Source of the DNA: Brachyhypopomus gauderio
Lineage: Eukaryota; Chordata; Actinopteri; Gymnotiformes; Hypopomidae
DNA length: 64,000 nucleotides
Direction of reading: 5' to 3'
NCBI RefSeq assembly: GCF_052324685.1
Contig: NC_135213.1
Span: 39,297,700-39,361,699, forward strand
The notes below the pieces were generated by a model. That model searched no databases and was not told the origin of the DNA. It saw nothing but the letters and a program-made list of their open reading frames with translations. A program made the translations under genes and the position numbers. Shown one piece after another: positions 1 to 64,000 of the stretch. The first letter of the stretch is position 1, and each line of letters begins with the position of its first letter.

Positions 1-236
1 AGCTTTTAACTAAGAATTATTTTAGACATAAGTCAATTCTTAGCAGCATTCTTAGGAGTAATTCTAAGAAGTTTGATAAATACGGGCCCAGACGTTTACA
101 GCTAGAATAGTCATTTACCACATTAATAATGTATAGAGTGTATTTTTGATGCATTTAATGTTAGCAAAATAAAAAAAAACTGCTTTTCTTTCAAAAATAA
201 CATTTCTAAGTGACCCCAAACTTTTGAACAGTAGTG
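1..236 (-). mobile_element. Right end of a Tc1-like (DD38E) element of the preceding unit
   Basis: Bases 1-88 are the end of the TIR insertion that sits inside this element in A and B. Bases 89-236 are its terminal part, ending in the inverted-repeat sequence ccaaacttttgaacagtagt. The same sequence closes the complete elements at 26245 and 53421. Its presence at the very start of the window shows that another copy of the unit lies to the left. Confidence 0.85.
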
Positions 237-269
237 TGTATATATATAATATCATAATGATTGTAACAT

Positions 270-600
270 GGTCAAGTCAAATTTATTTATATAGTGCTTT
301 TTACAACACATCACAAAGCAGCTTTACAATTGTATGGGTCCAGATCCCTAATGAGCGACAGAGGCAACAGTGGTGAGGAAAAACTCCCTATGATGGTGGG
401 GATTAGGAAGAAATCTCAGGAGGACCAAGACTCAAAAGGGAACCCATCCTCCATTGGGCGGCCCACTAGCATAAGTCTGTATTTATAATCCAAATATAGT
501 TCTATAGTTGCAGATGGTGAACCTCAGAGAGGAGTTGGCATCAGCGTGCCCTCTGTGGCAATGGTACATCCAAACAAAATGAAGTTCATAGAATGCGTTT
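270..600. repeat. Dispersed fish repeat (retroposon-type 3' tail), copy A1
   Basis: A block starting with tatttatatagtgcttttta and containing aggaaaaactccctatgatg and catcctccattgggcggccc. It occurs six times in the window: here, 15985-16300, 26290-26620, 42275-42590, 53470-53790, and outside the array at 59955-60205. The last copy proves it is dispersed rather than only part of the tandem unit. The start resembles the 3' tails of fish non-LTR retroposons, but I cannot name the family. Confidence 0.6.
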
Positions 601-1045
601 ATCATTATTATTATTATTATGAAATGCCATATTATTTATAATCTCTCTAGGGCACAGGTTCGTTTACTACACTTTCTGTAACGTACTAATCAGGCAGACA
701 AGGATCCAAGTGCGGATAATAGCTGTCTTTATTGAAACAATGATCACAGAGCTATCAAACAGGTGAGGGTGCCATCTAGTTGCAGCTCCATTGAATCCCC
801 TGTGGTTCTTTGGCCTAAAGAGAGAGAGGAGAAAAAGACAGGAGAAAATGATTATTATGAGTATTGATGTGATATAAATTTGAATTTGTTGCACATCCTT
901 GGTTGTTTTTTTTATACGTGTAATGAGTGTATACGTATCCAGTAAGTGTTCTCTTATACTGTGTATTCACCCACTATGGGATATGTATATGGGTAGACAA
1001 AACTGAGTTGTCATGTGTGAGGAGTAAACTCACATCACTCTGCAG

Positions 1046-1198
1046 GCACATTTTGAGGCAGACCAGTTCATCAGAACCAAACAGGGCAAGACTAGGCTGA
1101 GAGCAGATGCTGTTTGCACCATTTTTGTGCATCGCCCCGCACTCAGAAAGAGGAAGCCCCCTGCACAATACGAAATGACAGAAAGAAGAAACGGTTAA
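1046..1198 (+). pseudogene. THAP-domain exon (C-terminal half of the zinc finger), A1
   Basis: After a good acceptor (catcactctgcag) a frame of 50 codons runs to TAA. It starts AHFEADQF and contains ADAVCTIF, then a basic RKRKPP segment. THAP zinc fingers (C2CH, DNA binding) have a Cys-x2-His-Phe ending, a conserved Phe and an AVPTIF-like box in this order and spacing, so this should be the second half of a THAP domain. No exon with the first Cys-x-Cys half was found upstream in the window, so the gene is truncated or its first exon lies elsewhere. The Pro of AVPTIF is Cys here. The identical arrangement occurs at 16764, 27066, 43053 and 54240. Confidence 0.55.
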
Positions 1199-1460
1199 AA
1201 GATGGTCAGCTTGGAAGCAAGAGCCAATCCACAAAGGTGAAAAACAACTCCAGTAGCCGAGCTTCAAAATCCAACAACCCCCAAACAGCTCAAAATGTGC
1301 CATCAAGCCCATTAGACAGAAACATTTGGACTAATCATTACTCCTACAAGTAAATCTGCTTATTAAGAGGTGGATAATTCACTAAAATGCTTTAATTCAC
1401 ATTTTAATTTGATTCTGATGTCCTTATAATACACAATCAGATTTTTTAAGCGTACTAACC

Positions 1461-1712
1461 TGTAAAAGTGTATCACAGATGGTCCACTGGTCCAGCTTGA
1501 CTGCGCTGCTCGTATTTGCTGTAATCAAACGGGTTCGTTGGAGTGAACGGAGATGGCGCGACTCTCTCGCTATATGGTTCTGGTTCAGAGGGACTAGGCA
1601 AGGGACGATGTCTAGGAGGAGATCAGAGGTCGGTACACGGGGAAAGCAGTAAGACGGAGAGACCGCTCGATACGTGGCATGGCACCAATACTTCACAAGA
1701 AGAGTGAGGGGG
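1461..1712 (-). pseudogene. Proline-rich exon-like segment, A1
   Basis: On the minus strand one frame reads as low-complexity but protein-like sequence rich in Pro, Ser and Glu (PLPSPSEPEPY, then a PFDYSKYEQRS segment) and ends in TGA just before a donor-like ttttacag/gttagt. In block 1 copies this frame has an extra TGA (CTC TGA TCT, about 1622-1628), which block 2 copies lack (CTC GGC TCT). I do not recognise the protein. It lies just downstream of the coiled-coil gene on the same strand and could be a later exon or 3'UTR of the same transcription unit. Confidence 0.25.
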
Positions 1713-1802
1713 AAGATTAAATAGTTGCGATGGGGAGGCGCGATGAGCGGCAGGTGAACCGCATCTACACGGAGATCATGTGCGGTTCCTCACACTTTCA
1801 CT

Positions 1803-2441
1803 TCAGTGCTTGAACCATTTTCGCCATATGCTCCTCCACCATCGTCCCAGAGTTCTCTTCTCAGAGCCCTCAGGTTTTCCGTCTTTCTTCACAAACGCTC
1901 TAGCCACCATTTGCTTCAGGCGGCATGAAGCCTTATTCCTTCTCAACTCTTCTTCTAGCTCCCCCTTTATCTTTTCATTCTCCTTCATCTTTTGTCTAAG
2001 TTCTTCTACTTCACTCAGTCGTGCCTTTTCGTTTTCCTGGTAGAAGAAGATCTCGTGCCTAAGCTTGATCTTCTCCAGCTCCTCCCTCGCTGTGTACTCG
2101 GCCAACCTTCTCGTCTCCTTTATACACTCCTCCTCCATTAGCTTCCTCTCCTCTTCAACCACCCTCTTTTCATCCTCCAGTTCCTTAAGTCTGTTCTTCA
2201 TTTCTTCTCTCTCTCTTGCCCACTCCTTTTCCATCTTCTTGTACTCACTGACAATCTCTCTGTTTTTTATCATCTCTGTTTCTACTTGATCTGTGGCTTT
2301 ATTAATCCTGGATATCATATTTTCAATTGTCATCTTGAACATCTCCTCCTGTTCACTCAGCGTCTGTGTGTAATCCTTTGTTTGTTCCTCACTTCTTTTC
2401 AGAATTTCACTTTCCATCTCAGTCTGTATACTGCAGTCCAT
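1803..2441 (-). CDS. Coiled-coil protein, single exon, 212 aa, A1
   Basis: Unrecognised intronless gene. The product starts MDCSIQTEME and is a nearly continuous charged helix rich in Glu, Lys and Arg (residues about 5-165) with heptad-like spacing, so a coiled coil is expected. A basic segment follows (about 166-195), and the end GRWWRSIWRKWF is short, amphipathic and Trp-rich, a possible membrane- or protein-contact tail. A TATA box lies 130 bp upstream on the same strand (2568-2577). Charged helices of this type occur in the C-terminal parts of fish immune GTPases such as GIMAP, but no GTPase domain is present, so that link is only a thought. Five copies lie in the window (1803, 18026, 27835, 45108, 55009). 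Confidence 0.6.
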   Translation of the reverse strand: MDCSIQTEMESEILKRSEEQTKDYTQTLSEQEEMFKMTIENMISRINKATDQVETEMIKNREIVSEYKKMEKEWAREREEMKNRLKELEDEKRVVEEERKLMEEECIKETRRLAEYTAREELEKIKLRHEIFFYQENEKARLSEVEELRQKMKENEKIKGELEEELRRNKASCRLKQMVARAFVKKDGKPEGSEKRTLGRWWRSIWRKWFKH

Positions 2442-2567
2442 CTTCTTTCTTATAACTCTCCACTGTCCACTACTGTATTAATTAGTTGTATGTTCAGCTG
2501 TGATGCTGTACAGTCTTTCCTTTTTCTCAACAAATATCACACTGGTGTCGACTGCCTTGACGTGCGG

Positions 2568-2577
2568 CCTTATATAC
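2568..2577 (-). promoter_or_regulatory. TATA box of coiled-coil gene A1
   Basis: On the minus strand the sequence reads cgtatataaggccgc, a near-consensus TATA element. It lies 130 bp before the ATG at 2441, leaving about 100 bp for a 5'UTR. It is conserved in all five copies (18705-18713, 28600-28608, about 45785-45793, about 55775-55783). Confidence 0.6.
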
Positions 2578-2639
2578 GTTCGGTTATGTTGTGTTATGTC
2601 GTTACTATAGAAACGGAATTCTACTACTTACCAACGTCA

Positions 2640-2671
2640 TGCTAAATTTCCTTCGGGATCAATAAAGTATG

Positions 2672-2743
<72 letters not shown>

Positions 2744-2745
2744 GA
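2640..2745 (+). mobile_element. Retroposon 3' tail with (TATC)n, A1
   Basis: The sequence ttccttcgggatcaataaag followed by (tatc)n is the typical 3' end of a 5'-truncated fish non-LTR retroposon. It lies just upstream of the TATA box of the block 1 coiled-coil gene. The TATC run is about 19 units here, but only about 4-5 units in copies B (28708-28725) and C (55880-55897). Confidence 0.55.
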
Positions 2746-2749
2746 TGTA

Positions 2750-3165
2750 TTGTGACGTCATTTCGATTAATCAATTCATAACATCTAAGTAAACAAAAAA
2801 CATACTGTGGTTATACTAAATATATATATATATTACTTTATTCAGTAATAGTTATTCCTTTTTAATAATAAGTTCATTATTATACATTTATTTTTTTTAA
2901 GAAAAAAAATTATGCAGAAGTACCACAATAAACCGCAGCATGAATGAATTTACATTTGAGACTGTTCGTATCTACTGCCATTTTAATTTGGGCAAATTAA
3001 TTCTACTTTAAATAATACATTTAAATAAAGGAGTAATGAGATGGAATTGAATGAATTACATTAGAAAAGGAGCACCCTGGCAGCAAAGTAGATACCTGTC
3101 ACGTTTTTTATTTAAAAATAAGGAAAATTTTCCGCTGGTCGCTGCGATCATTCCCTCCAGCCCAA
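2750..3165. other. AT-rich stretch without recognisable gene, copy A
   Basis: A+T-rich intergenic sequence with short (at)n and poly-A/T runs. I see no coding signal, RNA gene or TIR. The counterparts are 28730-29150 and 55900-56325. Confidence 0.5.
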
Positions 3166-3293
3166 TCAAGGTCCGGGACCCCTTATATTTTACACGACGT
3201 CTTCACTTTTTTGATAGAAACACCTTCTCTCTCGTTACATTCATCCATCTCTGATTAGTTTTTCGGGTTTGTTGTTCCTGCTGTCAGCGCTAA

Positions 3294-3343
3294 TCTCGCG
3301 AGAACTGACACTCGGGCTACTGCAGGTTGCCATTCTCGCGAGA
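3294..3343. promoter_or_regulatory. Two TCTCGCGAGA palindromes, A1
   Basis: Exact TCTCGCGAGA palindromes at 3294-3303 and 3334-3343, starting exactly 40 bp apart in a locally CpG-richer stretch. This palindrome is a known core-promoter element of TATA-less vertebrate promoters. The segment 3168-3385 is duplicated at 15765-15980. No clear gene starts directly downstream: open frames such as 3517-3798 have no recognisable domain. Confidence 0.5.
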
Positions 3344-3399
3344 CTAGCGACATAGTTCAGTTTGGAGAGGCGCTTGAATGCTTTTAAGATTTATACTAG

Positions 3400-4360
3400 G
3401 TATGCTGACGAACCAACGTTCGATGCGAAAAATTCTGGCTCAGTAATGTCTTCCAAACTACGTTGTACTTTTGTAAAGGTGTCATATAACATCACTCCTC
3501 ACCGCCTAGCAGGTGTATGTTTTTTCCTGAATACTACAGTGACTTCGTCAAGCACAACCCAGCCAATCATCAGGCACTATTTATAGTCAACTCTGAGGCG
3601 ATTTCAGGTCGGGAGACCAGCGAGAAGATACTTTGTTGTTTTCAAGCGGTCTGTTTTCTTCATCAACGCTCCGGACACCATCGAAATATATGTGGACCTA
3701 AAAATACAGCTTTTATCTCAATACTGACCAAATTTAATCGAAATCCGTGCAGGCGAAAGTATTTTACTAGACCGCGGAAAATAAGTAGTCATGATTGACA
3801 TTGGTGTATCGAACGTCACGGTAGCTAGCAACTTTAGGCTAAAAGCGGCGTCTCGGTTTAACTCGTTCCCACAGTGTTTTCTTGAAATCGGTACTGATAC
3901 CAGTGTTGTGTAGTTTAATCTCATTGTTTTCTGATATAACTTGTTGTTAAATGGTAATATAGTTAACATCACTTCGAATTAGATTATGATTATGATTAAT
4001 TATTAATTATGATTAATTAGAATTAGATTATGTGAATTTCAGTCACACGACTTCTATTGTAATTAATGTATTATATTTTAATGTGATACATGATATTATA
4101 AATATCATAACTTTATCAATTCTCAACCAATTTTCAAAATCCAGGTATCAATTTAAAGGTATATTTCACCTCTGTCTAGATATGTGATTCTTTTAAAGCT
4201 TGAGGCTGTTTGAAAATTTTGTCATTATACCTATATATACTATATTACAATACGGGAATTTACGGGAAAATATTAATACGGGAGGACATCGGGAAAGAGG
4301 GGTAAAATATGGTAGTAGTTTCCCAGCCAAAACGGGAGAGTTGACGGGTATGCTCTATGC
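3400..4360. other. Unassigned stretch with small open frames, copy A
   Basis: Holds a 93-codon open frame (3517-3798, starting MFFPEYY) that is open in all three copies (29502, 56676). The copies are too similar for that to count as evidence, and no domain is visible. From about 3975 to 4140 the sequence is AT-rich with repeated gattatgatta units. No gene is called. Confidence 0.3.
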
Positions 4361-4520
4361 CAGGGGTGGGCAACCTTTGAGACATGGAGTGTAATGAGTG
4401 TGTGGCACTATCAGCAAATAAAATTGGAGCGGGGGGGGGGGGGGTAGCGAGTGTAAATTGTTAGGGGAGTGGAGGTGTAAATGGACACAAATTAAGTATT
4501 ATATCACGATCGATCGCCAA
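4355..4520. mobile_element. hAT-like remnant with poly-G tract, copy A
   Basis: The sequence caggggtgggcaacctttga has the form of a hAT terminal repeat. It is followed by a G run (4430-4444) and a block gcgagtgtaaattgttag ... ggacacaaattaagtattat. The same block recurs at 21743-21800 and 48892-48970, and a related one sits inside the copy B hAT at about 44290-44370, so parts of one element family are scattered in the unit. Counterparts of this remnant are 30340-30500 and 57515-57680. Confidence 0.4.
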
Positions 4521-7163
4521 GTATATGCACACAAAGACAGGACTGAAACGAGTCTTGATCACATGGGTGGACAAGTCAAGCCTCATCTGACAATGTGAAA
4601 TATGGGAAATCTGATCTATAATGTGTGTTCACAAATGTGAGAAATGTTTGATTATGCACCAGTGAACTGAAGCCATTTGAATGTCTAGCATTACCTGAAC
4701 CGCTCCATGTGTCTTCAGTTCAACTTCTTTTCAGGGTGTGTTGGGTCTGCAGGACTGACGGTTGCTAAGATCCTGCGGCGCGTGCGTCTGTGAATGTCAA
4801 GCGATGTGTGCAGCTCAGTCCATCAGTCCCGCAGCAGGGTTGAGATCCAGACCCAAACCAACTGTGAGTATACGTGCTTCTTGATTCGTTAGGTCAAACA
4901 AAACGAAAGATGATTTGATCATTGGTGTGTTTACACGATGCTCTAATGTGATAAAGGACGTTATAAACGACGTGCAAGCAGCTCTTAAACATGCACGTTC
5001 GCCTTTATTATATCCACTTTCATTTAGTTGGTAAACGTTTAGCTTCAAGAAGCAGCATAGTACTAACACGATACAGTGCGTAACTCTTAAGACATTTTGG
5101 TGGATACACATGTGGGACTGGAATGTGTGAGCCTTTATTTCCCACCAGACCGGACCGCGTTTACTGGCGGGTCCCAGTTTGTTCCCCGGGCAACAGGCCA
5201 CCAACAGTCGCTCCAGCTCTCCAAACGTGTGTTTCAGCATAACAAACGAGCTAAAACCGAATAAAACATGAATGAACGACCCTTTAATTAGTTTGAAAAT
5301 GATACATTCACTACACTACAGTTTGTTGGGTAAAAGTTATATTACAGAGGCTGTAATGTTGGGAAGTGCAGTTTCATGTTGTGTTTTTTGACTTGCGTGT
5401 TGTAGGTGATGGACGTTGGAAGCCACGGAGAAGCTGATGACACAGATGATCTCCTCTGTGCTGGTCTGAATGCTTGTCTTAGACTTTTACTCTGATTCTG
5501 GATCAGTCTTGTCGGTGTGGGTGGAGGTGCATGCACTTTAACTGAGCTTTAACTGAGCTTTAAAGGAGCCTGTCTATATACAAAGAACTGACGCTGTTGT
5601 TTAAGGTGCAGCGACTTCTAAATATATTCACACATTATTTTGATCCCAGATACCTCTGTGTTAACGTTCCATATTAACACTGTGTACTGCAGTAGTTCAT
5701 GGGTTATAATCTGACCAATCACAACAGCAATGGAGTGTCTTTTCAGTCTTTCATTTTGATGTTAGTTTCTGCCTGTTCTCTGTTCTCAGATGGTGTTGAA
5801 GAGGTGACCAGTGGTTTCTGTCTGGACCCAGCTGCTCTCTGCAGAGACCACTGCGATCTCCTGCTTGACGCCATCGATGATCAGCTCAGTAGGCTGCAGG
5901 TCAGATGAGAGGCCACTCACAATATTTCTTCCTTTCTGTTTCTTCATTGAAAAACTGCATTTCCAGCAATTAAATGAGTAAATGTTGATGTTGTGTAACA
6001 CGTCACAAAGTCACTGGCTCAACACTACAGTGATAACGCAGCTGAAGTGTTGGGAACCAGCGTGCAGACATATTCACGTGTGTCTGGCTCACGCACACCT
6101 GGCACACCTGGTGAAGGCCTTGCTTGTCCAGTAAGGAAATAACACAATGTCTCTGGTTCCTAAAACTGGGACTAACCCCGTGACCTCCATAACAAAATGA
6201 TAAAAGACATTTCTTTCAGGCAAAAGATCATTTGTTTGATCAGTTATATTAATACAAGGATGCTTTTGTGGGGTCTTATATCCCTGATTTGTGCCATATA
6301 GATACAAGCAGAGAATATGATCATTTAACCAGCAAATGTGTTAAAATTACCTTGTACACTTGCAAAAAAAGCATGAATGTGAAGTGGGTGAGAATGAGGA
6401 TATTTACTGCAAAAGTTAAATTTCTAAATTTACGCTAAATTTCTGTTGTGTCCCTAGACTCCCCCGACCAAATGGAGGGAACGGCAAGACGGAGAACTTT
6501 CTCCACTCAGGTAGACTCAAGGCCTCTCAGGATCACGTTAGAAGATGGCGGTGGGCGTGGCCTGTGATCTGTGGGCGTGATCTGTGGGCGTGTCATTGGG
6601 ACCAGTACCACGCTCATCACGTTTTCTCATGCTCTCACCTGTCTCACACCTGATTCAGCTCATTGAGCAGGTGTAGAACTCATCAACCTTTATGAGATGA
6701 GTGAGAATACAAAAATACACTGAGCTTGAGATCCAAGGACTCGGACTGGGAACCAGTGCCTTTCACTGGGTGTCAATTCTGCAGACTGTCCAGAATCTGG
6801 ATACTTGAAAAATTTTTATTTTAATTGGATTTTTTTTCCTCTGATTTTTGAAAATAAATATAATCTAAATCATTTTAGGATTATGCCCAAATTCAATATT
6901 TGTTTTAGGATATAGCACATGTGGTCTTTTTTATATCTTTAAAATTATTTTCAGTGCACCTCAGAAGCAGTAAGTCTATGATTAAAGACTCTGTCCTGAG
7001 CACCACGCCCCCTCCCACTGGCAACACTACCTCCACGCCCAACGAGTCAAACTCTGACCTCCCGGACACTTCCACAGGTAAAACAGGCCGATAATGGTCC
7101 CGTCCCAGGGTGCAATGCCTCCTGTAACGCCGAACCGTTGCCTGTTTCCCTGCCGTTACAGAG

Positions 7164-7331
7164 GTCACTATAAACATAGTGGAGCGAGGTGGCCAGCAAG
7201 AACGGGGCAGTGATCGTGTTCGCCTCTTTACTGCCCCCTCCTGGCAGACACTGGGAGCTGCAGGACCCGGTGGCTCGAAGACTGAGCAGTGTCTTTGGAG
7301 ACTGGAACGACTGCTGGGAACTACCATTGGG
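7164..7331 (+). pseudogene. Exon 5 of the unrecognised gene, copy A, with 2-bp insertion
   Basis: Copy A reads ataaacatagtggagc where copy B reads ataaacagtggagc. The two extra bases shift the B-type frame into a TGA about 15 codons in. An alternative frame, entered from the acceptor two bases upstream (7162), stays open to the end of the exon in A, but its third-position GC is clearly lower. I judge A to be the damaged copy, though a sequencing or assembly error is possible. Confidence 0.5.
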
Positions 7332-8911
7332 GTGTGTGTGATTTCATCATTACATTAAGACATTACAATATTTGTTATATTATTTATGTATGACACATTT
7401 CATAATTTTTTTTTTCATTTTATATTATTATGTATTTTTAAAGTGAAAGGTGAGGCAGATTATATGCCCCGCCCCCCTGAGGGACGAACACAACACAACA
7501 ACAGGACAACTGCCACTGTGGACAAACAGTACAAACAGTACAACAGTATAACAAAGCTAAAATAGCATCTTTAATAGGTAACAGGGGAAGAGGAGGAAGA
7601 GGACGAGGAAGAGGAGGAGAGCGTGTGCACTGAAGACTTCAGCTCAAGATTCAGAGATGTGATGCTGGACGTTCCAGTGCCACGTTCAACTGGAACAGGT
7701 ATGCTGACCTCAGATCAGTTTCCAGTGACCATATAGATTAGGTCGATGGGGATGGGGGTGAGGTGGGAACTGGTCTCAGTTCAGCATAAGGAAACGAGCT
7801 TCTGCCCAGGATTCAAATGACCTACAGGCCTGTTGTGGGATGATACTCATTTGAGTGTCCACAGATGTAATGGAGAAGTCTTAAAAGACTGGAGAGATTT
7901 TAATTATAATGAGTTGAACTGACAGGAATCAACCAGTAGGAGGCAGCATAGCTTTATGTACGTACCTTCTGAACTGGACCTTTATGAAATCATGATTTTC
8001 ATTTAAAAGGGTGCAACAATCTCTTTAAAAATGTTGGGTTTTTTGTCAGTGGGGGACCGTAGGGGCACAGTTAATGTATTTGAGTTAACTCAAAGTCAAG
8101 TTAATGTAGCTGTTATTCTTGATGGTTCTGTCCTAAGCCACAGACAGTCTGAGCAGTGATACTGTACGCGTTACTGAAGCCCAGATGGCAGGATATCTGA
8201 GCACAACACACAACCCCAGTAGGCATTCTTCACAAACGCCCAAACCCAGACCCCTAGCAGGTAGCTCCTGGCTTCATCTGTGAGCCAGACCTTCTCTGAG
8301 CTGTTTCTGTCGTTAAAATGAAGTAGATTTACTCATACTCACAGTGTCAGACAACAATAATATAGAGTAAAAATATACAGTGCATCAGAATAAACCATTT
8401 TCAGTGCTGTAGACGTAGGTACTGTGTTCATATAGATCTCTGAGCTTCTGTAGTTCCTCTGAGGAGGACAGACTTGTTCACCACAGACAGCGATCTGGAC
8501 TCGCTGCACACAGAACCGGTACTATGGCATATTCAGCATACGCTGAACAGATGCTGTGTATAGTCTTGTGTTTGCTTCGGCATTAAAAGGCAGTGAACTT
8601 GTGAATTGCTTCAGAAAATGCAAAATGCATGAATATAATCACAATGCAACTGAAACTGTAGACAAGCAGCGTGTGTCTGGGTTTGAGGGACCAGTTGTGT
8701 GGTTCTGACTCACTGTAACGACCTCCATGGTAGGCAGTGTGACCTCTGACCTGAGTGAGTGCTACATTCTTGTGGAAGTTATATATGACATGTTTTATGA
8801 ATCTGGATATGAGTTTACGAGCGTGAATGGCAGTGAAACCTCTCTGCTTGTGTGACGTTACAGCGTGGGAAGGTCAGAACGGATCCTGTGATGAAGGACA
8901 AACACTCAGGT

Positions 8912-11215
8912 AATAATAATAAATAATAATAATCTTTATTTGTATAGCACCTTTCATACATACATGCAACTCAATGTGCTTTACAGTATAAATAAAAGAA
9001 ACATAAAAAGGAGAAGACAAAAAGGAAATGTTAGAAGAAATTAAAGTAAAATAACATAAAATGTAAAAAAGTAAAGTAAACAATATAATAAAAAAGTAAA
9101 GTAAATAAAACTAAAGTAAATATAAGAAGATAACAAAATATTAAAATTAAAGATAAAAAGAAATAATTAAATAAAGTGACAAATTATAAAAGAATAGACT
9201 AGAGTTTCTTAACTAAAAGCAGATCTAAACAGAAATGTTTTGAGACTGTTCTTGAAACTATTCAGGGATTAAATGCCTCTGAGCTCTTCAGGAAGAGAAT
9301 TCCAGAGCTTTGGGCCATAGTGTCTAAAAGCACCCTCGCCAATCTTTAATCGGCATCTAGGAATCACCAGTAGATTACTGTTTGAAGACCTCAGAGACCT
9401 GACTGGAACATATCTAACCATCATTTCACTGAGGTAAAGAGGGGCAAGACCATGAAGACATTTAAAAACCATGACTAGAACCTTAAAATCTATCCTAAAG
9501 CTGACAGGTAACCAGTGCAGTGAGTGGAGTGCAGGTGTAATATGATCTCTCTTTCACCTGTGGGTCAGAACCCTTGCAGCCGCATTCTGAACTCTCTGTA
9601 GGTGCGAAATAGAGCTCTTTGGAAGAGCAGACAGAACAGCGTTACAATAATCTAGCCTTGATGTGATAAATGCATGGACAAGTTTTTCACTGTCAGCAGG
9701 AGTGAGCATATCTCGGACCTTAGCAATGTTTCGAAGGTGAAAATAAGCTGTCTTGTATGTAGTCATGATGTGTGATTTGAAGCTGAGCTCATTATCAAAG
9801 GTGACGCCCAGGTTCTTAACACATTGTCTGGCATTCAGATTCATTTGATTTAAATATTTAAACATCATTTCTTTGTGAATCACTGCCAAGAACAAGAACT
9901 TCTGTCTTCTGTTTATTTAATTGCAGAAAATTGTCAGACATCCATGTCTGTATATCATCTATGCAGTCAAACAGTGAGCAAATTGATTTTAGGGCCTTAG
10001 GTTCTAGAGAAATGTAAAGTTGAGTGTCATCTGCATATTGATGATAACTAATACCATGTTTATTAATGATATGTGGTAACGGAAGCATATATAGGTTGAA
10101 TAGTAACGGCCCAAGAATTGATCCTTGGGGGACGCCACAAGTTATTTTTTGACGTGTGGAGGAAGAGGTACCTAATGCTACGTAGTAATCAAGCCCAGTT
10201 AGGTACGATCTAAACCAGTCTAAGACTAAGCCACTAAGGCCTACCCAGCTCTGTAGTCGATCAAGAAGAATTTCATGATCAACCGTGTCAAAAGCAGTGC
10301 TTAAATCCAGCAGAAAAAGGACTGAGAGTTTGCCTGCATCCGTATTCAATCTCAAGTCATTTACTACCTTAACTAGGGCTGTTTCAGTGCTGTGGAGAGC
10401 TCTGAAACCAGATTGAAAAGTGTCATTTATTTGATTTACTTTTACATAATCATTCAACTGGATTGACACAACTTTTTCAATGATTTTGCTAAGAAAGGAA
10501 AGGTTAGATATAGGTCGATAATTATTGAGAATTGTGGGATCAAGATTTCTGTTCTTTAATAGTGGTTTAACCGTTGCTGTTTTTAAAAAGTTAGGGAATT
10601 CACCCAATTGCAGAGACTGATTAACAATCGTTAGAACTTCATTTGCTAATGAGCTCAGAACCTGCTTGAAAAAGCATGTAGGTAAAGGGTCCAGTTCACA
10701 AGTAGAGGATTTTAGTGATGAGATCACATCAAGTAGTGTTGTCAACTTCTTGGAAATAAGACATATTAAAGTTAGGCTGAGTAACTGATATAAGGGTTGA
10801 TAGTCTATTAGTGCTTGTTGCTATGTTCTGCCTTATACTAGTAATCTTGTCCCTAAAAAATATTGCAAACTCATCACATTTTTCAACTGAAACAGTCTCA
10901 GGGAAGAAACAGGAGGTGGGGTTTACTAGCTGATCTATACTTCTGAACAAGACAGCCGAGTTATTATTTGATGAATTGATTAAGGTAGAGAAATAGTTTT
11001 TCCTTGCTGATTTCACTTCACTGTTGTAATTGTGCAATGTTGTTTTATAAATATCAAAATGTACTTGCAATTCTGACCTTCGCCAACGTCTCTCAGCCTG
11101 CCTACAATCTTGCCTAAATTTTACAATAGAAGGAGTGTAGATTAAACAGCGTGAATCTAATGTTATCAGACAAACTTGGGATACAAACTAAATCAATGAA
11201 AGTAAATCCAAAATA
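8912..11215 (-). mobile_element. L2/Rex1-type LINE, 5'-truncated and dead, copy A
   Basis: Antisense insertion in intron 7 of the unrecognised gene, with its 3' end only two bases from the donor of exon 7. Reverse transcriptase of the CR1/L2/Rex1 type is clear in 9858-10745: NNYRPISNLS, LLDLSTAFDTVDH, GVPQGSILGPLLFNLYM and the catalytic YHQYADDTQLY box. The upstream part is in 10729-11070, and the downstream parts in 9554-9895 and 9269-9472 (FRHYGPKLWNSLP). Two frameshifts (about 10735 and 9875) and an in-frame TGA at 9554-9556 break the frame. The endonuclease domain is missing. An adjacent (GT)n lies at 11252-11340. Confidence 0.85.
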
Positions 11216-11251
11216 TTGATTCTCCCTGTTTCTCTCTTTCTTTGCTCTTTC

Positions 11252-11252
11252 G

Positions 11253-11340
<88 letters not shown>
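11252..11340. repeat. (GT)n before the exon 8 acceptor, copy A
   Basis: About 44 GT units ending directly in tag, the acceptor of exon 8. The pyrimidine tract is thus replaced by alternating GT. Copy B has the same layout at 37294-37380. Confidence 0.8.
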
Positions 11341-11342
<2 letters not shown>

Positions 11343-11449
11343 GCTCTGATGAAGGGCAGGTTATAAGACTCGGTAGAAAGCTGAAAACTCCAACCAGAAT
11401 TCAGCGAAAGAAGAAAAGGATCCAAAGCGAGAGGAACAACTACAGCCCA

Positions 11450-12435
11450 ACTCCACCCTCTACACCCACTCCACCCTCTACACCCACTCCACCCTCTACA
11501 TCCCCTCCACCCTCTACATCCCCTCCACCCTCTACATCCCCTCCACCCTCTACACCCACTCCACCCTCTACATCCCCTCCACCCTCTACACCCACTCCAC
11601 CCTCTACACCCACTCCACCCTCTACACCCTCTACACCCCCTCCACCCTCTACACCCTCTACACCCTCTCCACCCTCTACACCCCCTCCACCCTCTACACC
11701 CCCTCCACCCTCTACACCCACTCCACCCTCTACATCCCCTCCACCCTCTACACCCACTCCACCCTCTACTTCCCCTCCACCCTCTACTTCCCCTCCACCC
11801 TCTACTTCCCCTCCACCCTCTACTTCCCCTCCACCCTCTACACCCACTCCACCCTCTACATCCCCTCCACCCTCTACATCCCCATCCACCCTCTACACCC
11901 ACTCCACCCTCTACATCCCCTCCACCCTCTACATCCCCTCCACCCTCTACACCCACTCCACCCTCTACACCCCCTCCACCCTCTACATCCCCTCCACCCT
12001 CTACACCCCCTCCACCATCTACACCCCCTCCACCCTCTACACCCCCTCCACCATCTACACCCACTCCACCATCTACACCCACTCCACCCTCTACATCCCC
12101 TCCACCCTCTACTTCCCCTCCACCCTCTACATCCTCTCCACCCTCTACACCCACTCCACCCTCTACACCCACTCCACCCTCTACATCCACTCCACCCTCT
12201 ACATCCCCTCCACCCTCTACACCCACTCCACCCTCTACACCCTCTCCACCCTCTACACCCACTCCACCCTCTACATCCCCTCCACCCTCTACATCCCCTC
12301 CACCCTCTACACCTTCTCCACCCTCTACATCCCCTCCACCCTCTACACCTTCTCCACCCTCTACACCCACTCCACCCTCTACACCCACTCCACCCTCTAC
12401 ACCTTCTCCACCCTCTACACCCTCTCCACCCCCGT
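11450..12435 (+). repeat. 18-bp coding minisatellite (Thr/Pro/Ser tract), copy A
   Basis: About 54 copies of an 18-bp unit, actccaccctctacaccc and variants (acatcc, acttcc), lying inside exon 8. In the gene frame it encodes TPPSTP/PPPSTS hexapeptides, a mucin-like, probably disordered and O-glycosylation-prone composition. A single-base insertion near 11884 (ccccatccacc for cccctccacc) switches the downstream half to a STLYTH/STLYIP frame. The unit has no stop in several frames of both strands, which is why long open frames appear on both strands here. It follows a Lys/Arg-rich segment of the gene. Confidence 0.9.
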
Positions 12436-12572
12436 CACCCTCTGCAGCTGTGAGACATCGCCCGTCTTACACAGGCACTAGAGAACAGGTATCTAGTGAC
12501 GTCTTTACTTTGGTCTCATTTTCCTGTTCATATTTAATAAATTTTAGTAATGTTGTGTGTGTGTGTGTGGTG

Positions 12573-12850
12573 GTTAGCCCGCACCCGCCTACAGCACGTA
12601 GTGTTAGGTAGACCCGCACCCGCCTTCAGCAGGTAGTGTTAGGTAGACCCGCACCCGCCTTCAGCAGGTAGTGTTAGATAGACCCGCACCTGCCTACAGC
12701 AGGTAGTGTTAGGTAGACCCGCACCCGCCTACAGCAGGTAGTGTTGGGTAGACCCGCACCCGCCTACAGCAGGTAGTGTTAGGTAGACACGCCTACAGCA
12801 GGTGGAGTTAGGGAGACCCACCTACAGTAGGAGGAGTTAGGGATCAGGTC
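12573..12850. repeat. 35-bp minisatellite in intron 8, copy A
   Basis: About six units of a 35-bp repeat (gtagacccgcacccgcctac ... agcaggtagtgttag) followed by two shorter, decayed units. The starts at 12601, 12636, 12671 and 12706 give the period. It is preceded by a short (GT)n at 12555-12568. Confidence 0.85.
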
Positions 12851-13621
12851 ACTCCCCCCAGCACACTGGCTTTCCTTTCTACGTGCCTTCTGAATAGCAT
12901 GTGACGTGAATACAGAGCCCTGTTCCCTAATGTGGGACGGGTCAGGACTTAAACTGGTGCTACACCATTCAAACACTTCAATCAGCACCTGTGTGTCATA
13001 ACCTGTGTATCATAAACAAGACATTACTCCCATATTCCTTGATAAACACAAGCTGAAACACTGAACCGTTTGCACTAAAACAATCTGCCACCAATTTAGC
13101 ACCAGTATCTTCCCCAGCCACATCAACCCACCTGTCCTGACTCTGGTGTCTCCTGTGCTGGTGTGTATGACGTGAACAGAAGGCGGAGAGCACGACCATG
13201 CTCCTAAATCAGAGCTTGAAACAGTCAGAGTGGGAGATCCGAGACCTGAGAGCAGTGCTTGCAGAGTCTGAGCGGGTCCACAAGGGGGCAGCAGGGAGGC
13301 AGGAGCAACAGAGCAGGAGCTGGGCTCAGGATATTCTCATGGAATGTGTGTGGCTACAGGAGCTGCTGACAGCCAATGGCATGCCTGCACACACCAAGCC
13401 CCTCCCACCCAGGTAAATATATACCTGTGTATGTGTGTTAATGACCATCCTTGTCTTTAACGTTGTAGTGAGAGTGTGCTAACCCTAACCTTGGCACTAC
13501 ATTAGGTACACAAGTCATTATACCTACACTGAACACATTAGGCACGGCTCTTTTCTAAATGCCTTTCGTAAGTGTGTAAATACACAGTGCAGCTCATCAT
13601 TTGGTTTGCACTATATCACTT

Positions 13622-14108
13622 CTACCCTGTTCAAATGCTAAATGTAAATGTGCCATATTTTGTCAATTTTGATTTTTTTCACCGCAATCGAAATTTGTCC
13701 TCCTGTTTTAACCCATTTGTGCAGTTAGAACACACACACACACACACACTAGTGATTACTAGGGGGCTGTGGATCACACGTGCCCAGAGCGGTGGGCAGC
13801 CCTAGCCCAGCGCCCGGGGAGCAGTTGGGGTTAGGTGCCTTGCTCAAGGGTACCTCAGTCATGGCCTCAGGTCTGGGAATCGAACCCATGACCCTCCTGT
13901 CACAAGACCAGTTCCCTATCACAGGACCATGACTGCCCCTTAACCGTACAAGTCTTGTTTCTCTGCTCTTGCCATCACTTTCCGCCCTAGTAATCACTAG
14001 TGTGTGTGTGTGTTCTAACTGCACAGGTGGGTTAAAAGCGGAGGACAAATTTCGATTGCGGTGTAAAAAATCACAATTGACAAAATATGGCACATTTACA
14101 TTTTATTT
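13622..14108. mobile_element. Fold-back element with SINE-like loop in intron 9, copy A
   Basis: Two arms of about 120 bp (13622-13755 and 13977-14108) are inverted copies: aaatgtgccatattttgtca on the left matches tgacaaaatatggcacattt on the right, and both continue through the Ig-like sequence caccgcaatcgaaatttgtc and (ac)n/(gt)n to actagtgattactag. The loop (about 13756-13976) holds a minus-strand tRNA-SINE-like body with a B-box (ggttcgattccc on -). It lies between exons 9 and 10 of the unrecognised gene. A transcript through this intron could form a very long hairpin. Confidence 0.7.
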
Positions 14109-14400
14109 ACAAATGTTTGCCAACTGTGATGAGCTAAAATTACTAGCACATCCTTCTGACTTTTGTTTTACAGGAAGCGTGCGGCTACAGGAGTCGATTT
14201 TGATGATGGAGATGATGCGTAATCTCTTCATGCTGATGAAATAACATGAAATGTTCCAGTTTTAATCCACCAACACTATCACTGTTACTAATCGGTATTT
14301 TTAAGTAGATAATATTAACAATACAAATGTTTTTTAAATCTCTATGGAACTATTGTAATGAATTATGAAGGTCGTATGATTTTAAGAATGGCATTTTTGA

Positions 14401-14406
14401 AATAAA
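14401..14406 (+). terminator. PolyA signal of the unrecognised gene, copy A
   Basis: AATAAA 178 bp after the stop codon at 14220-14222. The same signal follows the gene in copy B (40702-40707). Confidence 0.5.
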
Positions 14407-14469
14407 TATTCTATTTTAATTTCCTAAAAGAGTGATTTGTTTTGTTATGTATAAAATTTAAAACGAGTG

Positions 14470-15096
14470 CCTACATCAGTTCATCTCAAGAGTATGGAAT
14501 AAACCATTAAAAGTGAAGTTTGGTACTGCATAAAGTTGAAACGGATAAAACAATTCCAAAGATAAATAACCATATGCACATTTATATCTTAGAAAATATG
14601 AAATTCTATCAAGGTACTAAAGGATACTGTACAAGAAAATATAATACACAAGTTTTTAGAAAGGTCATTTTCATGGTTTGTTTGAATGGGGAGTACAGAA
14701 ACCAGCTTTTCTTTGCAAGCACATTCTTTAATCTGCTTTAATCTTAATCTGTTTTAACATAACTCCCTGACCTTATGTGTACCACTGCATACTACCTGCA
14801 CGTGGCCAGGTCTACTAATGTAGACCTACCAATGTAGACCTACACAAAGCAACAAGAAAGTGCAAGAAAGTATTTACGTGTTGCTCGGTAACATAAGTTT
14901 GTGAAACTTTTTGTAATGACAAAGTTTAATAAACATATCACAGTCTTCTGGCATTTATTATGCTCCTGTTAACTAAGAAATGGCGCTTGTAGAACTGTTG
15001 AAATGAAGCGTGATTTCAACTGAAATTGCAGCCGTGCTGACAGGGACGGACTGGGGAGAAAAAGTGGCCCGGGAGTTCCTGACAGACTGGCCCACT

Positions 15097-15135
<39 letters not shown>

Positions 15136-15760
15136 ATATATACTGTATATGAATCTATACATGGTACGTAGTGTATATGTGTAACGCTGGGACAGAAGCA
15201 GCAGGAGACAGAGGCTGAGGGTGACCGGGTGTGCTCTGTGTGGTTGTGGGCGTGCGTGTGACCGAGGGAGTGTGTGTAGGCGCCCTCTGGCGGCCTCCAG
15301 GCCGACCTACCGTGACAATATGTCAGCTTTTATTGTCATATGGACAATATTACTTCCAGCAATAATATGATTACAAAGCCACATATTGGTATATCAAAAT
15401 AACTAACAAACTTAACAACTTGACCCTGACAAAATACAGGGGAAAACAACTGGAAAGCTACTGAAACCTACATTGTTCACTCAGTGAGTAACCTCTGTAG
15501 CTTGTCTTTTCTCTCTCAGCTTTTCAGTGCCACCTTTACGTTTGGTAGTTTGTTTAGACCAGGGGTGCCCACACCTTTTCAGCTTGTGAGCTACTTATAA
15601 GATGACCTAGTCAAAATGATCTACCTACAATAAAAATGCAAAACAAATGTATTTCTTCTATATTATAATTATTATATTATATTATTTCAGTTATTATTGT
15701 TACTATTTAATAGTATTACTATTAATAATAGTATTGCTATTTAATAGTGTATTAAATCAA
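14470..15760. other. Intergenic stretch with transposon remnants, copy A
   Basis: No gene seen. Contains a piece starting at about 15047 (cggactggggagaaaaagtg, typical of decayed hAT elements), a (TA)n at 15102-15126, a G+C-richer block 15180-15320 of unknown origin, and a hAT-like end at 15561 (caggggtgcccacacctttt). The copy B counterpart is 40771-42050, with a much shorter (TA)n. Confidence 0.4.
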
Positions 15761-15764
15761 GGTC

Positions 15765-15980
15765 CAGGACCCCTTATATTTTACACGACGTCTTCCTTTT
15801 TTGATAGAAACACCTTCTCTCTCGTTACATTCATCCATCTCTGATTAGTTTAGTCTGATCGGGTTTGTTGTTCCCGCTGTCAGCGCTAATCTCGCGAGAA
15901 CTGACACTCAGGCTACTGCAGGTTGACTTTCTCGCGAGGCTAGCGACATAATTCAGTTTGGAGAGACACTTGAATGCTTA
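15765..15980. promoter_or_regulatory. TCTCGCGAGA promoter segment, A2
   Basis: Second copy of the segment at 3168-3385. The first palindrome is intact (15890-15899), while the second is degenerate (TCTCGCGAGG, about 15930-15939). The segment ends at a junction with the dispersed repeat at 15985. The block 2 THAP exon lies downstream on the same strand. Confidence 0.45.
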
Positions 15981-15984
15981 AAAA

Positions 15985-16300
15985 CACATCACAAAACAGC
16001 TTTACAATTGTATGGGTCCAGATCCCTAATGAGCGACAGAGATGACAGTGGTGAGGAAAAACTCCCTATGATGGTGGGGATTAGGAAGAAACCTCAGGAG
16101 GACCAAGACTCAAAAGCGAACCCATCCTCCATTGGGCGACCCGTTAGCATAAGTCTGTATTTATAATCCAAATATAGTTCTATAGTTATAGTTCTAATTC
16201 CAGGCCAAGCAGTCACAGTCCCATCAGTGCAGGTGGTGAACCTCAGATAGGAGTTGGCATCAGTGCGTCCTCTGTGGCAATGGCACATCCAACCAAAATG
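15985..16300. repeat. Dispersed fish repeat, copy A2
   Basis: Same repeat as at 270-600, here fused directly to the end of the promoter segment that ends near 15980. It keeps an extra stretch (about 16180-16235) missing from copy A1. Confidence 0.55.
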
Positions 16301-16763
16301 AATAAGTTCATAAAATGTGTTTAGAAATAATATTATGGCATTTCATAATAATAATAATAATCTCTCTAGGGCACAGGTTCGTTTACTACCCTTTCTGTAA
16401 CGTACTAATCAGGCAGACAAGGATCCAAGTGCGGATAATAGCCGTCTTTATTGAAACAATGATCACAGAGCTATCAAACAGGTGAGGGTGCCATCTAGTT
16501 GCAGCTCCATTGAATCCCCTGTGGTTCTTTGGCCTAAAGAGAGAGAGGAGAAAAAGACAGGAGAAAATGATTATTATGAGTATTGATGTGATATGAATTT
16601 GAATTTGTTGCACATCCTTGGTTGTTTTTTTATACGTGTAATGAGTGTATACGTATCCAGTAAGTGTTCTCTAATACTGTGTATTCACCCACTATGGGAT
16701 ATGTATATGGGTAGACAAAACTGAGTTGTCATGTGTGAGGAGTAAACTCACATCACTCTGCAG

Positions 16764-16916
16764 GCACATTTTGAGGCAGACCAGTTCATCAGAACCAAAC
16801 AGGGCAAGACCAGGCTGAGAGCAGATGCTGTTTGCACCATTTTTGTGCATCGCCCCGTACTCAGAAAGAGGAAGCCCCCTGCACAATACGAAATGACAGA
16901 AAGAAGAAACGGTTAA
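16764..16916 (+). pseudogene. THAP-domain exon, A2
   Basis: Same 153-bp exon as at 1046, in block 2. The His-Arg-Pro-Ala after the AVCTIF box is His-Arg-Pro-Val here. Sequence after the exon diverges from block 1 at about 16965, where block 2 has about 600 bp that block 1 lacks. In block 2 the TCTCGCGAGA promoter segment lies about 870 bp upstream on the same strand. Confidence 0.55.
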
Positions 16917-16964
16917 AAGATGGTCAGCTTGGAAACAAGAGCCAATCCACAAAGGTGAAAAACA

Positions 16965-17575
16965 GCAGGCAACTAATGTACACTAACAAGATAAATTAAA
17001 TACAACATAAATAATACAATAATAGAATACAAGTCTAGTATGGTTACATATGATTACATATATCATACTGTACTAGATTTTAGTATGTTGTATTCCTCTT
17101 TAGTCTTGTAAGATTCATTGATCAAAACTGCCACCCTAGTTTCAACTTACCTTGTGTTTTCAATCTCTCTTGATGATCTTCTCTCTCCCTTTGCCATCAA
17201 TCCAAAGTCTGCTGAGCATAATACAGATAATAGTCAACAGATTAACAAAACCTACAAACACTTGATCTATAAATTACACTGTTGTGTACTAGTTAGAAGT
17301 CTAAAATATGCATTCTAGTCAATATCAGCAGTGATGTATCACAAGAATGGCTCTCCTCCTTATTGTGCGTTATCTTAACGTTAATGGATATCCTCATTTC
17401 ACCTCCTCCACCCAACACACTCTACAATCACACTCAAATGTTTAACATCGCGTTTAGGTAAAATGGCATTAAGAGAGGAATTTACTATTAATAGGCTGTC
17501 AGTCGTTAATGTGAAAGCTCGCTAACCGTATTCGCGTTGTCTTAGCATAGAATTAGTTCCCTAAATCTGCTTATT
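16965..17575. other. Block 2-specific stretch, copy A
   Basis: About 600 bp between the THAP exon and the proline-rich segment that block 1 lacks. A+T-rich, no recognisable gene or repeat. It is either lost from block 1 or inserted into block 2. Copy B counterpart: 43254-43865. Confidence 0.4.
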
Positions 17576-17683
17576 AAGAGGTGGATAATTCACTAAAATG
17601 CTTTAATTCACATTTTAACGCACATGTTAATTTGATTCTGATGTCCTTATAATACACAATCAGATTTTTTAAGCGTACTAACC

Positions 17684-17911
17684 TGTAAAAGTGTATCACA
17701 GATGGTCCACTGGTCCAGCTTGACTGCGCTGCTCGTATTTGCTGTAATCAAACGTGTCCGTTGGAGTGAACGGAGATGGCGCGACTCTCTCGCTATATGG
17801 TTCTGGTTCAGAGGGACTAGGCAGGGGACGAGGTCTAGGAGGAGAGCCGAGGTCGGTACACGGGGAAGGCAGTAACACGGAGAGACCGCTCGGTACGTGG
17901 CATGGCACCAA
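17684..17911 (-). other. Proline-rich exon-like segment, A2
   Basis: Block 2 version of 1461-1712. The Pro/Ser-rich frame is open here from an ATG at 17911 to TGA (17696-17698), about 71 codons. In copy B the same segment is broken by a hAT insertion at 44194-44978. No domain is recognisable. Confidence 0.25.
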
Positions 17912-18025
17912 TACTTCACAAGAAGAGTGAGGGGGAAGATTAAATAGTTGCGATGGGGAGGCGCGATGAGCGGCAGGTGAACCGCATCTACACGGAGATC
18001 AAGTGCGGTTCCTCACACTTTCACT

Positions 18026-18577
18026 TCAGTGCTTGAACCATTTTCGCCATATGCTCCTCCACCATCGTCCCAGAGTTCTCTTCTCAGAGCCCTCAGCTCT
18101 CTTTATCTTTTCATTCTCCTTCATATTTTGTCTAAGTTCTTCTACTTCACTCAGTCGTGCCTTTTCATTTTCCTGGTAGAAGAAGATCTCGTGCCTAAGC
18201 TTGATCTTCTCCAGCTCCTCCCTCGCTGTGTACTCGGCCAACCTTCTCATCTCCTTTATACACGCCTCCTCCATTAGCTTCCTCTCCTCTTCGATGACCC
18301 TCTTTTCATCCTCCAGTTCCTTAAGTCTGTTCTTCATTTGTTCTCTCTCTCTTGCCCACTCCTTTTCCATCTTCTTGTACTCACTGACCATCTCTTTGTT
18401 TTGTATTTTCTCTGTGTCTACTCGATCTGTGGCTTTCTTAATCTTGGATATCATATTATCAATTCTCCTGTTGAACATCTCCTCCTGTTCACTCAGCGTC
18501 TGTGTGTAATCCTTTGTTTGTTCCTCACTTCTTTTCAGAATTTCACTTTCCATCTCAGTCTGTATACTGCAGTCCAT
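18026..18577 (-). CDS. Coiled-coil protein, 183 aa, A2 (29-codon deletion)
   Basis: Paralog of 1803-2441. It has the same start and the same GRWWRSIWRKWF end, but lacks 29 codons (the GELEEELRRNK to KKDGKP segment, including the Lys/Arg-rich part). The deletion is 87 bp, so the frame is kept. There are several substitutions in the first third (NRRIDNMISKIKK region). Keeping the frame through an 87-bp deletion and many substitutions hints at coding constraint, but that needs a dN/dS test. The upstream region differs from block 1 beyond the TATA box. Confidence 0.55.
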   Translation of the reverse strand: MDCSIQTEMESEILKRSEEQTKDYTQTLSEQEEMFNRRIDNMISKIKKATDRVDTEKIQNKEMVSEYKKMEKEWAREREQMKNRLKELEDEKRVIEEERKLMEEACIKEMRRLAEYTAREELEKIKLRHEIFFYQENEKARLSEVEELRQNMKENEKIKRAEGSEKRTLGRWWRSIWRKWFKH

Positions 18578-18764
18578 CTTCTTTCTTATAACTCTCCACT
18601 GTCCACTACTGTATTAATTAGTTGTATGTTCAGCTGTGATGCTGTACAGTCTTTCCTTTTTCTCTACAAATATCACACTGGTGTCGACTGCCTTGACGTG
18701 CGGCCTTATATACGTTCGGTTATGTTGTGTTATGTCGTTACTATAGAAACGAGAAGGGTAACGC

Positions 18765-18945
18765 TGCAGGCCGGAGCCCCGGTGGGCGTGGGTAAAGGGC
18801 GGAGCATGTGTCAATCATTTTCGACTGCAGCCAATCAGATACTAGACTTTTGTTGTCAATCAATTTTCATTAAGCCAATTATCAGCCAGAGTTAGCTGTC
18901 AATCATTTTTTACTGCAGCCAATCATCTTAACAGATCTGCCAAAA
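18765..18945 (-). promoter_or_regulatory. Duplicated CCAAT-box cluster upstream of coiled-coil gene A2
   Basis: Two near-repeats of gtcaatcatttt followed by actgcagccaatca (about 18811 and 18897) give CCAAT boxes within 80-240 bp upstream of the TATA box of the minus-strand gene. The same cluster is at about 45845-46030 in copy B. Block 1 copies lack it, because there the sequence changes to a retroposon tail just upstream of the TATA box. Confidence 0.35.
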
Positions 18946-19022
18946 GAAGGCGGATACTGCACGGAGAATCTCTTTAAACAGAAGTATATGCCGCTCTTAC
19001 ACAAAAGTAGCTGAATAAAAAC

Positions 19023-19876
19023 TAGTGGTGGGCCGTTAACGGCATTAACGGCGGTCGTTAATTTGATACTCTTATCGGGCGATATAAAAATTATCGCCGT
19101 TAATCTATTCTTAAAGTTGGGTTGGGAACTGGGTCAAAATGGGTAAGCAAACTACGATGACTTTCAACTTGATAGTTGAGCTCGGCTGTATTCCTAACCA
19201 AATTGCACAGTAGGGGCGAGAACGAGTTTTCAAACCTGTGAATTACAAATCGTACGTGTGTTTACATGGATGCGGCCACAAAGTCGCCAGGTTTGCTTCA
19301 TGGAAAATTCATTTTTAGGAACGTAAAGTGTTACCGGAGCGGAGCTCGGAGCGGTCGTTTTCTGCATGGTCCTAGCGCTAGATTCGTCGCTATTTAAATA
19401 TTTATTTTTAACCGTTTAAAACTGCAGAGGACCAAAACCGGGTTTTGAAAAAAATTACGTAATTACAAATTACGTCCGTGAGGTTAAATGTACTAAATGT
19501 TGGCTTACATTTCAAATATCATGTTTAGCTGAATAAACATGTTATCAACCCCTTTTAATGTACAGTATGTAGGCTTACAAATTCATGTTTAACTGAATAA
19601 ACCGTTGAACACGAGTAGCCTACATTTTATTGAGCATGTTTTTTTTCTTCAAGTATCAAAGTAGAACAGCTTCCTCAAGCAGTCATTGATGCATTTTGGA
19701 AACAGGAGATGAGCCCCTGGTCTAACGCACCCCCTGTATTAAGAAATCCTATCTCAAAAACTGACTTTTAGTCATTACTTGCGTAGCACGCATATGAACC
19801 ATTTTAATATAGATTAATTTCAAGAATTAAGTGAGATTAATCTAGATTAAAAAAAATTAATCTATGCCCACCCCTA
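19023..19876. mobile_element. hAT-type non-autonomous element, copy A
   Basis: Starts TAGTGGTGGGC and ends GCCCACCCCTA, terminal inverted repeats of hAT form. It is flanked by an 8-bp near-duplication (ataaaaac at 19015, ataaaacc at 19877), the hAT target length. 854 bp, with no transposase frame inside. The copy B counterpart spans about 46105-46958. Confidence 0.65.
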
Positions 19877-20079
19877 ATAAAACCATTAGAAGAGCCATAA
19901 CTTTAGACATTTTTAAATCAAAGTTTAAAATACTTCTCACTTGTTATTCTGGAACGGCACTTTAATGTTTTTTTTTTCTTTTATTGCAAGTATTGCATCA
20001 TTTGACAATAAATGACAAAATTAAACAACAAACAGTATTAATACATATTTGAGTTATTTTGACAACAGAAGTTGACTTA

Positions 20080-21689
<1,610 letters not shown>

Positions 21690-21740
<51 letters not shown>
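21690..21740. repeat. (TA)n, copy A
   Basis: About 50 bp of alternating TA. It is about 115 bp in copy B (48776-48888). Tc1 elements insert at TA, so it may have grown from a target site. Confidence 0.85.
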
Positions 21741-21744
<4 letters not shown>

Positions 21745-21960
21745 GCGAGTGTAAATTGTTAGCGGGGGGGGGTGTAAATGGACACAAATTAAGTATTATA
21801 TCGCCTCCACCGAGCAGAGCGTTGAGGAGCGATTTCGATTGGAGGATCGTGCTCTCTGTCTGAGATTTTTTATTATTAATTTTTTGCTGATGCTGGTCCA
21901 GCGTGGCGCGTGCCAGTGATTATGCCTCGGCATGCCCACGTGCCATATGTTACCGAGCCC

Positions 21961-22490
21961 TGATGATGGAGAGGATGCGTAATCTCTTCATGCTGATGAA
22001 ATAACATGAAATGTTCCAGTTTTAATCCACCAACACTATCACTGTTACAGGTGGGTTAAAAGCGGAGCACAAATTTCGATTGCGGTGTAAAAAATCACAA
22101 TTGACAAAATATGGCACATTTACATTTTATTTACAAATGTTTGCCAACTGTGATGAGCTAAAATTACTAGCACATCCTTCTGACTTTTGTTTTACAGGAA
22201 GCGTGCGGCTACAGGAGTCGATTTTGATGATGGAGATGATGCGTAATCTCTTCATGCTGATGAAATAACATGAAATGTTCCAGTTTTAATCCACCAACAC
22301 TATCACTGTTACTAATGGGTATTTTTAAATTCATAATATTAACAATACAAATGGTTTTTAAATCTCTATGGAACTATTGTAATGAATTATGAAGGTCGTA
22401 TGATTTTAGGAATGGCATTTCTGAAATAAATATTCTATTTTAATTTCCTAAAAGAGTGATTTGTTTTGTTATGTATAAAATTTAAAACGA
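21961..22490 (+). pseudogene. Duplicated 3' end of the unrecognised gene, copy A
   Basis: 22048-22490 repeats the intron 9 arm, acceptor, last exon (22198-22246, same ATGVDFDDGDD frame and stop) and 3'UTR found at 14030-14462. Just before it, 21961-22047 is a second, truncated piece of the last exon and 3'UTR (tgatgatggagaggatgcgt). There are no other exons nearby, so this is an orphan gene end produced by a partial duplication. Confidence 0.75.
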
Positions 22491-22493
22491 GTG

Positions 22494-23132
22494 TGTTGTG
22501 TTCTATAGAGTTCTAATTAGATCCTCCACTAGGAGGCACTGTGTACTGTGTAAGAGAGGAAGGCAGAGGAGAAGAAGGAGTGCCGTGTGCTCAGTAAAGT
22601 ACGGCTGTGTTCGAAATAGCCTACTACATACTACTGGCGTACTGATCCAGCCCCAAATCAGTATGCAGTATGTGACCAAAATGAAAATTTTCAGTACGCG
22701 AAACATACCCGGATGACCTACTACTTCCGCAAAATATTCCAGTACGCGAACAGAGCTATCTTCGTGGTGTACTGCATCCCATCATGCAACGCTACGTTCA
22801 CGTAACCCCGTAGTATGCTTTGCTTTTGTCGCATACTGGAAACTGTACTGCATACTACTACGAGGACCAGTATGCAGTATCCAGTATATACTGAGTCCAG
22901 TATGCAGTATCCAGTATGTAGTAGTCTATTTCGAACAAAGCCTACGTGTGTATTTAATCTGTACGGCTGTGTTGCTTCTTACTTTCATTTAACAACCTAA
23001 CAAATTGGCAAAGAGGATGGCCGTTTCCCTACCGCCACCATTCCTCCAGTGTCCTGGCGAATCGACGCTTTCGTTCAGTACGTGGCTGCAAATGTTTGAG
23101 GGGAATGTTGAGAATGACTTGGAGTTATATTG
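22494..23132 (+). mobile_element. Gypsy-type LTR and start of gag, copy A
   Basis: Sequence leaves the gene-end duplicate exactly at TGTTGTGTTC (22494). The presumed LTR runs to CTAACA (23002), counting a MITE inside it, then a primer-site-like aattggca, then ATG at 23017. The frame starts MAVSLPPPFLQCPGEST and has TWLQMFEG, matching the N-terminal Gag start typical of fish Gypsy elements. It stops after about 38 codons where the element is truncated into a Tc1-like end (about 23140-23185). Confidence 0.6.
22604..22942. mobile_element. MITE inside the Gypsy LTR, copy A
   Basis: TIRs gctgtgttcgaaatag / ctatttcgaacaaagcc, internal short repeats of agtatgcagtatccag, 339 bp. It is flanked by TACG (22600-22603 and 22943-22946). 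Removing it joins the LTR as agtaaagtacgtgtgtattt. The superfamily is uncertain. Confidence 0.65.
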
Positions 23133-23350
23133 AGTTATATTGTGTTGTTTAAGTGTTCCCTTTATTTTTTTGAGCAGTATATATATACACTACCGTTCAA
23201 AAGTTTGGGGTCACCTAGACAATTTTGTGTTTTGCCCTGAAATCTCATACTTTTATTTATCAAATGAGTTGCAAAATGAATAGAAATATAGTCCAGACAT
23301 TGACAAGGTAGAAATAATGTTTTTTTTTTTATTTGAAATAATTTTCTACT

Positions 23351-24391
23351 TTAAACTTTGCTTTCGTCAAAGAATGCTCCCTTAGCAGCAATTACAGCAT
23401 TGCAGACCTTTGGCATTCTAGCTGTTAATTTGCTGAGGTAATCTGGATAAATTTCACCCCATGCTTCCAGAAGCCGCTCCCACAAGTTTGATTGGGTTAA
23501 TGGGCACTTTTTTTGTACCATACGGTCAAGATGCTCCCACAACAGCTCAATAGGGTTGAGATCTGGTGACTGCGCTGGCCACTCTATTACCGATAAAACA
23601 CCAGCTGCCTGCTTCTTCTCTAAATAGTTTGTGCATAATTTGGAGGTGTGCTTTGGGTCATTGTCCTGTTGCAGGATGAAATTGGCTCCAATCAAGCGCT
23701 GTCCACAGGGTATGGCATGGTGTTGCAAAATGGAGTGATAGCCTTCCTTATTCAAAATCCCTTTTACCTTGTACAAATCTCCCACTTTACTAGCACCAAA
23801 GCAACCCCAGACCATCACATTACCTCCACCATGTTTGACAGATGGTGTCAGGCACTCATCCAGCATCTTTTCAGTTGTTCTGCGTCTCACAAATGTCCGT
23901 CTGTGTGATCCAAACACCTCAAACTTTGATTCGTCTGTCCATAACACTTTTTTCCAATCTTCCTCTGTCCAATGTCTGTGTTCTTTTGCCCATATTAATA
24001 TTTTTCTTTTATTAGCCAGTCTCAGATATGGCTTTTTCTTTGCCACTCTGCCCTGAAGGCCAGCATCCCGGAGTCGCCTCTTCACTGTAGATGTTGACAC
24101 TGGCATTTTGCGGGTACTATTTAATGAAGCTGCCAGATGAGGACCTGTGAGGCGTTGATTTCTCAAACCTGAGACTCTAATGTTGTCTTCTTGCTCAGTT
24201 GTGCAGCGGGGCCTTCCACTTCTCCTTCTACTCTGGTTAGAGCCTGTCTGTGCTCTCCTCTGAAGGGAGTAGTACACACCATTGTAGGAAATCTTCAGTT
24301 TCTTGGCAATGTCTCGCATGGAATAGCCTTCATTTCTCAGAACAAGAATAGACTGTCGAGTTTCAATTGAAAGTTGTCTTTTTCTGGCCAT
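23351..24391 (-). CDS. Tc1-like transposase, 346 aa, intact, copy A
   Basis: Cuts and pastes its element at TA sites in the nucleus. Starts MARKRQLSIETRQSI. It has an N-terminal helix-turn-helix (about 1-60, GYSMRDIAKKLKIS), an AT-hook-like SRRRSGRPRC (about 55-65), a second HTH region, and a DDE domain: [36 protein letters not shown]. Between the Asp of QQD and the Glu there are 38 residues, owing to an extra stretch around KKQAAGVLS, so the triad is DD38E. This spacing defines the Tc1 branch described as Intruder. No stop or frameshift is seen. The frame ends DESKV before the left inverted repeat. Confidence 0.92.
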   Translation of the reverse strand: MARKRQLSIETRQSILVLRNEGYSMRDIAKKLKISYNGVYYSLQRRAQTGSNQSRRRSGRPRCTTEQEDNIRVSGLRNQRLTGPHLAASLNSTRKMPVSTSTVKRRLRDAGLQGRVAKKKPYLRLANKRKILIWAKEHRHWTEEDWKKVLWTDESKFEVFGSHRRTFVRRRTTEKMLDECLTPSVKHGGGNVMVWGCFGASKVGDLYKVKGILNKEGYHSILQHHAIPCGQRLIGANFILQQDNDPKHTSKLCTNYLEKKQAAGVLSVIEWPAQSPDLNPIELLWEHLDRMVQKKCPLTQSNLWERLLEAWGEIYPDYLSKLTARMPKVCNAVIAAKGAFFDESKV

Positions 24392-24446
24392 TTTGTGAGT
24401 TTAATCGAACCAACAATTGTAATGCTCCAGATTCTCAACTAGCTTA

Positions 24447-24973
24447 GGGCGTACTCACACTAGGCACGGTTTGCTGGTTCCGTGCTGGGGCCCGGTTATC
24501 CCCCCTCCCCACTCCCCCTCTGGCCTGCACTCACACTGGCTTCAGCAACCCGGCCCGAGCACGCTTACGTCATCACAACGCCGCTTTATTTGGAAAAAAA
24601 GCGCGCTCGCACAACACTATGGAGTTCACGATTCTCTTTTTATTGTATTTTTGGAGTCGTTTTGGGAGTGCAGAAACACGGTGCAAGCACAGATTTATCG
24701 ATAATTTAACACAACGATTGTCTGCTAATCGCTTTGCCGCTATGACTGTTTAACGTGAGCATCGCATCACTGACGTCATGTTTGAGTTCCAGCTAAATGA
24801 ACCAATCAGACGAGGCACCAAGCGGGCCCGGGCACGGATAGCGCTCACACTAGAAGCGAACCGTGCCCGAGTCCACATGAATCGTGCCCTGGCCCACCTC
24901 TTCAAGCGGGCCCGAGCACGGTTAACTGATCCGTGCCCGGGCCCGGATCACAGAGCCTAGTGTGAGTACGCCC
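24447..24973. mobile_element. Harbinger-type MITE in the DD38E element, copy A
   Basis: Perfect 19-bp TIRs GGGCGTACTCACACTAGGC / GCCTAGTGTGAGTACGCCC, flanked by TTA on both sides (24444-24446, 24974-24976), the 3-bp target typical of PIF/Harbinger. 527 bp, no transposase. The interior repeats motifs such as gtgcccgggcc, giving a high local G+C content. Confidence 0.8.
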
Positions 24974-25183
24974 TTAAAGGAAGGTCAGTTTTATAGCTTC
25001 TCTAATCAGCAAAACTGTTTTCAGCTGTGCTAACCTACTTGCACAAGGGTTTTCAAGGGTTTTCTAAATATCCAATAGCCTCCTTACAGAGTTAGCAAAC
25101 ACAATGTACCATTAGAACACTGGAGTGATGGTTATTGGAAATGGGTCTCCATACATCTATGTAGATATTGCATTAACAACCAG

Positions 25184-26098
25184 GGCCCGTATTTATCAAA
25201 CTTCTTAGAGTGGAATTTTGGACTAAAGTGCTGAAAAATTCTTAGATTTGCTCCTACTCACAGAGTTAAGTGTAAGTGCCAGTTATCAAAACTCTCAAGT
25301 ATAAGAATCACTCTTACTCTCCCGAAAAGTTAAGACTGCTCCAGAGGACTCATAAGTTGTTAAGAGTTGCCACTAGGGGGCTGAGATGGCACTGAGAAGA
25401 CAGAGACGCGTGCGAACCTTCACACATTTCAATTTTATAGATATATAAATATGCACATAAATATGCACAATGCACAAATATGCACAATAATTAGGCATTA
25501 GGATAAGCATGGGATTAAATTTTTTTGTTCTTCCTTTCATTTTTTTTCGTGCAAGATTGTAATATTCATGCTGCGATTTTAATACTTTAATTTTAAGCTT
25601 TGACGTCTGCCTTGTCAGTTCTTGTATGTCATTTGGGAGTGAGTCCTCTGCCTTCAGACGCCCACTCTTCCTCCGGCCATGGAGGTGTTTGGAAGCGCTG
25701 TCAGAGAGGGAGGGGCAGATGGAGAATCTGCGCTCAAGCCAGCAGGGTCGGGAGCACCAGCAGCTTCTTTATTACTGACGGATGCAATAATTTTGAAGTG
25801 ATTTTACACTTAACTCTGTGAGTAGGAGCAAATCTAAGAATTTTTCAGCACTTAAGTCCAAAATTCCACTCTAAGAAGTTTGAAAAATACAGGCCCAGCT
25901 TTGCGGCACAGCCAGGTGTCGTAAATCAGCTCTTAGACTGACACTTAAGAATTGCTCCTACACTTCGCTTAAAGTGAGACTGAGAGGCTTGATAACTAAC
26001 CTTTAGTCTCAGCTTTTAACTAAGAATTATTTTAGACATAAGTCAATTCTTAGCAGCATTCTTAGGAGTAATTCTAAGAAGTTTGATAAATACGGGCC
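25184..26098. mobile_element. TIR element with nested inverted ends in the DD38E element, copy A
   Basis: Ends ggcccgtatttatcaaactt and aagtttgataaatacgggcc are inverse, flanked by CAG (25181-25183, 26099-26101). A further inverted end lies inside: 25184-25280 is also matched by 25800-25896. The left 700 bp therefore look like a complete smaller element fused to the end of a larger one. A short frame (RCLEALSERE, MENLRSS) at about 25685-25775 may be a relic of an accessory protein. The 3-bp flank would fit a Harbinger relative, but the family is not certain. Confidence 0.6.
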
Positions 26099-26289
26099 CA
26101 GACGTTTACAGCTAGAATAGTCATTTACCACATTAATAATGTATAGAGTGTATTTTTGATGCATTTAATGTTAGCAAAATAAAAAAAACTGCTTTTCTTT
26201 CAAAAATAACATTTCTAAGTGACCCCAAACTTTTGAACAGTAGTGTGTATATATATATATATATATATAATATCATAATGATTGTAACA

Positions 26290-26620
26290 TGGTCAAGTCA
26301 AATTTATTTATATAGTGCTTTTTACAACACATCACAAAGCAGCTTTACAATTGTATGGGTCCAGATCCCTAATGAGCGACAGAGGCAACAGTGGTGAGGA
26401 AAAACTCCCTATGATGGTGGGGATTAGGAAGAAATCTCGGGAGGACCAAGACTCAAAAGGGAACCCATCCTCCATTGGGCGGCCCACTAGCATAAGTCTG
26501 TATTTATAATCCAAATATAGTTCTATAGTTGCAGATGGTGAACCTCAGAGAGGAGTTGGCATCAGCGTGCCCTCTGTGGCAATGGTACATCCAAACAAAA
26601 TGAAGTTCATAGAATGCGTT
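26290..26620. repeat. Dispersed fish repeat, copy B1
   Basis: Counterpart of 270-600 in copy B, nearly identical. Confidence 0.55.
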
Positions 26621-27065
26621 TATCATTATTATTATTATTATGAAATGCCATATTATTTATAATCTCTCTAGGGCACAGGTTCGTTTACTACACTTTCTGT
26701 AACGTACTAATCAGGCAGACAAGGATCCAAGTGCGGATAATAGCTGTCTTTATTGAAACAATGATCACAGAGCTATCAAACAGGTGAGGGTGCCATCTAG
26801 TTGCAGCTCCATTGAATCCCCTGTGGTTCTTTGGCCTAAAGAGAGAGAGGAGAAAAAGACAGGAGAAAATGATTATTATGAGTATTGATGTGATATGAAT
26901 TTGAATTTGTTGCACATCCTTGGTTGTTTTTTTATACGTGTAATGAGTGTATACGTATCCAGTAAGTGTTCTCTTATACTGTGTATTCACCCACTATGGG
27001 ATATGTATATGGGTAGACAAAACTGAGTTGTCATGTGTGAGGAGTAAACTCACATCACTCTGCAG

Positions 27066-27218
27066 GCACATTTTGAGGCAGACCAGTTCATCAGAACCAA
27101 ACAGGGCAAGACTAGGCTGAGAGCAGATGCTGTTTGCACCATTTTTGTGCATCGCCCCGCACTCAGAAAGAGGAAGCCCCCTGCACAATACGAAATGACA
27201 GAAAGAAGAAACGGTTAA
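27066..27218 (+). pseudogene. THAP-domain exon, B1
   Basis: Copy B counterpart of 1046-1198, with the same frame and stop. Confidence 0.55.
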
Positions 27219-27834
27219 AAGATGGTCAGCTTGGAAGCAAGAGCCAATCCACAAAGGTGAAAAACAACTCCAGTAGCCGAGCTTCAAAATCCAACAACCC
27301 CCAAACAGCTCAAAATGTGCCATCAAGCCCATTAGACAGAAACATTTGGACTAATCATTACTCCTACAAGTAAATCTGCTTATTAAGAGGTGGATAATTC
27401 ACTAAAATGCTTTAATTCACATTTTAACGCACATGTTAATTTGATTCTGATGTCCTTATAATACACAATCAGATTTTTTAAGCGTACTAACCTGTAAAAG
27501 TGTATCACAGATGGTCCACTGGTCCAGCTTGACTGCGCTGCTCGTATTTGCTGTAATCAAACGGGTTCGTTGGAGTGAACGGAGATGGCGCGACTCTCTC
27601 GCTATATGGTTCTGGTTCAGAGGGACTAGGCAAGGGACGAGGTCTAGGAGGAGATCAGAGGTCGGTACACGGGGAAAGCAGTAAGACGGAGAGACCGCTC
27701 GATACGTGGCATGGCACCAATACTTCACAAGAAGAGTGAGGGGGAAGATTAAATAGTTGCGATGGGGAGGCGCGATGAGCGGCAGGTGAACCGCATCTAC
27801 ACGGAGATCATGTGCGGTTCCTCACACTTTCACT

Positions 27835-28473
27835 TCAGTGCTTGAACCATTTTCGCCATATGCTCCTCCACCATCGTCCCAGAGTTCTCTTCTCAGAGCC
27901 CTCAGGTTTTCCGTCTTTCTTCACAAACGCTCTAGCCACCATTTGCTTCAGGCGGCATGAAGCCTTATTCCTTCTCAACTCTTCTTCTAGCTCCCCCTTT
28001 ATCTTTTCATTCTCCTTCATCTTTTGTCTAAGTTCTTCTACTTCACTCAGTCGTGCCTTTTCGTTTTCCTGGTAGAAGAAGATCTCGTGCCTAAGCTTGA
28101 TCTTCTCCAGCTCCTCCCTCGCTGTGTACTCGGCCAACCTTCTCGTCTCCTTTATACACTCCTCCTCCATTAGCTTCCTCTCCTCTTCAACCACCCTCTT
28201 TTCATCCTCCAGTTCCTTAAGTCTGTTCTTCATTTCTTCTCTCTCTCTTGCCCACTCCTTTTCCATCTTCTTGTACTCACTGACCATCTCTCTGTTTTTT
28301 ATCATCTCTGTTTCTACTTGATCTGTGGCTTTATTAATCCTGGATATCATATTTTCAATTGTCATCTTGAACATCTCCTCCTGTTCATTCAGCGTCTGTG
28401 TGTAATCCTTTGTTTGTTCCTCACTTCTTTTCAGAATTTCACTTTCCATCTCAGTTTGTATACTGCAGTCCAT
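27835..28473 (-). CDS. Coiled-coil protein, 212 aa, B1
   Basis: Copy B counterpart of 1803-2441. It differs by a few residues (Ser to Asn in TQTLNEQEE, Ile to Met in NREMVSE). The frame and TATA box (28600-28608) are kept. Confidence 0.6.
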   Translation of the reverse strand: MDCSIQTEMESEILKRSEEQTKDYTQTLNEQEEMFKMTIENMISRINKATDQVETEMIKNREMVSEYKKMEKEWAREREEMKNRLKELEDEKRVVEEERKLMEEECIKETRRLAEYTAREELEKIKLRHEIFFYQENEKARLSEVEELRQKMKENEKIKGELEEELRRNKASCRLKQMVARAFVKKDGKPEGSEKRTLGRWWRSIWRKWFKH

Positions 28474-28671
28474 CTTCTTTCTTATAACTCTCCACTGTCC
28501 ACTACTGTATTAATTAGTTGTATGTTCAGCTGTGATGCTGTACAGTCTTTCCTTTTTCTCAACAAATATCACACTGGTGTCGACTGCCTTGACGTGCGGC
28601 CTTATATACGTTCGGTTATGTTGTGTTATGTCGTTACTATAGAAACGGAATTCTACTACTTACCAACGTTA

Positions 28672-28728
28672 TGCTAAATTTCCTTCGGGATCAATAAAGT
28701 ATGTATCTATCTATCTATCTATCGATGT
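28672..28728 (+). mobile_element. Retroposon 3' tail with short (TATC)n, B1
   Basis: Counterpart of 2640-2745 with a contracted tetranucleotide run. Confidence 0.5.
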
Positions 28729-29278
28729 ATTGTGACGTCATTTCGATTAATCAATTCATAACATCTAAGTAAACAAAAACATACTGTGGTTATACAAAAA
28801 ATATATATATATTACTTTATTCAGTAATAGTTATTCCTTTTTAATAATAAGTTCATTATTATACATTTATTTTTTTTAAGAAAAAAATTTAAAAATATGC
28901 AGAAGTACCACAATAAACCGCAGCATGAATGAATTTACATTTGAGACTGTTCGTATCTACTGCCATTTTAATTTGGGCAAATTAATTCTACTTTAAATAA
29001 TACATTGAAATAAAGGAGTAATGAGATGGAATTGAATGAATTACATTAGAAAAGGAGCACCCTGGCAGCAAAGTAGATACCTGTCACGTTTTTTATTTAA
29101 AAATAAGGAAAATTTTCCGCTGGTCGCTGCGATCATTCCCTCCAGCCCAATCAAGGTCCAGGACCCCTTATATTTTACACGACGTCTTCACTTTTTTGAT
29201 AGAAACACCTTCTCTCTCGTTACATTCATCCATCTCTGATTAGTTTTTCGGGTTTGTTGTTCCCGCTGTCAGCGCTAA

Positions 29279-29328
29279 TCTCGCGAGAACTGACACTCGG
29301 GCTACTGCAGGTTGCCATTCTCGCGAGA
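29279..29328. promoter_or_regulatory. Two TCTCGCGAGA palindromes, B1
   Basis: Both palindromes are intact (29279-29288 and 29319-29328), as in copy A. Confidence 0.5.
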
Positions 29329-30779
29329 CTAGCGACATAGTTCAGTTTGGAGAGGCGCTTGAATGCTTTTAAGATTTATACTAGGTATGCTGACGAACCA
29401 ACGTTCGATGCGAAAAATTCTGGCTCAGTAATGTGTTCCAAACTACGTTGTACTTTTGTAAAGGTGTCATATAACATCACTCCTCACCGCCTAGCAGGTG
29501 TATGTTTTTTCCTGAATACTACTGTGACTTCGTCAAGCACAACCCAGCCAATCATCAGGCACTATTTATAGTCAACTCTGAGGCGATTTCAGGTCGGGAG
29601 ACCAGCGAGAAGATACTTTGTTGTTTTCAAGCGGTCTGTTTTCTTCATCAACGCTCCGGACACCATCGAAATATATGTGGACCTAAAAATACAGCTTTTA
29701 TCTCAATACTGACCAAATTTAATCGAAATCCGTGCAGGCGAAAGTATTTTACTAGACCGCGGAAAATAAGTAGTCATGATTGACATTGGCGTATCGAACG
29801 TCACGGTAGCGCAACTTTAGGCTAAAAGCGGCGTCTCGGTTTAACTCGTTCCCACAGTGTTTTCTTGAAATCGGTACTGATACCAGTGTTGTGTAGTTTA
29901 ATCTCATTGTTTTCTGATATAACTTGTTGTTAAATGGTAATATAGTTAACATCACTTCGAATTAGATTATGATTATGATTAATTATTAATTATGATTAAT
30001 TAGAATTAGATTATGTGAATTTCAGTCACACGACTTCTATTGTAATTAATGTATTATATTTTAATGTGATACATGATATTATAAATATCATAACTTTATC
30101 AATTCTCAACCAATTTTCAAAATCCAGGTATCATTTTAAAGGTATATTTCAGCTCTGTCTAGATATGTGATTCTTTTAAAGCTTGAGGCTGTTTGAAAAT
30201 TTTGTCATCATACCTATATATACTATATTACAATACGGGAATTTACGGGAAAATATTAATACGGGAGGACATCGGGAAAGAGGGGTAAAATATGGTAGTA
30301 GTTTCCCAGCCAAAACGGGAGAGTTGACAGGTATGCTCTATGCCAGGGGTGGGCAACCTTTGAGACATGGAGTGTAATGAGTGTGTGGCACTATCAGCAA
30401 ATAAAATTGGAGCGGGGGGGGGGGGGGGGGTAGCGAGTGTAAATTGTTAGGGGAGTGGAGGTGTAAATGGACACAAATTAAGTATTATATCACGATCGAT
30501 CGCCAAGTATATGCACACAAAGACAGGACTGAAACGAGTCTTGATCACATGGGTGGACAAGTCAAGCCTCATCTGACAATGTGAAATATGGGAAATCTGA
30601 TCTATAATGTGTGTTCACAAATGTGAGAAATGTTTGATTATGCACCAGTGAACTGAAGCCATTTGAATGTCTAGCATTACCTGAACCGCTCCATGTGTCT
30701 TCAGTTCAACTTCTTTTCAGGGTGTGTTGGGTCTGCAGGACTGATGGTTGCTAAGATCCTGCGGCGCGTGCGTCTGTGA

Positions 30780-33313
30780 ATGTCAAGCGATGTGTGCAGC
30801 TCAGTCCATCAGTCCCGCAGCAGGGTTGAGATCCAGACCCAAACCAACTGTGAGTATACGTGCTTCTTGATTCGTTAGGTCAAACAAAACGAAAGATGAT
30901 TTGATCATTGGTGTGTTTACACGATGCTCTAATGTGATAAAGGACGTTATAAACGACGTGCAAGCAGCTCTTAAACATGCACGTTCGCCTTTATTATATC
31001 CACTTTCATTTAGTTGGTAAACGTTTAGCTTCAAGAAGCAGCATAGTACTAACACGATACAGTGCGTAACTCTTAAGACATTTTGGTGGATACACATGTG
31101 GGACTGGAATGTGTGAGCCTTTATTTCCCACCAGACCGGACCGCGTTTACTGGCGGGTCCCAGTTTGTTCCCCGGGCAACAGGCCACCAACAGTCGCTCC
31201 AGCTCTCCAAACGTGTGTTTCAGCATAACAAACGAGCTAAAACCGAATAAAACATGAATGAACGACCCTTTAATTAGTTTGAAAATGATACATTCACTAC
31301 CCTACAGTTTGTTGGGTAAAAGTTATATTACAGAGGCTGTAATGTTGGGAAGTGCAGTTTCATGTTGTGTTTTTTGACTTGCGTGTTGTAGGTGATGGAC
31401 GTTGGAAGCCACGGAGAAGCTGATGACACAGATGATCGCCTCTGTGCTGGTCTGAATGCTTGTCTTAGACTTTTACTCTGATTCTGGATCAGTCTTGTAG
31501 GTGTGGGTGGAGGTGCATGCACTTTAACTGAGCTTTAACTGAGCTTTAAAGGAGCCTGTCTATATACAAAGAACTGACGCTGTTGTTTAAGGTGCAGCGA
31601 CTTCTAAATATAATCACACATTATTTTGATCCCAGATACCTCTGTGTTAACGTTCCATATTAACACTGTGTACTGCAGTAGTTCATGGGTTATAATCTGA
31701 CCAATCACAACAGCAATGGAGTGTCTTTTCAGTCTTTCATTTTGATGTTAGTTTCTGCCTGTTCTCTGTTCTCAGATGGTGTTGAAGAGGTGACCAGTGG
31801 TTTCTGTCTGGACCCAGCTGCTCTCTGCAGAGACCACTGCGATCTCCTGCTTGACGCCATCGATGATCAGCTCAGTAGGCTGCAGGTCAGATGGGAGGCC
31901 ACTCACAATATTTCTTCCTTTCTGTTTCTTCATTGAAAAACTGCATTTCCAGCAATTAAATGAGTAAATGTTGATGTTGTGTAACACGTCACAAAGTCAC
32001 TGGCTCAACACTACAGTGATAACGCAGCTGAAGTGTTGGGAACCAGCGTGCAGACATATTCACGTGTGTCTGGCTCACGCACACCTGGCACACCTGGTGA
32101 AGGCCTTGCTTGTCCAGTAAGGAAATAACACAATGTCTCTGGTTCCTAAAACTGGGACTAACCCCGTGACCTCCATAACAAAATGATAAAAGACATTTCT
32201 TTCAGGCAAAAGATCATTTGTTTGATCAGTTATATTAATACAAGGATGCTTTTGTGGGGTCTTATATCCCTGATTTGTGCCATATAGATACAAGCAGAGA
32301 ATATGATCATTTAACCAGCAAATGTGTTAAAATTACCTTGTACACTTGCAAAAAAAGCATGAATGTGAAGTGGGTGAGAATGAGGATATTTACTGCAAAA
32401 GTTAAATTTCTAAATTTACGCTAAATTTCTGTTGTGTCCCTAGACTCCCCCGACCAAATGGAGGGAACGGCAAGACGGAGAACTTTCTCCACTCAGGTAG
32501 ACTCAAGGCCTCTCAGGATCACGTTAGAAGATGGCGGTGGGCGTGGCCTGTGATCTGTGGGCGTGATCTGTGGGCGTGTCATTGGGACCAGTACCACGCT
32601 CATCACGTTTTCTCATGCTCTCACCTGTCTCACACCTGATTCAGCTCATTGAGCAGGTGTAGAACTCATCAACCTTTATGAGATGAGTGAGAATACAAAA
32701 ATACACTGAGCTTGAGATCCAAGGACTCGGACTGGGAACCAGTGCCTTTCACTGGGTGTCAATTCTGCAGACTGTCCAGAATCTGGATACTTGAAAATTT
32801 TTTATTTTAATTGGATTTTTTTTCCTCTGATTTTTGAAAATAAATATAATCTAAATCATTTTAGGATTATGCCCAAATTCAATATTTGTTTTAGGATATA
32901 GCACATGTGGTCTTTTTTATATCTTTAAAATTATTTTCAGTGCACCTCAGAAGCAGTAAGTCTATGATTAAAGACTCTGTCCTGAGCACCACGCCCCCTC
33001 CCACTGGCAACACTACCTCCACGCCCAACGAGTCAAACTCTGACCTCCCGGACACTTCCACAGGTAAAACAGGCCGATAATGGTCCCGTCCCAGGGTGCA
33101 ATGCCTCCTGTAACGCCGAACCGTTGCCTGTTTCCCTGCCGTTACAGAGGTCACTATAAACAGTGGAGCGAGGTGGCCAGCAAGAACGGGGCAGTGATCG
33201 TGTTCGCCTCTTTACTGCCCCCTCCTGGCAGACACTGGGAGCTGCAGGACCCGGTGGCTCGAAGACTGAGCAGTGTCTTTGGAGACTGGAACGACTGCTG
33301 GGAACTACCATTG

Positions 33314-33381
<68 letters not shown>

Positions 33382-36300
33382 TTTCATCATTACATTAAGA
33401 CATTACAATATTTGTTATATTATTTATGTATGACACATTTCATAATTTTTTTTTTCATTTTATATTATTATGTATTTTTAAAGTGAAAGGTGAGGCAGAT
33501 TATAGGCCCCGCCCCCCTGAGGGACGAACACAACACAACAACAGGACAACTGCCACTGTGGACAAACAGTACAAACAGTACAACAGTATAACAAAGCTAA
33601 AATAGCATCTTTAATAGGTAACAGGGGAAGAGGAGGAAGAGGACGAGGAAGAGGAGGAGAGCGTGTGCACTGAAGACTTCAGCTCAAGATTCAGAGATGT
33701 GATGCTGGACGTTCCAGTGCCACGTTCAACTGGAACAGGTATGCTGACCTCAGATCAGTTTCCAGTGACCATATAGATTAGGTCGATGGGGATGGGGGTG
33801 GGGTGGGAACTGGTCTCAGTTCAGCATAAGGAAACGAGCTTCTGCCCAGGATTCAAATGACCTACAGGCCTGTTGTGGGATGATACTCATTTGAGTGTCC
33901 ACAGATGTAATGGAGAAGTCTTAAAAGACTGGAGAGATTTTAATTATAATGAGTTGAACTGACAGGAATCAACCAGTAGGAGGCAGCATAGCTTTATGTA
34001 CGTACCTTCTGAACTGGACCTTTATGAAATCATGATTTTCATTTAAAAGGGTGCAACAATCTCTTTAAAAATGTTGGGTTTTTTGTCAGTGGGGGACCGT
34101 AGGGGCACAGTTAATGTATTTGAGTTAACTCAAAGTCAAGTTAATGTAGCTGTTATTCTTGATGGTTCTGTCCTAAGCCACAGACAGTCTGAGCAGTGAT
34201 ACTGTACGCGTTACTGAAGCCCAGATGGCAGGATATCTGAGCACAACACACAACCCCAGTAGGCATTCTTCACAAACGCCCAAACCCAGACCCCTAGCAG
34301 GTAGCTCCTGGCTTCATCTGTGAGCCAGACCTTCTCTGAGCTGTTTCTGTCGTTAAAATGAAGTAGATTTACTCATACTCACAGTGTCAGACAACAATAA
34401 TATAGAGTAAAAATATACAGTGCATCAGAATAAACCATTTTCAGTGCTGTAGACGTAGGTACTGTGTTCATATAGATCTCTGAGCTTCTGTAGTTCCTCT
34501 GAGGAGGACAGACTTGTTCACCACAGACAGCGATCTGGACTCGCTGCACACAGAACCGGTACTATGGCATATTCAGCATACGCTGAACAGATGCTGTGTA
34601 TAGTCTTGTGTTTGCTTCGGCATTAAAAGGCAGTGAACTTGTGAATTGCTTCAGAAAATGCAAAATGCATGAATATAATCACAATGCAACTGAAACTGTA
34701 GACAAGCAGCGTGTGTCTGGGTTTGAGGGACCAGTTGTGTGGTTCTGACTCACTGTAACGACCTCCATGGTAGGCAGTGTGACCTCTGACCTGAGTGAGT
34801 GCTACATTCTTGTGGAAGTTATATATGACATGTTTTATGAATCTGGATATGAGTTTACGAGCGTGAATGGCAGTGAAACCTCTCTGCTTGTGTGACGTTA
34901 CAGCGTGGGAAGGTCAGAACGGATCCTGTGATGAAGGACAAACACTCAGGTAATAATAATAAATAATAATAATCTTTATTTGTATAGCACCTTTCATACA
35001 TACATGCAACTCAATGTGCTTTACAGTATAAATAAAAGAAACATAAAAAGGAGAAGACAAAAAGGAAATGTTAGAAGAAATTAAAGTAAAATAACATAAA
35101 ATGTAAAAAAGTAAAGTAAACAATATAATAAAAAAGTAAAGTAAATAAAACTAAAGTAAATATAAGAAGATAACAAAATATTAAAATTAAAGATAAAAAG
35201 AAATAATTAAATAAAGTGACAAATTATAAAATAATAGACTAGAGTTTCTTAACTAAAAGCAGATCTAAACAGAAATGTTTTGAGACTGTTCTTGAAACTA
35301 TTCAGGGATTAAATGCCTCTGAGCTCTTCAGGAAGAGAATTCCAGAGCTTTGGGCCATAGTGTCTAAAAGCACCCTCGCCAATCTTTAATCGGCATCTAG
35401 GAATCACCAGTAGATTACTGTTTGAAGACCTCAGAGACCTGACTGGAACATATCTAACCATCATTTCACTGAGGTAAAGAGGGGCAAGACCATGAAGACA
35501 TTTAAAAACCATGACTAGAACCTTAAAATCTATCCTAAAGCTGACAGGTAACCAGTGCAGTGAGTGGAGTGCAGGTGTAATATGATCTCTCTTTCACCTG
35601 TGGGTCAGAACCCTTGCAGCCGCATTCTGAACTCTCTGTAGGTGCGAAATAGAGCTCTTTGGAAGAGCAGACAGAACAGCGTTACAATAATCTAGCCTTG
35701 ATGTGATAAATGCATGGACAAGTTTTTCACTGTCAGCAGGAGTGAGCATATCTCGGACCTTAGCAATGTTTCGAAGGTGAAAATAAGCTGTCTTGTATGT
35801 AGTCATGATGTGTGATTTGAAGCTGAGCTCATTATCAAAGGTGACGCCCAGGTTCTTAACACATTGTCTGGCATTCAGATTCATTTGATTTAAATATTTA
35901 AACATCATTTCTTTGTGAATCACTGCCAAGAACAAGAACTTCTGTCTTCTGTTTATTTAATTGCAGAAAATTGTCAGACATCCATGTCTGTATATCATCT
36001 ATGCAGTCAAACAGTGAGCAAATTGATTTTAGGGCCTTAGGTTCTAGAGAAATGTAAAGTTGAGTGTCATCTGCATATTGATGATAACTAATACCATGTT
36101 TATTAATGATATGTGGTAACGGAAGCATATATAGGTTGAATAGTAACGGCCCAAGAATTGATCCTTGGGGGACGCCACAAGTTTTTTTTTGACGTGTGGA
36201 GGAAGAGGTACCTAATGCTACGTAGTAATCAAGCCCAGTTAGGTACGATCTAAACCAGTCTAAGACTAAGCCACTAAGGCCTACCCAGCTCTGTAGTCGA

Positions 36301-37292
36301 TCAAGAAGAATTTCATGATCAACCGTGTCAAAAGCAGTGCTTAAATCCAGCAGAAAAAGGACTGAGAGTTTGCCTGCATCCGTATTCAATCTCAAGTCAT
36401 TTACTACCTTAACTAGGGCTGTTTCAGTGCTGTGGAGAGCTCTGAAACCAGATTGAAAAGTGTCATTTATTTGATTTACTTTTACATAATCATTCAACTG
36501 GATTGACACAACTTTTTCAATGATTTTGCTAAGAAAGGAAAGGTTAGATATAGGTCGATAATTATTGAGAATTGTGGGATCAAGATTTCTGTTCTTTAAT
36601 AGTGGTTTAACCGTTGCTGTTTTTAAAAAGTTAGGGAATTCACCCAATTGCAGAGACTGATTAACAATCGTTAGAACTTCATTTGCTAATGAGCTCAGAA
36701 CCTGCTTGAAAAAGCATGTAGGTAAAGGGTCCAGTTCACAAGTAGAGGATTTTAGTGATGAGATCACATCAAGTAGTGTTGTCAACTTCTTGGAAATAAG
36801 ACATATTAAAGTTAGGCTGAGTAACTGATATAAGGGTTGATAGTCTATTAGTGCTTGTTGCTATGTTCTGCCTTATACTAGTAATCTTGTCCCTAAAAAA
36901 TATTGCAAACTCATCACATTTTTCAACTGAAACAGTCTCAGGGAAGAAACAGGAGGTGGGGTTTACTAGCTGATCTATACTTCTGAACAAGACAGCCGAG
37001 TTATTATTTGATGAATGAATTAAGGTAGAGAAATAGTTTTTCCTTGCTGATTTCACTTCACTGTTGTAATTGTGCAATGTTGTTTTATAAATATCAAAAT
37101 GTACTTGCAATTCTGACCTTCACCAACGTCTCTCAGCCTGCCTACAATCTTGCCTAAATTTTACAATAGAAGGAGTGTAGATTAAACAGCGTGAATCTAA
37201 TGTTATCAGACAAACTTGGGATACAAACTAAATCAATGAAAGTAAATCCAAAATATTGATTCTCCCTGTTTCTCTCTTTCTTTGCTCTTTCG

Positions 37293-37382
<90 letters not shown>

Positions 37383-40300
37383 GCTCTGATGAAGGGCAGG
37401 TTATAAGACTCGGTAGAAAGCTGAAAACTCCAACCAGAATTCAGCGAAAGAAGAAAAGGATCCAAAGCGAGAGGAACAACTACAGCCCAACTCCACCCTC
37501 TACACCCACTCCACCCTCTACATCCCCTCCACCCTCTACATCCCCTCCACCCTCTACACCCACTCCACCCTCTACACCCACTCCACCCTCTACATCCCCT
37601 CCACCCTCTACATCCCCTCCACCATCTACATCCCCTCCACCCTCTACACCCACTCCACCCTCTACATCCCCTCCACCCTCTACACCCACTCCACCCTCTA
37701 CACCCACTCCACCCTCTACATCCCCTCCACCCTCTACACCCACTCCACCCACTCCACCCTCTACACCCTCTACACCCCCTCCACCCTCTACACCCTCTAC
37801 ACCCTCTCCACCCTCTACACCCCCTCCACCCTCTACACCCCCTCCACCCTCTACACCCACTCCACCCTCTACATCCCCTCCACCCTCTACACCCACTCCA
37901 CCCTCTACATCCCCTCCACCCTCTACTTCCCCTCCACCCTCTACTTCCCCTCCACCCTCTACATCCCCTCCACCCTCTACACCCACTCCACCCTCTACAT
38001 CCCCTCCACCCTCTACACCCACTCCACCCTCTACATCCCCTCCACCCTCTACATCCCCATCCACCCTCTACACCCACTCCACCCTCTACATCCCCTCCAC
38101 CCTCTACACCCACTCCACCCTCTACACCCACTCCACCCTCTACACCCCCTCCACCCTCTACATCCCCTCCACCCTCTACACCCACTCCACCCTCTACACC
38201 CCCTCCACCCTCTACACCCACTCCACCCTCTACATCCCCTCCACCCTCTACTTCCCCTCCACCCTCTACTTCCCCTCCACCCTCTACATCCCCTCCACCC
38301 TCTACACCCTCTCCACCCTCTACACCCACTCCACCCTCTACACCCTCTCCACCCTCTACACCCCCTCCACCCTCTACACCCACTCCACCCTCTACATCCC
38401 CTCCACCCTCTACTTCCCCTCCACCCTCTACTTCCCCTCCACCCTCTACATCCCCTCCACCCTCTACACCCTCTCCACCCTCTACACCCACTCCACCCTC
38501 TACACCCTCTCCACCCTCTACATCCCCTCCACCCTCTACACCCACTCCACCCTCTACACCCACTCCACCCTCTACACCCACTCCACCCTCTACATCCCCT
38601 CCACCCTCTACACCTTCTCCACCCTCTACATCCCCTCCACCCTCTACACCTTCTCCACCCTCTACACCCACTCCACCCTCTACACCCACTCCACCCTCTA
38701 CACCTTCTCCACCCTCTACACCCTCTCCACCCCCGTCACCCTCTGCAGCTGTGAGACATCGCCCGTCTTACACAGGCACTAGAGAACAGGTATCTAGTGA
38801 CGTCTTTACTTTGGTCTCATTTTCCTGTTCATATTTAATAAATTTTAGTAATGTTGTGTGTGTGTGTGTGGTGGTTAGCCCGCACCCGCCTACAGCACGT
38901 AGTGTTAGGTAGACCCGCACCCGCCTTCAGCAGGTAGTGTTAGGTAGACCCGCACCCGCCTTCAGCAGGTAGTGTTAGATAGACCCGCACCTGCCTACAG
39001 CAGGTAGTGTTAGGTAGACCCGCACCCGCCTACAGCAGGTAGTGTTGGGTAGACCCGCACCCGCCTACAGCAGGTAGTGTTAGGTAGACACGCCTACAGC
39101 AGGTGGAGTTAGGGAGACCCACCTACAGTAGGAGGAGTTAGGGATCAGGTCACTCCCCCCAGCACACTGGCTTTCCTTTCTACGTGCCTTCTGAATAGCA
39201 TGTGACGTGAATACAGAGCCCTGTTCCCTAATGTGGGACGGGTCAGGACTTAAACTGGTGCTACACCATTCAAACACTTCAATCAGCACCTGTGTGTCAT
39301 AACCTGTGTATCATAAACAAGACATTACTCCCATATTCCTTGATAAACACAAGCTGAAACACTGAACCGTTTGCACTAAAACAATCTGCCACCAATTTAG
39401 CACCAGTATCTTCCCCAGCCACATCAACCCACCTGTCCTGACTCTGGTGTCTCCTGTGCTGGTGTGTATGACGTGAACAGAAGGCGGAGAGCACGACCAT
39501 GCTCCTAAATCAGAGCTTGAAACAGTCAGAGTGGGAGATCCGAGACCTGAGAGCAGTGCTTGCAGAGTCTGAGCGGGTCCACAAGGGGGCAGCAGGGAGG
39601 CAGGAGCAACAGAGCAGGAGCTGGGCTCAGGATATTCTCATGGAATGTGTGTGGCTACAGGAGCTGCTGACAGCCAATGGCATGCCTGCACACACCAAGC
39701 CCCTCCCACCCAGGTAAATATATACCTGTGTATGTGTGTTAATGACCATCCTTGTCTTTAACGTTGTAGTGAGAGTGTGCTAACCCTAACCTTGGCACTA
39801 CATTAGGTACACAAGCCATTATACCTACACTGAACACATTAGGCACGGCTCTTTTCTAAATGCCTTTCGTAAGTGTGTAAATACACAGTGCAGCTCATCA
39901 TTTGGTTTGCACTATATCACTTCTACCCTGTTCAAATGCTAAATGTAAATGTGCCATATTTTGTCAATTTTGATTTTTTTCACCGCAATCGAAATTTGTC
40001 CTCCTCTTTTAACCCATTTGTGCAGTTAGAACACACACACACACACACACTAGTGATTACTAGGGGGCTGTGGATCACACGTGCCCAGAGCGGTGGGCAG
40101 CCCTAGCCCAGCGCCCGGGGAGCAGTTGGGGTTAGGTGCCTTGCTCAAGGGTACCTCAGTCATGGCCTCAGGTCTGGGAATCGAACCCATGACCCTCCTG
40201 TCACAAGACCAGTTCCCTATCACAGGACCATGACTGCCCCTTAACCGTACAAGTCTTGTTTCTCTGCTCTTGCCGTCACTTGCCGCCCTAGTAATCACTA

Positions 40301-40523
40301 GTGTGTGTGTGTGTTCTAACTGCACAGGTGGGTTAAAAGCGGAGGACAAATTTCGATTGCGGTGTAAAAAATCACAATTGACAAAATATGGCACATTTAC
40401 ATTTTATTTACAAATGTTTGCCAACTGTGATGAGCTAAAATTACTAGCACATCCTTCTGACTTTTGTTTTACAGGAAGCGTGCGGCTACAGGAGTCGATT
40501 TTGATGATGGAGATGATGCGTAA
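30780..40523 (+). CDS. Unrecognised multi-exon gene with coding minisatellite, copy B
   Basis: Same model as copy A: 30780-30849, 31776-31885, 32444-32496, 32951-33063, 33150-33315/33317, 33625-33738, 34904-34949, 37384-38789, 39481-39713, 40475-40523. Exon 5 lacks the two-base insertion of A and gives a convincing frame (GHYKQWSEVASKNG, VIVFASLLPPPG, GDWNDCWELPLG) with higher GC at third positions than the competing frame, so B looks closer to functional. If the exon 5 donor is the second GT of the microsatellite (exon end 33317), exons 1-8 read through to TAG at 38780-38782, about 690 residues, of which some 410 are repeat-encoded. Without the one-base insertion at about 38056, exon 8 would instead enter exon 9 exactly in frame. 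So the protein ends either in exon 8 or, in an allele without the insertion, in exon 10. Confidence 0.55.
33316..33380. repeat. (GT)n covering the exon 5 donor, copy B
   Basis: About 32 GT units directly at the end of exon 5 (ccattggg/gtgtgt...). Copy A has only about 5 (7332-7341). Any GT of the run could act as donor, and each step of 2 bp changes the phase. The next exon's acidic frame needs phase 1 at its canonical acceptor, which the second GT would give. Confidence 0.75.
34952..37255 (-). mobile_element. L2/Rex1-type LINE, copy B
   Basis: Counterpart of 8912-11215 with the same frameshifts and stop, so the element was dead before the tandem duplication. Differences are a few substitutions (e.g. 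near 36184 and 37018). Confidence 0.85.
37294..37380. repeat. (GT)n before the exon 8 acceptor, copy B
   Basis: Counterpart of 11252-11340. Confidence 0.8.
37490..38736 (+). repeat. 18-bp coding minisatellite, copy B (expanded)
   Basis: Same tract as at 11450. Exon 8 is 261 bp longer than in A, exactly 87 codons, so the size change keeps the frame. The one-base insertion is present here too (near 38056), so it predates the duplication. Larger blocks inside (e.g. 38218-38300 and 38370-38470) repeat each other, showing higher-order expansion of several units at once. Confidence 0.9.
38873..39150. repeat. 35-bp minisatellite in intron 8, copy B
   Basis: Counterpart of 12573-12850 with the same number of units, unlike the exon 8 minisatellite, which changed size. 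Confidence 0.85.
39923..40409. mobile_element. Fold-back element in intron 9, copy B
   Basis: Counterpart of 13622-14108 with both arms intact. Confidence 0.7.
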
Positions 40524-40701
40524 TCTCTTCATGCTGATGAAATAACATGAAATGTTCCAGTTTTAATCCACCAACACTATCACTGTTACTAATCGGTATT
40601 TTTAAGTAGATAATATTAACAATACAAATGTTTTTTAAATCTCTATGGAACTATTGTAATGAATTATGAAGGTCGTATGATTTTAAGAATGGCATTTTTG
40701 A

Positions 40702-40707
40702 AATAAA
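40702..40707 (+). terminator. PolyA signal of the unrecognised gene, copy B
   Basis: AATAAA about 180 bp after the stop at 40521-40523. Confidence 0.5.
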
Positions 40708-42054
40708 TATTCTATTTTAATTTCCTAAAAGAGTGATTTGTTTTGTTATGTATAAAATTTAAAACGAGTGCCTACATCAGTTCATCTCAAGAGTATGGAA
40801 TAAACCATTAAAAGTGAAGTTTGGTACTGCATAAAGTTGAAACGGATAAAACAATTCCAAAGATAAATAACCATATGCACATTTATATCTTAGAAAATAT
40901 GAAATTCTATCAAGGTACTAAAGGATACTGTACAAGAAAATATAATACACAAGTTTTTAGAAAGGTCATTTTCATGGTTTGTTTGAATGGGGAGTACAGA
41001 AACCAGCTTTTCTTTGCAAGCACATTCTTTAATCTGCTTTAATCTTAATCTGTTTTAACATAACTCCCTGACCTTATGTGTACCACTGCATACTACCTGC
41101 ACGTGGCCAGGTCTACTAATGTAGACCTACCAATGTAGACCTACACAAAGCAACAAGAAAGTGCAAGAAAGTATTTACGTGTTGCTCGGTAACATAAGTT
41201 TGTGAAACTTTTTGTAATGACAAAGTTTAATAAACATATCACAGTCTTCTGGCATTTATTATGCTCCTGTTAACTAAGAAATGGCGCTTGTAGAACTGTT
41301 GAAATGAAGCGTGATTTCAACTGAAATTGCAGCCGTGCTGACAGGGGCGGACTGGGGAGAAAAAGTGGCCCGGGAGTTCCTGACAGACTGGCCCACTAAA
41401 ATATATATATATATGTGTGTGTGTATATATACTGTATATGAATCTATACATGGTACGTAGTGTATATGTGTAACGCTGGGACAGAAGCAGCAGGAGACAG
41501 AGGCTGAGGGTGACCGGGTGTGCTCTGTGTGGTTGTGGGCGTGCGTGTGACCGAGGGAGTGTGTGTAGGCGCCCTCTGGCGGCCTCCAGGCCGACCTACC
41601 GTGACAATATGTCAGCTTTTATTGTCATATGGACAATATTACTTCCAGCAATAATATGATTACAAAGCCACATATTGGTATATCAAAATAACTAACAAAC
41701 TTAACAACTTGACCCTGACAAAATACAGGGGAAAACAACTGGAAAGCTACTGAAACCTACATTGTTCACTCAGTGAGTAACCTCTGTAGCTTGTCTTTTC
41801 TCTCTCAGCTTTTCAGTGCCACCTTTACGTTTGGTAGTTTGTTTAGACCAGGGGTGCCCACACCTTTTCAGCTTGTGAGCTACTTATAAGATGACCTAGT
41901 CAAAATGATCTACCTACAATAAAAATGCAAAACAAATGTATTTCTTCTATATTATAATTATTATATTATATTATTTCAGTTATTATTGTTACTATTTAAT
42001 AGTATTACTATTAATAATAGTATTGCTATTTAATAGTGTATTAAATCAAGGTCC

Positions 42055-42270
42055 AGGACCCCTTATATTTTACACGACGTCTTCCTTTTTTGATAGAAAC
42101 ACCTTCTCTCTCGTTACATTCATCCATCTCTGATTAGTTTAGTCTGATCGGGTTTGTTGTTCCCGCTGTCAGCGCTAATCTCGCGAGAACTGACACTCAG
42201 GCTACTGCAGGTTGACTTTCTCGCGAGGCTAGCGACATAATTCAGTTTGGAGAGACACTTGAATGCTTAA
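42055..42270. promoter_or_regulatory. TCTCGCGAGA promoter segment, B2
   Basis: Copy B counterpart of 15765-15980, with one intact and one degenerate palindrome. Confidence 0.45.
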
Positions 42271-42274
42271 AAAC

Positions 42275-42590
42275 ACATCACAAAACAGCTTTACAATTGT
42301 ATGGGTCCAGATCCCTAATGAGCGACAGAGATGACAGTGGTGAGGAAAAACTCCCTATGATGGTGGGGATTAGGAAGAAACCTCAGGAGGACCAAGACTC
42401 AAAAGCGAACCCATCCTCCATTGGGCGACCCGTTAGCATAAGTCTGTATTTATAATCCAAATATAGTTCTATAGTTATAGTTCTAATTCCAGGCCAAGCA
42501 GTCACAGTCCCATCAGTGCAGGTGGTGAACCTCAGATAGGAGTTGGCATCAGTGCGTCCTCTGTGGCAATGGCACATCCAACCAAAATGA
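42275..42590. repeat. Dispersed fish repeat, copy B2
   Basis: Counterpart of 15985-16300 in copy B. Confidence 0.55.
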
Positions 42591-43052
42591 ATAAGTTCAT
42601 AAAATGTGTTTAGAAATAATATTATGGCATTTCATAATAATAATAATAATCTCTCTAGGGCACAGGTTCGTTTACTACCCTTTCTGTAACGTACTAATCA
42701 GGCAGACAAGGATCCAAGTGCGGATAATAGCTGTCTTTATTGAAACAATGATCACAGAGCTATCAAACAGGTGAGGGTGCCATCTAGTTGCAGCTCCATT
42801 GAATCCCCTGTGGTTCTTTGGCCTAAAGAGAGAGAGGAGAAAAAGACAGGAGAAAATGATTATTATGAGTATTGATGTGATATGAATTTGAATTTGTTGC
42901 ACATCCTTGGTTGTTTTTTTATACGTGTAATGAGTGTATACGTATCCAGTAAGTGTTCTCTAATACTGTGTATTCACCCACTATGGGATATGTATATGGG
43001 TAGACAAAACTGAGTTGTCATGTGTGAGGAGTAAACTCACATCACTCTGCAG

Positions 43053-43205
43053 GCACATTTTGAGGCAGACCAGTTCATCAGAACCAAACAGGGCAAGACC
43101 AGGCTGAGAGCAGATGCTGTTTGCACCATTTTTGTGCATCGCCCCGTACTCAGAAAGAGGAAGCCCCCTGCACAATACGAAATGACAGAAAGAAGAAACG
43201 GTTAA
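43053..43205 (+). pseudogene. THAP-domain exon, B2
   Basis: Copy B counterpart of 16764-16916, with the same frame and stop. Confidence 0.55.
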
Positions 43206-44193
43206 AAGATGGTCAGCTTGGAAACAAGAGCCAATCCACAAAGGTGAAAAACAGCAGGCAACTAATGTACACTAACAAGATAAATTAAATACAACATAAA
43301 TAATACAATAATAGAATACAAGTCTAGTATGGTTACATATGATTACATATATCATACTGTACTAGATTTTAGTATGTTGTATTCCTCTTTAGTCTTGTAA
43401 GATTCATTGATCAAAACTGCCACCCTAGTTTCAACTTACCTTGTGTTTTCAATCTCTCTTGATGATCTTCTCTCTCCCTTTGCCATCAATCCAAAGTCTG
43501 CTGAGCATAATACAGATAATAGTCAACAGATTAACAAAACCTACAAACACTTGATCTATAAATTACACTGTTGTGTACTAGTTAGAAGTCTAAAATATGC
43601 ATTCTAGTCAATATCAGCAGTGATGTATCACAAGAATGGCTCTCCTCCTTATTGTGCGTTATCTTAACGTTAATGGATATCCTCATTTCACCTCCTCCAC
43701 CCAACACACTCTACAATCACACTCAAATGTTTAACATCGCGTTTAGGTAAAATGGCATTAAGAGAGGAATTTACTATTAATAGGCTGTCAGTCGTTAATG
43801 TGAAAGCTCGCTAACCGTATTCGCGTTGTCTTAGCATAGAATTAGTTCCCTAAATCTGCTTATTAAGAGGTGGATAATTCACTAAAATGCTTTAATTCAC
43901 ATTTTAACGCACATGTTAATTTGATTCTGATGTCCTTATAATACACAATCAGATTTTTTAAGCGTACTAACCTGTAAAAGTGTATCACAGATGGTCCACT
44001 GGTCCAGCTTGACTGCGCTGCTCGTATTTGCTGTAATCAAACGGGTCCGTTGGAGTGAACGGAGATGGCGCGACTCTCTCTCTATATGGTTCTGGTTCAG
44101 AGGGACTAGGCAGGGGACGAGGTCTAGGAGGAGAGCCGAGGTCGGTACACAGGGAAGGCAGTAACACGGAGAGACCGCTCGGTACGTGGCATG

Positions 44194-44978
44194 CAGTGCC
44201 GTTTCAAGGTATTTGGGGGCCCCAAGCAAAGACACCAACCGCCCCCCCCCCCAACCTAAGTATGGGGTTACCCGGGACTAGGCGGGGGGTTGGCGAACGT
44301 AAGTTGTTGAGCGGGGGGGGGGGGGGGGGGGGGGTGCGAACGTAAAATGTTACCGGAGGGGTTTAAAATGGACACAGCGAGAAAAAAACAGATTTAAAGT
44401 GTGCAGAAACAGTCTGAATCGTGGTTTTAACTAACCTAATTTTTTCCGGGACTGAATATTAAAAAGAAGAAAAATCGGGACAAACCGGGACGGCCCGGGA
44501 AAACCGGGACAGGCACGTGAAAACCGGGACAGGTGGCAACACTAGCCGGGACGTATATATTGTTTTTAGCCTACCTGCTGCTAAATTACACCATTTGTAC
44601 AGGTAGGCCTAATTTATCCAGTGTAAATCATCACTTACCACTGTCTTGTGTTTTTTTGTGTTCCTCTTTCTTCTTTTGTTTTCTCTTTTGGCTTCCTGAT
44701 GTATAAATTCGCTTCATGGTTAAGTTTCATATTTGCCGGCGTCTAAAACTTGGCTGTCTGCCAGGACAGTGTCTGCCTGCCTTCAGCAGCTGGTGGGAGG
44801 GGCCCCTTGAGGGGGATTCTGAGAACAGTGTCATTGCTCATGACTTTGAGAATGTAAAGGGGGGCTCACACAGTTTGTCGCTGCATTTAATTCTTAACCT
44901 GTTGTTGTCTGGGGGCCCCAGGCCAGCTTGGGGCCCCAAGCAATTGCCTGGTTTGCCTGCCCCATCGCGACGGGCCTG
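44194..44978. mobile_element. hAT insertion found only in copy B
   Basis: Absent at the matching site of copy A (17899-17912). Flanked by a perfect 8-bp target duplication GTGGCATG (44186-44193 and 44979-44986), of which A has one. Ends cagtgccgtttcaaggtatt and, inverted, caggcccgtcgcgatggggc are imperfect TIRs, with ggggccccaagcaa shared just inside. 785 bp, contains C- and G-runs and no transposase frame. It breaks the proline-rich segment of block 2. Confidence 0.88.
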
Positions 44979-45107
44979 GTGGCATGGCACCAATACTTCA
45001 CAAGAAGAGTGAGGGGGAAGATTAAATAGTTGCGATGGGGAGGCGCGATGAGCGGCAGGTGAACCGCATCTACACGGAGATCAAGTGCGGTTCCTCACAC
45101 TTTCACT

Positions 45108-45659
45108 TCAGTGCTTGAACCATTTTCGCCATATGCTCCTCCACCATCGTCCCAGAGTTCTCTTCTCAGAGCCCTCAGCTCTCTTTATCTTTTCATTCTC
45201 CTTCATATTTTGTCTAAGTTCTTGTACTTCACTCAGTCGTGCCTTTTCATTTTCCTGGTAGAAGAAGATCTCGTGCCTAAGCTTGATCTTCTCCAGCTCC
45301 TCCCTCGCTGTGTACTCGGCCAACCTTCTCATCTCCTTTATACACGCCTCCTCCATTAGCTTCCTCTCCTCTTCGATGACCTTCTTTTCATCCTCCAGTT
45401 CCTTAAGTCTGTTCTTCATTTGTTCTCTCTCTCTTGCCCACTCCTTTTCCATCTTCTTGTACTCACTGACCATCTCTTTGTTTTGTATTTTCTCTGTGTC
45501 TACTCGATCTGTGGCTTTCTTAATCTTGGATATCATATTATCAATTCTCCTGTTGAACATCTCCTCCTGTTCACTCAGCGTCTGTGTGTAATCCTTTGTT
45601 TGTTCCTCACTTCTTTTCAGAATTTCACTTTCCATCTCAGTCTGTATACTGCAGTCCAT
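45108..45659 (-). CDS. Coiled-coil protein, 183 aa, B2
   Basis: Copy B counterpart of 18026-18577, with the same 29-codon deletion and only two visible residue changes (EKKVIEE, SEVQELR). A TATA box lies at about 45785-45793. Confidence 0.55.
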   Translation of the reverse strand: MDCSIQTEMESEILKRSEEQTKDYTQTLSEQEEMFNRRIDNMISKIKKATDRVDTEKIQNKEMVSEYKKMEKEWAREREQMKNRLKELEDEKKVIEEERKLMEEACIKEMRRLAEYTAREELEKIKLRHEIFFYQENEKARLSEVQELRQNMKENEKIKRAEGSEKRTLGRWWRSIWRKWFKH

Positions 45660-45844
45660 CTTCTTTCTTATAACTCTCCACTGTCCACTACTGTGTTAAT
45701 TAGTTGTATGTTCAGCTGTGATGCTGTACAGTCTTTCCTTTTTCTCTACAAATATCACACTGGTGTCGACTGCCTTGACGTGCGGCCTTATATACGTTCG
45801 GTTATGTTGTGTTATGTCGTTACTATAGAAACGAGAAGGGTAAC

Positions 45845-46030
45845 GCTGCAGGCCGGAGCCCCGGTGGGCGTGGGTAAAGGGCGGAGCATGTGTCAATCAT
45901 TTTCGACTGCAGCCAATCAGATACTAGACTTTTGTTGTCAATCAATTTTCATTAAGCCAATTATCAGCCAGAGTTAGCTGTCAATCATTTTTTACTGCAG
46001 CCAATCATCTTAACAGATCTGCCAAAAGAA
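45845..46030 (-). promoter_or_regulatory. Duplicated CCAAT-box cluster upstream of coiled-coil gene B2
   Basis: Copy B counterpart of 18765-18945. Confidence 0.35.
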
Positions 46031-46104
46031 GGCTGATACTGCACGGAGAATCTCTTTAAACAGAAGTATATGCCGCTCTTACACAAAAGTAGCTGAATAA
46101 AAAC

Positions 46105-46958
46105 TAGTGGTGGGCCGTTAACGGCATTAACGGCGGTCGTTAATTTGATACTCTTATCGGGCGATATAAAAATTATCGCCGTTAATCTATTCTTAAAGTT
46201 GGGTTGGGAACTGGGTCAAAATGGGTAAGCAAACTACGATGACTTTCAACTTGATAGTTGAGCTCGGCTGTATTCCTAACCAAATTGCACAGTAGGGGCG
46301 AGAACGAGTTTTCAAACCTGTGAATTACAAATCGTACGTGTGTTTACATGGATGCGGCCACAAAGTCGCCAGGTTTGCTTCATGGAAAATTCATTTTTAG
46401 GAACGTAAAGTGTTACCGGAGCGGAGCTCGGAGCGGTCGTTTTCTGCATGGTCCTAGCGCTAGATTCGTCGCTATTTAAATATTTATTTTTAACCGTTTA
46501 AAACTGCAGAGGACCAAAACCGGCTTTTGAAAAAAATTACGTAATTACAAATTACGTCCGTGAGGTTAAATGTACTAAATGTTGGCTTACATTTCAAATA
46601 TCATGTTTAGCTGAATAAACATGTTATCAACCCCTTTTAATGTACAGTATGTAGGCTTACAAATTCATGTTTAACTGAATAAACCGTTGAACACGAGTAG
46701 CCTACATTTTATTGAGCATGTTTTTTTTCTTCAAGTATCAAAGTAGAACAGCTTCCTCAAGCAGTCATTGATGCATTTTGGAAACAGGAGATGAGCCCCT
46801 GGTCTAACGCACCCCCTGTATTAAGAAATCCTATCTCAAAAACTGACTTTTAGTCATTACTTGGGTAGCACGCATATGAACCATTTTAATATAGATTAAT
46901 TTCAAGAATTAAGTGAGATTAATCTAGATTTAAAAAAATTAATCTATGCCCACCCCTA
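46105..46958. mobile_element. hAT-type non-autonomous element, copy B
   Basis: Counterpart of 19023-19876, near identical. Confidence 0.65.
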
Positions 46959-47161
46959 ATAAAACCATTAGAAGAGCCATAACTTTAGACATTTTTAAAT
47001 CAAAGTTTAAAATACTTCTCACTTGTTATTCTGGAACGGCACTTTAATGTTTTTTTTTTCTTTTATTGCAAGTATTGCATCATTTGACAATAAATGACAA
47101 AATTAAACAACAAACAGTATTAATACATATTTGAGTTATTTTGACAACAGAAGTTGACTTA

Positions 47162-48891
<1,730 letters not shown>

Positions 48892-49136
48892 GCGAGTGTA
48901 AATTGTTAGCGGGGGGGGGGGGGGGTGTAAATGGACACAAATTAAGTATTATATCGCGATCGATCGCCAAGTATAAACGCCTCCACCGAGCAGAGCGTTG
49001 AGGAGCGATTTCGATTGGAGGATCGTGCTCTCTGTCTGAGATTTTTTATTATTAATTTTTTGCTGATGCTGGTCCAGCGTGGCGCGTGCCAGTGATTATG
49101 CCTCGGCATGCCCACGTGCCATATGTTACCGAGCCC

Positions 49137-49666
49137 TGATGATGGAGAGGATGCGTAATCTCTTCATGCTGATGAAATAACATGAAATGTTCCAGTTTTA
49201 ATCCACCAACACTATCACTGTTACAGGTGGGTTAAAAGCGGAGCACAAATTTCGATTGCGGTGTAAAAAATCACAATTGACAAAATATGGCACATTTACA
49301 TTTTATTTACAAATGTTTGCCAACTGTGATGAGCTAAAATTACTAGCACATCCTTCTGACTTTTGTTTTACAGGAAGCGTGCGGCTACAGGAGTCGATTT
49401 TGATGATGGAGATGATGCGTAATCTCTTCATGCTGATGAAATAACATGAAATGTTCCAGTTTTAATCCACCAACACTATCACTGTTACTAATGGGTATTT
49501 TTAAATTCATAATATTAACAATACAAATGGTTTTTAAATCTCTATGGAACTATTGTAATGAATTATGAAGGTCGTATGATTTTAGGAATGGCATTTCTGA
49601 AATAAATATTCTATTTTAATTTCCTAAAAGAGTGATTTGTTTTGTTATGTATAAAATTTAAAACGA
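49137..49666 (+). pseudogene. Duplicated 3' end of the unrecognised gene, copy B
   Basis: Counterpart of 21961-22490 (last exon at 49374-49422). About 23 bp present near 48955 in B are missing from copy A, between short cg repeats. Confidence 0.75.
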
Positions 49667-49669
49667 GTG

Positions 49670-50308
49670 TGTTGTGTTCTATAGAGTTCTAATTAGATCC
49701 TCCACTAGGAGGCACTGTGTACTGTGTAAGAGAGGAAGGCAGAGGAGAAGAAGGAGTGCCGTGTGCTCAGTAAAGTACGGCTGTGTTCGAAATAGCCTAC
49801 TACATACTACTGGCGTACTGATCCAGCCCCAAATCAGTATGCAGTATGTGACCAAAATGAAAATTTTCAGTACGCGAAACATACCCGGATGACCTACTAC
49901 TTCCGCAAAATATTCCAGTACGCGAACAGAGCTATCTTCGTGGTGTACTGCATCCCATCATGCAACGCTACGTTCACGTAACCCCGTAGTATGCTTTGCT
50001 TTTGTCGCATACTGGAAACTGTACTGCATACTACTACGAGGACCAGTATGCAGTATCCAGTATATACTGAGTCCAGTATGCAGTATCCAGTATGTAGTAG
50101 TCTATTTCGAACAAAGCCTACGTGTGTATTTAATCTGTACGGCTGTGTTGCTTCTTACTTTCATTTAACAACCTAACAAATTGGCAAAGAGGATGGCCGT
50201 TTCCCTACCGCCACCATTCCTCCAGTGTCCTGGCGAATCGACGCTTTCGTTCAGTACGTGGCTGCAAATGTTTGAGGGGAATGTTGAGAATGACTTGGAG
50301 TTATATTG
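49670..50308 (+). mobile_element. Gypsy-type LTR and start of gag, copy B
   Basis: Counterpart of 22494-23132. Confidence 0.6.
49780..50118. mobile_element. MITE inside the Gypsy LTR, copy B
   Basis: Counterpart of 22604-22942. Confidence 0.65.
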
Positions 50309-50526
50309 AGTTATATTGTGTTGTTTAAGTGTTCCCTTTATTTTTTTGAGCAGTATATATATACACTACCGTTCAAAAGTTTGGGGTCACCTAGACAATT
50401 TTGTGTTTTGCCCTGAAATCTCATACTTTTATTTATCAAATGAGTTGCAAAATGAATAGAAATATAGTCCAGACATTGACAAGGTAGAAATAACGTTTTT
50501 TTTTTTATTTGAAATAATTTTCTACT

Positions 50527-51567
50527 TTAAACTTTGCTTTCGTCAAAGAATGCTCCCTTAGCAGCAATTACAGCATTGCAGACCTTTGGCATTCTAGCTG
50601 TTAATTTGCTGAGGTAATCTGGATAAATTTCACCCCATGCTTCCAGAAGCCGCTCCCACAAGTTTGATTGGGTTAATGGGCACTTTTTTTGTACCATACG
50701 GTCAAGATGCTCCCACAACAGCTCAATAGGGTTGAGATCTGGTGACTGCGCTGGCCACTCTATTACCGATAAAACACCAGCTGCCTGCTTCTTCTCTAAA
50801 TAGTTTGTGCATAATTTGGAGGTGTGCTTTGGGTCATTGTCCTGTTGCAGGATGAAATTGGCTCCAATCAAGCGCTGTCCACAGGGTATGGCATGGTGTT
50901 GCAAAATGGAGTGATAGCCTTCCTTATTCAAAATCCCTTTTACCTTGTACAAATCTCCCACTTTACTAGCACCAAAGCAACCCCAGACCATCACATTACC
51001 TCCACCATGTTTGACAGATGGTGTCAGGCACTCATCCAGCATCTTTTCAGTTGTTCTGCGTCTCACAAATGTCCGTCTGTGTGATCCAAACACCTCAAAC
51101 TTTGATTCGTCTGTCCATAACACTTTTTTCCAATCTTCCTCTGTCCAATGTCTGTGTTCTTTTGCCCATATTAATATTTTTCTTTTATTAGCCAGTCTCA
51201 GATATGGCTTTTTCTTTGCCACTCTGCCCTGAAGGCCAGCATCCCGGAGTCGCCTCTTCACTGTAGATGTTGACACTGGCATTTTGCGGGTACTATTTAA
51301 TGAAGCTGCCAGATGAGGACCTGTGAGGCGTTGATTTCTCAAACCTGAGACTCTAATGTTGTCTTCTTGCTCAGTTGTGCAGCGGGGCCTTCCACTTCTC
51401 CTTCTACTCTGGTTAGAGCCTGTCTGTGCTCTCCTCTGAAGGGAGTAGTACACACCATTGTAGGAAATCTTCAGTTTCTTGGCAATGTCTCGCATGGAAT
51501 AGCCTTCATTTCTCAGAACAAGAATAGACTGTCGAGTTTCAATTGAAAGTTGTCTTTTTCTGGCCAT
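50527..51567 (-). CDS. Tc1-like transposase (DD38E), 346 aa, copy B
   Basis: Protein identical to copy A, with all catalytic residues present. Confidence 0.92.
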   Translation of the reverse strand: MARKRQLSIETRQSILVLRNEGYSMRDIAKKLKISYNGVYYSLQRRAQTGSNQSRRRSGRPRCTTEQEDNIRVSGLRNQRLTGPHLAASLNSTRKMPVSTSTVKRRLRDAGLQGRVAKKKPYLRLANKRKILIWAKEHRHWTEEDWKKVLWTDESKFEVFGSHRRTFVRRRTTEKMLDECLTPSVKHGGGNVMVWGCFGASKVGDLYKVKGILNKEGYHSILQHHAIPCGQRLIGANFILQQDNDPKHTSKLCTNYLEKKQAAGVLSVIEWPAQSPDLNPIELLWEHLDRMVQKKCPLTQSNLWERLLEAWGEIYPDYLSKLTARMPKVCNAVIAAKGAFFDESKV

Positions 51568-51622
51568 TTTGTGAGTTTAATCGAACCAACAATTGTAATG
51601 CTCCAGATTCTCAACTAGCTTA

Positions 51623-52149
51623 GGGCGTACTCACACTAGGCACGGTTTGCTGGTTCCGTGCTGGGGCCCGGTTATCCCCCCTCCCCACTCCCCCTCTGGC
51701 CTGCACTCACACTGGCTTCAGCAACCCGGCCCGAGCACGCTTACGTCATCACAACGCCGCTTTATTTGGAAAAAAAGCGCGCTCGCACAACACTATGGAG
51801 TTCACGATTCTCTTTTTATTGTATTTTTGGAGTCGTTTTGGGAGTGCAGAAACACGGTGCAAGCACAGATTTATCGATAATTTAACACAACGATTGTCTG
51901 CTAATCGCTTTGCCGCTATGACTGTTTAACGTGAGCATCGCATCACTGACGTCATGTTTGAGTTCCAGCGAAATGAACCAATCAGACGAGGCACCAAGCG
52001 GGCCCGGGCACGGATAGCGCTCACACTAGAAGCGAACCGTGCCCGAGTCCACATGAATCGTGCCCTGGCCCACCTCTTCAAGCGGGCCCGAGCACGGTTA
52101 ACTGATCCGTGCCCGGGCCCGGATCACAGAGCCTAGTGTGAGTACGCCC
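51623..52149. mobile_element. Harbinger-type MITE in the DD38E element, copy B
   Basis: Counterpart of 24447-24973, with the same TTA flanks. Confidence 0.8.
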
Positions 52150-52359
52150 TTAAAGGAAGGTCAGTTTTATAGCTTCTCTAATCAGCAAAACTGTTTTCAG
52201 CTGTGCTAACCTACTTGCACAAGGGTTTTCAAGGGTTTTCTAAATATCCAATAGCCTCCTTACAGAGTTAGCAAACACAATGTACCATTAGAACACTGGA
52301 GTGATGGTTATTGGAAATGGGTCTCCATACATCTATGTAGATATTGCATTAACAACCAG

Positions 52360-53274
52360 GGCCCGTATTTATCAAACTTCTTAGAGTGGAATTTTGGACT
52401 AAAGTGCTGAAAAATTCTTAGATTTGCTCCTACTCACAGAGTTAAGTGTAAGTGCCAGTTATCAAAACTCTCAAGTATAAGAATCACTCTTACTCTCCCG
52501 AAAAGTTAAGACTGCTCCAGAGGACTCATAAGTTGTTAAGAGTTGCCACTAGGGGGCTGAGATGGCACTGAGAAGACAGAGACGCGTGCGAACCTTCACA
52601 CATTTCAATTTTATAGATATATAAATATGCACATAAATATGCACAATGCACAAATATGCACAATAATTAGGCATTAGGATAAGCATGGGATTAAATTTTT
52701 TTGTTCTTCCTTTCATTTTTTTTCGTGCAAGATTGTAATATTCATGCTGCGATTTTAATACTTTAATTTTAAGCTTTGACGTCTGCCTTGTCAGTTCTTG
52801 TATGTCATTTGGGAGTGAGTCCTCTGCCTTCAGACGCCCACTCTTCCTCCGGCCATGGAGGTGTTTGGAAGCGCTGTCAGAGAGGGAGGGGCAGATGGAG
52901 AATCTGCGCTCAAGCCAGCAGGGTCGGGAGCACCAGCAGCTTCTTTATTACTGACGGATGCAATAATTTTGAAGTGATTTTACACTTAACTCTGTGAGTA
53001 GGAGCAAATCTAAGAATTTTTCAGCACTTAAGTCCAAAATTCCACTCTAAGAAGTTTGAAAAATACAGGCCCAGCTTTGCGGCACAGCCAGGTGTCGTAA
53101 ATCAGCTCTTAGACTGACACTTAAGAATTGCTCCTACACTTCGCTTAAAGTGAGACTGAGAGGCTTGATAACTAACCTTTAGTCTCAGCTTTTAACTAAG
53201 AATTATTTTAGACATAAGTCAATTCTTAGCAGCATTCTTAGGAGTAATTCTAAGAAGTTTGATAAATACGGGCC
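52360..53274. mobile_element. TIR element with nested inverted ends, copy B
   Basis: Counterpart of 25184-26098, same length (915 bp) and same CAG flanks. Confidence 0.6.
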
Positions 53275-53469
53275 CAGACGTTTACAGCTAGAATAGTCAT
53301 TTACCACATTAATAATGTATAGAGTGTATTTTTGATGCATTTAATGTTAGCAAAATAAAAAAAACTGCTTTTCTTTCAAAAATAACATTTCTAAGTGACC
53401 CCAAACTTTTGAACAGTAGTGTGTATATATATATATATATATAATATCATAATGATTGTAACATGGTCA

Positions 53470-53790
53470 AGTCAAATTTATTTATATAGTGCTTTTTACA
53501 ACACATCACAAAGCAGCTTTACAATTGTATGGGTCCAGATCCCTAATGAGCGACAGAGGCAACAGTGGTGAGGAAAAACTCCCTATGATGGTGGGGATTA
53601 GGAAGAAATCTCGGGAGGACCAAGACTCAAAAGGGAACCCATCCTCCATTGGGCGGCCCACTAGCATAAGTCTGTATTTATAATCCAAATATAGTTCTAT
53701 AGTTGCAGATGGTGAACCTCAGAGAGGAGTTGGCATCAGCGTGCCCTCTGTGGCAATGGTACATCCAAACAAAATGAAGTTCATAGAATG
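53470..53790. repeat. Dispersed fish repeat, copy C1
   Basis: Counterpart of 270-600 in copy C. Confidence 0.55.
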
Positions 53791-54239
53791 CGTTTATCAT
53801 TATTATTATTATTATGAAATGCCATATTATTTATAATCTCTCTAGGGCACAGGTTCGTTTACTACACTTTCTGTAACGTACTAATCAGGCAGACAAGGAT
53901 CCAAGTGCGGATAATAGCTGTCTTTATTGAAACAATGATCACAGAGCTATCAAACAGGTGAGGGTGCCATCTAGTTGCAGCTCCATTGAATCCCCTGTGG
54001 TTCTTTGGCCTAAAGAGAGAGAGGAGAAAAAGACAGGAGAAAATGATTATTATGAGTATTGATGTGATATGAATTTGAATTTGTTGCACATCCTTGGTTG
54101 TTTTTTTATACGTGTAATGAGTGTATACGTATCCAGTAAGTGTTCTCTTATACTGTGTATTCACCCACTATGGGATATGTATATGGGTAGACAAAACTGA
54201 GTTGTCATGTGTGAGGAGTAAACTCACATCACTCTGCAG

Positions 54240-54392
54240 GCACATTTTGAGGCAGACCAGTTCATCAGAACCAAACAGGGCAAGACTAGGCTGAGAGCAG
54301 ATGCTGTTTGCACCATTTTTGTGCATCGCCCCGCACTCAGAAAGAGGAAGCCCCCTGCACAATACGAAATGACAGAAAGAAGAAACGGTTAA
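54240..54392 (+). pseudogene. THAP-domain exon, C1
   Basis: Copy C counterpart of 1046-1198, with the same frame and stop. Confidence 0.55.
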
Positions 54393-55008
54393 AAGATGGT
54401 CAGCTTGGAAGCAAGAGCCAATCCACAAAGGTGAAAAACAACTCCAGTAGCCGAGCTTCAAAATCCAACAACCCCCAAACAGCTCAAAATGTGCCATCAA
54501 GCCCATTAGACAGAAACATTTGGACTAATCATTACTCCTACAAGTAAATCTGCTTATTAAGAGGTGGATAATTCACTAAAATGCTTTAATTCACATTTTA
54601 ACGCACATGTTAATTTGATTCTGATGTCCTTATAATACACAATCAGATTTTTTAAGCGTACTAACCTGTAAAAGTGTATCACAGATGGTCCACTGGTCCA
54701 GCTTGACTGCGCTGCTCGTATTTGCTGTAATCAAACGGGTTCGTTGGAGTGAACGGAGATGGCGCGACTCTCTCGCTATATGGTTCTGGTTCAGAGGGAC
54801 TAGGCAAGGGACGAGGTCTAGGAGGAGATCAGAGGTCGGTACACGGGGAAAGCAGTAAGACGGAGAGACCGCTCGATACGTGGCATGGCACCAATACTTC
54901 ACAAGAAGAGTGAGGGGGAAGATTAAATAGTTGCGATGGGGAGGCGCGATGAGCGGCAGGTGAACCGCATCTACACGGAGATCATGTGCGGTTCCTCACA
55001 CTTTCACT

Positions 55009-55647
55009 TCAGTGCTTGAACCATTTTCGCCATATGCTCCTCCACCATCGTCCCAGAGTTCTCTTCTCAGAGCCCTCAGGTTTTCCGTCTTTCTTCACAA
55101 ACGCTCTAGCCACCATTTGCTTCAGGCGGCATGAAGCCTTATTCCTTCTCAACTCTTCTTCTAGCTCCCCCTTTATCTTTTCATTCTCCTTCATCTTTTG
55201 TCTAAGTTCTTCTACTTCACTCAGTCGTGCCTTTTCGTTTTCCTGGTAGAAGAAGATCTCGTGCCTAAGCTTGATCTTCTCCAGCTCCTCCCTCGCTGTG
55301 TACTCGGCCAACCTTCTCGTCTCCTTTATACACTCCTCCTCCATTAGCTTCCTCTCCTCTTCAACCACCCTCTTTTCATCCTCCAGTTCCTTAAGTCTGT
55401 TCTTCATTTCTTCTCTCTCTCTTGCCCACTCCTTTTCCATCTTCTTGTACTCACTGACCATCTCTCTGTTTTTTATCATCTCTGTTTCTACTTGATCTGT
55501 GGCTTTATTAATCCTGGATATCATATTTTCAATTGTCATCTTGAACATCTCCTCCTGTTCACTCAGCGTCTGTGTGTAATCCTTTGTTTGTTCCTCACTT
55601 CTTTTCAGAATTTCACTTTCCATCTCAGTCTGTATACTGCAGTCCAT
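55009..55647 (-). CDS. Coiled-coil protein, 212 aa, C1
   Basis: Copy C counterpart of 1803-2441, open from ATG to TGA, nearly identical to B1. A TATA box lies at about 55775-55783. Confidence 0.6.
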   Translation of the reverse strand: MDCSIQTEMESEILKRSEEQTKDYTQTLSEQEEMFKMTIENMISRINKATDQVETEMIKNREMVSEYKKMEKEWAREREEMKNRLKELEDEKRVVEEERKLMEEECIKETRRLAEYTAREELEKIKLRHEIFFYQENEKARLSEVEELRQKMKENEKIKGELEEELRRNKASCRLKQMVARAFVKKDGKPEGSEKRTLGRWWRSIWRKWFKH

Positions 55648-56452
55648 CTTCTTTCTTATAACTCTCCACTGTCCACTACTGTATTAATTAGTTGTATGTT
55701 CAGCTGTGATGCTGTACAGTCTTTCCTTTTTCTCAACAAATATCACACTGGTGTCGACTGCCTTGACGTGCGGCCTTATATACGTTCGGTTATGTTGTGT
55801 TATGTCGTTACTATAGAAACGGAATTCTACTACTTACCAACGTTATGCTAAATTTCCTTCGGGATCAATAAAGTATGTATCTATCTATCTATCTATCGAT
55901 GTATTGTGACGTCATTTCGATTAATCAATTCATAACATCTAAGTAAACAAAAACATACTGTGGTTATACAAAAAATATATATATATTACTTTATTCAGTA
56001 ATAGTTATTCCTTTTTAATAATAAGTTCATTATTATACATTTATTTTTTTTAAGAAAAAAATTTAAAAATATGCAGAAGTACCACAATAAACCGCAGCAT
56101 GAATGAATTTACATTTGAGACTGTTCGTATCTACTGCCATTTTAATTTGGGCAAATTAATTCTACTTTAAATAATACATTGAAATAAAGGAGTAATGAGA
56201 TGGAATTGAATGAATTACATTAGAAAAGGAGCACCCTGGCAGCAAAGTAGATACCTGTCACGTTTTTTATTTAAAAATAAGGAAAATTTTCCGCTGGTCG
56301 CTGCGATCATTCCCTCCAGCCCAATCAAGGTCCAGGACCCCTTATATTTTACACGACGTCTTCACTTTTTTGATAGAAACACCTTCTCTCTCGTTACATT
56401 CATCCATCTCTGATTAGTTTTTCGGGTTTGTTGTTCCCGCTGTCAGCGCTAA

Positions 56453-56502
56453 TCTCGCGAGAACTGACACTCGGGCTACTGCAGGTTGCCATTCTCGCGA
56501 GA
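56453..56502. promoter_or_regulatory. Two TCTCGCGAGA palindromes, C1
   Basis: Both palindromes are intact (56453-56462 and 56493-56502). Confidence 0.5.
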
Positions 56503-57951
56503 CTAGCGACATAGTTCAGTTTGGAGAGGCGCTTGAATGCTTTTAAGATTTATACTAGGTATGCTGACGAACCAACGTTCGATGCGAAAAATTCTGGCTC
56601 AGTAATGTGTTCCAAACTACGTTGTACTTTTGTAAAGGTGTCATATAACATCACTCCTCACCGCCTAGCAGGTGTATGTTTTTTCCTGAATACTACTGTG
56701 ACTTCGTCAAGCACAACCCAGCCAATCATCAGGCACTATTTATAGTCAACTCTGAGGCGATTTCAGGTCGGGAGACCAGCGAGAAGATACTTTGTTGTTT
56801 TCAAGCGGTCTGTTTTCTTCATCAACGCTCCGGACACCATCGAAATATATGTGGACCTAAAAATACAGCTTTTATCTCAATACTGACCAAATTTAATCGA
56901 AATCCGTGCAGGCGAAAGTATTTTACTAGACCGCGGAAAATAAGTAGTCATGATTGACATTGGCGTATCGAACGTCACGGTAGCGCAACTTTAGGCTAAA
57001 AGCGGCGTCTCGGTTTAACTCGTTCCCACAGTGTTTTCTTGAAATCGGTACTGATACCAGTGTTGTGTAGTTTAATCTCATTGTTTTCTGATATAACTTG
57101 TTGTTAAATGGTAATATAGTTAACATCACTTCGAATTAGATTATGATTATGATTAATTGTTAATTATGATTAATTAGAATTAGATTATGTGAATTTCAGT
57201 CACACGACTTCTATTGTAATTAATGTATTATATTTTAATGTGATACATGATATTATAAATATCATAACTTTATCAATTCTCAACCAATTTTCAAAATCCA
57301 GGTATCATTTTAAAGGTATATTTCAGCTCTGTCTAGATATGTGATTCTTTTAAAGCTTGAGGCTGTTTGAAAATTTTGTCATCATACCTATATATACTAT
57401 ATTACAATACGGGAATTTACGGGAAAATATTAATACGGGAGGACATCGGGAAAGAGGGGTAAAATATGGTAGTAGTTTCCCAGCCAAAACGGGAGAGTTG
57501 ACAGGTATGCTCTATGCCAGGGGTGGGCAACCTTTGAGACATGGAGTGTAATGAGTGTGTGGCACTATCAGCAAATAAAATTGGAGCGGGGGGGGGGGGG
57601 GGTAGCGAGTGTAAATTGTTAGGGGAGTGGAGGTGTAAATGGACACAAATTAAGTATTATATCACGATCGATCGCCAAGTATATGCACACAAAGACAGGA
57701 CTGAAACGAGTCTTGATCACATGGGTGGACAAGTCAAGCCTCATCTGACAATGTGAAATATGGGAAATCTGATCTATAATGTGTGTTCACAAATGTGAGA
57801 AATGTTTGATTATGCACCAGTGAACTGAAGCCATTTGAATGTCTAGCATTACCTGAACCGCTCCATGTGTCTTCAGTTCAACTTCTTTTCAGGGTGTGTT
57901 GGGTCTGCAGGACTGATGGTTGCTAAGATCCTGCGGCGCGTGCGTCTGTGA

Positions 57952-58021
57952 ATGTCAAGCGATGTGTGCAGCTCAGTCCATCAGTCCCGCAGCAGGGTTG
58001 AGATCCAGACCCAAACCAACT
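57952..58021 (+). CDS. Unrecognised multi-exon gene, exon 1 only, copy C
   Basis: Exon 1 (ATG at 57952, donor after 58021: aac t/gtgagt), identical in frame to A and B. Exon 2 would lie beyond the gap at 58501. Partial only because of the assembly. Confidence 0.55.
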
Positions 58022-58500
58022 GTGAGTATACGTGCTTCTTGATTCGTTAGGTCAAACAAAACGAAAGATGATTTGATCATTGGTGTGTTTACACGATGCT
58101 CTAATGTGATAAAGGACGTTATAAACGACGCGCAAGCAGCTCTTAAACATGCACGTTCGCCTTTATTATATCCACTTTCATTTAGTTGGTAAACGTTTAG
58201 CTTCAAGAAGCAGCATAGTACTAACACGATACAGTGCGTAACTCTTAAGACATTTTGGTGGATACACATGTGGGACTGGAATGTGTGAGCCTTTATTTCC
58301 CACCAGACCGGACCGCGTTTACTGGCGGGTCCCAGTTTGTTCCCCGGGCAACAGGCCACCAACAGTCGCTCCAGCTCTCCAAACGTGTGTTTCAGCATAA
58401 CAAACGAGCTAAAACCGAATAAAACATGAATGAACGACCCTTTAATTAGTTTGAAAATGATACATTCACTACACTACAGTTTGTTGGGTAAAAGTTATAT

Positions 58501-59000
58501 NNNNNNNNNNNNNNNNNNNNNNNNNNNNNNNNNNNNNNNNNNNNNNNNNNNNNNNNNNNNNNNNNNNNNNNNNNNNNNNNNNNNNNNNNNNNNNNNNNNN
58601 NNNNNNNNNNNNNNNNNNNNNNNNNNNNNNNNNNNNNNNNNNNNNNNNNNNNNNNNNNNNNNNNNNNNNNNNNNNNNNNNNNNNNNNNNNNNNNNNNNNN
58701 NNNNNNNNNNNNNNNNNNNNNNNNNNNNNNNNNNNNNNNNNNNNNNNNNNNNNNNNNNNNNNNNNNNNNNNNNNNNNNNNNNNNNNNNNNNNNNNNNNNN
58801 NNNNNNNNNNNNNNNNNNNNNNNNNNNNNNNNNNNNNNNNNNNNNNNNNNNNNNNNNNNNNNNNNNNNNNNNNNNNNNNNNNNNNNNNNNNNNNNNNNNN
58901 NNNNNNNNNNNNNNNNNNNNNNNNNNNNNNNNNNNNNNNNNNNNNNNNNNNNNNNNNNNNNNNNNNNNNNNNNNNNNNNNNNNNNNNNNNNNNNNNNNNN
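58501..59000. other. Assembly gap (500 N)
   Basis: Exactly 500 N, the usual placeholder for a gap of unknown size. It lies where the tandem array stops and single-copy sequence starts, which fits an assembler failing on a near-identical repeat. Apparent open frames that run through it have no meaning. Confidence 0.99.
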
Positions 59001-59940
59001 CATGCCCAGGGCTGCGTGACTCACCCGTGGCAGGAAGAGTCTCAACACACATGATTCACACTGCTCACGGTGTACTCTGAGAGCCCAACACTTGATTTCC
59101 GTTTCTCAGTTTAGCTTAATGCAAGGTGGGTGGGGGGGGGGGGGGGGGGGGATTAAACAAGATGGGGGTGCATGAAAACAAGATGATGTGTGGATCGTTA
59201 CTTTACACTGCATTTCTTCACAAAGTTGAATGTGCAGTATAGACACAGTAGGAGTTTAGGGAATGACAGAAACACCAATATTTATTGGACAATAATAATA
59301 AATATTTTTTTATTGACAGGTAAGCTTGCCTGCCTATTACAGACTACTACAGGCTTTGTTTCAATTCTTTGGAAAGGATTTTGTTGGAACAGCACATTGC
59401 AAAAGATGGTCATGTTTTAAACGTCATGGTTTTTTTTCTAGTGGACAATTCAACATCTGTGAAGAAAAACTTTTTCAACAGCAGCAACTTTTAAAGCATT
59501 GCTCACATAATGTTTATTTGAGATTAAAATGAAAAATGTTACTTTTAAGTGTATTTAAGTAGCCTTTATTAACTTTAACATTATAGCAGAATCATTCGTA
59601 TTAATAATAAAGTGAACAAGATGCAGGAACATTGCTATTTAAACAATTATAGGCACTTTGATCCCTTTTTATTTTGGTATTTACATTGTTTTATCTACCC
59701 TGTCAACGGTACAGACATCAGTGCAGAGATTCGTGCTACTGGTGGAGACATCAGTGCAGAGATTCGTGCTACTGGTGGAGTAATGCGTGGGTCAAAACCA
59801 AGGTCACGCAGCTCCACCTACAGGAAGGTGTAGTTTCAGAGACACTGATGTAAACTCAGTGTCATTTAGTTTATTGTTTGTTTTTTAAGGGGAAGGTGAA
59901 TCTTTTTTTCAGTTTTTCAGTGTCTTCTATATCTAATTTA
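59001..59940. other. Single-copy-looking stretch after the gap
   Basis: No gene recognised. Has a G run (59131-59151) and A+T-rich sequence. A 33-bp direct repeat lies at about 59713-59778. Confidence 0.5.
59713..59778. repeat. 33-bp tandem duplication
   Basis: Two perfect copies of a 33-bp unit starting gacatcagtgcagagattcg and ending ctactggtgga. The unit is a multiple of three and open in one frame (DISAEIRATGG twice), but there is no other coding evidence. Confidence 0.8.
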
Positions 59941-59954
59941 AAATTGTTCTACTA

Positions 59955-60205
59955 TCAATCAATCAATCAATCAAAGTTTATTTGTATAGCGCTTTTAACA
60001 ACTCAAGTTGTTGCAAAGCAGCTTTACAGGATTTACAAGGTTAACAATACTATGGGTCCAGAACCCTAATGAGCAAGCCAAAGGCGACAGTGGCGAGGAA
60101 AAACTCCCTATGATGGTGAAGAATAGGAAGAAACCTCGGGAGAACCAAGACTCAAAAGGGAACCCATCCTCCATTGGGCGGCCCGTTAACACACAAATAC
60201 ACAAG
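59955..60205. repeat. Dispersed fish repeat outside the array
   Basis: Preceded by (atca)n at 59955-59974. Shares aggaaaaactccctatgatg and catcctccattgggcggccc with 270-600 but is diverged elsewhere. This is the only array-like sequence seen right of the gap. Confidence 0.6.
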
Positions 60206-60599
60206 TCACACATAATTCACACAATCAGACTAGGTAAAAGGTAGAATTGAAAGTTCTGGGTTTTGATATTGTCACTGTAAATGTCTGTTGATGAATGCCA
60301 GGCTTACATGATTTTTTATTTAACCATGATATATGGTAAACTGGTAACCAGTTTTACAATCTGGTTTTACACAGTTTTGCAATAATCTAGAACTGGTTAA
60401 CTAATTTGTCTGGAATAGTGGAGCGAAGTCATTTGTAAGCCTGTATGAAAGACACACCAAAAGTCAAACAGTTAAATAAATGTAAAAAATCATATAAATG
60501 GCATTATTATGGACTAAAGTGGGTATGCACACAGTGGTGGGGATAATATTTCCCAATTTATTTACTGTTTTTGGTGATATTATAACGCACCAGCAAGAT

Positions 60600-61022
60600 C
60601 ACCAGCAGCGTCTCCCTCTACGCCCCAACACGCGTTTCCTTAAGAATTTCTTCTCGCGCGTTGCACGAGGTGCGCGCGCGCTCTCTCGCTGGACGTCTCG
60701 CGCACCGCCGCGGCTCGCGCACGCGCGCGCTCGTTGGAACGTCTCGCGCTGACTGTCGGGATCGCCGAGCTGCCGTCTGGCGATGTCCGCCATGTTTTCG
60801 GTGGATCCGACAGCGGACCACCCCCAGAAAAAAGGCTTCGAGGACGCCGTAATTCGCCAGAGTTCGGCTGTATCGCGGGATTTCGGTCGCGGGGGGAGTC
60901 GATGAGTTCGGCCGTGGCGAGAGAGCGGCGTCGCCGGTGTTTCTCGACCGAGTGGTCGGCTTAAATCGCGCTGCGTCCATGTTTCCTTCGCATTCGGTGC
61001 TTTTGTGAGCGGCGAAAAAACA
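60600..61022 (+). promoter_or_regulatory. epc2: CpG-rich promoter and 5'UTR of epc2
   Basis: Sharp change to G+C- and CpG-rich sequence (many cgcgcg runs at 60655-60730), with no TATA box at a useful place, ending at the epc2 start codon. A TCTCGCG half-motif (tctcgcgctgac, about 60741) is present. Typical of a broadly expressed vertebrate gene. The first exon's 5' edge cannot be set from sequence alone. Confidence 0.7.
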
Positions 61023-61175
61023 ATGAGTAAACTCTCGTTCCGTGCGCGAGCGCTAGACGCCGCCAAACCTCTTCCCATATACCGCAACGGGGACATCCCC
61101 GACCTGAACGACTGCGTCTCCATCAACCGGGCCGTGCCTCAGATGCCGACTGGAATGGAAAAAGAAGAGGAATCG
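61023..61175 (+). CDS. epc2: Enhancer of polycomb homolog 2, exon 1
   Basis: First 51 codons of EPC2, a scaffold subunit of the NuA4/TIP60 histone acetyltransferase complex in the nucleus. The frame starts MSKLSFRARALDAAKPLPIY and goes on DIPDLNDCVSINRAVPQM to EKEEES, the strongly conserved EPC N-terminal region. LDAAKPLPIYR and LNDCVSINR point to EPC2 rather than EPC1. The exon ends in phase 0 at tcg/gtatgt (61175/61176). The in-frame GTG at 61005 is not the start. Exon 2 (expected to begin with the EHHLQRA part) is not found before the end of the window, so the gene continues beyond 64000. Confidence 0.93.
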
Positions 61176-63866
61176 GTATGTTTAATGTGTTAAAATTACA
61201 TTTTGATAAGGCTCCGGGGTTACCGCAGGGTGCGCGTATTCACTATTCGTTTACGCAAGGTAATGTGCGCAAACCCCATTCACTACTTTCAGTACGTCCA
61301 TTTTGTACGTAGGATGTGCGTTCTGGGCGCCTAGGTCTGAGGCGCGCAACTCTTACGCAAATGGCGTCCACAAAGAAAACGTACGTACGGCGGTGGTCGG
61401 TTTCTCTGGACTGTGACGTCGTGTTGTTTTGCGTAAAGCGGGTCGGGGTTGACGTATGTGCGTCATCGTGTGCGTGCGCGCCGCCGCTCTCAGCGGGGCT
61501 TTTAAAACGTGCTGCGTTCACTCACGCGGCTGGCTGAGCTGCTGGCTGCTACATCATTTGTGCACTGGGTTATTGTATTCTTCTAAATACTTTCTCAGCG
61601 TGTTAATTTATCTTCGACCTCTTTACAGTGGAATTTATTAAAGCAAAATTGTTGAGTTTAAAAATCTTATTTTTTAAAAACTGAAATTGACATTTAGCTA
61701 ACTAGCCATTAAATGTAGGAAGTAGACTTTGTTGTAAGAATAGGAAGTGGTTTGAAGTTCCTGCAGTGTAAAGGCATAGACACACACACACACACACCAC
61801 GCATGTTCTTTTCAACAGTAATTAGACGCATGAGTGGTCCTGAATGTTCCCCGTGTCACAGTAGCTTTTGATCTAGAGAAATGTGGAAAATGTTCATTGT
61901 TATTCTATTTAAAGTGGTGTGAATAATGTGAGAATCATTTAAAACAATCTACCTCAAAAAGTTCTTTAGTTCTGACTAATTTGCTATCTAAGCAATCTTC
62001 AGTAAAAGTTGCAATGTTGTAATGAGTAGATATAGGTTTGCAAAAATATTGTTTCCATTGATCATTCATTATTTACTTAACAAGAACATCCAAAATGTAA
62101 AGTTGCACTGCAGGCAGTTATAGTCAATTAGGACACAGGCTTGGCAGTTATGTAGTGTAATGCACAAGGTTCCCAGAGAAACAGGCAGAGACGTATTGCG
62201 CAATACGCACACTGTGTAGGGCCCTGCAAATTAAGGACAGCCCCCTTATCTCCCGTTCGTGTCAAATGTATCGGCGAAACTAAAAGAGAGAATTTAAAGA
62301 GAAGTATGGAAATATGTTGGTCTTATTCAAAAAACTTTTTTAAAATCAAGATGAGACTTTAGTCCATGGGTTTGATTTTGCGGCGATACAATATTCTTGG
62401 CCCACAATACAAATAGGTACCAATATTTATCTTTGGCTATCAGATATTGCATGTCTGCAATAAATAATCAATTTAAAAATAATGTAAATGTTCCCACCAA
62501 TCCCAGATGATGAGACATGACAATATAACATTAACAAGCTCTTCTCTGCTGTAAAATTATTTGGTGGTGGGGGGGCACCCTGTAATTGTACTGGGACACT
62601 CCTATTGTAAGTTGTACCAACTGTTGTTTGGGTCATATAGCCTAACATATACACTTATCATGCATGTGGAAACACCTGGGACGTGATTGAGTACCATTTT
62701 GAGATATCTGGTGTCTTGCCATCTCATAATGTTATTACAGAATAGTGTAATATTGTTACTAATGTAAATGGTCCTTTGGTGGGTAAATGCTCAACGTGCT
62801 TTGACATCACACAAGTACCTTAAAAACATTTCTTCTGACATGCACCAGCCGACCACAGGGACACATTCTCTTACTCTCTCTTCTCTAATTTTATTTATTA
62901 TTTTAATGTTTGCTACACATTTTTAAGTAGATTATTAAGTCCTTAATCCTTGCTCATACACAGCATGAGTTTAGTATATTTAAAAATCCTTAACAAAAGA
63001 CTGAAATTTGATTGGCCTGAATGTAGCCAATACCGATCTATTAAAATGTCATGATGAATGACGAAACCCCTTTTTCCAGTCATATTGGCTGTACCTAGTA
63101 ATTGATGTGTTATCTGTTAAAAGCACTGGGTAATGTGTAAGATGTTGCAGAGAGTTTCATCAGCTGTAGTTTATCCCACCGCTGTCTTCGTGTGTGTGTG
63201 TGTGTGTATTCAGTGCCCTTCTGTGACCGCTAACGAGTTCTTATTATTACTGTCTGTTCACCAGCTTATACTCTAACTCTGTTCATTTTTGCAATATCCT
63301 CCTTTCCACTGTAATCAATAAAAAAATAAGCGATTTCGCCATTTTCCCAGCAGCTTCTGGGACATGGATGGCTTTAGCATACGAATACGATCTGAACCGC
63401 AAAGAGCTCATGCAATGAATGGTGTAAATCAACAGTTCAGCAGTACTGAGTGAATAGTAAAGGAGATAATGGATGTAAAAACTTCTCAAATTTATTAAAC
63501 ATTTAACAATGTTAACAAAACATCAAAATTTTAAACGGTCTCAACCAACTATTGAAATCCCAGAGCTGCAGTTACTGGAGGAATACAGTGTTTGTGACGG
63601 TAGCCTCCAGTTAACCCCCGTAAGTAGTTTGCTTCCAGTGAATGATGGAAACTTCACAGTTCTGTTCATCATATTGCGTCAGGCTGTCCCACATTCTGTG
63701 ACGCGTGGAGATCCAGACCCGGTCTTGTTGCGCTCTGGGTGTTTTTCAGCTGTCGGAGCTAAAAATAAATGTAAAACGCCCTGAAGTTCCATGATGGGGA
63801 TAAAAATGTCAGTGAAGTATGTGTGTGTATATGTGTACACATGTATGTTTGTGTATATGTGTACAC

Positions 63867-63912
<46 letters not shown>

Positions 63913-64000
63913 ACACACGTATGTGTGTATGCGTGTTGAATTTAAACTATATATTTTGTTATATGTTCACACAGTATATGGTACACTTCATATGTTCCTA
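61176..64000 (+). other. epc2: First intron of epc2 (partial)
   Basis: From the donor at 61176 to the end of the window, no further EPC2 exon seen. 61200-61530 is still CpG-rich and has an odd small frame starting ATGGCGTCCACAAAG (61361) that reads MASTKKTYVRRWS, reminiscent of Myb/SANT-like accessory proteins of DNA transposons, so a transposon remnant is possible. The rest is A+T-rich, with (GT)n at 63189-63208 and alternating GT/TA sequence at 63819-63935. Confidence 0.6.
63864..63904. repeat. (GT)n microsatellite
   Basis: About 20 GT units within a longer stretch of tatgtgtacac-like repeats (63820-63935). Confidence 0.85.

Follow-up and report, generated by a model that had tools for sequence, protein, structure and literature searches.

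A window of 64,000 nucleotides from Brachyhypopomus gauderio (contig NC_135213.1, hereafter C3) contains a near-identical repeat that runs into a gap, which raises the question of how far the repeat extends and which genes it carries. A second contig of the same assembly is designated C48, and positions within the repeat unit are given as u, with u1 at window position 26011.

Repeat units and their genes

Self-alignment resolves three collinear units arranged head to tail, A (1–26010), B (26011–53186) and C (53187–58500), the last of which is cut by a 500-N gap (Table 1). Segments 21690–31328 and 48837–58500 are 99.58% identical (9,668 columns, 8 mismatches), and segments 17897–21741 and 44979–48823 are 99.8% identical. 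The tandem array that an earlier note had placed at 1, 26011 and 53187 is thus borne out, as is its view that B lies nearer to C than to A. Over u1–5318, B and C differ by 5 substitutions, compared with 22 for A and B and 21 for A and C, which is the homogenization expected of a tandem multigene array. Among 24 two-against-one sites, 19 group B with C, 2 group A with B and 3 group A with C. A short TATC run and small indels are common to B and C and lacking in A.

Every unit contains at least one, and at most two, intact coiled-coil genes, which consist of a single exon and lie on the minus strand. The L form has 212 residues (13 copies) and the S form, which has an 87-bp in-frame deletion, has 183 residues (10 copies); all are open from the ATG. 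The earlier note had described a complete unrecognized gene and two blocks of a coiled-coil gene. The two blocks are instead two complete genes, L and S. It did not name the frame of the unrecognized gene; one candidate, the 349-residue frame at 23354–24400, is a Tc1-like transposase.

Table 1 Features of the window (window coordinates)
Feature	Position	Strand	Basis
Rightmost stretch of the array on C3: units A, B, C	1–58500	.	Self-alignment and C3 unit map
500-N gap; array resumes exactly in phase on C48, running down from 1811549 in reverse orientation	58501–59000	.	Self-alignment; 6/6 reference units
Coiled-coil gene L, unit A, 212 aa, stop included	1803–2441	-	Open frame
Coiled-coil gene S, unit A, 183 aa, 87-bp in-frame deletion, stop included	18026–18577	-	Open frame
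Coiled-coil gene L, unit B, stop included	27835–28473	-	Open frame, alignment with S
Coiled-coil gene S, unit B, stop included	45108–45659	-	Open frame, alignment with L
Coiled-coil gene L, unit C, stop included	55009–55647	-	Open frame
Conserved 5' region of L, unit B; TATA-like GTATATAAGG at 28600–28610	28474–28673	-	Alignment with family loci, motif places
Conserved 5' region of L, unit A	2442–2641	-	
Conserved 5' region of L, unit C	55648–55847	-	
Conserved 5' region of S, unit B; TATA-like at 45786–45796	45660–45832	-	Alignment of two blocks
Conserved 5' region of S, unit A	18578–18750	-	Alignment of two blocks
Short insertion ending in TATC run, unit A	2642–2743	+	Upstream sequences of 13 copies
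Reverse-transcriptase frames, non-LTR-like element, unit A	9557–11187	-	RVT_1 E 3.2e-36 (9861–10820), open frames
Reverse-transcriptase frames, non-LTR-like element, unit B	35597–37119	-	Open frames
18-bp minisatellite, 54.4 copies, unit A	11451–12431	.	Tandem Repeats Finder
18-bp minisatellite, 69.4 copies, unit B	37491–38732	.	Tandem Repeats Finder
Tc1-like transposase, two separate frames, unit A	20250–21355	-	DDE_3, HTH_Tnp_Tc3_2 for 20250–20843; frames
Tc1-like transposase, two separate frames, unit B	47332–48437	-	Frames
Tc1-like transposase, single 349-aa open frame, unit A	23354–24400	-	HTH_Tnp_Tc3_2, DDE_3; frames
Tc1-like transposase, single 349-aa open frame, unit B	50530–51576	-	Frames
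epc2-like gene, first coding exon; outside the array	61023–61190	+	Open frame

Continuation of the array on a second contig

The array had been described as open at both ends, with more copies than the window reveals, and this holds. To the left it continues for 133 kb, starting at C3:39164795. To the right, the last C3 base before the 500-N gap and the last base of C48, read in reverse, are exactly consecutive in unit phase, at u5318 and u5319, against all six reference units. The 13 L and 10 S copies follow in regular order through this join, giving collinear head-to-tail copies with complete genes, 13 units by the L marker and 23 open genes, compared with the three copies visible in the window. 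Most probably, judging from these alignments, this is one array of 13 units and approximately 374 kb, cut at the gap. The assembly would have been broken inside the seventh L-bearing unit, with the remainder placed as C48, and the two contigs would belong to a single molecule.

What then lies beside the gap on C3 is a gene that we take to be epc2-like. Its first coding exon sits in a piece of exactly 5,000 bp between two gaps, and the E_Pc_C domain is found in an exon beyond a 5000-N gap. The earlier note had proposed flanking epc2 as a reference for read depth; it is usable as a single-copy control, but it is probably not a true neighbour of the array, which C48 continues to the exact base. 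The assembly appears to have joined the unrelated epc2 piece beside the cut. MBD domains, searched for mbd5 to test the epc2 neighbourhood, gave 15 matches, none on C3 or C8. The synteny marker ORC4 is located on C8 rather than on C3 or C48, which is neutral for the join.

The outer flanks contain frames that presumably correspond to PNPLA6/7 and RABL6, the human genes for which are both located at 9q34.3. The PNPLA6/7-like frames match cNMP_binding with an E-value of 0.001, below its cut-off, and the RABL6-like frames have no Pfam match. The array may lie close to a chromosome end; a telomere pattern has 16,076 forward and 23,978 reverse matches, and C48 is not singled out among the first places listed.

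Could the additional units be false duplications, with haplotype copies laid in series by the assembler? For the B and C pair taken alone the sequence is compatible with this, since the two differ at only 5 positions in 5.3 kb. Across the array, however, C3:39130001–39356199 contains no N, the units carry differing insertions and some have lost S, and substitutions among eight compared units amount to 0.25–1.3% over u4425–7300; we judge false duplication very unlikely. The earlier note had offered recent exchange or an assembly effect for the likeness of B and C. Recent exchange stands, and the assembly does affect the right end: the array seems to have been cut there, not falsely duplicated, because C48 continues it base-exactly.

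A less improbable alternative, although still unlikely, is that C48 is a second haplotype or an array from elsewhere that was mis-joined within near-identical repeats and then correctly cut, so that the C3 array really runs towards epc2. An assembler is able to fuse two arrays within such repeats, the cut made by the scaffolder may be correct, and cutting a chimeric contig would yield the same exact phase. The C48 unit at 1647k also resembles U1 and U2, at the opposite end of the C3 part (4.8–5.5 mismatches per kb). Against this, the C48 unit at 1786k groups with A, B and U3, and the outer edges of the array on the two contigs nearly coincide in phase (u14083–14272 on C3, u13930 on C48). Moreover, neither 2,300 bp of the C48 flank nor 2,201 bp of the left C3 flank has a second full copy, and five C48 pieces have no match over 200 bp in C3:39130001–39390000. 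Within the sequence fetched, C48 is thus not allelic to either flank on C3, and its identity as a haplotig is judged unlikely.

The coiled-coil family

Related coiled-coil genes occupy approximately 80 places in the genome, with clusters also on C2, C5, C8, C17 and C139. AlphaFold2 predicts one long helix (residues 2–184) followed by an amphipathic helix (195–210), and the protein may thus be a coiled-coil rod bound to the membrane through its C-terminal helix. Pfam, NCBIfam, PHROGs and PDB sequences contain no match of weight or above a curated cut-off (best E-values 0.029 and 0.028, both below cut-off, and 0.088; none at 0.01 in another search), and no relatives were confirmed in IMG/VR. Titles and abstract openings in the literature yielded nothing on the family, although this does not show that no description exists.

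In fish, GIMAPs are organized in arrays and may have a coiled coil at their end, and the coil described here could in principle be the last exon of such an AIG1 GTPase gene. Large GIMAP arrays do exist in the same genome. In contrast to them, the coil has no GTPase domain nearby: of 260 AIG1 candidates, 150 were scored and listed, and every one of these is more than 0.7 Mb away from any coil place, and a P-loop pattern has two matches in 260 kb, both at least 7 kb from any coil gene. The coil gene is also complete in frame and is preceded by a TATA-like promoter of its own. With no AIG1 domain located in the same gene among the candidates scored, GIMAP identity is rejected as extremely improbable.

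The 200 bp before the ATG are 89–95% identical at no fewer than 16 other family loci, where the protein is 60–85% identical (scored for 40 of 93 candidates). Unit A carries an insertion that separates the L promoter from a CRE-like TGACGTCA (2753) and whose TATC run spans 2668–2743. In B the insertion starts at 28674 and in C at 55848, both with a short run, and it is lacking from the corresponding site at 39202214, 39248022 and 39271534 on C3. Inside the array, pN/pS is 0.58 among L copies, 1.23 among S copies and 0.76 between L and S, by which measure the coil is under weak or mixed selection. What distinguishes L from S is chiefly a set of amino-acid replacements within a single short patch; together with the stricter conservation of the upstream region, this makes rapid selection testable.

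Discussion

Tandem multigene families, such as the vertebrate amylase and immune clusters, change by unequal crossing-over. The array resembles them in its head-to-tail complete genes, neighbours that are more alike, losses of one gene and a recombinant unit passing from block II to block I (C3:39197889–39202378), the crossover of which was sought at only 8 diagnostic sites, a non-recombinant S copy giving the same pattern. It differs from them in that its gene belongs to none of the searched families and its units are large and rich in mobile elements. Unequal crossing-over is likely to be the mechanism here as well, and would have amplified the array between the pnpla6/7-like and rabl6-like genes. 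As in misassemblies of tandem repeats, the break is exactly in phase and is marked by N gaps of fixed size; unlike the usual case, the missing part can be named, as C48.

We tentatively propose, as one possible reading, that the coiled-coil genes are an undescribed fish family of approximately 80 intronless members, which have an amphipathic, probably membrane-binding tail, evolve under diversifying selection in a genetic conflict such as immunity and repeatedly form tandem arrays of their own, with the 5' regulatory region held far more strictly than the protein. Crossing-over would alter the copy number and hence, as the earlier note had suggested, the gene dose, and the likely scaffolding error would mislead studies of synteny or dosage at this locus. 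The analysis brings to light a large gene family that is clustered on several chromosomes and matches nothing in the libraries searched.

Extent of the tandem array

The window covers 39297700–39361699 on contig NC_135213.1 (C3), and its self-alignment confirmed three units, A, B and C, lying head to tail from the positions proposed in the earlier note. That note was also right to place B closer to C than either is to A: over the 5.3 kb common to all three, the number of substitutions is 5 between B and C, 22 between A and B, and 21 between A and C, with 19 of 24 two-against-one sites grouping B with C. Its description of a tandem array was correct and understated the extent, as the array runs far beyond the window. 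On C3 it contains foreign insertions and zero N before the 500-N gap, and the same array recurs, reversed, on a second contig, C48 (1,811,549 bp), in this assembly of 796,539,105 bases in 840 contigs.

In unit coordinates (u1 at window 26011), a 1001-bp marker from u4000–5000 was found at seven places on C3 and six on C48 among the best 40 of 1525 candidates; eight match the whole query and five about 785 bases of it. The outer edges of the array agree in phase between the contigs (u14083–14272 on C3, u13930 on C48). Besides its coil genes, single-exon coiled-coil genes on the minus strand, the unit carries a reverse transcriptase frame, two Tc1-like transposases (one split between two frames, the other open at 349 amino acids) and an 18-bp minisatellite. 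The minisatellite has a strong strand bias of C over G, and its difference in length between A and B could mark individual units.

Features of the array and related loci
Feature	Contig	Position	Detail
Array on C3	C3	39164795 to gap at 39356200	
Array on C48	C48	about 1,628,948 to extreme contig end	reversed
Units A, B, C	C3	window 1, 26011, 53187	C cut by gap
Minisatellite, A	C3	window 11451–12431	54 copies
Minisatellite, B	C3	window 37491–38732	69 copies
TATC-tailed insertion	C3	window 2642–2743, 28674–28707, 55848–55881	
Gap	C3	window 58501–59000	500 N
First epc2 coding exon	C3	window 61023	
Unit that lost S	C3	39197889–39202378	block II to block I
Coil copy with upstream TAG	C3	39168436	TAG in stretch preceding ATG
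Start of C48	C48	1–5000	2500 N, then 2500 bp, 98.9% CCCTAA
Solitary L gene	C13	23927144–23929971	with part of its upstream sequence
ORC4_C match and nearby coil cluster	C8	23860567–23892249	E 9.5e-9 for ORC4_C

The gap and the array flanks

The sequence ends point to the 500-N gap as a cut within the array. When the 949 bp that end at the gap and the opening 949 bp of reversed C48 were each placed on the C3 region by alignment, the C3 end stopped exactly one base before the C48 start in all six other units (for example, 39329027 and 39329028); estimated from the unit length, two unrelated ends would meet in this way by chance about once in 27,000. That C48 is instead an allele of the C3 locus appears unlikely, because neither of the flank stretches searched has a second full copy and pieces of C48 from five places gave no match longer than 200 bp in C3:39130001–39390000. 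A 2,201-bp stretch of the left flank matches only itself at full length (the remaining 34 rows are short pieces), and a 2,300-bp stretch of the C48 flank matches itself and two short pieces on C38 (76–79%), with nothing else.

The left-flank frames resemble PNPLA6/7 (cNMP_binding, E 0.001, under the Pfam cut-off), and those of the C48 flank resemble RABL6, with no Pfam match. The human PNPLA6/7 gene and RABL6 both lie at 9q34.3, and EPC2 at 2q23; a literature search for the PNPLA6/7–RABL6 pair found nothing. To the right of the gap, exactly 5000 bp carrying the first epc2 coding exon are followed by 5000 N and then by an exon matching E_Pc_C. Thus epc2 is probably not the true neighbour of the array, and a scaffolding error here is likely. 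The CCCTAA strand at the start of C48 is oriented as at a chromosome end, though repeats of this kind abound in the assembly, and this one also occurs within C3 and C6.

The coil genes

The coil gene has two forms, L (212 amino acids) and S (183 amino acids, owing to an 87-bp in-frame deletion). There are 13 L copies, seven on C3 and six on C48 as for the marker (all 133 candidates scored), and 10 S copies (six and four); three units therefore have no S. All 13 C3 copies are open from ATG to TGA, and all 10 C48 copies are stop-free within the matched stretch. The 173 bp preceding the ATG are common to L and S and include the TATA-like GTATATAAGG; the two forms also share at least about 120 bp past the stop. 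The gene thus seems to be complete within a single exon. In units A, B and C a CRE-like TGACGTCA is found upstream of L; between it and the L promoter some units carry a short TATC-tailed insertion, cleanly missing elsewhere, a natural empty-site comparison.

AlphaFold2, run with eight near-identical sequences, predicts helices at residues 2–184 and 195–210 (mean pLDDT 88.5, pTM 0.37), with residues 186–196 below 50 and the tail helix at moderate confidence (blocks from 191 at 65 or less). No other 16-residue window of the protein has a helical moment as high as that of the tail, RTLGRWWRSIWRKWFK (charge +6), a value reached in 3 of 5000 shuffles. From this we infer that the protein may be a coiled-coil rod whose tail binds membrane.

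On C3, L and S are 0.9% apart upstream of the gene and 0.6% downstream, but the difference is 4.6% over the coding part and 14.5% in codons 36–61. All nine fixed codon differences in codons 36–61 alter the amino acid, as do 13 of 15 over the whole coding part, three of which adjoin the deletion. This coding divergence is suggestive of diversifying selection or of import from another copy. Among 16 copies, pN/pS is 0.58 within L, 1.23 within S and 0.76 between them, showing no strong constraint within the array.

The family across the genome

Searching the genome with the coil protein gave 111 matched stretches, representing 79 main places and one split copy on C2: 23 in the array, one on C13 (the relative described below) and 56 elsewhere. 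These last include 55 main places, of which 51 are stop-free in the matched stretch; the four with a stop are two on C13, one on C11 and one on C14. Clusters occur on C5, C2, C17, C139 and C8, and pairs on C9. The C139 cluster (four copies, 10-kb spacing) is very similar to the three-copy cluster on C8, about 6 kb from which lies the genome's single ORC4_C match. The solitary L gene on C13, its protein 96% identical, is possibly a source or an offshoot of the array.

The protein had no match of weight in Pfam, NCBIfam, PHROGs or PDB sequences, and none in IMG/VR. A link to AIG1 was rejected: none of 150 AIG1 places (150 of 260 candidates scored, each above the Pfam cut-off) comes closer than 0.7 Mb to a coil place. 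The P-loop pattern matched twice in 260 kb of C3, each time at least 7 kb from any coil gene. The AIG1/GIMAP repertoire is itself very large, with at least 150 places on C7, C6, C34, C87, C114 and other contigs.

In a DNA search with the 200 bp before the ATG (best 40 of 93 candidates), 24 rows fell in the array and at the C13 relative; the other 16 fell at further loci, where identity is 89–95%, and all of these sit 5′ of a coil place with 60–85% protein identity. The contrast between upstream and protein conservation is large, though identity in DNA is not on the same scale as identity in protein.

Gain and loss of copies

Copies were most likely gained and lost by unequal crossing-over of units with one another and of block I with block II, the two duplicated blocks of the unit that each carry a coil gene. 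One C3 unit switches from block II to block I, with loss of S; the eight diagnostic sites available did not fix the crossover point, since a comparison S copy gave the same pattern as this unit. Units A, B, U3 and the 1786k unit of C48 are alike (2.5–5.2 mismatches per kb), as are U1, U2 and the 1647k unit of C48 (2.8–5.5), U1–U3 being further C3 units. The array structure is of a known kind; new here are the probable scaffolding error and an uncharacterised, fast-changing coil gene family, whose gene dose would change with each gain or loss of copies.
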